DNA of 64,000 nt from Yamagishiella unicocca (taxonomy: Eukaryota; Chlorophyta; Chlorophyceae; Chlamydomonadales; Volvocaceae), in assembly GCA_003116995.1 (NCBI GenBank), contig BDSL01000106.1, positions 62,001 through 126,000 of the forward strand, read 5' to 3'. The notes beneath the pieces were generated by a model. It did no database searches. It was not told the DNA's origin and worked only from the letters and a program-made list of their open reading frames with translations. The position numbers and the translations under genes are program-made. Below are positions 1-64,000 of the stretch, one piece after another; the first letter of the stretch is position 1, and each line of letters begins with the position of its first letter.

Positions 1-2334
1 CCTTAAGACATTCGTCACTTCTGTGACTGCTGCATAGGAACATTGCTGCGCACAGCCAGTGGCCCCGGAGTATACCTGCGGCTAAGAGCTCGACTGCGAG
101 CTCCTGCCTCGATCCATCATGCGACCTATCCACGCCATGCTCAAATATGAAGCCAGTTAATTCCTGCCGAATCCAATCCTGAGAGCCCTCCATCCTTGTG
201 TCAATGCTGCTCGATCTGCCTTGTGATCTGACCGAATGTCAGGCAGGATTCATCGCCTATGCTTCGCGTATATATCTTTTCGCAGACACGTCTACGCTGC
301 ACTAGAATACGCGCGGAGCAAGGAAAAGAAAGGCGGGAAGCTAGCCTGAGCAATTGCCCCTTAAGCCGACGCACACAATGGAAATACCAAGTCGATTGTC
401 CCTTAGATCCCGCAGGCGACAGCAAGTGTGTAATAATGATTGATGGTGCGGCTGCCGTACTATGTCGGCATTTACCACGCCCCAAGAACAGCGGACAACG
501 TAGAAATGGTGTCCTTCAAGAATATCCTCCTGTCAGTGCATTTCATGATATCGGGCAGAATGGCAGAAGTAAGGCTTCCACCTCCGACATGGTGCCGGAC
601 CTCCCCGGCGCAGTACTCGTCGTAACCTGCGTAGATCTTTCTCTTGATCCCATTCCCTCTTCCATGGAACATGAGTATGTTCAACACTTTAATGCAAGCT
701 AAAAATAACAATTGCCATGATTAATTTTAGACGTTCTTGGCGCTAAAGTTCCATCCACGGAGAGTCGAAACATGGGTAACACCTGCTGCACAGGCTGGCT
801 GGTCCTATTTGCGTTCTCAAGATAAATAACAGCCCCAGGCTTCCGTTTAACCTAAACGTAGAGAACTTTGAGGCAGATGCGTCTATGTGGGGACGTGCGG
901 CAGGGTCCGGCTCAGAGCGGCTAGTCGGGGGTAGCTACGGATAGGGTAAGGGTGCATCAAGAAGCGTGGGGGATCCACTTCGAGTACAACGGAGGTGCTA
1001 TGAGGGATCATCAAGGGCGCCTTACCCTAGCTAAGATAGTCGGTTGACCTTTGCCTTGAGTATCCTTCTGGTTGGCATTCGGGTCTTCTGGTTGGCATTC
1101 GGGCCTTCTGGTTGGCATTCGGCATTTTTAGTTCAACTCCGGGAGCCTTGCGGTGGTCCCCCAACGGATACAGGACCTTACGTGAATTGGGACGGCATAC
1201 TTCCTCAGCATGGCATGGCGCAGGGGCCAGGGAGAGTCAACACACGGAAGACCTCAGCCGGCAACGGCAGCGTGTGGCAATTCCTTGAGTGAGTTCAGTG
1301 CACAAACACATTTCCCGCTTGCCGCGCAGTAAAATCTAACGTACGATTGTGTTAAAGCCTGCGAAGAGTAGGAAATTATTGTCCGGGCTAAGGTTCGTTT
1401 AACACTCATATAAGGGGGCTGCCAGACCGTAAAATCGGTGCATGGCAAAATTTCCCGCTCGGCCCCGCTCAGAGTACGGTACAGTGTATGCCAAAGTTCA
1501 AAGCCGGCGAGCAGTGAAATGAGCTCTCGTCTTAGCCTAGCCTCATGTGGCAAAGCAGGACTTGGCGGAGCAGGACAAAGCGCTAATTCGTTGCTCAGCT
1601 AGATTTCCCTCCCGCCGCATATTGCATTACAATGGACGGCGCCAACATCCACAGCCGCAAATAGTAGAACCTTTCGGCTACCAGAGCAACTTAATGCTGA
1701 AAGGTGCTGTTAACCGTATACGGCTCTTTTTGCAGGGCATCACTAACTGTCGGCGCTTTTGCAGCGTGTTGCAGCACAGCGTATACTAGCTCTTCGCTGA
1801 TCTTCAGGTGACTTCCTTCACTTCAAATCTCAGAAGCCATTGCGCCCATGACCGCACAATGGCTACGGAACTTATACTCGATTAAGCTCGAGCTCAACAT
1901 CTTGACTACGCACAAGGCGGTGGGCCCTGCAAATTTGCTTTGATCCGTACCGGCTTTGCAGTTAATGAGGAAGCCTTCAACAAATTTTCTGCGAATCAAG
2001 TATGGACGAACAAATCCGCAAAGTTGTACTCTTTCATTCTTACGGTATACCCCCACCTTACTCGACATAGTATCACATCCAATTCCTAATAAATATTTGA
2101 CCAGGTTCTTCTGTTGCGGCTTGATATCGTCATCGAACAGCAGTGCCCAAGCCGAGAAGCGCCGACAAGTTCAATAACGCAAGCTTGGAGGTAGCTCAAC
2201 TCCGTTACGTGCTCCTATCAAGCGCTGTCTGCCCTACGTCATCCTCTACGTATAGTTGACAGGCTCACCGCCGACCCCATATCGGGACGTACTGTCGGTC
2301 TGATAACGCGCACAGCAACCAGTTGGCCTTCTCC
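1..2334. other. Left-edge segment with no confident gene
   Basis: I see no recognisable protein or RNA here. Short overlapping frames exist on both strands (for example 259-702 on plus and 472-711 on minus), but none shows a known motif and they contradict one another. Three 20-bp direct repeats built on TTCTGGTTGGCATTCGGG lie at 1066-1122. The last part (from 2262, after a possible acceptor ending at 2261) is open in the same frame as the first kinase exon, so it is either 5' UTR or more kinase coding sequence joined to an upstream exon I could not find. Confidence 0.4.
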
Positions 2335-5300
2335 ATGTCGAATGCGAGGCGTCTTTTTGCTCTTCCCGGCAGCTTGGGGTTGGACACGGCGCCAGTATCA
2401 TCAAAGCGGGATGGCGATGCAGTTGAAAGTCCTTCGCGCAGCAAGCCGAAGATAGTTAGGCTCACAGCGCTCCTCTTCGGCCGAAACAGACCCAAATCAA
2501 CTGCTAGTAGCGGGCGCGGCGCAGCAAGCCTGGATTTAAGCATGGACGTGGAGCACAGCCGTCAGATACCGTCGGCCGAGTTCCATGCTTGCCCGGCCAC
2601 GGGCAGCGGAGCAGCAATGAGGATTCCAGGAAGGTTAGTGACTGGACTTGAATGTGGCTGTGCCAGGTAATCGACGGGGTCCAGCGGCCTGGCTGGGATA
2701 TTTCTGTCGGTCGTTGGCGAAGGCTTGATTTGCAATCCTGCATACCTGGTTGGAACTGACCCTCCCGGATGCCCTACCGCGCCCTTGTCTACAGGCGGTC
2801 TGAGTCTCGTATCCTGGCGTTTTTGGGTTCAAAACTCAGCGGCGAGTGCCCTACAGCACCGGCTTGTTCGCGCTCGAACCTGCGCGACGCCGACTCCACA
2901 CACCGGTCCAGCGGCCAACAGCCACACCTAGCAGAAAGCCAGATCCTGCCTCGCCGCGAAGAGGTGGCCCTGTGCGCGGTTGCCATTTCGGCACCGACGT
3001 CAGTTAAGGACGTGGACCAACTCGCCAGCGACAAGCCCAACGGCACCCTCCAGCAGGTTGATTCCCCAGCAGAGCAGTCTAACACCGCCGTCGACTCATC
3101 AGAATGTGCTGACGTGGATGAGACCATGGTCGGCCTTGGTTGGGCCGACGAGCCGTCGCCGCCGGCTGCGCGTCCTGTAACGCAGACTCGAGGGCGGACG
3201 TCCAGGGAGGGCAATGGCTGGGCGGGCGGACCAGCTCCTGCAGCGACCCTCCGGGCTGCGGTGGCCGCGAGGGCGCCACCGGCTCTGCCCGCCGACCCGG
3301 TGCTGCCCTCGCCGGTGACTCACCTTTTAGCCGTGTCCGCCGGCACGCCCGCTGCCATGCGTCGACCCACTTGGTCACTGGACGACTACGCAGTTGAGAG
3401 GCGGCTGTACAAGTCGCAGACATCATCGGTGTACTCGGTGAGAGCGGGTGCCTCCAACATGGCGCAGACGGGGGGACCGGAAGCAACACGTCGCCAGCTG
3501 CTCATTCCTGGCGGGCAGGGGAGGGCAGTTCCTGGCGCGCAGGGCGGGTGTGTGCAGTTCACAGCGATGCTGCCAACACATTGACATGCAACAAAGCAAA
3601 ATTACGGAGGAAAGCGTCTAGCTGCTTTGGTACTGATACCAGCATCTAGCTGCTTTGGTATCCGTACCGGGTGGGTGGCCGTAAGTGTGCCGTGTGGGGG
3701 CCAAGGAGCCCTGCTGGAACGGCACCCAAATGACTCATCGGGAGTCATCGGGTGGTATCAAGTCCTGCTCCAGGGTCGCATGGTGGCTTGATGCATCAGG
3801 TACGGTAACTGCCCGCGACGAAATACTGGGGCGTTGTCTTGTGCCGGCGGATGTCAATGTCTGGGGAGAACGCCTCCTGGCTTCCTAGCTCACTCCACTG
3901 CGCGACGGCGCTGCCGCCGCCACAATCTGCATCACCCGGTGCGCAGGCTGTGTGTCTGCTCTCCGGCCTCCCGGTCGCGCTCAAGGTGTACAGTCTGGCG
4001 CAGGTGCCAAGCAACGTGTTCCACATGATCAGGTGCGGTTCTGGGCGAGGCATGGGGTGTGTGGTGAGGGGTAAGGGGGGAGGCATGAGGAGATACGGTG
4101 TGGGGGGGTGGGGGCCTGGCTCGTACGGAGATGCGGGCAGCTGCGCCCGTGAGCAGACCGCACGTCCTTGTTGGCACCAGTGAAGTGTCCCTTGGGTGGA
4201 TGGACGCACGCGGCGTTTTGTGCCACGTAGGCGCGAGATCAAGATCCAGTCAAAGCTCGTCCACAAGAACGTCGTGTTGCTGTACGGCGCGTTCCAGGTA
4301 CGCTTAGGGGCGCGCGTGGGTTGGGGCATACATGCAAGCCAGGGTGTTGCGGAAAGGCAAGGAGGAGAGGAAGGACATACGCAAAGTCTGGGTGCAGTCC
4401 TCTGATGTGCATGAGGTGCAGTCCTCTGATGTGCATGAGGTGCAGTCCTCTGATGTGCATTAGGTGCAGTCCTCTGATGCGCATTGGGTGCAACGTCTTT
4501 CAATGATGCCGGTAACAAGCGGCGCGAGTGGCGCTTCCCGTGACCCAGATCCCGTGACCCAAGTCCCGTGACCCAGATCCCGTGACCCAAATCCCGTGAC
4601 CCAGATCCTGTGACCCAGATGCCGATCCTGAAGGACTCTCCCGCTCGGCTGGTGTTTGCGCCTGCCCACAGGACATGGCCTCGCAGCGCCTGGTGCTGGT
4701 GCAGGAGTACGCGGCCAACGGAGACCTCCACGACGTGCACAGGTGGGGCGGTTGCGCCAGCGCCGAGGGGCAGCCGCAGGGTGCGAATATCGCACTGAAC
4801 TGCACTGGGACTACTGGGACAGACGTAATCGGTAGCACAGACACTGCTGGGCGATCTGGGTGTGTGCACGGAATTTGCACGGAGCGCCGCGAGCTCCCCG
4901 GAGGATGGACAGACCGGACGGTGATCCGGTGTAGGGTGGTGGCGGTGGGTGGTTGTAGTGTCGCGCGGGTGCGGAGAGGCCGGAACGCGCTCGCGAGTGT
5001 GCCTCCGGGGGACATCAAGCGCCGCATCCACATGACCAAAGCGTACTTTGAATCCCAAACGGCAAGTGCGAAGTGCCAATAGTGCGCGATCACGTGCACG
5101 TCACTGGGCCGGCTGCACGATGCCCAAACCTGCACCCTCCAAGCGAGCCGGCTCTGTCATGCCCAGCGGCTAACCGCAGCCTCCCTCCTTCCGGTGGTGA
5201 CCCGCGGGTCGGTTCGTCGGCTGCTCTCAGGGCCCTGCGATGCCGCATGAGTGAGGACCAGGCGCGGGTGCTGGTGCTGCAGCCGCTCCTGGATGCGGTG

Positions 5301-6545
5301 GTGTACTTCCACGCGGCTGGTATTGTGCATCGGGACATCAAGGTGCGAGCGTGCCCCGGGCCCGGGGCGGCCCCGGCCGTGAAGGGGCCCCGGGGGAGAC
5401 TCCCCTCTAGTCCAGGCGCAGGGGCAGCAACTTGCAGGGCATTGGTGGGGCCCCTGCGTCTCCTGACGTCTCCTGACGTCTCCTGCCGCCGCCTGAGGTT
5501 ACCTGACGTCTCCTGACGCCTCCTGCCGCCGCCTGCCGCTGAACCCCCCCACATTGCATGCAGCCGGACAACATCCTGTTCACAAGCGACTGGCGGTTGG
5601 TGCTGGCTGACTTCGGTGTCGCCATCGACACCACAGCGGAGAGAGCCGTCACGCGGGCCGGCACCGGTGGGTGCACGACGCGAGCACACACCCAGTGTTT
5701 ATTATTTCTTGGTGATGGTGGTGGTGGTGGTGGTGGTGGTGGCGGTGGCGGTGGTGGTGGTGGTGGTGATCACCTGAAGGGCGAGGTCAAGGGCGAGGTC
5801 ACGAGGGGGTGGCACTCACTCGTCTGCTGTGGCGCCGGTGCGGCCCTAGCCCTTAGTCCTAGGTGAAATGCACGCCTCTGTCGTCATCCTGCCTCCCTCC
5901 TCCCTCCCTCCTCCTGCCTCCCTCCTGCCTCCGTCCTCCGTCCTGCCGACCTCCTCCCTCCCGCCGCCCTCTTGCTGCGTCCTCCGCAGTTGGGTACATG
6001 GCTCCCGAGGTGGAGCGCTGCCCCATCAAGAGCCAGCCGGAAGACAACAAGCACGACACGTCGTTGGCGTACACCACCACCGCGGTACGCAGGCCGCCAG
6101 CCCACGACTTCGCGGCGAGAGCAAGGAAGCTGACGCTGGAACCAAGGCATACTCGCCGCAACGTCTGTGCAGCCGGGGTTCATTTACACGCTGGCGCACA
6201 CCACTGGCGCTCTCTTAGCACCCTATAGCTGCGACCACGTCCCACGAGCATGCTCCCATGCGTTTAAGATGCATCTTCCAAACCCTTAAAAGTGCGTACC
6301 CCCTTTTGGTCCTCCTTTCCGTCGCGCAGGACGTGTGGGCAATTGGCTGCCTCGCCTATATGCTCCTTCTAGGCTTCCCGCCCTACATTGCAGGCAGCTA
6401 CGCGACCACCGGCAACAGGGCGCTCAGCTTCCCGACCTCCACCTCCCAGGAGGCGCGCGGCTTCATCTGTGCTGCTCTAGCGGAGCACCCAGAGGACCGA
6501 CCCACCGTTTTGCAGCTACGTAGGCACCCCTGGATGCAGCCGTAG
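2335..6545 (+). CDS. Serine/threonine protein kinase, Aurora-like organisation
   Basis: Model: join 2335-2633, 2795-3437, 3947-4032, 4231-4297, 4672-4742, 5231-5342, 5564-5666, 5990-6084, 6330-6545; 563 aa, all GT-AG, frame kept throughout. Residues 1-297 are low-complexity and probably disordered. The kinase domain begins near residue 298 with WSLDDYAVERRLY, the lead-in style of Aurora kinases, and fills the rest. Seen directly: the ATP lysine in VALKVYS, the alpha-C glutamate in RREIKIQ, HRDIKPDN, the DFG in LADFGVAI, YMAPE, and DVWAIGCLAYML, so catalysis looks possible. Odd: the glycine loop position reads YKSQTSSVYS and lacks the glycines. About 20 extra residues separate the APE motif from DVWAIG. 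The start is uncertain: an unspliced alternative begins at ATG 2769, just after an in-frame TGA at 2757. Substrate and pathway cannot be read from sequence. Confidence 0.85.
4391..4494 (+). repeat. 24-bp minisatellite in a kinase intron
   Basis: Four near-identical tandem units of about 24 bp, starting GGTGCAGTCCTCTGATGTGC, lie in the intron 4298-4671 of the kinase gene. The last unit carries substitutions. Confidence 0.9.
4537..4620 (+). repeat. 14-bp minisatellite in the same kinase intron
   Basis: Six tandem units of TCCCGTGACCCARA, the last slightly degenerate, lie 50 bp upstream of the acceptor at 4671. They form a second, unrelated array in one 374-bp intron. Confidence 0.9.
5457..5540 (+). 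repeat. Imperfect 10-bp repeat, kinase intron
   Basis: Repeated CTCCTGACGT-like units alternating with CTCCTGCCGC lie in intron 5343-5563, close to the acceptor, giving it a pyrimidine-rich character. Confidence 0.75.
5711..5769 (+). repeat. GGT trinucleotide microsatellite
   Basis: Long GGT run with occasional GGC, inside kinase intron 5667-5989. Likely length-polymorphic. Confidence 0.95.
5888..5975 (+). repeat. Pyrimidine-rich tract before a splice acceptor
   Basis: Run of CCTCC- and CTCCCTCC-type units filling the 3' part of kinase intron 5667-5989. It probably serves as an unusually long polypyrimidine tract for the acceptor at 5989. Confidence 0.75.
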
Positions 6546-9500
6546 GCACCCCAGGATACAGTCGTGCGGGGCTATTACACGAGGAGGCCCCTCAGGGGGT
6601 GAAGAACAACGTATGATACTTGCTCGAAGGCGTGTGGTTTATGCCGCTATCTAGGGTTGTTTGCGAAGTAATTCTGTTTGGCGCTGCAAGGAGCATATAT
6701 GCGGCGATGGCACAAGCATGCTTGGGACTGGGCGCAGGGTTTTTGATGCGCTCGGCCTTCTTCTTTGGGTGGTAATGGTCGCTGGGTCTTGCGACAGCAT
6801 TTCAGTTGCTCCTAGGCCGAATTGTGGTATTTTCAGGGATGGCTGTGCGGACATAAGTGAACTCGACGCGAATGTGTGTGTCTTCGCTATCTGACGGAGG
6901 AAAGAGCCCTCAGCATTCGTCATAGCCGGGCGTGCCTGGCTCGTCGTTAGGATCTTCTCTCGAATGTGGAGGTTGGTGGGTGGCGATTGCGTGCACACAC
7001 AGCGTTATCCGTCTCGCGCGTGCTTTTTGCATCCTTTGTCTTTGCTGCCGTACTGTCTCTTCGAGTATGAATGTGCTCCAAACTGTGTTTTGACAGGAAA
7101 CTAATCGGGGCGCATATGCGTACAGGGACTCGCGATATCGTACTGTCTTTTGGCTCAGCTTTTTGCCAGGATTGCCCTGTCTGTTGTCGTTCATTGAGCG
7201 TGCCGTATGTCATGCGGACTTCCGATATCTCCTATGCTTCGCTTGCAATCTAACAAGCCGGCATAGTGGTTGCGTGTCTGTGTGGAGGTTACGGTTTTGT
7301 GTCGAAATGTATGGCTGCAGCGGTACTGGCTAAATGCATGCAATGTCTTATGGTAATGAGCCTTATCGGGTGGTACTGGGAGCGGTCGTAAGCCCATCAT
7401 CAAGCGCACTCGCTGTCGAACGGGGAGGAGGCAGTGCGGTGTTAGGTAGGTCGCCAATAGCGGGGCGGGGCAGGCGGGACGCTTTGGGCGCTGGATGGCG
7501 TGGCTACTTACTACTTCAGCTGTTTGCCGGGTGGTTGTCTTGGTGGCTCCGTGGTGTGGTGGCGGGCCAAGCGGGAATGCTCGCTGGTGCTGTGCGGTGG
7601 TGGCGGGCCAAGGCTGCGGGTTGCAGGCCCGTCACGGGAACCAGGCGCCCAGGAAGTGGGCGGTGCTCTGGTGGTTAATCGAGGCGACCGGGGGCTGCTG
7701 GTCGGGTGCTGCGGGAGCATGGGGTGGGGCGGGGTCCAAATGATGGCTGTGCTTGCGCGGGCCGTGTGAGCGACTTTCAATGCCTGGACACCTTGGTTAC
7801 GGTAACAGATGGCGCCTTTTGCCACTTGAGCTGTTGTTATCCGTCGCGGAAGGTAGCAGGTGAAGTACTGACCAAGAACTGATTTCGAAAACCGATTTTG
7901 GCAGTTGTGGCAAATACATCTATCGATATGCTGGGCCGGCGGTCGTCGTTGCACTCATTTGATAGGTGCGCGAATGGGATAGCGTCAATTGGGCCCGGCG
8001 TGACAGGCGATTGTGGGGATTACTCAATCAGACGTGCGGTGATCCCGTTAAGCGTCGTTCAAGAGCGGCACAGGACATGTGCATGTCCAGGTAAACGTCT
8101 GCACGTCTCTGCAAGTATTGCAACTTGTTTGCACTGTGCTGCGAAGCGCGCTGCATACAGCTGTGTGAGGGGACTCCCCCCGCGCAAGAAGAAGAGAGCG
8201 CAACGACCACGACCACTACCACTGTATATTACAAAAACCTACGTACTAGGTACACGTCGTCCGACGCATTCTATTGCGTCGCGATCCGTGTCATGCACGA
8301 CCAAAGGCTAATGCAAGGCGGCAGAAGACATGCCTTATTTTCTGTGCTTTCTATGCGCTCTCACCACCTTGACGCTGCTGCGACAGACGCAGCCAATCCA
8401 TTCCATGGGACTCCTGCTGCCGCCTGTCGCATGCTGCGCCGAGGTGGACTACCGCCCAGCCGCCCGGACGCGATTGTGGACCACAATACAAGGTGGGGCT
8501 ATCGACCCCGAAAGGGAGCCTCGCCGCCACCCTCCAGCCAAGCCACATGAGCCTTATACTCGCGGTACCGGTATGCCGAATACTCGAACCGACTCGAGAC
8601 CCTGACTGCTGTATGCCTTTCATCAATGACGAGCCGCCGACCACAGCAGCGGTGTAGAAGCGGCAGTGACTGGAAACGCGTTCCACAGACAGCACAGAGG
8701 ACTCCGCCGAGCCCCGCACGCACGCAAACCATTCATAACACCAATGTTTCGGGTATGCCGCCTCAAGGCCTGGCCAACGTGCAAAGGAGACGGCGCCACG
8801 CTACCGTAACTGAGGCACCGTAATGGACATTTCGGACACCGGTATCCAGGGCAGTTGCCTGTCAAGAACGGCCCAGTGCCATTGAGGCTCTCAATCACAC
8901 GCCCCAGAAAACTACGCCTGTGGCCACGCACTGCGCGCCGTGGATTGACTTTGAATCCCTTCACCATAAGATACCAACCGCCGATCGGCCAAGGGGCTAA
9001 GCAGCCTGGCAGGCCTTGCAGGACAGAGACTGCCATCCGCCCGCAAGCCCCTCCGACCTGGAAAGGGCACATAAATCGCCGCATGCGTACGGCACCGGTC
9101 CAAAAACCGGTATGCTGCTGAGCGCTCGTCTTACACCATTGACGTGCAGCAGGTACTGACAGGTAAAGAATAAAGACATGACGGGCGAGCCGCGCAACTA
9201 CCCTAGCGCGTTGTATGCTCGTGCTGGGCACCAGACCACCACTTCTGGCGCCGCAGGCACATTGCGGCACCCACGACGCCTGCACACCGGTGAAGCCACA
9301 ATTCAGGGAGAGCCGCGAGCTCACGCGACGTACGGCGAAAATGCACTTCCGAACCACAGCGCAAGCCAACTCACACCCTCATACGCCGTAAGCCAAAACC
9401 ACAATTTGTCGCGCCATGACTCCTGCCTTGCATGCATGGATGGACGGCTGCGGAATTCCACAACGCCCTCTCTCTCGCAACCAAAAACACGGGTGTCTTC

Positions 9501-9952
9501 CTCGATGACCAGCCACATAGACGCGCTTTTGGCCCAGCATTCGCTCAAGCCTACGACGAGCCAATACACTCACAATGCCACTAGACAAACAGCATCTTTA
9601 ATCTAGAAAGGATTCGGAGCAAATTCCGGCTCATAGCGCCCCCAAGCAGCTGGAGCAGAGCTGGTCCGCCGCGTTAAACTAACTAGGCACCGTCCCTTAC
9701 TGTTGGCAGTTTTGAGAACGCCACATGCAGAGTCCTGCCCTAGGGCGTCTTGGAAGCCCAGGACTGAAGGGCTCATCCAGATCGAAACGAAAGATCCGCC
9801 GCAAGCTTGATGCTTAGCATCCTTTTGCATATTAGCAGGGCGTAACTTCTGAGGTAAAACACTTAAAATCACCCACAGTCTCACCCGGCCCTACAGTTGC
9901 GCGACTACCGCCGCAGCTCCTGCAGGCTGCTCCGAAGCCAATCGACATCCTC
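6546..9952. other. Intergenic region between convergent kinase and SBP genes
   Basis: This holds the 3' ends of the convergent kinase and SBP genes. The longest frames (8623-9369 minus, 9178-9606 plus) overlap each other on opposite strands and show no motif, so I do not call them. No tRNA or rRNA was recognised. I did not find the algal poly(A) signal TGTAA close to either stop codon. Confidence 0.5.
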
Positions 9953-12900
9953 TTACTCAGCCGGTCCTACAGCCTCGGCAGCGCCTTTTTTAAATAGCCG
10001 TTTAAACATGCGAGCCAAGCCACGAATGTGACCGCGACGGGTTTCCGTCTCCGACCCCACCAACCCTTCAGCCGGCGTGCGGCCTGAGCCCGTCCTCCCT
10101 GGAGCCAGCTGCGAATGTGGCCGCAGCTGGCAAGGGACGGCGCCCCCAGCCGCCGCGACCGGAGCCCCCAGAATCAAGCCGCCCCCGCTGCCGGCTCCAG
10201 CCGACACGTCAGCATTCCACAAGAGCTCGCCGGCGCCGCCAGTCTCACCGCCACTGCCAGACACGTGTGCTGGGGTCTCCATCAGCTGCGACTGAGGCAT
10301 GACACCGTCGTTGCTCCAGTTCTGATGCATCGGCATGCCGTTGCTGTTGTCCGGCGCCGACGAGGGGCTGCCCGGCAGCGGGCGGCACATGTTGAGCAGC
10401 GGCTGCATCGGCAAGGGGTTCCCTGCCTCGGGCAGCAGACCGTACGACGCAATGGAGGATCCGTACACCGTCATGCCGTTCATCGTACCGCTACCAAAGG
10501 CCGGCATCGAACCGGAAGCGTACACGGTGGTGCCGTTCGTGGTTGTGCTTCCTGGCGCCAGGGACGCATCGGCTCCGGAGCCAGTCGCCAGCCACGAGCT
10601 GCCATCGGGCTCCGAGCCGCGGCCAGCGGCTTGCCGGCCAGCAGCCGCAGCGGCGGCCTGCGCCAGCGCCTTTGGCGCCACCACGACCCGCATGCGCGGA
10701 GGCGAGGCCGCGGACACCTGCTGGGGCGCAACGGCACCCCCCCACAGGGAGACGGCCGCGGGAGATGCCAGGGGCTCGTAGGTGGGCGGCGGGCCTCCCA
10801 CGCTGCCGTGTCCGCTGCGGTCGGCGTCGTCTCCTGCGGGCTGAAGGATGTCCACAATGGCGGCGCTGCGGCTGCGGCTGCGGCTGTGCCAGGTGTTATC
10901 CGGGTCCAGGTCCTGCACCCGGAACATGGCCTGGTCCTCATCGTCCTCCTCCGCTTCCTCACGACGCTGCGCTGCCGTGCGCATCTGGACGGCTTCCGCG
11001 GTGCCGCCGGAGGGACGGACATCCGCCCGCGGCACGGCGCCTGACGCTGCAGAAGGGTTAGCCGACCGCGCCGCCGCCGCGGCGGCGGCACCGTTGTTGG
11101 CGGCGGCGCCGCCGGCGCCGCTTCCGCTTCCGACGCTGAGCTGGGCGCAGCTGTTGGCCTCCATGGATGGCAGCTCGACGTTGTCCAGCGGGGAGGTGAA
11201 GTTGTGTGTACGGATGTACGATGAAGCCAGCCGCATCAGGCACAGCCTGTCCACCTGATCCGCCACCGCCAGGGCGGACAGGGCCAGGCCGGCAGTGGCG
11301 GCGACGGCGGTGGCGATGGCGGAGTTCACGACGGCGCGGAAGAGCACCGAGGGCGCGTCGAATGCGCTGTCCTCGTCGTCGGCAAACCAGGCGGACGCGA
11401 AGGTGTCCGCGACCGAGGACTGCTGCTGCTTGCAGGCGGCGGCCAGGCCCCACAGGATGTCCAGGGCGGCGATGGCTTGCGGCAGCGGCAGCGAGGCGGC
11501 CAGATGCAGCAGGGTAACGCCGGCTGGCTGGCCCGCAACTGCAGTAAAAGGAGTGGAGGGGGCATTGCGGCGAGTCATCATGTCGGGGACATCAGCAGGG
11601 TGGAAGGAGGCTCACTAGCCATCAGCCCGGCGGCCATTAGCCATCAGCAGGGTGGAGGGAGACTCATGCAGCATGGAGATATGGTGCCTGGACTTGAGAC
11701 TCCGGAAGGAGAGTTGCCGAAAGCGGGCGTTCGCATCTGGGAGCTGGACCAACTTAGCACGCCACCCCAAACTGAACAATCCAACTGACCGATCCGACCC
11801 GACCCACCTTGAGCGCGCCAGTCGACGGTAGCGCCCCCCTGCGCCGCCCACGCGGCCGCGATGCTCATCACCGGCACACACCCCGACATGGTGGCGCTGG
11901 TCAGCAGGTTGCAGCTGTTGTACTCCGCGGAGGCCAGGGAGCTCAGCGACTCGCCCATCTCCACCAGCTGCGCGCCGAGGAACGGCATCAGCTGCGGGCA
12001 GCCCCTGCGCCACCACATCACAACCAATACAGTCACCACGTCAGGCAGTGAAGCGAGGTCCATGTAGTGTGGTAGAAGTGTAGTGTGGTAGTAGTGAAGT
12101 GTGATAGTAGTGTGGTGTGATAGCTACCCGCAAATGACGATTTGTTGCTCCCAAAACGGCTAGCAAGAGGCAGGGGGGGGGGCATGAGGCACGGGCGGGG
12201 CTTGTTGATCGACTCACCGCAGCGCAGTGTACGCGAGCAGGGTCCGCCCCATCAGCACCACACGGCCGTGGGCAGCACCGAAGACCTCGTCCCAGCACGG
12301 CACCGACTGGACGTTGGCGCGGGACGCACCCCTGCGGTTCCATGAGGGGCGGGCAGGCGTGCCCAGTGAGCGTCGGTGCAGGTGACTAGGGCGGCCACAC
12401 GCGCTTCCCCCCCAGGGGCCAGACTCGCAGTGCGTCCCCACGCTCGCCGCGCACCCCAACCTCCTCCCTGGCGATCGCCTCCCTGCCACTGTGAACCCGA
12501 CCCAAACCTAACGCGACCCCGCCCCGACTCACCCGCTGTCCAAGTCCTCAACCGCCTCCTCCGCCGGCGCCGCCTGGTACTCGTGCTCCATGGACGACCC
12601 CCGTCCCGTCCCGCTGCGACCCCCGAAGTTGTCGTCGCCCGCCTCCATGACGGTCGCGCAGCGCTCCGCGTGGTCAACGAACACGCCCAGGCTAACCGCC
12701 AACCGCCGGGCCTGATCAGGCTCTAGGCTGCGCAACAAGACCTCCGCCTCCGCGGCGGTGGCAGCGTCTTCCAGAAGCAGCACTGGGGCCCAAGAGCCCA
12801 ATAACACGCCGGCGCGCGGCTCCAGGATGAGGAGGCCCTGCGGCGGAGCATTGTACGGCAGCTGCACCTCAATGTCGAAGGCGTCGTACAGAGTATTGGA

Positions 12901-15900
12901 GGATGAGCACCCGGCGGCAGCGTCGGCAGGCGGCGGCGGCGATGGCGACTGAGAGGGCGTTGGCGTGGCGGAAGGGGACAGAAACACGCTGGCCGCTGCG
13001 GCGGGCTGCGCGGCCGGCTCGTCCTGGGAGGTGGTGGTGGTGGCGGCGGCGCAGCACATGTTGCTGACCGGTGTGATGGTGACTGACAGTGCCAAGCCGG
13101 CCATACGGGCCAGGAAGGTGACGCCCGGGTCGGCTAGGTGGCGGCCGTACACTCGCAGCCGCAGGCAGGCCTCCATATCTACGTGGAGTCGGGGGACAGC
13201 GAACACCGTTGGGGGGTTAGCAGCGGCACTCCATTAGGGCACCCCGCAGTCGTCTCTGCAGCAACTGACAACCTACATGGGGCGGGTCAGGCCAGGCGGC
13301 AATGCGGCAATCTCTCGCCCTTGCTCGGCAGCCTCCAAAGAGGCAGTCCATCCACCCACCGCGAACTTTCCTCCCCGTCCTCCTTCCGAACCCCCACAAA
13401 CCCCTCCCTGGGATCCTCGCACCTGCACCGTCCAGATGGAGCACCAACGACTCCGTCGCCACCAGCTCCGGCTTGGCCACCCGCATCCCGCCGCGGCGGA
13501 TACCGACGCCCGCCCAGCTGGCGTGGCGTGGCGCTACGCCCGGGCGCAGGCACAGGGCCTGGTCCGCAGCCTGCAGGTAGATGTCCTTGGCGTGGAGGGA
13601 TGCCGGCAGGGCCGCCAGCAGCGCCGCCGCGGCCGCGGCCGTGTCACCGGCACGCAGCAGCTCCACTACGAGCCGCTGCTCGTCGCCCGCGTGGAGCGCG
13701 TCGAGCACCACCTCCGTGCAACCTTCGGGGACCAGGCAGCCGAGCCGCGACATAGTTGAGCCCCGGACCCGGATACAGCCACGGATTCGTGTATGCTCAG
13801 GATCGATCCCGGGGGACAACATTTTCATGACAATGCCATAGCCGCAATGGAAGGGATGGGTGCTGCACAGAGGGCACGACATGCAAGGCAGGTACGGTTG
13901 GTAGCCCTCCCCAGGTGCATGACGTCCTTACGTGACAGCCCTCCGCTCGGCGCTACCCTACCTGGCCGCAGGCAGCCCTGCACCAGGTCCATGGGGGCCT
14001 GGCTCGCGAAGGCTTGCATGCGCGAGCGGATGTCGTTGGGCAACTCGTCCGGCAGGCAGTTCATGATTTTGAGCGACACGCGTGTCAGCAGGTCGGGAGC
14101 CAGGTAGCCGGGGGCGCTGCCAGACGACGCCACGGCGCCGCCGTTGGTCCCCGCCATGACGGCTCCGGAGGCCGCCGCGACGCGAGCATCTGCCAGCGCC
14201 TGCAGCTGCGCAGAGGCCGAGGGGCGAGAGGAGAAGCCAAGGAACCCCGTGGCGGCGGCGGCGCTGGCGGCGGCGGCAGCGGAGGAGCCCGCGGCTGCGC
14301 CGAAGGGGTTGACCTGCATGCCCAGGCCGGAGATGGCGCCGAGGGCGCCCGAGCCGAGACCCTGCGCTCCGAAACCCATGCCGCTGAGACCAGAGGCGCA
14401 GAGGCCCCCTCCTCCAAGGGCATTGGCGCCCAGGCCGCCTGTGCCCAGGCCGCCTGTGCCCAGGCCGCCGGCTCCGAAGCTGGCGCCGCCCAGCCCCGCA
14501 GCGCCCAGAGAGGCAGCGCTGAGGCCTCCCAGGACACCCCGAAGGGGCAGCTGCTGGCCCAGGCCGCTCAAGGAGGGACCTTGCATCATCGACGCGCCAG
14601 CTCCAGAAGCCGTAGCGCCGGAGGAAGTGGCTGCTGCAATGGCCGCAGCCGCCACCTGGTCCGCGTCCGAGCCGTGGCAGGAAGACAGCGTGGCTAGCAG
14701 CTGGCGCCGGAGGAGCTGCTTCTCCACCAGGCAGCCCTGCAGGTTGGGGGGCAGCGGGGCAACGAAACGACGAGCAAGGAAGGTTGTAACAGCGAGGCCA
14801 CGCCGAGCACCCGCCACGACAAGGAAAGACGGAAATCGTGACGCCGGCGCTGTGATTGCATCAGCTAACCGTGAGACTCCTGCTTCGCACTAGATCTGTG
14901 CATGCCTCTATGCCTGTACAAAACACGCTGCCGAATCGCGCCTGACGACGCAACCACGCGGCACTACCCACACTTACGTTGAGCTCGGTTGACAGGTTGT
15001 GCGTCTTGGTGTCTGCGTCCAGTAGACGGGACAGCAGCAGCCCAGCGGCCGGCACTCCTGGGGTTGCACCGCCGGCCATGTAGGCGGTTGGCATCTGAGC
15101 CTGCGCTTGCGCCTGAGCTTGTGCTTGCGCCTGAGCTTGTGCTTGCGCTTGGGCATGCGCCTGGACCTGGGCCTGCGCCTGTGCTTGCGCCTGTGCATGC
15201 GCCTGTGCATGAGCTTGCGCCTGTGCGTGTGCCTGCGCCAGCTGCAGCAGCTGCTGTTGCTGCAGCATCTGGAGCTGCTGCTGCTGCTGGTGTTGCGCCA
15301 TCAGCAGCTGCTGGTGCAGCAGCAGGTCGCTTGTGGAGGTGAGGTGTCCGGAGTGCAGCGCCTGCTCCTGCAGCTGAGACAGGCCGGGCGGCAACAGACC
15401 ATCCAGCAGGGATGACCGACTGGCTGCTCCCGGCACCGGCACTGCCACCGATGCCGTTCCTGCACCAAGGCCCGCGCCAGCAAACCCGCCGTTGTTCCGG
15501 CCACCAGCTGTCAACCCCATCAATCCGGCGGGTAAGCCAATCAGCGCATCCGCCGAGGAAAGCTTGGCGCCGCCCACCGTCGCGAGCATCGCGGTTTGCG
15601 GGGAGCCCACAGCTCCGGAACCCGCACGAGACAAGGAGGCTGCGCTGTTGATGTCGACTCCCGTAAGACTCCCAAGGGCACCTGCAAGGCCGGCCCCAGC
15701 CATTATCGGTAGAGGCGCGCCTGCGCCGTTGCTGGCAGCAGCGGCAGTGGTCAGACTGCCGTTGCCGCTGCCGTGGCTGCCGGGCCCACTGAAGGTACCG
15801 GGGGCGTTCCGTTGGAGCCAGAAGGGCCGCTGGTCGGGCGCGCCGTCCCGTGGTTCCGCGGCCTGCGTGTGCAGCAGGTCGATTAGGTTGCCCAGCAGCG

Positions 15901-18900
15901 CGCTGCTGTCGTCCAGCGCGTCATCGTTCTCCAGTGACATCCGCACCAGCTTGGAGGAGCTCAGCGTGTTGGTGGTGGACGGCTGCGTGCCGGCTGCGGC
16001 ACTGCGGCCGCCGCCGTCGCCGCACACCGACGCGCTCCTCACTCTCGCGCCCGGACAGGTGGATTTGCCGGTCGCGTTCGACGGCCCCGAGTTGTTGCTG
16101 GCCGCCAGCGTATCCGTTGGCCCCGCTGCTGCGGCTGCTGCGGCCGCCATTTCGGCCGGCACGGCCGTGCCGGCCGCCGCACCGTCGGAGTACTCGCGGC
16201 TGACTTTGTGGCTTCGTGACGTCGGCTCGAGGAGGGCCGAGTCCCAAGGGGAGGGCTGTTGGTGCGTTTCGGGCACGAAGTGGGCCTGCGACCGCACGAC
16301 CTGCTGCTGCTGTATGGCGAACAGTTGGTTTCCGCTGGGCGCCCCCTGCTTGTGCTGCTGCTGGTACTGCCTGCCGCCGGCGGGCAGCGCCACTTCGGAC
16401 AGGCTGCTGCTGGCCACCTCACGCGCGCATTGCTCCCGCAGCGAGCCGCGCGCAGGGGGGTCAGAGCACGGCTTGCTCTGCCAGGGCAGCTGCTGCTGCT
16501 GCTGCTGCAGCTGACCCATGCCCTGCATCTTTTGCTGGTGCAGCAGGTGCAGCTGCTGCTGCAGCAACGGGTGCAGCGTGCTGGCGGACAGAGGGACCTC
16601 GGCAGCCCCGCTCTCGGAGGAAGGTGGCGCCTGTTGCCGCGGCGCGGCGCGGTCGGCCGCGACCGCGTCAGGCAGCTGATGCACCATGGCGTTATCGGTG
16701 CTCCACACGGAGACCATTTCTTGCATGAGGCCGTGGCTCCCAGAATTGTGGCCTGAGGCCGGGGTCAAGCCAGCCGTCAGGGGGGTCTGAGCCGGCTGGA
16801 GGCCGGCCGCAGATGCGATAATTTGCTGCGCGATTTGTGCGTCCACGGAGCAGCTTGAGCCGCCTTGCGCCGCCGCGAGTCCTGCTGCTCCGTGGTGTGC
16901 CTGCGACTGGGGGCGAGCTGCTGCGGCGGCGGCATCATGCTGCGCAGGCATCAGCAACGCAGACGGGACTTGCGAGGGCGATGGTAGGCTGGGCTCGTTG
17001 AGCAGACCAGCAGCGGCGGCGGCAGCCGCTATGCTTCCCACGCCCCCCAAGTCCGTCCCTGAAACACGCAGGCTGCTGTTGTTCAGACTGTCCAGCCTCG
17101 CCACCTGCAGGAGCTGGTCATTGCTGAAGCTCGAGTGCATGGCGCCGCCGCTGCTGCCGTGATCCGGACCCGTAAACGCACTGGCGGGACTCGCGCGGAC
17201 CCCGCAGTGGGCGTCTCCGAAACCAGCAGCCTGAGCCGGCGACCGCGGGGGCACGGAGCCCTGCGTCCCCGACTGCCACTGCATGGTTCCCGACACGCCA
17301 AGGCTGGCTCGCGGGTGCTCGCGAGACCCCGTGTCGCTGCCGAACTCCTGCAGCAGCAGCGGCTCGGGCTCGGCCAGGGCTGGGGCGGCGGCGGCAGCAG
17401 CCGCCAGGTTGCCGGCGTCGCCGAGTCGGACGCAGCCGCTGGTGCGAACACCGCCGTGACCCAAATGGCGGGACTTGCGGCTGTCAGCCCATGACCCTTC
17501 GCCGCTGCCGCTGCTGTCCGCGGGACGCTTGCCGCGGCCTCCGCCGGCAGCTGCGGGCGGCGCAGGTAGCTCGCCAGGGGCCGCTGCGTCGCCGCCCTCG
17601 TCCTGGAAGGCGGCGGTCGCGGCAAACGCTGTTGTGGCCGCCGCATTCATCTTGCGGTTGCGGCGTATGCGCTTGTTCACCCGGATGCGGTCGAGCTGCA
17701 CTCGGCAAGTCCTGCACAGCAAGCGGCACAGCAGCGAGGTGAGGATGGGCCGGAAATGTCAGCGGACAGTGCAACATCGTTTTCTGCTTCCATCTTCGCA
17801 CTAGCCTACCGTCCTTCCAAGGAAGTTCACCGTGGCCATGCATGATGAAGGCGACAGTGCCAGCACGCCGCCATTCGCCCGCGTCGTTCGCCCCGTTCTG
17901 CACCTCCAGCCGAACGGAAACTTCCCACGTGTTCGTTGCATGTGCCCGGTCGCACCTCTTGCTCCCCTCGAACGCAGCCACGTGGTGAAACTTGGAGCAC
18001 TGCTGGCACAGGCGCGAGGGCACCTCGCCTATGAGGAGCAATGGGGCCTTGCTGTGTTCCTCGCAAACACGGTGGCGCAGGAAGTAGCCCTTCATTCCAT
18101 CGAGGCTGACGCCGCAGCCAGCCACCTAGCACGGGAAACAGCAATGGATGGCAGGTCAAACCATGGACGAAGTGGGTCAAGCTGTGTTAGACAATTTTTG
18201 GCACCAAAAGCACCTTTTGTGGTCCAGCTTCCGGACCCCGCAGACCGCACACCCGCGCCGATTCAATGCACAATGACAACCCCAGGTGACACAGATCGCG
18301 GCCTGGTCGTACCTGGCACACCATCATCTTGCAACCTGCCGGCTGCGGATGGTAGATTGGCGCTGACGCCAGCAGCACAGGGTCTACGAAGCCACCCTCA
18401 TCGTGCGGCTCTATGTCCATGCTTGGCTCAAAGTTATGTGTCGAACCCCCACTGTCGTCACCGCTGTTACGATCGTACAACTGGCGTGTGCCAGCCATTT
18501 CAACTGCGAGTTGGACCATCAGAGCAGACACGTGAGGACCCCGGCGGAGATAGCTCAAGGGAACAGCATGGGGGGCTTGGGGTTTGCACGGTAAACGTCG
18601 TGGTACAGCAGACAGTTTCGCAAAAAATTGTGTCAAATTGGGGCGCAAGTAACCAAGGACGCGCACGGCGGCAATGCCTTGCGAGAGACATTTGCCCCAG
18701 AGTTGCAGCGTGGGTAGGAGTATACCTGCCCCACCAAGGACCTGGTTTCCAGAACCACCGCCAGCACGAAGTGCAATGCGCCTACCGCGTGTAGGCCGCG
18801 CTTCAAAGCGCGCACGACACCACTTACCTGGTTTCCTGGTGGCTACCAGGCCGACAGGATCCCAGCTATATCCGGCCAAAGTCCAGGTGCCCAGCTCCGC

Positions 18901-18963
18901 TGCAGCTGCCGAGTTCTGGTCTATATCAATATCCCAAAACTCAAGATCGGCTTCGCTGGCCAT
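9953..18963 (-). CDS. Giant SBP-box transcription factor with ankyrin-like region
   Basis: Exons (minus): 18963-18828, 18503-18313, 18125-17956, 17711-14978, 14736-13962, 13722-13423, 13178-12533, 12331-12218, 12004-11808, 11538-9953; about 2282 aa, frame kept through ten exons. The SBP DNA-binding domain (about residues 105-185) is split over exons 2-4. It shows all zinc ligands (CQVAGCG, RHRVCEEH, CQQCSKFHH, RTCRVQ) and a basic nuclear signal KRIRRNRKM. SBP proteins bind GTAC-core promoter sites. Exon 4 is Gln/Ala/Ser-rich and includes an Ala-Gln repeat. The later part has the RPGC stretch seen in large plant SPL proteins, and exons 8-10 have ankyrin-like helices, for example GVTLLHLAASL. 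It resembles the SPL1/SPL7/CRR1 group in layout. The Cys-rich tail of the copper regulator CRR1 is not seen, so I do not name it. The start at 18963 (MASEADLEFWDID) was chosen over an upstream ATG at 19041 because of the acidic N-terminus; both are open. Confidence 0.88.
15094..15240 (-). repeat. Ala-Gln coding repeat in the SBP gene
   Basis: Hexanucleotide-like repeats (minus-strand GCNCAR) encode an alternating Ala-Gln stretch of about 50 residues with occasional His, preceded by poly-Gln. They sit near the end of exon 4. A low-complexity activation-domain-like segment is the likely role; length variation between strains is expected. Confidence 0.9.
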
Positions 18964-20075
18964 CAGCAAGTAAGGCGCGGAGAGGCCTACAAACGAGGGG
19001 ACATGAAGCGCTCGCCCGAGGAAGCCTTGACGAATATGCATTTGCAGCCGCCACTTTTAATCATTGTCGCATACTGAGCTCAACGTGAAGGTGTCCTTAC
19101 CCTGCCTACAGGTCCGTGACTCCACGTGGCCACCAACGCCGGCTGGCCCTGGGAGGAATGCGCCAGTGTTGCGCCGTGTTGCCTAAGCGGGGTCCCCGGG
19201 CGCAGGCTACAGGCGCGCCACTAAAATAGTACAACGTCCGCTGTGGCGCTCGGGCAGAGATTTGGCCGCACGTTCGGAGCGTGGACCTTTTGCAGGAACA
19301 GTCCACGTGCACCCTAAGAAACGGTTCTGTCTATTGAATATCGTATTGAGAGTAATGCTTGAAAGCGTCAGATCCTCTGTATGAGCCACCCAATGCTGGG
19401 AGGCGTACTTGTCTGGTCCTGCAAACTAATTTAGGGCTTCTGGTCGGGGGGACGCAAAAGGCTGCAAAACGCTGCTGGTTATATTACCAGCATACTCCTT
19501 TGTCGTCATGTAGAGGAACATGGATCATATGATCCCGTGAGTCAGGAGTACAAAAGCTGCATGGTACGGCGCCACTTTTACGCGCCTGTACGATCCGGTA
19601 ACGGAACATACAATATGATGAGCACCTATAATGAAGGATGCGAGTTATAAGGATGTGTCTGGATACGGGCAGATCGCTTCGAGTCCGGTGTTAACCGCTG
19701 CGCAGAGGACCTGCTTATCAAAGCTACAACGCGAGCCAAATTCATAAAAAGGCATGAGATCCTTTCATCGGTTGCATCCGAAGTTTAAAGATGATGGCGC
19801 AGCCGTTGGGGTTGTTGACGACAAGCCCCAGTCAGCATGAAGTGGTAATGCAATAACATGTTTATACCGATCAGGAAGCGCAACTGTGCGAAGGCCGTCA
19901 TGTTCGGACCAGATTTAACGGTGACTGGGCGACGGGCAGGGACAAATCAACCCTCTTTCGACAGCTACGCATCAAGACGAGCTGATGCATTGAAAGCACG
20001 TGTCATTCCATAATACCATGCTTGAGGACGGGTGGCTCGCGCATGGCGGGTCAGCAGCGTGGAAATAGGGCATAA

Positions 20076-20513
20076 CTACCATCGTGAAATCGCGACCATC
20101 CGTTTCCATCGGTGATACAACACTGTAAACATACCACTGCTGGTACTGTTTACTGTTAGTGCCGATGGATCGTCACCACCATCTGGCCCGAAGCTGAGTC
20201 GAACAACCGTCCTCTTTCCAATCCTTGGGGTTGTGGATAGGGTCCTGTCCAATGCCAGGTAATAGTGCGCTGGCAAAAGCCAGGGCGGGTCAACGACGGC
20301 GGCAACTAGGAAACGGTTTGGGGAAGAGAGTCGTAGAGGCTTCTCCTGCAAATCGTAATCCGGAGGCCATGTCGAAGCGATTGCACTCAGTTGCAACTGT
20401 CTACATCCTGCCCACGAAGGGCAATTAAGGACGTGGTCGTGTCCTTCCCGTGCAAGATGCCCCAGGCTAAAAGGCTTGCCCGCTGCTAGAGTGTTTCCGA
20501 GCTGATCTAACAT
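20076..20513 (-). CDS. Unassigned small ORF, possible exon
   Basis: A 145-codon ATG-to-stop frame with ordinary amino-acid composition, including a stretch such as VLNCPSWAGCRQLQLS. I do not recognise a family. It stands alone in a 3.2 kb intergenic stretch with no matching neighbours, so it could be a single-exon gene, a remnant, or chance. It is listed because it is the most protein-like frame in the region. Confidence 0.25.
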   Translation of the reverse strand: MLDQLGNTLAAGKPFSLGHLAREGHDHVLNCPSWAGCRQLQLSAIASTWPPDYDLQEKPLRLSSPNRFLVAAVVDPPWLLPAHYYLALDRTLSTTPRIGKRTVVRLSFGPDGGDDPSALTVNSTSSGMFTVLYHRWKRMVAISRW

Positions 20514-20998
20514 TATGGGCTCTAAGCATCATTATGACATGGTAAATCGGCCGCCACACAACTCCATAGCAGCCTCAGGCATTCCCCGTCAAAGATGCAA
20601 AAGGCAAACGGTCATGAGCAATATCTCTTCTTGCTACACCCTTCAGTGTTCGTATGTACAACAACCATCAACAACAAACATTCCGGTACTGTGGTAACAC
20701 AGGTGGTCAGTTGTAAAAGCACAACATTGCAAAGGCGCCCTGATGCGGGCCTTCGCAACACAGGGTAAACGAATATGCATTCCCGCGCATCAGTAAACTT
20801 AGCCGAGTCACATCCTTTCAAGCCATCGGAGACGTTTGACAGGACTGGAACAAAAACGTCGGATTCCATGCCGTTGCCGCTCGGCAACCCAAACCCAGCA
20901 CGGTCCACAACAACCCGGATACCGGACACAACGCTCCCAAGCGGACGTCGGCACCTGGGCCTCCGTACGGGTAGCTCACCAAGGGCAGCACGACACGA

Positions 20999-21228
20999 CA
21001 TCAGGCCCTCACGACATGACCCGGCATCAGGCCCTCACGACACGACCCGGCATCAGGCCCTCACAACACGACATCAGGCCCTCACGACACGACACGACAT
21101 CACGCCCTCACGACACGACACGACATCAGGCCCTCACGACACGACACGACATCAGGCCCTCACGACACGACACGACATCAGGCCCTCACGACACGACACG
21201 ACATCAGGCCCTCACGACACGACACGGC
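20999..21228 (+). repeat. 26-bp minisatellite, nine copies
   Basis: Nine tandem units beginning CATCAGGCCCTCACGACACG, mostly 26 bp with one 21-bp unit. Early units carry substitutions (CCCGG for CACGA) and one central unit reads CATCACGCC, while the last four are nearly identical, suggesting recent expansion at the right end. Confidence 0.95.
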
Positions 21229-22202
21229 GAAAATTTTCCGACACCGCAGGGCTGCACAAGCCCCTTAGGACATCCCATTCATGGACGCAGTTAGCACCAC
21301 CACTGCCCAGAAGCCAATACGGCCACCTGGGCCGGGACGACATATCGCTGACGTTCCGTCTGGAGCACACGTCGAGGCGACCCCAAAGCCCCACCACGCA
21401 GCTGCACTGCCATGCATGCCATGCCACGCACGTCCGCAGTGATCGGGTGAGGAAGAGTCCCCACTGAGAGGATGCCGGCGGCTGCCTCGCCCAGTCCCCG
21501 CCGTCACAGCTCATGCTCTCCACCAGTAGCGTGGCTGCACATGCTTCTGCAGCGCAGCTACGGACCGGTGTACCGCACACCGTGCATCGCGCTGCCTCAG
21601 CGACCTGTCGGCTGGAACGCCCTGGGGCGGCATGAAAAGCTGACACGGGCTGGGTGGTCCACGAGGGAGCTGAGGACCAGCAGCTCCGAATGGTGACGGT
21701 GGATGTGCGGCCCTCCCCCCTCCGCAGCCTGAGGGTGGGGCCGGCAGGCTGACCCCGGGGCACCGACGCAAGCTTGGCGACTGCTACGAGCTGGAGCCCC
21801 GTCGATTCGTCTGGCAGCTTGGTGGGTGAGGCCGCGGGGTGGCGCTGCCGCGGAGAGCCCTTCTCCCTGCGTCCTGCCATCGGCATCGACCACACCCGCT
21901 CGGCTGACGGCCCGTCGCTGCAACCCGTTGAATTCGACGGTCGTCAAATTGCAGGCGGCCGCTGCAGAGAAGCGGGCGCTTGGGAGAGGCAAGGGTAACG
22001 GCCCCCATCCGAAAAACATATCCGTAGTTCGGTACGGCGGAGGCAAGCAGCTGCATTGTACGGTAATGCGAAGCACTCGAGGCATATTCCTCTGCTGCCG
22101 CTGTTCAACAGCCCGGGGTTGGGATTAAGGGATGGGCGTTTGGAGCGGTGTGGGTCACTCGCCTTCCGCTTCCGGTGACGAAAGCTCGGCGCTGGACACG
22201 CC

Positions 22203-25200
22203 TCATTCGTATGGCTCGTGGTACCCCCCACCGCCGGCTGCTCCTGCAGCGCCCAACCCGACACCGCCCTCCCCGAAGCCGTCCTCGTCCCGGATAATGA
22301 GGTGCTCCCGGCCGTACTTGCCGATGCGCTCCTCCAGAGGCTCCTCCTCATAGTTGTACCTGCGGATCGCGTAGGTTATGGTGGGGTGAGGGGTGAGGGC
22401 GGGCGGCCGGGTAAATGGGCTGGCAAGGGGCAATTTGATGTTGTACTACCGGCCACTATAGGCAACATGAAAAATCTGTCGACTGACAATTGTTTGCCCT
22501 TTCCGTTTGCAGCTGGTTTTGGGAGATAGGGATGCCGGGAACTGAGTGCCGGTCAGGGGATTACCGGGATCTGAGTGCCGGTTTTAGTGCTACTTGGGAG
22601 GTTTTTTTTTTGCCGCCGGGAGCTGAGTGCCGGCGTGCGGGACTGTTCAAACTTGTAACGTACTGAGGACAAGAAGGGCTGGCAAGGGGCAAGGCCCGGC
22701 CACAGGGCACAATCCCCTGTGCCGCAGACCGCAGACGGGAGTTAGATTGGCTGCTCAGGCACCAGACGTCATGGCGGGCTTCCCAGGCTGAAGTTCGGGT
22801 GGTCACGGCCAACCAAGGCGGTGCCCGTTTGACAGGACGAGCTGATGGATCGATGGAGGCGAAGAGTGTCAAGCGCGCATATAGAGCATGTAGTTGCTGC
22901 TGCCGACAAATGATGACGATAAGTAACTACTTATCCGTAACGCGCTGGATGCCTGACGTACAGTGCACGCGAGCATGCAACCAGCCCTTGAACCGACCTG
23001 ATTCGGCCCCCGGGGCTCTTACCATCACATCGTTCGCGCCCACCGACCAGCTCCCCGACCCACATCAAGTTGCAAGGGGCCCCACGCGGCACCCACCGTG
23101 GCACTCGGAAGTCCGGAGGCACCTCCTGCATCTGCACGCCAGGCGCGTGCTGCAGGTGGCGCAGGTACTCGAGCACCTCGCGTCGGATCCGCTCGATGTC
23201 CGCCTTGGAGTTGTTGTCGTCCATTACCTGAAGCGGGTGCATGCCGCCGCGAGAAGCCGGAGAGGACGAGGTGTCAACAGGCCACGGCCGAATGCGATAG
23301 CTCACCTGCACCCACATGCACGGCCACCGTGCCCACAGGCCGCAGCAGCTACGCCCACAAACCACGCATCGCCGCGGGACCTCACCACCCAGCTGCCGCT
23401 CTGCCCACCTTGTGCGCGGACACGTTGAGGGAAAAGTCCGGCGCAAAGTACTCATGGTAGTCGGAGCGAGGGAGCTGCTCCGGAACCTGCGCGATGCGGC
23501 GTACGGGCGAGTTGGGCAGGGAGCGTGCGGTGCCAGGACCTGCTGCAAGCTTGCCCCTCGGCGGCCCTCCTGTCCGGGCCCGCCCCGTTACCCTGCCGCC
23601 GGCCAGGCGGGGGCCGAGCCCCCAGGACGCCCCGGTCCGCTCACATCTGCTCACCTGCGTGTCCGTGAGGATCGCTGTCTCGTACGTCCAGCACCGCGCC
23701 ACGTTGTGTTTCGTGTAGCCCCCGCCGCCCGTGATCAGCAGCGGCACGCCAAACTCCTTCATAAAGCGTATCGCCTCGCCGTGGCCGCGGAGGGACATGT
23801 TGAAGCAGCCGAGGCGGTCGTGTGCCAGGGAGTCCGCGCCTGCAAGTGAGTGCGCGGAGGGGGAGGACGACGACATGGGCGGGTAACGAACCAAGGACGT
23901 ACGGAGGTTGGTTGCCACGGTGCAGGCGGCGCGCGTCAGGGCCGAGGATCAGGCAGCGCTGTCCCGCCCGTCACTCAACCGGGTACCGACCGAACGACGA
24001 CGCAAGGATGTCAGGTTTGCAAGCTCCCAAGGCGACTGCGGCGTCCTGCGTCCGACTGCCCTCGGTTGTGTCCCGTCACACCACAGCACCCCATGCCCCC
24101 TTCTCCCCCGTTGCTTACCGCACTGCATGACGATGGCTCCTGGCTGGAACACCTCCATCACCCTCCGCATGATGGGTTTGAACAGCGCATGGAAGGTCTC
24201 GTCGTTGGTCCCGTCCTGAACGCAGCCAGGAATACAGGCAGGCACCCTTGCCGCACTGGAACGAATGGCCGCGATCACCAGAACGTCCCATGGGTCACGC
24301 CCAATGTGCCTCGTGCGGAAGCCCGCCCGCCCTCCGTTCTCATTACGGTTTCCGTACCTTCAGCGGCACGTTGAGGCTGTAGTACTTGCCGTTTAGCTCG
24401 CCCGTGTCCGTCAGGTCTCCGGTACCGGGGAAGAAGTAGTCGCCGTACTTGTGGAAGGAGACCGTCATCACGCTATTGCAGCGCGAGTGTGGCGGGAGAA
24501 GCAGCAGGTGCACACGAGGGGTTGGTACAGTGAACGAGAAGGGACATGGGCGCAGTCGCCTGCATGCCTGCCTGCGTGCCTGAGAACGTTGCCTGATATC
24601 TCCAAGTGACCAGGCGCTGCGGTGCAAAACACTATTGGACTCCACCCCTGAGCTTGAGCGACCCAGCAAGAAGTTCCTAGAGGCTTTCCATACCCGGTTG
24701 CTCACCGATCCGTCAAGTAAAATGCCTCCTCTACACCGTCGCCGTGGTGCACGTCGATGTCAATATACAGCACGCGCGCATGGTACTTGAGAAGCTCCAG
24801 GATGGCCAACACAAGGTCATTCACGTAACAAAAGCCCGATGCTTCACCCTTCTTCGCGTGATGCAGGCCCCCCGACCAGTTGATGGCGATGTCACAGAGG
24901 CCATGGTTGAGCTTGACGGCACCCTCTATGGACGCACCGGCGTACAGCTGGCAAAACCTGCAATTACGCCGACGCAATGACATTGTTAATGTTAACATAT
25001 CCACTCGCATGTGCAGCCAATAACGGGCTTACTTGAACATATTGTCAAAAATTGGGCAGTCATCGTTGATGTTATACTGTCGCAGCTGATTCGTGTACTT
25101 GGCGGCGCTGTCGGGCGTCACCTTTGACAAAAACTCAACATAGTCCTCGCTATGGAATTGCGCTAGCTCCGCTGGGTGCGCCTTTCGGGGCCGCTGCGAA

Positions 25201-25498
25201 ATGCACACGGTAGTGTAACAGTGCTGCGCGATTCGGCAGATTGTTGCCGCCATGCCGTGTAATCACTTACGAAGACGTCCATTTTCTTGTGTAGGCCATA
25301 ACCCAGGACTAGGTGGTGTGTCATGGCCAGCCGATGCGGCTTCATAGGGTGGTTCTGCCCAAAATAGAACTCCTGAAACTCGCCTGCGAGCATAAGTCCT
25401 GAAGTGACATACTGCTGCAGGGAAGTGTCGTCCTGAGGCAAACTTCCCCCGAAAGCCTTACTATCATAGAAGTATGCGACCTTGTTTTTGCGCGTCAT
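22203..25498 (-). CDS. Class I (RPD3/HDAC1-type) histone deacetylase
   Basis: Exons (minus): 25498-25271, 25193-25033, 24957-24706, 24472-24358, 24215-24119, 23839-23655, 23486-23409, 23227-23097, 22359-22203; 467 aa, all GT-AG, frame kept. This nuclear Zn-dependent enzyme removes acetyl groups from histone lysines, usually inside Sin3/NuRD-type complexes. The whole deacetylase fold (about residues 8-320) is present. Seen: the paired active-site histidines in [16 protein letters not shown], metal ligands in DIDVHHGDG, the aspartate in [10 protein letters not shown], and the catalytic tyrosine in [14 protein letters not shown]. The PGVQMQ motif marks the end of the core. The tail is short, acidic then Gly-rich, ending EPYE, with less charge than animal HDAC1/2 tails. 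Length is close to the family norm, so it is probably functional. It is the first of three minus-strand genes in tandem. Confidence 0.95.
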
Positions 25499-26568
25499 TC
25501 TTCCAGGTCTCGGGAAATGGGTTTCACCAGCGCTGCATTAAAGCTGAATCGACTTGCCGGCTAGCAGTCGTTATAGCATACTGTTTGGAAACCTTCGTAC
25601 GGGATGTTTGTTCCATGGTGCTGTACTGAAAGTTCGTTATCCGCCCCCGCCGTTCCTCATGACAGCGACATACGTGGCATGCTGGGATTGGACGGTAAGA
25701 AATGCTAGTGCCTAGACGTGTGGAGGGATATTGCCGTCAGGGGAGGGCGCTCCCTGGCGTTTTCTTATCAGCAGGGTTCCTTCTTCCAGCATCTCAAAGC
25801 CGATGCTGGTCGACTAGTAGCAATGCCGTTGTGTTTCACGCTGCTTGCTTTCTGAGGTTGTATCGGGAAAACACTCGGAAAAGTTTGGCTCTTGTGCGGG
25901 TAACATACATACTGGGGTTGGTAGTTACCGGTTCTGCCAGGTCGGCCATAGAAAGTTGGGATACGTGCTACATGAGGGATGCGGTCTACCTCATATTGCA
26001 AACCTTGAACCTGTCAAGTAGGATGGACACTGTCCTCCGCAGTCTATGCCCGCATCGCCGTCCATTCAACAGCCCTCGACCACCACATCACCAGTTGCGA
26101 AACAGAACCGAGAGCCAAACGCGAAACAGAACCGAAAGCCAAAGGACAATCCGCACCATAACGTCCTGTCCCGGAAAGGCCGGCGAAACAGGGCCTTTGA
26201 CACCTTTCGACACACTCCCTACATCCCCAGTAGCCCGGTGGCACTCACCCTCGTTATGCAACCATCCATGCCCCCTCGCGAGTTCCTACGCCCAGGACAT
26301 GCTTAATCAAAAAGCTGTCTGAGCGGAACACCCTTTTTCCATCAGATCTAAGGATCGTAACAGTGGGCTCCGCACATATTCGAAGCATAGGAACAGGACC
26401 TGCTTCGTGTGCCTTCCGCTGCCTTCCACTGTAGCATTAAAGCAAAAGTATCGCGATACTTGCACGTGCCTTGCAGACACAGCGTTGCATGCGTCGGCGC
26501 GTAAAACCTGGCGACGCTGTAGTCACCCCCAGCTCATGCCCCTGCGGACAGATTGTCTGTACATGCTC
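25499..26568. other. Intergenic region: HDAC promoter side and RS-protein 3' end
   Basis: It carries the 5' region of the HDAC gene and the 3' region of the RNA-binding gene. A 206-codon plus-strand frame (25702-26322) shows no motif and is not called. A 24-bp unit (GCGAAACAGAACCGAGAGCC...) is repeated twice at 26097-26144. No clear promoter element was recognised. Confidence 0.5.
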
Positions 26569-29500
26569 TCAGTCCTGCTCACCCTTGTCTTCGGCAGCTT
26601 TCCGGGCCGGAGATGGTGCAGGACCCTCATCACCTGACCCATTGCTCGGGGACGCCTCCCGTTCCTGTTCCCGACCCTTGTCGGCTTCCGGAGCCGGCGA
26701 CGACGCCTTCACATCGGCGTCGCGCGAGGAAGCTCGGACGTTACCTCCCCCTGCGTCTGCCCCGTCTGCTGCCTCAGCGTCACTTCCACCGTCACCAGGC
26801 CGAGCGCCTGTGGTAGCCCCCTCCTCGTCCTCCGCTTCATCAGCATCCCGCCGGTCCCGCTTGCGGTCCCTGTCCTTCTTCTCCTTCTTGTCCCGCTTGT
26901 GGTGCTTAGACTTCTTCTCTTTGCCGTCGCCGCTGCGGGTCTCAGCTCTGCGGCCACCACCGTTGCCCGCTGCCGAATCCTTCTCACGTGCCCGTCTGTC
27001 GCGGCTGCGGCTCCGGCTGCGGTCCCGGCTTTTGCTCCGGTCCTGCTGTACCGGCTTGCGGTCTCGGCTGCGATCTCGTCCACGACTGCGGCTGCGACTG
27101 GCGTTGCGCCCACCATCGCGGTCGCGGCCCCGCTCGCTGTCTTTAGCCCGCCGATCACGGCTGCGCGACCTGCGAATTCGGGAGTGCAAGACATAGGTAA
27201 ACATTTAAGCAAGCTTGGAAGCTATCCCCATTACAACGAAGCGTGCAGACCGGACAGTGCTTTTATGCAAATCGGATTTAGTTCCATTCAGACGGACCCC
27301 ATCATCCTCGCTTGCCCCAGGCACGGCCATCACCTGCTGCGGCTGCGGACCGTGCGTCTGCGCTCGCGGCTGTCTGCCCTCCGGCGTTCCCGCTCCCGCT
27401 CCTTCTCGCGCTCCTGCCGCTCACGCTCGCGGCGCTGCCGCTGCGCGCACAGGGGGCACATGAAGAATACATCATGTACTGGTACCAATAACAAAGTTGA
27501 GCGAAGCAGCAGCCTGTTTATGTGACACAAGGCATTTGTGACACCAGTATGCGCGGCATGCGCAGCGAGGCTGAACGATTTTAACCCGCATCCGCATTGA
27601 ACGGGTCCTTGTGCTCGCATTGTCAAAGCTCGAAGGGAGGTACAACGTCACCATTGGAATTGCAAACAGTAACGTTCAATGTTCGAGGGTACAGCGTCGC
27701 ACATCCTGCAAAGCGGCGCCAACTCACCTCCCGTTCACGCTCCCTTTCCCGTTCACGCTCGCGCTCCCTCTCCCGGTCCCGCTCGCGTTCCCTCTCCCGC
27801 TGCCTCTCGCGGCTGCGCTCCCTGCTGCGCGAGCTTCGCCGCCGCCGGTCCCTTGACCTTGATCGGTCCCCCCTGAAAGGCAGTTCATGGATACAGCTCC
27901 GTCTCAGCAACAGTCACCCGGATGCACGCACGCATGGAGCTGAGGAGCAACGGCGCAAGCCATGCGCAGGTACAGTGTGCAAGCGAGACCGTGAGCGCTT
28001 GCGGAGTACTGCACTTCCCAACTACCAAAAGCGGAGCTAACGCGCATACGGTATGTCCCATAGGAGTCGCATGCAATTATCTTCTTGACAAAACTGCTGC
28101 AATGCGTCCGGCACCATATTGGGGCCTACCTGCGGTCCCGCCGGTCCCGCGACCGCGATCGCGAGCGTGGTCGTCGCCCTCGAGATCGGCTACGGCTGCG
28201 GCCGCCGAGGCGGCGCGCCAGTCGAGCAGCTGCCTCCTCCGCCTCCTTCGATGGGTCCACGGAACTCACGCCGTACTTGGCCATGGCCCGCAAGTGGGCC
28301 ACCTGCTCAGTAATGGCAAACATGGCATGTACAATTGCATACCCGTCAAATCAGAAAAAGGCCTTGCGTAATGACATCGTACCGACGTACATCGTCTGTC
28401 CGGACCCCGTGCATGGTCCCCAGGACGCTTCAGTGAACCCACCCTCATCAAGGCTCACCTGGGCCGCCAATGCCGCCCCACTTTTCATGGTCTGCTGCAA
28501 CTGCTGTATTTGTTGCAGCTTCAGGGCCATGAGCGGGTTTGAAGCCATGGCCTCCTGCGCCACTGACAAGAATTGCACGCTCAGCGCCTTGTCGCCCAGC
28601 TGGTGGCCGTGGAGCGCCAGCGCTGACTGCGAATGGAGGGCCGGGTAAGGTGTTGGAGGTCACAGAGTTCATCCAGGATTATGGCATTGAACAGCAAGCT
28701 GCTAGGCCTACTTGGGTGTGCGACTTCCCCCGGAGTTCTACCGGAGCCCTGCACGCGGTCCCGCCCACGAGCATACGAACTAAGCCTACCTCAGCCAAAC
28801 CGCTCAGCAACACACCCCACCTGCGCGTCTTGGAGCGTAGCCATTTCGATCATTGCCATGTCCGTGCCAAGCATCTGCAAGTGATGTACGGCACCTAGTA
28901 CCCCAAACAGCTGCTTGAGCTGATCAGGAGTAACTTTTGTTGTAATGCTGGTTACCAATAGTGTACGCGCATGCGGGTCGACAACTGGCGCGACCGACGC
29001 CATGTGCGGAAAGGCTGCCGCCATGAGCGGGTTTCCTACTCCCAAGGCACCTGGGAGACCGCCGACCCCGGCTGTACCACCGGATAGAAACCCTGCTGCA
29101 GCGAGCGTGGCCTGTGTTGACAGTGAGGCCGCCACAGCGGCGGCGGTTGCAGGGTTGATTCCGCCAGGCTGAGCGTTGGGCAAGTTGGTCAGACCGGCCA
29201 TGCCGCCGGCGAAGCTGGAAAGGGTGCCAGGCAGTCCTTGTAGCGATGCGGAACCCGGTAGCGCGGAACCGGAATTCTGGACCGACATTCCCAGTCCTGC
29301 ATGAGCCAGGGCTGCAGCGCCAGCAGCGATGGCGGAGGACATCGCAGAGGTGCCAGCTGCGGCGCCGGTTGCTGCATTACCCGGGGCAGAGGCTGGGTCG
29401 GCAGGTGGGCCGAAAAAAACAGGGAACGGCGAGCCCTCCAGCGGCCGACCGTTAACTTCCACCGTCACATTATACGTGCCCTTTGATGGCGCCGTGTATG

Positions 29501-29912
29501 TGGCCACATACATGCCATTCTCCTTGTCCTCGATTTGCACATCAATATAGGCGGCGGACGCACCGCTAGAACCGGCCGCCGGCAGCACTTTGACCATAAC
29601 GTCGTCGCCGCCCTCCATAATCCGCTTCCCTTCCGGATCCTTGCAAATGACAAAGAGGTTGACGGGTGAGCCTGATGCGCCTCCTGCAAAGCCTGGACCT
29701 GACACGGTGCAGGTCCGGGGATCCGGCTGGCCAGGCGATTCCGAGCGCTCGCTCTCTCCATCGCTATCATCCTCGGACTCTGACTTTGGCACCTCCCTTT
29801 TTTGCTGCACGTTGGTGTCCAACCGCTTCTTCTTGGCCTCCCTGTCCTTCTCAATCTCCGCTAATAGCGCGGTCACGAGTGAACCTGCACCGGGAGGGAT
29901 AGTCGACGCCAT
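26569..29912 (-). CDS. Filamin-repeat, RRM and RS-rich RNA-binding protein
   Basis: Exons (minus): 29912-28821, 28626-28459, 28302-28130, 27872-27728, 27440-27334, 27169-26569; 761 aa, all GT-AG, frame kept. Order of domains: a charged N-terminus; a filamin-type Ig repeat at about residues 48-170 (recognised by CTVSGPGFAGGASGSP, NGMYVATYTAPSKGTYNVTV and GSPFPVFFGP); an Ala/Gly/Met-rich linker; an RRM at about 313-385 split by the first intron (LLVTSITTKVTPDQLKQLFG); and a long C-terminal RS/RE/RD domain typical of splicing factors. The layout is similar to the animal SREK1 type of SR-related protein, with an added filamin domain. Likely role: nuclear pre-mRNA splicing, with the filamin repeat as a protein-binding module. 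That role is inferred from domains; the domain calls themselves are clear. Confidence 0.9.
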
Positions 29913-31290
29913 TGTTTGAGGAAACCGCTACGCAGGGCAGCAGGTTGGAGGCCGGGCGGTGCAGAGCGCGTGCCGATCAAGCGCCGATGGGCCTGCAGTC
30001 ACCGGAGGCACGACGTCAGCAAAGCTCAGGTCTTCTGGCGTGTTACGAAAATTTGCATATAAAACATGTGTGACTTTGCCAGAAAGGAACTGACCTGCCG
30101 CGGCCGAGCCGCCAGCTAAATAGATCCGCGTGCCCTCGTGCCTTCCGTTGGCGCCTCTTCTGCCCTAAACGGCCCTAGGCCGCATACGTTGTTGCCGAGA
30201 GCGCTCAAGCTTTCTGCAGCGGGGATGAGGGTGGCGCAGGACGGGTGTTGGGGCGCCGTGGCACCTCGCAGACTTTCCGCGACGAGTGCCAACAGCAAGG
30301 ACTAGGACATAGTTCCAAAAATCAACAATTTTCTGTGAAAGTACTCAATACTATGTACTTTGTTGCCAATACGCCGTACACGCAAAAAGTCAAGCGTGGA
30401 AGAGAGTACGACTATAACAGCTTTTCCAGCAGACTGAAAGCAAATGAAATCCAGTCCGGTGCAACGACGGCCTGGCCTGAGGGGCCTGGAGGGTACGTGA
30501 CAGCCAATACACAGAATCCACTGAAGTGTTACATGCATGGCTGTCTCTCATGTTGCACGATCAAAGGGCATAGGGTTTAGGGCATATAACAAAGGGGTTT
30601 GTATCGGGACCGTGTCGGGTTCCACCTTCTCCAAGTAATGGCCAAGTCTTCTGCTGTGGTGTTTAGGCCTTCATATAAGAACTCCTCGAGAGCTTGCCAT
30701 ACGATGTGTGCAAGCGAATGGAAGGGCAGTCGCCACGTGGGCGAGACGAAAAAAACACTATCCTTCGTGATACGGATTTACATGAGCCGTCGGTATGGCG
30801 TAGCAATGTGAGCTTATTGCGAAAAAATGCACACACGGTCCTTCCTGCCTGCTACGTATGCCCTTGGGCTATAGCAGTGGCTAGCCACTCATCGGCTCGC
30901 TTTCCCTCGAAAAGAAGTAACAATGAAAAAAGTTCGAGCGGTCAATTTGGTTAGGATCACTGAACAAACACCTGTCAGAGGTTCTAATCAGCAGCTTCGA
31001 CAGGGTGAAAGAATTCCACATACTCCAAAAATGCTGGCGGTCAGAAGGTTGATCCGCCCGAAGTCACAGTCCGGTAACGCACGGGTTTGTCCTACGGTAA
31101 ACACTCCTACGTCAGCATGCGTTACATAACGGACAGGACACCGCCTGGTTGCGTAACGTCCAGCATCAAGCAACATGCCATACATAAGCATTCCCCAAGC
31201 TTGTCCTTGCTGCTACGCCGCCCGGTATGCCGTACATGATAATGAACAGCCCCAGGTACCATCCATATGTGAACATATTCACTAAATTCC
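29913..31290. other. Intergenic region between RS-protein and CEP350-like genes
   Basis: It holds the 3' end of the CEP350-like gene and the promoter side of the RNA-binding gene. The frames present are short and without motifs. A poly(A)-signal candidate for the upstream gene is noted separately at 31122-31126. Confidence 0.5.
31122..31126 (-). terminator. Candidate poly(A) signal TGTAA for the CEP350-like gene
   Basis: TGTAA on the minus strand, about 165 nt after the stop codon at 31291. TGTAA is the usual poly(A) signal of Chlamydomonas and Volvox genes. A five-base motif occurs often by chance, so the position relative to the stop is the main support. Confidence 0.4.
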
Positions 31291-32388
31291 CTAATGTGAG
31301 CCCATACGGCGCCGCCCCATCGCAGCACTCGCGCTGGCGCCACTGCGAGACGAAATCACCGGCGCCAGAAGCTCTTCCAGGTCTGACAGAACCTGTGCGG
31401 TATCGTCCACGAGGTCCGCCCAGATCAGGTCAGCCACCTCCCGCTGCACCTCAGCCTCCTCCAAGGCCAGGTCGCACCGTGCACGTTCGTCGTCTTGCGC
31501 ATCGGTGACTAGCACCTGTATCGCAGCACGCACAATCCAGGCGAAGTTAATTGCGCTACATGCGAAACGTGCAGCAACACGCGGTTGTGTCCGTCGAAAT
31601 GCGCAAGCCCCTGAGCCGATATGTGTGCCCGGTGCATACCTTGTCGATTTCTGCCGGATCACGCATGCGCATCGCCGACCAGGTCCGTAACTGCTGCTGC
31701 ACCTGCTCCACCATCTCCTTGGGACTGGGCAACGGCTTGACGATACGAGTGCGTCGCAGCCATGGCTGGCTCTGCGGCAACGCATTTGGGGAACAGGTCG
31801 CGTTTCTCAGTATGCGGAGATGCGATGCGAGCGCACGAGTGTCCTAAGCACGAGTATCTGAATCCGGTTTATCGTCACGCCGGACGCTGCCTATATACAA
31901 TCCCCTTCCTGATCATGATTTTACCCACGCACCTCAACCCGATGGGCTGCCCGGTATATGGAGAGGAGCGACTCGCTGATAGCATCGTAGATCATCTTAT
32001 TGTGGATGTGCTGGGCTTCACTGGCGTGCACCAACCGCCGCTCCTGGTCGAGGAAACCCTCCAGGCTCAAAGGATCCGCTCCGGGCACCAGGAACTGCAC
32101 AAACGAGGGGTGAGAGGTTGATAGCACGGAAGGAAGTCAGGACATGGCAAGTTATACCGCTGATTGAAAATGCATTCAACCAGCTCAGGCACTACACAGA
32201 ACACGCGCGATAACATCTAAGGCGCATGCTATAATGATGGAGGATGGCCAGACCATTTCAGACATTTAGCGCACCTCAGGCCTGTTGTCCATGAAATGCT
32301 CCATAACTTGATCAGCATACTCCGCCACTGCCGCGTGGCCAGTGGCCACGGCCGGCACATTGTCGCGCTCAATGGCAGCCTGGTCAAT
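31291..32388 (-). other. C-terminal CEP350/DUF4378-like domain of the giant gene
   Basis: The last four exons encode about 210 residues. They contain HNKMIYDAISESLLSIY, then RTRIVKPLPSPKEMVEQV, DKVLVTDAQDDE, and EVADLIWADLVDDTAQVL. From memory, human CEP350 ends with the same succession: a K-L-x-F-D-x-x-x-E helix, a conserved proline/lysine linker, an acidic D-x-I-L-V segment, and a final helix ending in L-I-x-D-T-x-D-V-L. Plant TRM proteins, which bind the FOP relative TON1, end in the related DUF4378. This segment is the main basis for the gene name. Confidence 0.75.
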
Positions 32389-35300
32389 CTGCAGTGGTGG
32401 CGGTGGCGAGCGTGCAGGACGGTCCAATCGAGGGCTATTTCCTTTGGCACGAAGTAAGCAACGCAGTCTAGCCCGTACGGGAAAGTATTTCAGACACCCA
32501 CGTTGGGTGGCGCCATGACGACGCATTTGGTGGAACCACACCGACGCGATTAGAGTGAGCGGCAAAACACCCACCTCTGGCGCAATATAGCCGGAAAGGT
32601 CAGGCTGCCAGCCATCTTCGAGCTCAGTGTCTTCGTCCGCACCTCCCCACCTGCAAAAGCAGGACGGTGGAGGGCAATGTGTCAGACACGGCGTGCAGGG
32701 ATACGACGGGCCTTATAGCCGACTTGCGTTCCCAAATGTCGCCTCCCGCCTACCGGACTGATGCACAATATTATGAAGAGGGTGCCCGGAATCAATTAGC
32801 TCAAACGCGTACCCCTCTGGCAACGCAATGCAACGCGCAATCAAGACCTACCCGAGGTCTTCATCACTGTTGAGGCCAACGCCACTGTCGTTGGGCGTTT
32901 CGTCCGCATTGCTGGTCGTCATGGCCAGGTCGCGGTCAGAGCGCTCTGGCCCCAACGCTGGCAACGCAGACGCCGTGGCCGAGGCCGTGCGGAGATTCGA
33001 TGCACCCGGTGGTTCGTACAGTGATCGCCTTGGGGAACCAAGAGAACCGCTGTCACTGGGTATTGGGCTTGGCAGGTCCAGACCCACTTCTGCACGGCAT
33101 TTCCAGTGGGATTCGAAATAAGACGTCAGAGGCATAGTGTAGAGTACGTGCGTCACACATAATGGTAAGGTGAGATGTCGGCATACGCATGTCAGACAGG
33201 GAATTCGGCCGTAAGGATGTATTCTAAGGCAACGGCAGGACATTACTGTCACAAGCCCATCGAAAGTATGCAACAGAAATTGACCCCCAGAACCAGCACG
33301 GATGGACTTCCATTGCTTGGCGCGGAAGCCGACGCACTTACCCTCATCCACCCCGGTTCCGGTGCCCAGTTCGATGTCGCCATCTAGGTCGTCCACGCTC
33401 ATGCTTATCGATTCATCCCCACCACTTGAACCGCGACTGCGGCCCTCAGGTGATTTCTATGCAAGGGCAGCGAGGGCCGCGGCGGTAAGACGCGCAAAAA
33501 CGTGTGTACGTGCACAGTGGAGACGCTTGGCCCGGAAAAACAAACAGTTGGCCCATATAGAGGCTCACCCGCGGCAGTCGTGTACGGTATGTACAAAACT
33601 ACAGGGGCAGGCAAGCCCTATGGGCTCCGTCAGCTAAGTGATGGGGACGTGCATGACGATGCCTACCTCTTTCGCCTCATCCTGCGCGTCGTCATGGTGC
33701 GATGTGACCTGGGACAACCGGTGCTTCGTCGACCGCGGCGATGACAGGGACCCAGATTGCGCTGTTGCCGCAGTTTGCTGCTCCCTTGGCTCCGCAATGC
33801 TCACCATAGCCTCGATGGCGTCCGCCACAAGCTCCTGCGGTGAGACAGAAGCCATTTTTGACGCAATGGTGCAGTATGGGGCGAGGCATGCTATGATATT
33901 TCAGAGAACACCATTGTTCAAAGGACTCTAGAGCCCCGGTATCAAGACACGGTATCAAGACACGGTATCAACAAAGGCAGGAGGCGACCTCAGCTGTCGT
34001 CACCGACCCCTAGGGCGAATAATCCAAATTTTGTACAAATTGCAGCATATGTTCATGCCAGGCACCATGACGAACCAGGACTGGACACAAACTCCCTACC
34101 TTAACAGTGGATTCTGTGATCTGGTCCACAATTTCGTCGCGACTGGGTGGCACACCTACGACTGCCTCCTCCACCTCGGAAGGGCCCTCTTCCATGTCAC
34201 TCTGGAAAGACTCGCTGGTGGCTGCGGCCGCCGCAGCCGCTGCTGCTGCCAATGCGGTCGGTGGTAGCACTGTCGTTGGAAGAATTCCTGCCATGGAAGC
34301 GCGTGCCGAAGTGGACGAGGGTGTGCCGCCCTCGTGCTCCTGTGTTTCGGAGTCCCCTCCCCAGTCCCGCGACTGGTAGGGCGATACAAGACGTGACTTG
34401 GAGCGTGACGCTGCCAACATCTCCTCGATCTCAGATTCGAAGTCGCCCTGTCGCAAGCAGGAACAAATGACATCAGGTGGCTTGACACCATGCAAGGCAC
34501 CTCCACACAGTCTATATGCTAAGTCCCTTTTGCACAAGGTTTCAAATGAATTTCGAAAGCTATCGCATAATCGCGTACAAACAAACCCACCTTTGGAAGG
34601 TCCGCCTCGGTTTCAGGTTGGTCAAGCAGGGCCTGAGCAGGGCAATAGAGGAACGGTTGAACACGTCATCTACACGACGAGGATGGTATCTTCAAATTAC
34701 GGGGTTTAAGGTGGAGGGTCCGTTAATTACCTGGAATACAGGCTTGATTGATGCCCCTGCCAGTCCTCGGGGGCCCAGGCTCCCACTGCCAAACTCCTCT
34801 TCGTCATCCGAGCCCGCAAATGCACGGAGCTGGTCTAGAAGCCCGCCTTTCAGCGCAGGATCGTCATCAACGACAGTTTCAGTCGCCGCCTCATCTCCGG
34901 GTGGGCTAGGCGTCGGCAGCGAGGCAGCTATCGGCGGAGCAGCGGCCACGGAGGTCGCCCCGGCGCCTTCAGGCTTGTAAACCGCACGGTACTCCAGGCC
35001 CTGCGAGTCGCAACAACAAAAAACCGAGCTTACTCTGGACAGAACCTTACTACCCGCATCCCATTCGCAGAAAAGCTGCTCTTATGCATTTGAAACAAGC
35101 ATCTATTCCATCCCAATGAAAACACAACCTTCCGCAGTGGATTTCCCAGATTTCCACCCTGATGTGTCCCTGTCTCTCGCACCTGCCCATCGTCGTCTTC
35201 GTCATCGCCTAGCCCTGAACGCGGTAGCGGCCCAAGACTGGTTTCGCCGTGCACGCCGCCAGCGCTGCTTCGCTGTGATGTAGGCGATGACACGGTAGGC

Positions 35301-38300
35301 GAGGAAGGCACTTCGCCCACAGTGGGCTTCGACTCGACCGCCGTTTCGTCCTTTTGTTCCTGGCTACCTCGCCCAACGGGTGACGCTGCAGCTTGGCCGC
35401 TTTCAGGCGCGGCGGCTTCACGTGCTGTCATGGCGAAAGCGGGTGGAGCTGGCGAGCTAACGGCTGTGGATGGTTGGAGTGTTGGAAGGCGGTCAATGCT
35501 TTCGTCAACAGAGAACGGGTCGTTTGCTTCTGCCTCAGGCTCCTCGTCCACGACCTGCACGCATCCAAACCACAGGGCGTTGTTAGCGACGCCGCTTATG
35601 TGTCCAAGTGAGCAGCATAGGATAGTGCGATACAACGTACTGTGCGATCCAGTGTCATAGCCAATCGGTTAGCTACAAGGAATCCAACCGCACACACCTC
35701 GCTGGCCACCTCGGACATCTCGATTGACAGCGATTTCTCAGCTGCAGGTTGTGCTGATACCGACTCCTCAGCTGTAGGCTTCGGTACTTGGGCCGGTGCC
35801 TCGGAAGCCGCTACTTCCCGAGCAGAGGGTGCACCCAATCCTGCTTCCGTATCTTCGTCGGCGTCAGCATGTTCCAAGACCTGCGAAAATACGGGTGAAA
35901 CGTGGGATTCTAGTTCCGTGCAAACGGGTTTGTCTCTGATTGCAGCAAGCCACGGCTTGGGCGTTTTCATAAACCGGTAACATTATTTGCACGTACTGTG
36001 GCCAATGACCAACTCGCAAGCTACCGTGCGCTATACCGCCGCACTAGGAAGGGCTATGGGTTACATACCTTGTACTTGGTAAGGTCGTCTGAAAGGCCCG
36101 ACGCTGAGATGTGCGAGTACTCGGCAGCAGCACCGTCCTCGTCATCATCGCCGCCAATAGCTGTGAGGACGCCTCAAAGTCAGCACGCACCACGTAGAAG
36201 TTCAAGTATCAGAAGGCGCAAAGCACATCTGCCCTGTCACACCGCACTCCCGCCAAAGCTACGTAAGCCCACGGCATGCATGCTCACCTTGCGACTCGAA
36301 TGCCGCCGCCATCTCCGCCAATTCGTCTGAGTCATCAGCGGCCAACGCCGCGCTGGTGTACATGTCGTATTCCACCACCGATTGCCGCCCTCCACTGCCT
36401 TCGCTGACAGGAGCCTCCAGATCGTCGCTGTATTCGGCGCTTGGCTCGCCGCTAGCTGCTGCACAACGGGATGGGCGTATGTGAAAGTCAATTGAAGGTA
36501 CGACAAAAGTGACTGAGACTGCAAGGACTTCATTTGGTGCATCCCTCGCCAGTTGCTAGCTGTAGAACCATCGCCCCGATGGACATCATACCCAAAGCGA
36601 CTAATGGGATTAACCGTTTACGTGAGCCCTTAAATCAGCGCACCTGCAGGCACGGGCTGCTTGGACGCTGTTGCAGAAGCATGCTGCTCGGGCTCAGACG
36701 GCTCCTTGGCAGGAGGGTCAGCAACGACAGCAGGAGGTCCTGCTGCTGCCCGCTCCTGCACCTCTGACTCCAGTGGCTTCGTGGGTTCATCATGCGACTG
36801 GGGAGGCCGCGGAATGGCCTCGTCGCTTGCTTCTGAGGCGGGCACGTCCTCGTCCAGCACCTCGTCAACCACCTCCTCCGCTTCGGCCGTTGGCCCAGCA
36901 TCCTGCTTCTGCTCGTTGTCGTCATCATTGCCCGACATGTGTAGAGCACGGGCCGACGGAGTCACCACCTCGCTGCTGGTCTCGGCATCCTCGCCCTCTT
37001 GGTCCTGTGATTCCCGCAACGTTGCAAGCCGGAAAGAGAGCCCGGAGCGCAGACCAAAGGGAGAGCCGGAAGATGGGCCGCTGCCAAGGTCGCCACTCCG
37101 AACACGGAAGCTGTGGCTTGGCGTCATGGCCTCGGACGCTGCGAAGTCATCGGGCAGTATGCCAGGTGAGCGCGCTCTGGTATGACAACAACACGACGAC
37201 AATACGACAGTTAAGAGACTGTCCTCAGGCACATCCCCGTGCCAGAGCTACCCGTCTGAAGCCACTACCGTGGCCGATGCACTTTGTGCCTCACCTTCAA
37301 TCAGGTCGGCACCGAGCATCTCCAGCAAGCCGCTGCCCTCGCCCGCAGTCATGCTCATGTCCACCAAATCAAGCTCTCCTGGGGGACAACGAACGGGCAG
37401 GTGGGAGGAGGGTAGCGGTTAGCACTCAACGAATGACACAGGTTGGAAAGTTGCATTGCGTCAGAAAATGCGGAATCTATTAGTGGCCCTTTACAGCTCA
37501 TCCGCAACCTTTAAGGTCTCACCCTCCAGCCCGTCCTCCTCTTCCAGCGGAGTTTGATAGGTGCGCCACCGTCGTGACTCAATCTGTCGTGTCTGTTGGA
37601 TGCCCCGGCCGCGGGGCACGGAGATGATGCCGCTATCCTCTCCCTCTACCTCACTGACAGCACTGGTGGACGCCTCCCCGGCAGCGGCTGCAGGCAGGGC
37701 ACGCGTGGAGGCCTCCGTAGTGAGCTGGGCAGCTGACGCAGCGTCCTGGATGGCTGCAGCCGCGGGCAGAGGGGCCGGTGGCACATCCAAGCCGAGGTCT
37801 GAGAAGTCCAGATCCTCGTCCTGGATGTCCGCCTCGGACACTTCGTCCGCTGGCTCTTCCCCGGCTTCATCTGTGGCATCTGCGCTTGCTTCGGCCTCGT
37901 CATCGGAGTAGGCTGGCGGAGACGGTGGCTGACTGATTGGATGACTGACGACGTTCGCTTCGTCCTGTGGCACCTGGGCAGCAGCGCTAATGTTTTCCAC
38001 CTCGAGCTCACTAGCAAGGCCCGTGAAATCACGCGTGTAGTCATCCAGGCCCCGCTCGTCACTGTTGGAAGCAGCTGCAGGTGAGGCACCCTCAGCCTGC
38101 TGCTCGATGACAGGTGCTGCTGCCGCTGCCACACCCGACAGCACTTCTGCTGACGGCTCAGAGGACACTGTACCAGACGTCGAGCTCTCCTCATCCACGG
38201 AGAACACAGACCCAGACTCCTGGTCTGACATCGTCTTACCACTGGCATCGGGCCCTGCTGCGGCGGCCAACTGCTCTTGGTCAGCCGCAACACTGAGAGC

Positions 38301-41300
38301 CGCAGGGGCGGGTAGGACACGCGCCAGCTGATCTTGCTTCTTGCTGGCTTCAGCCTTCAGTGCAGCGTCAAGTGGCTCGCGGGCCTGCCTTGCAGCAGCA
38401 GCCAACGAAGAAGATGACGCCTGCGCTGCGGCATACTTGTCATCGCTCACTTCAGCAGCTGCGCTGAACTCTTCCTCTGCCGGTTCCGCGTCCGGAAAGT
38501 CCTCACTGTACTGTCCAGAGTTGTCGTCGCTGTCCGAGGCGGGACCGTAACGCTGGCTGACTTCCAAGCCCACGGACTGGGCTGCCGTCGGTGGCAAAAC
38601 GCGGGCAACCGGTGCACCACTACCCGTACTGTATTGCTGCTCATCATCATCCGGCTCAGGCTCGTCATCCTCCTCGTAAGCAACATCCTCCGCAATGTCC
38701 AAGGCCAAGGACTCTGCCATGCTGGCTACAGCCGCAACTGGAACGGTTTCAAGTTCGACAGGAGGTACGCTCGTTATGGTAGGCTGGAAGGTGCTTGACG
38801 ATGCAAAATCATCGGAGTACAGCCGGGAGCCTGTTGTTTCGATGCAGGCAGGGGGTACCGAACGGTTAGCAAAATAGGGCAAACAAGGACGCATTGGCAA
38901 AGCAATCTGATTTGCGCGGTTCTCGCCAGCGCACCTGTGGCGTCTAGGTGGTGCCCGCCATCCTCCTCTTCCTCAACGACGCTGAGAGTAGTGCGCTCCA
39001 TAGCGGTCGGCCCTGCCAAAGACAAAAGTTTGGATGTTAAGGGATACGACTTCCCGCATTGTACACCCCGCCGAAAAACAACGTAACCAATGGACACGAA
39101 TATTACAGGTTTCAATGGGGTTTCCTTCATGCAGAGAGGACCTGCTCAAACCCCGCCCGGTGCCTCCCTCCCTACCGATAAGCTGTGTTTCCGAAGGCTC
39201 GCCTTCTTCGAAGTCCTCCTCGTAAGTTGCAGCCGACATTGACGATGCTTGCTGCTGCAGTGGAGCGGCGGGCCTTACAGATGCGGACGAGGCCTCAGCA
39301 CCCATTGGAGGCCGCCGTGTGCCTAGTGAGGAGGTCGAGGCAACTTCCAAAAGGGACGTCTGCGCCAAGAGCCCCGAAGCATCCTGCAGGGGTTGCACTT
39401 TATCTAAGATACAATCCTTCTCAATTGAAGGTTTACTTGCGCCAATAGCAGCAAAGCGTAACAGCACGTACATAATTGGCGTTATACCCGTACTTGCCTG
39501 AACAATTTCGCCAGTTGACACCAGCTGACTGCCAGACCCTCCAGTTGACGCCACCCGACTTCCAGACCCGGAGCCACCCGACCGCTCAAGCGACCGCTGT
39601 GAGGATGCCTCTACCTGCACCTCCATGAGAGACGGCTGGAAATCCAGATCGTAATCTTCCACCTCCTGCAACAGATGTGTACCACCGAAGATATGTACCA
39701 CCACAACGGTGAAATTGTCATATTAACGGGTGTAAGTGTACGATAGCGTCATCTCAACACAGGACAGCAAGCTGCTTTCATTCGCCTGAACTGGTACAGC
39801 GATCCCTGTTCACCAATCGCAACAGGACATACACACAGGGTCACAGACCTTGAGTCACGTTCGCCATGCCTGCCTTCACTGTTGCGCTCACCATGTCGTC
39901 AGGTTTGCAACCTGACGACGTTAAACCCTTACACGCGTCAACTGCCTACCTCTGACTGTTGAACCTGCACCTCAGCCAGCACTTCAGGCGGGTGGCCGAC
40001 AGTAGATGAAGAGTGCTGCGCCGCTATGTCATCCACAATTTCATCTGAGACCGTAACCTTCGCTTCACCGAACTCGTCCGTGGCAACCTATGTACCAGTG
40101 GACAAGCACATGACTCGTCATACCCAGATGTGGTGTGTACGGCACTTCATATGGTGCGTTTCCTTGCAGATCCGCTTCGGATTTCCCATGAAATAGAGTG
40201 CAGCAACACCAAGATGCGGAAAAGCAAATTTCAGCAAAGCCACGGAGTCACTTTGATGCACTGGGTGCTCTTGTCTGTACGACCACATCAGTACTCACCA
40301 TGTCGATATCCGTCTCCTTGCTGATGACCTCGACTGGCTCTAATCCTGCCAAGTCCACTTCAGAGTCCTCATCATCCACACCATCCTCATCCATGGAGTA
40401 CGATGGCAGATCCGATTGCTGTGCGCTTTCTTCAACCTCCTCCTCGGGCTTCAACTCCTCTAACTGCGGCTGTATCTCCTCCTCCGGCTCCTCCTCTGTT
40501 TCATCTGCGTGCTGATGTAGGTCCTCCCCCAGCTCAAGAGGCAGCTCCGACTGCCGCTGCGGCTCCTCCTCCTCTTCCATACCTGTCCCCTCCAGCTGCT
40601 CCACCTCAGACGCCTCATCGACTTCATTGTAAGATACATCGCTGTGCTGAACATGAAGCTCCATCACCTTTTCATCTTCATCTGTGATGGCACTGTCATT
40701 GCCTGCCGCCCTAGGTGCGTCATCGTCAATGACCTCGTCACCTAGACTGCTTACTGCAGCGTTGGCCATACCAACGGCCGCATGCTCTTCAGACACCTCG
40801 CTGGACAGGCTCCGTTGTGTTACCACCTCCTTCACCGAGGACTGATGACTGTCCTCCTGGATCACGTCAGGCAGCGAGCTGTCCTGTGCCGTCGGCAGAT
40901 CAGCACTGTGTATGCTTGGGGTTATGGAATCACCAATAGTGTCAACACTTTGCAGGAATTCCCCAACTGGAACACTCTCCTCTTGGCTTACGCCATGAGG
41001 GGCTGTTGGCGAAGAGCTAGACAGCCCCGTCTCCAGCTCTGCACTGTGAATGCTGGGTGCAACTGAGGGGCTGTCAACATCAGCTGTTGTGAAAAACTCA
41101 TCAGCTAACTCCTGTTGACTGCCCTCCTGTGACTCTGTAGCGGTGGAGCCAGGCGGAGAAGCTGCAAGCTCCACACTTTTGGATGGCGAGCTGGGACTCA
41201 CTGATGGAACATCAAGGCCCTGAACTGACAGGACTTCCTGCTTCGTGACAAGGCGGAAAAGGGCAAATAGGGTCGTAAGTGGCTTGCATGGCAGTGTTAA

Positions 41301-44300
41301 CATGCCAATTCGTATCAGTAGCACGATGACTGTTCATTGTAGTGGGTTGGTATGTCGTGATGGGTGTTGCGATGGATGGCGGCCAAGAATGGGTGCAGCA
41401 TGTGCAAGGTATGTCATGCACGCTTCCTCCCTTGGAGCCGTTAATTTCAATACATCAGCAAGCAAGCCAGTGTGCCTTAGGCGGGAAAGACAGAACGGGC
41501 GTTGGTCCATACAATTGCACCAAAGCTGCACCCCTAAATATGAAGTCAAGAGGCATGCCGAAACCCTTTCACGCACGATTACAAGCCTAGCCTGGACATC
41601 GCAGTATCAAGCAGCAACGTGCAGGGACTTACTTCATCTTGGACGCTTTGCGACGCCTCAGGCATCTCAAGACCCTCCTCTGACACACCACCAGTGTCTT
41701 GGCCTGCAGCCTTGACGCTGTGACTGTCGCCATCCACGGTCTTCACATCGTCAGATACAGCGACACTGGAGTCTTGGTCAAAGTGCACGTCGCCAACCTC
41801 GTCATCAGCACTGAAGGCTGCCACATGGCTAATTGAGTGTACGGATGCACTCCGGACGGATATACTCCGGACGGATACACTCCGGACATCCTCTTCATGG
41901 ATGGGCTCCAAGGTAACACCGCCAGGACCGTCGCTGCCAGCCATTTCGCTAGGCAAGACGTCGTCCAATATTTCGCTGGCATCTGGGATTAACGACCCGC
42001 CACGCTGCGACAGCAGGGGAGGACAAAAGCGGGGGGTGGGGGTAAAAAATAAATCCGCGAATCAACGGCCAACAAACCAAGGGAGATGACGATGATGGTC
42101 CAAGAAGTGATAGTCGGCGAATAGACGGATGGGAGGCGCTGCTGAATTGGAACGTAAAGATAAAGGGAACATAATAATTGGTGCTATGAAAGCAACTAAA
42201 ATGGTAAACTAAGGGAAGGCGGCTGGAAGCAGAAGCTGGCCGTAATAATCGGCGAAGCCAATGGAGGTAATGATGACGTCTAGCAGAGAGCAGCCCCATA
42301 ATCTATCAACAGCCCGTGACGTGCCCGGCGCAAGGGAACCCGCCCCGTTACGTGTAGAAATGGGATATGTAGACTGACCTGAAGAATAGCAAGGAAAGAC
42401 CGAAGCGTGCGAGCAAAGGCGGCGAGCGTCAGGACCGGACGGCGAGGATGAGGACATGTGACGGGCAGGCAAGGGAAGATGGGATGGGATGGGTGAATGG
42501 CTAGAGGCTAATACCGCTAATTTGAATACGGAAAGGAAAGAAATGGAAGGGAAATAGCGGGGAGGGGGCCGCGTAAAGGAGGTGGTCTAAAATACAGCGC
42601 ACGAAGTACCGCATAGTAAACAGTAGATAAGAAGGCGGACGTCTGGACGAGCGCGCGTTTGCTATGCTTTCACTGAGCTGAGCAAGTCAAATCGTGATGC
42701 AATGGCTTTAGGTGGTCTATCCAAGGCGTTAACCACTGCCGCCCACAGTGGAACCATGGATTTCATCATGCAGTTGTCGGTTGGTGCCTGTGGACGCGGT
42801 TTGCCCCTTCGTTCTACACCCTTCACCACGTCCTTACCCTACCAAACACGCAGCCAGGCTATCTAGGGTGTACATTTAGAGGTGACATGGAGACGCTGAT
42901 CACATCCATTCGGACTATGTTAACATCTATGCAAGCCCCTTACCATGCTTTCGGCATCAAAGCTTTCGTCGTACACGTCGCCCACATCGCCAGACATTGA
43001 TGTGCTACCGTGTCCACCCGTTTTAGAGCGCTGGCTGGAGCGCTGGCTGCTGTTGCCAGCTCCACCGCTAGATCGAGAGTTGCCCAGTGCACTGCGGCTG
43101 GCCTCATCATCAAGGACAGAGCCGCTTCGGCTGCCCGAAACATGCGATGGCCTTGGGTCGGAACCGCTGTGCTCGTCCGAGACAGATCTTGAGCGAGGTT
43201 CCGATGCAGAGCCGAAGGGTGCGGCCACAAGGTGCGGGTTGGAGTGAGAAGCCTCGTCGGGTACAGACGAAGATGACTTGACCCCAGCGGCAGTAACGGC
43301 TGTTCCAGAGCCAGAGCCGCTCGCATGGAAATCCTCGGAGTACGCGCCAGAGCCAGAATCGCCAGAGGTGCCGTACGATTGGACGACTGGAGCGACAACC
43401 GGCTTACGGCGGACCTCCTCAGCACCAGGCAGCGGTGATTTGGGCGGCCGTGACGGAGGTGGGTTGGACTTCAAGGATTTCATCTGCAAGCATATTGCAA
43501 GACCACATTTTACGAGCTTGCCTAACTGGGCACGAGCTTTGCCGTGCTACACAATGGACTGCTGATAGCGATGTCTATATGTTGAATGCGCTCGGGAGGC
43601 GCTGAAACAAAAATTCCCAACAGCGTATAAAAAGCCGGCACGAGCCGTGCCCGCGCTCCAGAACCTGAACCGCGCAACCCGTAACAACCGTACAAGGCTC
43701 ATGCATTCTATTGTGCCGACCTATGCGCTTTTCGTACCTCCGCTGCGAGCTCGTCTTTGTACCGTTGTAGTGCCTTCAGCTTGGCTTCATGCTTAATTCG
43801 CCGCACCTCCTTTTCCATCATCGCAACTTCCTGTCAGCCAGCCGAAAACCAAGGAGTTAGCTCTCGTGGAAACCTAACTGGTAGGTGAACGTGTCCCCAT
43901 AACATATCCGAGCGTTAAACTCACCTTCTCGAGGTCAGCCACGAGCTCTTGAGCCCGTATCTCAGATGACGCAATTGAGGCAGTCCGCCCCTTAGATGAT
44001 GCACTTCCTTCTGTTGACGCACTCCCATCTGATGACGCACTTCCGTCGGAATCTAAAACGGTCAGAAAGGCAAAAGCAAGCAGCAACTCGTCGTGAATGC
44101 AGGAATACACACTTACAGAACTCTCGTAACTTACCACTAGGGTCGCTCGGTTGTGCCCCACCGGCGTGTTCGTCATCATAATCGTCGTCGTACTCGTCCT
44201 GGATGGAACCCTCACCGCTGATTTCTGGATCAGCCACCGATTCCGTGTCGACATTCTGGGAGGGCACCCCCGGAAGTCGGCTACCTGAGCGGACGGAGCT

Positions 44301-47300
44301 AAAGCTTTGCGAAACTTTCGCTACATCCTCCACGCCAGAGGAGTCGGGCTGATTTGACGCAACTGGAGGGAGGTCGCGCTTGACCGGAACGCTCCGGCCA
44401 TGTGTTTTGCCTTGCAATCCGGCAAGTTGCTTTTGCAGCTGCTCTACAGCCGCCTGCTTGGCAAGCACCTTCAACCTGCACAGCGTTGCCACAAACCGGA
44501 TACACTTAACGAACGGGTCCGGTCAATGTATGCCACTGTAAGGTGTAAGCGTAAAAAACAACAAACCGAACCACCTCGTACCGGCGGTGCTCGATTTCCT
44601 TCTGACGCAGTTGGCGTGTCAACTCTTCTTGCCGCCGCTCAAGTTCCTGGGACAGCGCTGAAAGCTCACTGTCGCCGGGGTCAAGCTTATCGCTCCTTGT
44701 AGCCTTGGCGGTTTTCCCTGCAGAGGTACACGGTGGCTCCGAAATGGGAACCGCAGGCGCAATGCTGGGATGCCATGCGGTGTGTCCTGTATCAAGCTGT
44801 TTCCTGTCACGTGCACGCGGCCTTTTATCATTCATTCTACCTCATCCCTCCCTATCCGACATCAAAGCCGCCCCGCGTTCCTAATTGGACCCATCTTACG
44901 TTGCGGTGGTATACGCGAGCGTGAAGGCCCCTGGACGCTCCGTACAGAAGCATTAAAGTCCTCGCTGTACTGCGGCTCAGTAGCTGCCACTGAACCGCTG
45001 CTTTGCTGGCGTTGCTTGATGGGATCCGCATCCGTGCTGCCAGAGCGGCGGTAATCGTCATCAGTGAGCACTGAATGCGAATGGCCACCAGATGTCCCAG
45101 CGCGGCGACTTGAGGCATCCTCGACTTCGTCCATGACGCTGCCTGTTGTAGGAGTTTCCAGCACGTAATGGCACGGAAAACCTTATAAGAAGGAATGTCC
45201 GGTCATAGAAAGCGAAAGCCGGCACGTATGCCTCAATGGACGTTGTGTGCTGCATACGGCTCAATTCGGGGAGGCAGACAAGCACGCAACACCTTCGCAC
45301 ATGAGCCGCGCGAACGCAACGCAATTTGTCCCGTTTCCCCGTCAAAATGAGTCATGCTAACCTCTGTTTGATGTCAAGCAACGGATAACTGCTGAACGAA
45401 TCATAACACATGGAAAGAACGCACAGCGCGCACGCAGGCAGGCATCACAATTAGAAGCATACGCTGGGTGTTCTGGTAACTTTTTCCCGTAATTGGAACT
45501 CTCAGTGCTTACTCTGCTGGCGACTGGCCCGCGGTGGGCGACCGTGGGATGGATGGAGCTGGGTGCGGGATTGCATAGCACTTGATGACTCAAATTGGTC
45601 GCTGTACTCATGGGTGACCTCAGGTACTTCAGACCCTGCGGTTATGCGTTTACAGATGGGAGTGACCATCTTCGCATTATATACCAAGGATAATGCGAAG
45701 GGGTCCAGCAGCTGCTGGCACGTTTGCATACCTTGAGAGCTCTCAGCCACTCTGCCGGAAGTTGACTCTGGTTGCCATGCCGACTGCATTTCTATCACAC
45801 TACCCGAAACCATGGATTGCGGATCTGCTAGCCTTTCGTCCACGCTTCCCGAAGCATTTGGCGGTCGCTCCGTGGACGTTTCCTCTACGACGCTTGTAGA
45901 CGTCGAGGGCTGCCGTGGTGGCGCTGTGGGACGCGATACTTGCGCCGTCGGTGCAGCTTGCGGTCGCTCAGCGAGTGGCTTTCCGGTGAACAGAGTTACG
46001 CTTTCGCGCATGGTGGCAGTGGCAGCTGGATTAGTGATATGCGCCAACCGGTAGAGCTGCTCCATCATTAGCTGCTGACGGGCGAACTCCGCCTTGATGG
46101 TACTGATCTTACGGTTAATGTATGTGGCGTCGGCATCATGCTGGACCTGTCGATACACCAGGGAGAGGGAGGGGTGGAGATGTTATGATCTACTTAGTAT
46201 CACCTGAGGTGCACAAAACAAGCACGCGCGTCATGTACACCCGATGTTGGCCATCGCCTCTACAAGCCTTGCATGTCAACACTAACTGAACAACGTACCC
46301 ACCGACCTGTACAAGCCGCTGCGCGCGTATGATGGCCTGGCGCTTCTGCGGATGCGCCTCCACCGCCAGCTCTGACTCGAGCTGCTGCATCTTAGTATCA
46401 GCGCGATTGTTTACGTCATGCAGACGGTCCGTCAGCAAGTTCACTTCTAGGCGCATGCGCGTCTCGGCATCGGCGGCGTACGACAGCATCATAGCGTCAT
46501 CAAGCTCAAGGCCACCTGCCAAGAACAGGACAGGGGATGCAGCGGCTTATATTATTAAGCAGGTTAAATTGCGCGCAAAAAACGGTTACGTGCAGTTTAA
46601 GTGGCTCCCGCTTCTAATAACATGGCACATGCGCACCATCAATGGAGGCCCGCATATTCAGCGGGGAGGCCTCCGCTGGTGAAGCATCGCGACGTTGCGC
46701 TGCAGAGCGAGCGGTGACGGGAGTGGACATGATGCCAGCCATATCGTCTCGGCGGCCACGACCTCCGACAGCTGGAGCAGCCGCTTTCTTTGGCTCCTCC
46801 TGCTTGGCTGGCCGATGCTGCAAGTGGGGACTACTCCGGGAGGTCCCCAGCCCACTTTCATCTCCAATTTCCTGGCTGTAGCTCTGCGGCTCTTCCGTCC
46901 GTACATCGCTCTCCACCTCCGCTGACTGCGTGGAAACCGTAGTGGGTGCGCGAGGCTCTTGCTGCTGCCGGGGGCGCCGACCTGAAGGCTCACTCGCGAC
47001 CTCGTATGCACTGTAGTCCTCTTGCAGGGTCCGCGTCGCGTAATGGCTGGACGTAACCTCTTCCGTGATAGCCTCTTCCTCCTCATTCTCAAACTCGCTA
47101 CTGTAATTTGGCTCGCTCGTCACGTCACCAAAGGTGCTATGCCGGCGATGTGACTGGCTTGACACGGTGGAAGGGCGCCGGCTCTTGAGGCGGAGGGAGG
47201 AGTGGATCGCCGGCACGCTCTCCTGTATGGAACTGGAGTCTCGGGTGTCGGCCCCACCGATGGACGTGTACGGCACGCTGTCGGCGACAGTAGTACTGCT

Positions 47301-50300
47301 CCGACGACGAGAGGCATCATGCGCACGACGAGTTGTGCCCTCCGACCCAATGCTCTCCGCAATGGAGATAGTGCTCGTCTGGTGCATTGCAGGGCGCACC
47401 GGCCGGCGGCTGGGAGCCACAGCGGGCAGATCTGACTCGTCGTCTTCATTGACGCTTTCCGGTATGGAAAACGTGCTCGCCTGCAGAGACAGCAAGGGAA
47501 TCTATTTTTTATGATCTATGGCATAGTGTGGGCATACAGCAAGATCGATAGCAGCTGCAGAAGCAAGTAATGAGGCTACTGGGTCTGCAGGAAGCGGATC
47601 CCTCAGGTCCATTGCCATCACAAAACCGCTCCAAATGTCTACGTCCCAAGGCGTACCTGCTGGCGCAATCCCAACCTCGACGGTGGATGCTCCGAGTGCA
47701 CGCTCTCAGCGACTGAGGTCGAGCTGATCGGGCGGATACTGGCGCGTGAGGGCTGGCGATCACGGTGATAGTCGGACACCCTCTCCGGTATTGACGCTGC
47801 CATGCTGGTCTGCAGCGATACGTCCCCCTTTGATCTGTACTGCGAGCCAAAAGTGTCCTCCTCTTCCACATCCTCTTCTTCCTCCTCATTGACACTTTCG
47901 GGTACAGACATGTGACTGACCTGCCGGTGAGCCGTACGCGAAGTGGAGCGGCCTGCACAAGGTATTGTACGGACTTCATTAATGAAATCCGTTACTATCC
48001 CGTTGCCGCAGCACGGGGCCTCTGCCTGTCATGCAGGCTAGGAAATGTATCGCACCTGATATGAAGCTACTCTGCATCATCTCTGCATCTTCAAAGTCAT
48101 CTGTGTAATCTGACGTGACATTGCTCGTAGCTGAAGAACGACGGTGGAAGGAAACGGCGCTCGCCCTGCCAGGCCCTGGGCTGCCGGAACGGTTCGCCGG
48201 CCTCACGTGGGGCGGTGATGTTGACCGGAGTGACGTCTGCGGCAGCTGCGGTGGCGAGCCTGCCCGAAGTGAGGTCTGTGGCGGCGATCCTGCCCGCAGG
48301 GAAGTCTGCGGTGGCGATCCTGCGCGCTGCGTGGGCTGAGGAGGCGAGCCTGCCCGAAGCGAAGTCTCTGGTGGCGATCCTGCCCGCAGGGAAGTCTGCG
48401 GTGGCGAGCCTGCCCGCCGCGAGGGCTGAGGTGGCGAGCCTGCCCGCAGGGAGATCTGAGGCATCTGGGGTGGGGAGGCAGCCCGAGGTGAGGAACCAGC
48501 CCGCAGGGAGGTCTGCGGCAGCTGGGGCGGGCTGCTGCTGCGCAGGATTGACACAGGGTGTGACGGACCCACCTACAACGGACAGAAACAGGGAGTTCGT
48601 GACAGTATGACCCAGTAACACGCGTATTTGGAACGATGAATCAGTGCATGTTAGCATAGATAACAATTACTGTCTGAAGGGCAATTCAAGGGCAATCATC
48701 ACACCTGCCTACTTGGGAATCATAGCCAAAACTAGACCGTCAAGTGCGCACGAGTACCTGCACGCCGATCTCTGGCTTGGGTCGTGGAGGCGACTGCGGG
48801 GTCGTTTGCACGGTGGCGTGGGCGACCTTGTTGCGACTGAGCTGTTCCACGAACATGGTCGCCACCTCGTGAAGGTGGCCAAGGCCCTCTCTCCGAATTT
48901 CGTTGCGAAGATTCTCCTCGAGCGTGTGAAACTTGGCGTCCTGCGGAAATGGTAGGCGAGTACGCGTGAAGCAAATAAAGTAAAACGCAAAGTGATCAAA
49001 GCATTGCGCCCCTGCGCATAGCAATTTTATTTTTCTTGTTAGGCGTATCGAAACACACAGCATGCCCAAGAAGCAACTGATCGGGCAACACAAAACTAGA
49101 ACTGCATAGAACCGCGACCACCCAGATGGCCAGTTTTACACACGCTTAACACGCAAGCAGGGGTGATCCTGCCTGTTTTATCTATCACTGCGCTCATATG
49201 CGAACTTTTGTCGTTGCCGTCCATGCCGAGGCGGATGTAGGAGCCTTAGGCACAAAAAAACACAAACCGTGATTTGACAGCAGTATTATACAGAACGGTG
49301 GGCTGCCCGTTCGGCATTCGACAGGAAAGCAGAGGGGTTTGGCTGAGCTGCTCCCAAACAGGCACACCCTGGCCTGAGCCCGAGAATAGCTTTCGCACTG
49401 CTTCGTTGCTACGATCTCAAGACAAGCGCCCCAGCAAACATCTTTCTGGCATTCGTGGTGTAGCATAGGAGCAATGTGTCTTAGAGTAAGGTATGGTAGG
49501 GTATCTATATAATAAAATACCGCGGCGCACATAGGACGCGAGACGGCGGGAAGCACTCTTCAATTTGACGGTATCGTAAACTACCAAATATTGAGAACCT
49601 TCGGCTTTACCCACCATGTCAGCTTGCGTATGCGCGATGAGATTCAGCTGGGTTTCAGCTGCAGCCGTCTGGTCAAGCCGCTGGGCTATTCGATGCGCCT
49701 CACGCTGCACAGCCGCAATTGCGCGCGCGTTCTGTAGTTGCTGCAGCTCCAGCTCAGCTGCATCCAGCTCCTCGTACCTACGGACAATTTGTCCATGGGA
49801 GCATAGTGCAGATGTGAGGGAGGCGATGAGCGCACGTCAGCTCTGAACACATTACACAATATCCAATTTTGGTCCATTAGCCATACGACATGGTTTAATG
49901 CGACACAGCACGCATTTAAGACCGAACCCACATCTCCCTCAAGCTGTATGGCAGGACGCTAATCCGTGAACTGCTGGAAACCGTACTCCGTGCCGGCACG
50001 CACGTTTTCATTGTGTCTTGCATCTGTCTGAAAAGCTCCGTGGGCGCCAACCGCACTCGTTCTGGTGGCCCCTGTGCTTCGTCCACGAAAGAAACCGTGC
50101 GCGGCCTTGAAGGCGGACTGGCCATCGCCCCAAGAAAGCTGCTGTTACCTCCCTCGGTACCATCGTAGCCGGGTTGGGCAGCGGCTCCCCCACCAGACCG
50201 CTTTTTCTCAAGGCTTGCCAGCTGTTCGGTCAATGTTGGCCCCGCGAGCGGCACTTCACGAAGCCCTTGCGCCATGTCAACCTGCTGCTGCAGGGATGCG

Positions 50301-53300
50301 AGCGGTGCAGAGCCGTACGTCGCAGAGAATGACAATGGCTGTTTTGATCCATGTCCTCCATCGCTTCCAAGGGGCCCCGTCGACGACGCTGAGAGAAGAA
50401 CAAACGGCGGCAGGCTATTAGTGAGCTGCTGTGCGGCGGAACCGTTTGGGTCCGCGTGATCGATACGCCCGTCGCCTGCACGCGACATAGGGCACAATAT
50501 GGACAGGATTAAGCAAATCTCAGTGTGCGCGCCTTTGACACTGGACCGAGTAGACACTATCGGCCAGAATCTCACCTACGCCAGTGTCCTTAAGGGTCTT
50601 CTTAGGGGACGAGGGAAGGCTGGGCGAGTGCTGCTGCTGCGGCTGCACCAGCTCCCTCGAGAACACAAGCTCTGGCCCACGTCGTCTTGGAAAGAGCAAT
50701 ACCTCTGCAGCTGGACGGGGCGAAGGCAGAGGCACTGTTGCGTCGCCGCCAGCGTACGCCCTTACGGTTTGGGTCTCCTGCTCGGCCATTTGACGTGACT
50801 GTCCGTCAAACAGCGGCGGTGAGGACAGCTGAATAATCGTCGGTCGTGCCGGCAAGCGCCCCTTATGGGCTATCAGACTGATGATGCTCATCGGGTCGCC
50901 TGAGGTCACGACACAGGGCAGAGGAGGGTTGTAACGAGGCATGGAAACAAGGGGCACAAACTTGATGTCCTATGATGTTACACGGTTGCCGCATGCATAG
51001 CGTCATGTCCTCGCATTTACAAACATTGGGATTTGGCCCTTACCTGACTTTAAGAACTGCATTGTTCCAAGTTCCTCGCCATCATCTTCTTCTGCGGTGT
51101 CCAGCTCATCTTCGGATTCGGACCCCTGAAACGCTTGCTCCCGCTGCTCCTCTGCCCGCTTTGCGGCTTCGGCCTGCACGGGAGACGATTGGGGTGGTCG
51201 GCTGCCAACATGATGACACGTAGTACATGCGAAGGCATAAGGCGATACAGCACCTGAAGCCGACTGCGCTGCTTCCCAGGACAGGCGTTAGCATACCTTG
51301 AGCAGTTCACGCTGTGCTGGCCGTAAGCGAAGCGGGCTATTTGCCTTCTCGTACTCGTTCACAACGGCTTCACAGGCCCGCATCGGTGTGTCAGGAGCGC
51401 TGCTGATCGAACTGCTACAAGTGCGAAGGCAAGGCAAGAAGTTGTACACGAGCATTGCTGGTTAGCCCAGCGAAGGCGCCAATAGCTTGCTATGTATCAT
51501 GCAAGGCATACCTGCTGCCGCCTGGTTCGCCGTACGCTACATCCGACTGTCCGCTCTCGTCGTTCCTTACTGGCGCGCGTGGCAGCAGCTTAATACCGCC
51601 ACCACGAGATGGGGAACCGGTGTCAGGCTCCTCCTCCCACCTATCCCGCTCTCGGTCCAGCGACAATCGCTGCGCCAGCTGCGGATTTTCCTCCAACATG
51701 CCGTGCAGTTCCGCAATGGTCAACACCCGCTGGCCGTATGTCGACTCTCCACCGCTGCTGTTACCGTCATCATCTGTGCTTTCTGCGCTGAATGTAGCAT
51801 TCTCGTACGGAAGCCCAGACGAAGCCTCGACGCTTTCTGAAGTGACTTGAGCGTTAGTAGGCGGTATTGGAATTTGGATTACGGGTGCCGCAGGTACTTG
51901 TTTGCTGGGTGATGAGGGCGACACCGATTGGTCCTGTCCCGGCATTGCGAAGGCATGATGCGGATGGGCATCCTGCACGATGGGCAACGACGAGGCGGAA
52001 TGAAAAGGTTCGCGTTCCAAAATCACCACGCTGCCCTTTCAGTATGCCGAAGCCGCAACAAGTAAAAGGAAATGGCGTGTGTGCCCGGTCTCAGCACGGT
52101 AACCGTTGCGATGTTTCAAATCCCTTACCGCATCAGGATATCCCACAGCATCTCGCGGCGTTCGACGCGCTAGGCTATCCAAGCCACCCGCGTCCAGTAG
52201 TCTTGGGGCATCCTGGTCCCGGGTGAAAGCACTGCCGCTGCCGTGGCTTTTGCCTGAAGCGGTGCTATTGGCGAGCAAGCTAGGCGTCGTCTCAATGGCT
52301 GCATTGTTAGGCCCGAGATCGCTACCGATCGTGCTCGCACGCTCGCCCAGGCCCATCAGATCTCCATCAGAGACAACGCCGCTGCCATAAGCATCGCGCT
52401 GGCTTTGGTTGGCAACGCTGTCCGTGCCAGTAAGCGATCTCAGTCCTGCGGTAGTACCACCCATGCTGCTGTCTGTGCCGGCGTCATAAATGCTGTTGCC
52501 GCCAGTTCGCAATTTCTTGTGAGCAGCTGTGGGCCACGACACCGTGGTGCGAAATTCCACGTCCGCCTGATTTCCTTCGTCGAATTGTTGCACCTGCGCC
52601 TTGCTCGGCGAGCCCTGCAAAATATCGCGACACAAAATCCCGTGACTGTTAACCGCACCGCATGGTTACATCTTTCGTTCCGGAGGGTCACACACATCAG
52701 GGCGTGCTCAACTGGAACTAAGCAGGCGATATTCCCATCATTGTCAACTAGTTTGTCCGTTTTCTCCCCCTAGTTCATCGCAATGACACACCTGGTAGCT
52801 TGGATCAAACGCCGACAGCATGTGGTCCACCGGCAACCCTGTGGGAATCACCGCTATCGGAGGTGGATAAGGAAGGAGGGAGCCAGCCATGGAAGCACGC
52901 AGCGAACGTTCGTGCTGCTGAGGGTCCGGCCACGCCTGCAAAGAAGCTCCATGCGCGCCCTGCTGCTGCAAGGCTCCCAATCGAGCGCTGAGTTGGAGCG
53001 CCAGATCCCAAAGATCTCCGACGTGCCGCTCGTTGCGCGCCTGCTGCATTCCGGCCTGCACAGCTGTTGGGTGATCGGGGGACAGTTGTCCGCTTCCGCG
53101 AGCGATCGTCTGACCCGCCATGCCACCTTGCCGCCGCCTGTTGGCTGAGACGGTGCGAGAAGCTGATCGTGAACGCCGGGTCTGTTGCTTTGCCCGCTTT
53201 GGAGGCGAGCGGGAGCGAGAATTGTGGGAGGCCGCCTGGTGCTTGCGTCCGGCAGTCGGGCTGCACCGACGCCCTCGGGATGTGTCACGACCGCGAGACG

Positions 53301-56300
53301 TGTCGCGACCACGCGAACTATCCCGGCGCTCCGCCTGCACCGGATGCATAGTCCACGGCAAGTAATGAATGTCTCGAATGGTCCGCGCTGAACATACCAC
53401 ACCGGAAAAGAAGCCCAACAACCCAGGTATCTAACTCACCGCCTGCAGTCCTCGCAGGTTCTGCTCATATTGCTTGCGCGCCGCCAGCCGTGCCTCCATC
53501 TCAATTGCACGCAGGACTTCAGGCGCGATAGGTTGACCAGCCTGTTTAATGCGCAACAATTACCTTATTGGGGAAATGCGTCATATATGCTCACGCGAGA
53601 AGGAAAGAGCAATCGCAAAGGCGAAGGAAGTTAGGGAGACAGCGCACCTGGAACTGTCGCGTCGCTGGTTGTGAAGACGCAGGCCTGCCAGTGATGAGGG
53701 GCCGCGTGGGCCGCGCCGAGCTTGCACGATACACGCGCCCATTATGTTCCGAAACACCCGGGTCATGAACGCGCACCACCTGGCGGAATTTTGTATAAAT
53801 ACGAAATACGAGGAGTCAACTGGTACACTTGGCAGGACCAGACGTCAACACGAGGGTTATATCTTTATTCTGCCCCACAAGCTACCGCCCCGCAACAGAT
53901 GGCACGAGTGGCAGCTCAGACTGGCAATTCGCCCACCTGCGGACCGTTGCCCACGTCGTCATCATCAATGGGATGTCCGTAATTGTCCATTAGCCAGGCC
54001 CTGCTACCACGTGAGCGGTTTGGTGAAGCAGCTCCGTACTGCCTCTCCTGGCGTCGGCGATCCGCTACCTCCTGTTGGCATAGAACACAACGGTGAGCTG
54101 TAATGACGCCTTTGGGGACACCCTGCAGCGTGTGGATGTAGGTACTTAAGTCATCGAGGAGCATAGGGACGCCTTGTCGCTTCGAAAACATGAATGAATA
54201 TGGACGCAGCGCAAGCGTTCAGCCCATATCCCAACACCCATTGCGCCCGCTTTGGTGCCACACAGACATCATTCGTGTCCCTACCATCCGCATAGCATCG
54301 CTCATATGATACGGCAGTGCCCTTTCGGACACCAAGTCGGAGTCTGGCTCCCCTTGTGGCGGGCGTATCGGCGGCGCGCCCCTGGGCAGTCTGGTTGCTA
54401 CTCCATCCTCCGTCGGTAGGACGTCTACCCATGCTGGTTTGGGTCCCTTGTAATCATGGGCATTGTCCTTTGAGGTCTCCGCGTACTTCTGCGCCCGCTG
54501 CTTATCCATGAAGGGAAGCAGGCAGTGCAACGTGACGTACGGCAACCGTTGGTCAATATGTTCCAACGTTGCAACAAGGCATGATTTCCGTTAGAATGGC
54601 GAAAACAATTCACGAGGATTGAGGCAAATGCCAGCGTATAGACGAACACATACCTCACGAGCTTTGGCCATCTCAACCTTAAGCACCTTAAGCTGCGCCG
54701 TCTTCGCCTCCAGCTGCGCTGCCTTTTCCTGCTGTTGCTTAGCGGCCATATCCTTCGCTTTGCGGTCCATGTACTCCTGAACGTGAAGGTATATGGTCTC
54801 ATCATACGAGCCAGGGCATTCCTGGCCAGCCGATTCCCTACCCGACATCATGTGTACCCTTGACGCCGATTGTGCGTACGTCGTTGTCCCCACTATAACA
54901 CGTACCTTCAACTGACAGCGCCCGAGTGGGTCCAAAGTCCGCATTCGTGCAGCTGCTGCACCGGGGCTCGCATTACGGGGCGGTGGCGCGTCTACCGCTG
55001 CCCTAGACACCACCTCCCGAGGGGCGCCAGCTGGCATCTCTCCTGTAACTGGAGAATTTCTTTGCCTCCGCATATTCTGGCGCCAAGGCCGAGGGTCAGC
55101 CGGCTTCTTCTCTGACGCATCGTGCCCCCCGGAGATGGCCTGCAACAACCATGCATCATGAATGAAAGCGAGGAGCAGACTGTGACAATAACAATGCTTT
55201 TGACTTTAGAGGCGCTAGTTACCTGCATGCCTTGCAAGCCAGCCGGACCGCCAGCAGGCAACGCCGGCTTCTTTCGCCTGACGGAAGCAGGCCTGACCTC
55301 CGGCACATGCGTTACCTCAGCTGTGGAGGCCTCCGCTTCCTCCGCCAGCTGGGCAGCTAGCGCGTCTTGCTCAGCCTGATGCATGGTACGGTGGGAACGC
55401 CCAACAAGTGATGTGCCGTCGCAAGGATAGTACTGTTGTGTAGTTCACGGCATGGCTCGTCCTTGCCATCCTTGATTGCGATCACAACGTGTACCGCATT
55501 TGTGCGCACCTTCAACCGCCGCTCCTTCTCCGCGCGGAGCAGATCTTGCTCCCGCTGTAACCGGTGCACAAAAGCGGACACGGCAGCCTGTCGTTGCATG
55601 GCTTGTGTCTGTTTCTGAGCCACTGGATTAGGCAGGATCTGCATGCAGTTTTGAGTGGTGGGTGCGATCAGGGCAATATCCAGCGGCTGCCTTGTACGTC
55701 AACATACTCCCTTTGGCGAATTGTCCCAAGCTCCTTACATTGAGGTCGCGCTTGATGGCTGCACCCTTAGCTGGTGCAGCTGGCAGGTGTGACGGTCGCA
55801 CTGCTGACCGCGAGCGTGGCCGACCCGCAAATGCTGCCGCAGACAGCCCAGGTGCTTCCTGCGGGTTTGCTGTTGCTGGCCGCATGAGCACGCGTGCGGG
55901 TTCTAGGCCCTGTCGGGTGGGCGGCTGTGCCGCATGACTGTCGGCGAACTCCGGCTCGTAGCTTGGAGGCCCCATGTCGTCCGTATCCTCCACCTGTTCC
56001 ACATCATTCGCCTCCACCACCACAGCGGCTGCAGCTGATGCGCGTGTTTTCTTAAGCCGAGCTTTCTGCTCCATGGCTTTGAGCTGTGCAAGCTCAAGCG
56101 GCGCGAAGCTTGCCACTAATTTCACCAGCTCCGCATTAATGGGATGGGGTCGCCTGCGCGGTGGGGCTGGCTCATATGAGTCCTCGCTGTTTGGGGCTCC
56201 GCCTGATGACGCGGTACCTCGCCGGCTGGAACCCCCGCCTGGCAACGCAGTCACGGCCCCAGGCTGGACGCCTGGAAGGCCTGTATGCTGCTCGCCAGAC

Positions 56301-56670
56301 CTGCGCCGCGTGGAGCGCCCAGCATCTGCAAGCGAGCCAAAGAGTGCACTTATGTTAAGTTTGGGACCCAGGTCACGGGTAGTACCAGGCTTCCACCTTG
56401 AGAGACACGCCCGTGTGCCTCGTGCCAAACCGGCCACACCTTCAGGAGGTCCCTTTACGACCTGTGCCACGGAAATGATGCGACCAGATACGTGGCCCGA
56501 TTTTCCCTTGGCGCCTGAGCACAGTTTGCCAATGGGGCTCCGTCAACGCGGTAGTCATTGCTCGGACGAACGCGCCAATCGGTGTAAATTGGCATCAACG
56601 TGCTGCGGGCATAGACCCAGCTCTTACCGCCATCCTCGCCTGGTCCCACGGAGGGAGCCTGCAAAGGCAT
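31291..56670 (-). CDS. CEP350: Giant centriolar/basal-body protein, CEP350 (CAP350)-like
   Basis: About 54 exons, about 5100 aa. Minus-strand exons: 56670-56628, 56325-55739, 55638-55510, 55375-55223, 55139-54906, 54776-54654, 54497-54285, 54071-53937, 53779-53648, 53541-53440, 53334-52792, 52614-52129, 52035-51512, 51414-51297, 51173-51044, 50899-50576, 50475-50004, 49777-49615, 48940-48758, 48572-48056, 47952-47657, 47480-46637, 46515-46307, 46146-45732, 45635-45513, 45142-44900, 44717-44575, 44453-44135, 44052-43925, 43830-43738, 43483-42944, 42004-41633, 41237-40299, 40087-39950, 39665-39176, 39012-38935, 38830-37523, 37378-37295, 37174-36644, 36458-36288, 36160-36069, 35880-35698, 35554-35183, 35000-34731, 34632-34591, 34447-34100, 33834-33667, 33456-33342, 33089-32852, 32650-32575, 32388-32275, 32094-31933, 31771-31640, 31515-31291. 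The frame is kept across every junction. The protein is mostly disordered and acidic, with short coiled coils, scattered Y-S-x-D/E-F motifs, and a CEP350-type C-terminus. CEP350 anchors FOP and microtubules at centrioles; that role is inferred. The first two exons are the least certain. Confidence 0.82.
33937..33972 (+). repeat. 13-bp intronic direct repeat
   Basis: Three tandem units of CGGTATCAAGACA, the last truncated, in an intron of the CEP350-like gene. Confidence 0.9.
39384..39497 (-). other. Possible in-frame GC-AG intron in the CEP350-like gene
   Basis: The long exon 39665-39176 contains CAG|GCAAGT, the classical GC donor context, and ends this inner segment with CCCCTGCAG. The 114 nt between are a multiple of three without a stop, so the segment can be kept or removed. 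Its translation (for example ITPIMYVLLRFAAIG) is hydrophobic and unlike the Ser/acidic sequence on both sides, which favours an intron. Confidence 0.55.
41848..41890 (-). repeat. 15-bp coding repeat
   Basis: Tandem ACTCCGGACGGATAC-type units (plus-strand view) encode a V-R-S-V/I/A-S pentapeptide array in the CEP350-like protein, just after an acidic HEED stretch. Confidence 0.8.
42005..42943 (-). other. Unusually long intron (939 nt) of the CEP350-like gene
   Basis: It separates exons 43483-42944 and 42004-41633 and is the longest intron in the model. Its 3' half is pyrimidine-rich on the coding strand. No frame with a recognisable motif was found inside on either strand. Confidence 0.7.
48230..48500 (-). 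repeat. 30-bp coding minisatellite, L-R-A-G-S-P-P-Q array
   Basis: About nine tandem 30-bp units encode ten-residue repeats of the form LRAGSPPQTS in the CEP350-like protein (exon 48572-48056). Unit variants include a swap to SRR or TQR at the start. The frame is preserved in every unit. The repeated basic Ser-Pro sequence is of the kind found in microtubule-binding and CDK-phosphorylated regions; that role is inferred. Confidence 0.9.
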
Positions 56671-58339
56671 TGTCGCAGAAGGCTATGCCTTCATGGCCTC
56701 CCAGCTGCTGTTTGCGCCGCAGCCAGCAAAGCAGGTTGTACTATACTGAAACCGTATAATGACGCAAATGAAATGTGCTTGCGTCGCGCAGTAAGGCCAC
56801 TGAGTCCGAAATGGTAACTGCCCCTATGGCCGACGCGACGATGCCAGATAATGGCTGCACGGCAAAGATGCGTCCATGGCCTATGCAGTAGTTCCTTTGG
56901 TTAACCAATTAGGCGTGTCTGTGTTAGGAAGACCGTACGCAGGTTCCAAGCTCCCGATTCGAATGACTGTCAGCCTTGCCAGCTGACAACCATACCTATT
57001 GCAAGGCTGCATGAATTACAAGGTCAGATGCACAGCGTTATTGATGTCGCAACGTCGTAGGAATTACTGTAATGGCGACGTTTGACTTGGCCGATCCACC
57101 AGGAAGCGCCCAGCTAATATACCTGTGCTGGAGATTGCTTAAAGTGTTTTACTTATATTATGCTAGCAGAAACTCCGATAGCCTATGTGGAATGTAGGAC
57201 ATCAGTCGAAATGGGATAGAGCCTTGCAAGTACGGTCCGTCGCTATCCTGGAAAGCCGTTGCGCACCGACGCTTAGATAGCGCTATCTTTTTTAGTTCCT
57301 ATGTATGTTTTACATACGTTTTACTCGCACCTCTCGACCTCGTTGTGGGATTTGTCTTACACCTGCATCATACATGACAAGCACGATTTGATTGGAATTG
57401 TGTCCAGCGCTTCCTGTGCTGTTGGCGGCCGAACTCTGCTTGCGTATGAACACAGGATCGGGAAGTATAGCACAGAGGACCTAAGCATACGCGAAAACAC
57501 GACGGGTGGGTGCGGAAAGGTGTGGATAGCATACCACGGCGCGGCAGCGCAGCGCATACATTGTTGTATGTTGGTTGCTTGAAGGAATGGGGGATATGCC
57601 GACGATGTATGATGTACAACAGAGGTTGAACGCCATACACCAGGCCCTCCCTGTGGCTCCCTGTGGACTTCCCTATCGCTATCCTTCATGTTGGCTACGG
57701 CATTTCGTCTCGCCCATCCCCAAGCAACATGAAACTACCCCGTGCCATGCCCTTGCACTAGCATAGCCGCGTGCGCACTAGTCGTGGTTTTGGTGCCGCT
57801 CCAGAAACGCGAATTTGGAGCGCGGCAATTAGAGTAACAGTGCAGCTGTGGGTTGTGCTGCACAAAGTGGCCGAAAACAATGCGGAAAAGGGACCGAAAC
57901 AAAGTTTCCAGTGGGTCCTTGTAACCCGGTCCAGACACCGACTGTTGTTGTTGTAACGGTTACAGTGGGTTCCAGACCAAGAGGTAGAACCATCGGGCGC
58001 ATCGCCTGACACTGAACAAGACGGAGGAAACAAAACCCAACATGCACCGAAACAAAGGCAAACCACCAGAACACCAAATTGACAGGCCGTAGGCATACAG
58101 AGCAGCAGCCAGCACCCCAGGGGGAATTTGCACTAGAGGCTCCCCTACCAGGAACTGGCCACCAACCAACCTAACAGCCCAGCATCCGACAAACCAGTGA
58201 AGCGCCGCAACGATACAAACATCGGAACCAGCCACCTCTCATCCCATAAGGCACGGACCCCTAGTAGGGCTCAACACGCCTATATAGCCAGAAAGTATGA
58301 AGCACGGGAAACCCCGCTCCCCACGACGACCCGAGCCGA
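56671..58339. other. Region upstream of the CEP350-like gene
   Basis: It contains the presumed promoter of the giant gene, AT-richer than the coding regions. The right part (about 57780-58339) probably belongs to the 3' untranslated part of the retroelement remnant that follows. A near-palindrome TGTAACGGTTACA at about 57953-57965 puts TGTAA on both strands. No gene was recognised. Confidence 0.45.
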
Positions 58340-59112
58340 TCAGGAATCCACCAGTACCTCAGCCGGTCCCCCGCACACAAGGCGATTGGCGACAACCCGC
58401 AAGAAAGGATGCCGAGGCCCCACTGCATCCCAGCCTTTCTGGGGAAGCCCCAGCGCAGCAAAGCCCCTCAGCAGAGCCCAAAACTCCACCACCCCACGGC
58501 GAACGGCACGATCCAGAAGACCACTACCCGGAGTAGGAGGGGGACCACCAGCCCCCGCCCTTTTCAAGGCCGCGGCCATAAACCGGCGCCTCACCTCCAT
58601 GGCAGTAATAGCCGCCAGGACTACTACATCCCAGACGCAGGACTGTACCCCGGTAGGTGCTTGCACCAACCAAACTTGCGCCCGTGTCACCCCTGCACCG
58701 AGCTGGGTCTCGAGTTGGGCAATCACTGCTTGAGCCACCGGGCAGAACCAAAAGTGGTGTAAGCGGGGGGTACCCGCTCCTGGAGACTCTCCAGCCGGCA
58801 CACCGCACCCACAGGGGGCTGCTGCTGCCGTCCGCATATGAGAGTTCCCTAGGAGGGGGATCCCATCCACAGCCAACCGCCACCATCCCTCCTTATAGGC
58901 CGGCTCCCACTTCATGCCAGACCAGAGCCGCCGGAACACTTGCTGCAAGGCATTCAGGGCCGCTGACAGGACAGGGCCGGTACCCCCAAGCGCTTCGCGC
59001 ACAAATTTCTCATGCGCGGCCCGCCGGGCGTCCGCGAACTCGACCAGTTGCACACCGCAGCGCCAGCGGCTCTCCCTTTTGTGTGCGACCACGTCCGCCC
59101 CGGAGGTTGCAG
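58340..59112 (-). pseudogene. Non-LTR retrotransposon ORF2 C-terminal remnant
   Basis: An open frame of about 257 codons, bounded upstream by an in-frame TAA. It contains WWRLAVDGIPLLGNSHM, then CGCG and HHFWFCPVAQAVIAQLE, which is the arrangement of the zinc-binding region (zf-RVT type) after the reverse transcriptase domain of LINE-like elements. No reverse transcriptase or endonuclease motif is present in the window, so this is a 5'-truncated copy, as usual for target-primed insertion. The family assignment rests on this zinc segment only. Confidence 0.6.
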
Positions 59113-60715
59113 CTTATCTTACGTATTGTTTCCAGGCTATCACAGGGCGTGGTTTCTTGCGTCAGAAGTCCGCGTTCACATTGAGGTGCACAGAGGTGCA
59201 TTTTGGCGCAGTCTAATTTCTAACAAGCGGCCATTGCGGCCAAACCCTTAGCCCTGGGCGACGAAAACATTTCAGGAGTCCGCTTGGCGTGCATGTGGCC
59301 TCTTGCTGGGGAGCCATCGGTGCAACGTCCTCCCTGTGTGGTGCTTGCCGCTGCTGTTACCTCTGGCCTCTGGGTTGTGAGGTGTCTGGGTGGTTTGCCT
59401 TATAGGAGCCGTCGGGAGTTTTTCCTGCATTTTGTCTTCAAGGGTCTCCTTCAGTAGTACCACTCGTTACAGTTGGCGATGTGCCCAATGGCTCAACCCT
59501 CTTTCCACGTTACAATTATTGCTATCACAGGTGGTGGCTGTCATCCTAAGTGGCTACACCGACGCGAAGACGGGAAGCAAACCTGAGCAAACAGAGGCAG
59601 GCTGACAGGGGCTGGCCAAATGCTACCAACAGCCAGGAGGAATAGATGACAAGGGGAAGAGACCGGCACCCGACACCTTTGACAGGGCAAGGACAGGGGA
59701 CACCAACGGGTTCCGGTCTGGGGCCCACTGCAACAAGTTAACACAAAGGAGCAACACAAAAGAGCGGAATTGGAGGCGGCGACGACCAACGCAACGAATA
59801 TGACTAGCACCGAACTGTGGCATCAATGCAGCAGGAGGCTGTCTGACTACTGACTGGCTGAGTCAGTTCCTCGTGCAGATTAGTCCATCGCCACAGGCTT
59901 CTTCTGCTGCAGCTATGGGCAATCGTGCCGTATCTCGTTTGATGTGTGATAAGCGTCGCTCTGGCGTGTCCTAGATTGTCCTCTCATCGACACGACTGTA
60001 ATTGCATCTGTCCCCGATCACCCTTTAGCAGGATGCTGGACACAGAATGCAAGAAACCTGCAACAGCGGCGGCTGCATTGCCTGAAGACGATTCGAGGCG
60101 CGACGCACTGACATACACAAAGTGGGTACATGCTTTTTTGGCGTTATTGCGAGAGATAGGTGCGGGAGGACAACGACATAGTTAATGGAGTGGTACGTCT
60201 CGTCGCTCGACCCTGCCATACCCTGATTAGCAATCGCCATCGCACATTGTGCGTTAAGACTCCAAGAAGTTCAAATCTAGTAGTCGTAAAGTCCCTTTGC
60301 AGCTCAGTACAAGCGCAAAAGCGCAGACACGCAGCAAACAAGTAACATCGACATTGTCCGACTCTGCTGCCACTGCAATGCCTTCGTTCTTTGCACATCA
60401 TCCATGCGTCACAACACAACAGATAGCAAAACAACTTTGGCCAAACAGACATACACGTCCATGGTAGCAGAGCTCAAAATGTGCAGAGCGACATGCTGTA
60501 CAGACCGGACATGCCGGCATTGCGCAACCTGCAACTTAAAACGAAGTCGTTACTGCTAGAGGGCGGAGATCGTCATGTGATTTTATCGTACGCCGTAAAT
60601 ATGGGACAAACCGCAACACAATCGTAAGCGGTGTTTCCCTGCTAACCAACACGATCCACACAATAGGTACATACCGGTACATGCCATAACATTTTATTTC
60701 AGTGTCCGACCTGAC
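59113..60715. other. Intergenic region downstream of the HMG gene
   Basis: Short frames on both strands, none with a motif. It holds the HMG 3' end at its right side and may include further decayed retroelement sequence at its left. Nothing else was recognised. Confidence 0.45.
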
Positions 60716-61510
60716 CTAAGCCGAGGAAGCTTGCTTAGCCTTCCAAGCGTCTAGAAGAACCTTAGCCTCGTCCTTGTACGTCTGCTGTTCTTCAACTGAC
60801 AGCTGCTTCCAGGCCCGGCCTAGTAGGGTTGCAACCTCCGTAATCGGCATGCCCGGGTTTTCTGCAACGACGGCGCTGCGCTTCCTGTTCGTGAATAGTA
60901 TGTACCCCGACGGCGGACGTGTCTTGGCCTTCTTCTCCGCTAGTGCCGCGGCCTGCGGCGAACGGAGTATTGACAACGATATTGATATCATCGACAATAG
61001 AGAATGCAACAATTACTAATTCGCCCAGCAGTTGCTAGGATGTCCAGATGATTGCGGACAGGTCCCACTGGCTTGGCGGCAAGATCACAGTGCAACAACG
61101 ACAAACGTTTTTCCATAACCATGGTCCTGGCACGCCATTGAATGTCGATCACTCACCCGCTGAACATCCACATGTGCTTTCAGCTCGGCCGCCTCGCGCT
61201 GATAGGGAGCCTTGGTTTCCGGAGTGGCGTTCAACCACTGTTCCCGCACAACCGCGCCCGCATCTGCAAACTTCATCTCGGGATGCTCCTTCTTGACTTG
61301 GGGAAACGTAGCCTTGACGAAGAGGTTGAAGGCGCTGGGCGCCCGGTGGGCTTTCGGCTTCTTCTCGTTAGCCTTGCCAAGCGCCTCCTTCGCCGGAGCC
61401 TTCTTGGGAACGCTGACAGGTTGCTTATCGTCCTTAAAACAGCGCACGCATGGCGTCCGGCGAGCAGGGGCACATACGCGCAGCTGCGGTCTGGAGGAAG
61501 GGGCGAGCAT
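60716..61510 (-). CDS. Two-HMG-box protein, probably organelle-targeted
   Basis: Exons (minus): 61510-61157 and 60952-60716; 196 aa, one GT-AG intron of 204 nt. Box A lies at about residues 54-112 (HRAPSAFNLFVKATFPQVK, then VVREQWLNATPETKAPYQ). Box B lies at about 127-190 (TRPPSGYILFTNRKRSAV, then LLGRAWKQLSVEEQQTYKD). Each box shows the P-S-A/G-F/Y start and the central Trp. HMG boxes bend DNA without strong sequence preference. The first 30 residues are rich in Arg, Pro, Ser and Ala, free of acidic residues before CFKDD, and end VRC, as in chloroplast transit peptides of green algae. A plastid or mitochondrial nucleoid protein is therefore likely; a nuclear HMGB cannot be excluded. It shares a short divergent promoter with the RING gene. 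Confidence 0.88.
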
Positions 61511-61901
61511 CCTGGCGTTCCGGAACCTTAGAGAGTTTAATCTAGATTGGAATAGTAGGTGCTAAGAAACACTCGAAGGATATGGCTTTTTGCAATGAGC
61601 GACCACCTAATCCAAACGGTTCCCGAGTATACAGACGAATTCCACTTTGGCGCGATGGTTTCGGCGCCAAGACTCACACGACCGGGCGGCGGGGCGGGCA
61701 ACTCGCAGGCTGTCCGCATTTATTGCATTTGTCATCTGCAGTAATGTATGCTGTTCCTAAACATTACTGCGACACCACATGGGAACGCGTGGAGTGTAAT
61801 CCTGGCGGAACTCCGACCTTGCCAGCCCGTGCGCTGCCCCAGCGAGTAGTTCCAACTTTTGTATTTTATTGGCACAGCCTAGGCTACTAGTTATACTAGC
61901 G
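61511..61901. promoter_or_regulatory. Divergent promoter between HMG and RING genes, with inverted repeat
   Basis: 391 bp separate the two start codons, leaving little room for separate promoters. A perfect 10-bp inverted repeat, GCAGTAATGT (61738-61747) and ACATTACTGC (61761-61770), with a 13-nt spacer lies inside. It could be a site for a dimeric regulator or part of a 5' UTR hairpin of the RING transcript. No TATA box was identified with confidence. Confidence 0.55.
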
Positions 61902-64000
61902 ATGTCTCTTCTCCCGCCGGACGTTCGGGCCTTGCACGCTGCATGTCGCGTTTTCCTTGACGAATGCAGTTGTCCCTTATGGTGAGAGCCGCGCAGTTGT
62001 TGGCATAGAGCGCACTTTGACACTCGATGGCCAACACGTGTCAAACCCAAACCTGCCGCCGTAGCACCAAGCCCTGGAAGAAGGCCAGTAGTTTTCCCTG
62101 CGGACACACTTTCTGCTAGTGAGTGAGGAAATGGGCGCCATGGTCAGGGGTTTTCAGGGGTTTTGCATGCCGGACTACCGCGGTTCCTGAGGTTCCTTAT
62201 TATTTACAGGACGTATCCTTAAGACTGCCCGTGCTGCGGTCCCATGCCTATAGGATTTGACCTCCTACGTGCCCGCTGCTAGCACAATCCGTGACCATGC
62301 ACAAACGAGTAACCCGTGGCCGCTGTTTGTTGCCCTCCGGCCCCCAGCGACTGTGCTATAGCCACTATTGAAGGCCCCGGCATCAGCCAGTCAGAATGTC
62401 CAACATGCAAGGGAAAGTACTGGAAACGCGATCTGAAACCCAACCCACAGCTGATGGCCGTCGTTGAGCACACGCAGAGAATAATTGGGATTACAGGTGC
62501 GGGCAGTGGGTTGTACGGAAAAGCAATCTGGCACTTCCCTGCCAGATGGCTGGTTGCCACGGCTTCATGCGCCATGTTCTGCGGATATCAAGAAAATTTG
62601 TGCGCTGCCTGCACCCCACACTTCATAGTTGCTGTGCACCAATACGGCCCCGTATAAACCGGCAATCCCGACTGCTTCTGTACTATGCACGCCGATACTT
62701 ATTGCCCCAAGGTACCGAGGCACCTGATGGAGTTATCCATGCTTGTGTCAGCATCGGAGACGCTGGTGGCCAATCTAGGCGTTGCCTTGGAGGCGGCGAC
62801 GGCAGCGCAGCGGTTGCGAGTAGCCCCTCGGTGCACCGCATCGGCCATCCACAGGACGTACCGGATGGTCATGAATCCGAATCTCAGGCCCTGCCTCCAG
62901 CAATCGCCACGGCCCGCGGGTCACATGATGCGGGTCGTGCGACCCACATCCGCGAGCCGCAGGAGCGGCTCCGGGTCGCATTGCTCCTGGCGCCAAGAGA
63001 CGCACCGGGCGCTGTGATGCGCGAGTACCCTTTGCAGCGGGAGGAACAGCATGGGCTGGCGCGGCAAGAGAGGTGTTCTCCGCCACGGACAGGACCTCAC
63101 GCCGACTGCGCGAGGCTGGAGGCGTTTGACGCAGCGCCAGGCGATACTATCCCTGCTGGAGCGCTTTTCAAGGGCGATCCGGTAGTGCGGCCGCCTGGTG
63201 GGCGAATTACCCCCAGCGCGGCGCGGGTGGGAACGGCAATCGGCAAGCGTGCAATTGGCCAGCAGCTGCGGCAACCGGGAGACCATGATGGGGTTCGGCA
63301 GGGTGCAGCGACGACGACCTTGGCTACGGCGGCGGGCGGTGCTCTGTTGGCGGATGTGGTGCCCCAAGTCGACGCAAGCAAGGCATGCGTCGTGGGGCCA
63401 GGCATCAGCACGACGAGCATTCCCGCGGGCCACGGGCTCTGCGGCGCGACTGCTCGCAATGCTGCCCACGACAGGCTGCAGGCGCTGCCGCCGACGCTGA
63501 ACCCAGGTTCACAGGATGCGCCCGACCAGGCGCCGCAACGGCAGCAGAGGCCTCTGCATGAGTTGGACGCTAACCAGCCCATCGATGGCGACCACGGCGC
63601 CACGAGCTCGCAGCCGCGAGCTGGGTGTCAGCCAAGGGCAAGCCTCATGAGGGGCCAGGGAGTCGCAGCAGTTCTCCGCGCAGGATGGTTGCCAGCGCCA
63701 GGTCCTCACGAAATCGCCGCCGGCAGCGATCGGGAATCCTCGGATCGACCCGGCGGCATCAGTATGGCGCGACCTGCGCCTGAAGCTCAGAAGGTGGCCG
63801 GCGCGCTGCCGTGCACGCCGCCCGTTGGGGTGGCCTTCGCGCTCCGGTCGTTCGGCGCCCAGGCGGCTGTCACCGCCGGCCCGGCGGGCGACGCGGCATG
63901 TGCTGGCGAGCCGCTGTTGGCTGCGGTCCAGGGAGGGCCGCTTGCGGCTCCACTTGGCGTGCGGGGACCGCAGCAGCTGCACTGCGCTGCCGCTGCAGGC
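61902..64000 (+). CDS. BRCA1/BARD1-type RING-finger protein, N-terminal part (runs off the window)
   Basis: Exons: 61902-61981, 62065-62118, 62348-62496, then probably 62712 to beyond 64000 (acceptor ending at 62711). The RING is assembled across three small exons: CSCPLC, then an 11-residue gap, CGHTFC, YDC, and CPTC. This gives C-x2-C, C-x-H-x2-C, x2-C and C-x2-C with normal spacing and correct codon phase at each junction. It starts MSLLPPDVRALHAACRVFL and is followed by YWKRDLKPNPQL, the flanking pattern of BRCA1/BARD1 RINGs, which act as ubiquitin ligases in DNA repair. The last frame is open for at least 429 codons to the window edge and looks disordered (Ala-, Gly-, Gln-, Pro-rich). 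The fourth exon junction is less certain than the first three. BRCT domains, if present, would lie outside the window. Confidence 0.7.

What the first reader, a model, noticed from the sequence alone, without database searches (positions are those of the whole stretch)
31291..56670. One reading frame can be followed through about 54 exons: a 5.1 kaa CEP350-like protein
Each predicted junction restores the frame and exon lengths sum to a multiple of three (15312 nt), which is very unlikely if the region held several genes. Human CEP350 is about 3100 aa, so this algal form would be much larger. In ciliated algae it would be a candidate basal-body scaffold.
Basis: partly seen in the sequence, partly recalled or inferred. 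Interest (0 to 1): 0.8.

Follow-up and report, generated by a model that had tools for sequence, protein, structure and literature searches.

The report
Giant algal DUF4378 scaffold protein gene
A green-alga gene split into 56 coding exons encodes one protein of about 5,060 amino acids that ends in a domain typical of land-plant microtubule-scaffold proteins, so it is a plausible basal-body or microtubule scaffold, but it lacks the hallmark CAP-Gly domain of the animal centrosome protein CEP350.

Summary
A minus-strand gene runs from ATG 56670 to stop 31291; my own gene finder gave the same two ends, and after orthologue-guided correction of 3 of 55 junctions it has 56 coding exons, 15,183 nt and 5,060 aa. 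Homology settles it: four volvocine algae each have one annotated protein of 4,799-5,071 aa, aligned along its whole length at 48-54% identity and without a filamin domain.

The C-terminus is DUF4378 (PF14309, 45 bits, cut-off 25.7; 5 of 5 sequences), the family under which land-plant TRM proteins are annotated. CEP350 is reported to share TRM motifs, including the FOP-binding M2. No CAP-Gly domain was found in the protein, and the two found in the genome look like tubulin cofactors B and E. A TRM/CEP350-type scaffold is likely; CEP350 orthology is not shown. The orthologues already stand in databases as 'hypothetical' or 'DUF4378' proteins.

The parts
31291..56670 (-). whole coding region, ATG 56670 to stop 31291: 56 coding exons, 15,183 nt, 5,060 aa
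   Evidence: exon list printed; four homologues along the whole length
56628..56670 (-). first coding exon with the start codon
   Evidence: N-terminus MPLQ, as in Pleodorina starrii
56066..56143 (-). conserved N-terminal segment, residues 101-126 (begins PINAELVKLVASF), in exon 3
   Evidence: stretch passing 0.55 invariance over 5 sequences (peak 0.65); coordinates worked out by hand from the exon table
48809..50092 (-). most conserved block, residues about 1457-1584, spread over exons 18-20; predicted as one long helix
   Evidence: peak 0.95 invariance in a 40-residue average over 5 sequences; homologous Pleodorina piece: one 112-residue helix, mean pLDDT 79.3, pTM 0.34
48219..48539 (-). RAGSPPQ-type tandem repeats, residues about 1613-1719, in exon 21
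   Evidence: 10 units by pattern in this protein, 0 in each of the 4 homologues
   Evidence: 14 copies of the broad motif against a mean of 0.86 in 300 shuffles; 7 of the core motif against 0.02; several at the same alignment columns in 5 of 5 sequences
39498..39665 (-). exon 36, one 56-residue unit with a YDLDF motif; Volvox and Pleodorina have three such motifs here
   Evidence: 29-44 extra residues in the 4 homologues
39384..39497 (-). GC-AG intron 36
   Evidence: donor cagGCAAGT
31402..32025 (-). DUF4378 domain (PF14309), residues about 4912-5024 of 5060, over exons 54-56
   Evidence: E 1.7e-11, 45.2 bits, profile 53-166 of 166; 5 of 5 homologous C-termini
31122..31126 (-). TGTAA, possible poly(A) signal about 165 nt after the stop
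   Evidence: that TGTAA is the green-algal signal is recalled, and the word also occurs 14 times elsewhere at 30900-57000 (13 in introns, 1 in an exon)

Best explanation
The region holds one nuclear gene of a volvocine green alga for a largely low-complexity scaffold of about 5,060 aa. Shown here: one chain of 56 exons with four homologues along the whole length; one very conserved long-helix block (residues about 1457-1584); several shorter coiled-coil-like stretches; 14 copies of a short YSxDF-type motif; and a single C-terminal DUF4378. Inferred: the C-terminal DUF4378/M2-type end docks a FOP/TON1-like LisH protein, the long helix dimerises the chain, and the disordered middle with its repeated acidic-aromatic motifs is a set of landing sites for client proteins. 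The protein would then be a large adaptor between microtubules and a FOP/TON1-type module, most likely at basal bodies or their rootlet microtubules, working as CEP350 does in animals and TRM proteins do in land plants.
For: Gene. Homologues P0001 Pleodorina starrii 4921 aa, P0002 Volvox carteri 4799, P0003 Astrephomene gubernaculifera 5000, P0004 Chlamydomonas schloesseri 5071, whole-length alignment at 48-54% identity. DUF4378 above its curated cut-off, in 5 of 5. Conserved block and motif; long helix. M3-M4-M2 motifs of TRMs are reported in CAP350, M2 recruits FOP and binds plant TON1 (PMC6300067 and PMC4357431, passages). FOP binds the CEP350 C-terminus (PMC5493781, PMC8354638, passages). 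TRMs are annotated as DUF4378/DUF3741 (PMC12574335, passages).
Against: No CAP-Gly. No M3-like (LMG) motif shared by the homologues, and the M4-like word in 2 of 5 only (motif strings recalled). FOP_dimer family gave no hit in this genome, although that search misses split domains: it also missed DUF4378, which is there. That DUF4378 contains M2 is recalled, not tested. No localisation or interaction data. The C-terminal model is too poor to use (pLDDT 57.9). Neither the single C-terminal sequence nor the profile matched any solved structure significantly.
Confidence: 0.5

Rival explanations
1. A TRM-type protein of cortical or rootlet microtubules or of the division plane, on the plant side of the family, not the counterpart of animal CEP350 at basal bodies.
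For: DUF4378 is the land-plant TRM annotation, the organism is a green alga, and no CAP-Gly was found.
Against: Size about 5,060 aa with one DUF4378; no Pfam match to the other plant TRM domains in the pieces scanned; a shared M3-like motif was not found.
Confidence: 0.25
2. The chain, here and in the annotated homologues, joins two or more neighbouring genes.
For: The same finder does join this gene to the filamin gene when it is given the whole window. 17 of 55 junctions have no gapless support. The homologues are gene predictions too. Introns 19 and 32 are long (674 and 939 nt).
Against: Four homologues from different genera are each a single protein over the whole stretch. The 674-nt intron is spanned without a gap in 4 of 4 and the 939-nt one in 2 of 4.
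Confidence: 0.08
3. A single giant protein, but DUF4378 here has another use and the protein works elsewhere in the cell, for example in the flagellum or the nucleus.
For: No function is known for any homologue (names); none of the four accessions occurs in the paper library.
Against: All links in print for this domain that I saw are to microtubule or centrosome scaffolds (passages); the papers searched are the open-licence set only.
Confidence: 0.17

Closest known systems
Volvocine 'hypothetical'/'DUF4378 domain-containing' proteins (Volvox carteri VOLCADRAFT_105672, Pleodorina PLESTF_000551400, Astrephomene Agub_g14432, Chlamydomonas schloesseri HYH02_007605)
   Same: Whole-length homologues, 48-54% identity, DUF4378 at the end
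   Different: Species differences in repeat number (exon 21 and exon 36 units); none has a described function that I found
Land-plant TRM (TONNEAU1-recruiting motif) proteins
   Same: C-terminal DUF4378
   Different: Far larger (TRM sizes recalled); M3-like motif not shared by the homologues; interaction with a TON1-like protein untested
Animal CEP350/CAP350
   Same: Very large, low-complexity and coiled-coil-like, conserved C-terminal end; shares TRM motifs with plants according to print
   Different: CAP-Gly found in CEP350 (2coz appears under that name) and not here; C-termini not compared directly

Membership tests
DUF4378 (PF14309) | match above the curated score | tested here: met
   45.2 bits against 25.7; 5 of 5 members match
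CEP350/CAP350 | CAP-Gly domain | tested here: not met
CEP350/CAP350 | C-terminal FOP-binding M2 region homologous to that of animals | not tested
   no animal CEP350 C-terminus could be fetched; three protein searches found only volvocine relatives or nothing
CEP350/CAP350 | M3 and M4 motifs besides M2 | tested here: inconclusive
   LMG word in 2 of 5 at different places, P[VI]S[VI]L word in 2 of 5; motif strings recalled
CEP350/CAP350 | EB1-binding sites and N-terminal microtubule binding | tested here: inconclusive
   SxIP/SxLP-like words in basic context: 3 in the window protein, 0, 0, 1 and 1 in the homologues; microtubule binding not testable here
CEP350/CAP350 | distal centriole/basal-body location | not testable with these tools
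   needs microscopy
TRM | C-terminal DUF4378/M2 | tested here: met
   profile matched to its last position, 166 of 166; that M2 lies inside it is recalled
TRM | conserved M3 (VARLMGL-type) motif | tested here: not met
   no Pfam match in the pieces scanned, no shared LMG word
TRM | binding to TON1/FOP-like protein | not testable with these tools
   needs an interaction assay; FOP_dimer not found in the genome, but the search misses split domains

The most novel reading that the evidence does not exclude
Volvocine algae keep a 5,000-residue relative of the common ancestor of animal CEP350 and land-plant TRM proteins: one protein that carries the FOP/TON1-docking DUF4378/M2 end without CAP-Gly, and uses an array of YSxDF motifs, a docking motif that I did not find described, to load basal-body or rootlet clients.
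Probability: 0.3. Interest if true: 0.65.

Novelty: new member of a known kind. Interest (0 to 1): 0.4.

Why it matters
Land-plant TRM/TON1 and animal CEP350/FOP are held to be related modules, one at cortical microtubules, the other at centrioles (passages). A conserved DUF4378 giant in flagellate green algae, which are tractable in the laboratory, would let one ask directly which of the two jobs is the older one. It also shows that frame continuity over many exons is no evidence against several genes unless homologues are compared.

Tried and rejected
Frame continuity as proof of one gene: rejected, because the same finder ran into the next gene on the whole window. DUF4378 as a Pfam search of the whole genome in six frames: 0 hits although the gene is there, since the domain is split over exons; so the negative FOP_dimer search proves nothing, and the count of two CAP-Gly places is a lower bound. 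A second copy of the DUF4378 end: none at E below 0.37 beyond this gene's own three exons, out of 7 matches. Homologue searches: C-terminal piece alone, none of 3,990 candidates (only proteins of 137-436 aa are candidates); conserved helix block, none of 445 candidates at E up to 1, but that length range ended just below the four known homologues, so it had no positive control. Pfam AAA_7 at E 0.0026 in the conserved block is below its cut-off and rejected. Solved structures: no significant match for the C-terminus. Structure of the C-terminus: too poor for a fold search, none run. Papers: CEP350 with DUF4378, 0 papers; DUF4378 with algae, 2 papers, the one that I looked into only a peptide table; YSEDF-type words, 21 papers, the 20 listed look unrelated by title; the four homologue accessions, 0; CEP350 with 'green alga' and 'centriole', 1 paper, which lists CEP350 as a basal-body gene of Stentor. 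The crude coiled-coil count is a home-made rule, not COILS.

Full report
What was claimed.

The gene. I wrote a splice-aware Viterbi gene finder (codon usage, donor and acceptor profiles, an intergenic state) and trained it on this region. It returned one gene with the same start and stop. With GC donors allowed it has 56 coding exons, 15,273 nt and 5,090 aa; 55 of 56 exons score best in the frame that the chain assigns. Score 1637.4 against 131.5 for the other strand and at most 28.8 in 20 dinucleotide shuffles; the training on this region makes the contrast look better than it is. Orthologue-guided correction changed 3 of 55 junctions and gives 56 exons, 15,183 nt, 5,060 aa, introns of 82-939 nt, one with a GC donor.

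The control that went against the argument. On the whole 64-kb window the same finder skipped the stop at 31291, entered the downstream gene and produced a chain of 92 exons, 26,100 nt and 8,700 aa, also divisible by three. The downstream gene carries a filamin repeat (PF00630, E 1.3e-18, window 28817-29912 minus). So frame continuity and divisibility by three cannot exclude several genes.

What does support one gene. A protein search with the C-terminal part found four proteins at E up to 0.001 among 7,978 scored candidates: Pleodorina starrii 4921 aa, Volvox carteri 4799 aa, Astrephomene gubernaculifera 5000 aa, Chlamydomonas schloesseri 5071 aa; the only precomputed Pfam domain in each is DUF4378. 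They align along the whole window protein at 48-54% identity, with aligned residues in all 56 exons. They have no filamin domain and end within about 15 residues of the same place; three of four also begin alike. 38 of 55 junctions are spanned without gap in at least two homologues, 17 of 55 in none. These homologues are themselves gene predictions, so cDNA remains the final test. In an unrooted five-sequence tree the window protein stands between Pleodorina+Volvox and Astrephomene+C. schloesseri, so the source is a volvocine alga (inferred). The genome held is 133,378,104 bases in 1,415 contigs, with the window at C106:62001-126000.

Anatomy. The protein is rich in S, A, E, P, G and D (67% of residues are S, T, P, G, A, E, D or Q; 824 acidic against 463 basic). 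1,047 of 5,090 positions are invariant in five sequences; the most conserved block lies at residues 1457-1535 (peak 0.95 in a 40-residue average), followed by the C-terminal region. For the Pleodorina version of the block AlphaFold2 gives one helix of 112 residues (mean pLDDT 79.3, pTM 0.34). A core motif Y[ST]x[DE]F occurs 7 times here and 5-7 times in each homologue against 0.02-0.03 in shuffles; with the broader form there are 14 here and 11-15 in the homologues, and five of the places (alignment columns 2803, 3159, 4186, 4314 and 4492) hold it in 5 of 5 sequences. A word search found no description of it among the 20 papers listed of 21.

Identity. The last 249 residues match DUF4378 at E 1.7e-11, 45.2 bits, cut-off 25.7, up to the last profile position; 5 of 5 homologous C-termini match, best E 5.8e-15. 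No CAP-Gly was found. Two CAP-Gly places elsewhere in the genome resemble tubulin chaperone E (best hit 9m1k, E 6.9e-22) and, for the second, tubulin-specific chaperones (best hits 4b6m, E 5.6e-30, and 1whg, chaperone B, E 1.4e-24); the CEP350 CAP-Gly structure 2coz is only a distant hit there (E 2.6e-07). The search reads exon by exon, so a split CAP-Gly could be missed.

Known systems. Print, seen as passages: CAP350 is a CAP-Gly protein that binds microtubules by its N-terminal domain, and carries TRM motifs M3, M4 and M2; M2 recruits FOP and binds plant TON1 (PMC4357431; PMC6300067). FOP, CEP350 and CEP19 form a module at the distal mother centriole needed for cilium formation (PMC5493781, abstract and passages). 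CEP350 loss leads to centriole fragmentation through WDR90 (PMC12704290, passages). TRMs are annotated as DUF4378/DUF3741 (PMC12574335, passages). So the domain points to a microtubule-organising scaffold of the TRM/CEP350 kind; it does not decide between the two, and CAP-Gly, a defining feature of CEP350, is not met.

Most likely mechanism. Shown: giant chain, conserved long helix, motif array, DUF4378 end. Inferred: the end docks a FOP/TON1-like protein, the helix dimerises, and the array holds clients, at basal bodies or their microtubule rootlets. I give this 0.5; a TRM-type cortical role 0.25; another role 0.17; fused gene models 0.08.

Novelty. The homologues are already in public databases without a function; the window adds one more species. 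Hence a new member of a known kind, with moderate interest.

Noticed in passing
window 28817-29912 (-), gene possibly down to 9953: Neighbouring gene begins with a filamin repeat (PF00630, E 1.3e-18); the finder models 33 exons to 9953, unverified.
   Followed up: partly
window 60717-61432 (-): Two exons, each with an HMG box (PF00505, E 5.9e-15 and 4.3e-14): an HMG-box protein upstream of the giant gene.
   Followed up: partly
window 48219-48539 (-): RAGSPPQ-type tandem repeats: 10 units in this species, 0 by the same pattern in each of 4 homologues, so a recent expansion.
   Followed up: partly
window 39498-39665 (-): One exon-sized unit with a YxxDF motif; Volvox and Pleodorina show three such motifs at this place, which suggests exon duplication or loss.
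   Followed up: partly
window 39384-39497 (-): GC-AG intron, the only one of 55 introns.
   Followed up: yes
window 58343-59113 (-): Open frame of 257 aa with no Pfam match at E up to 0.01.
   Followed up: partly
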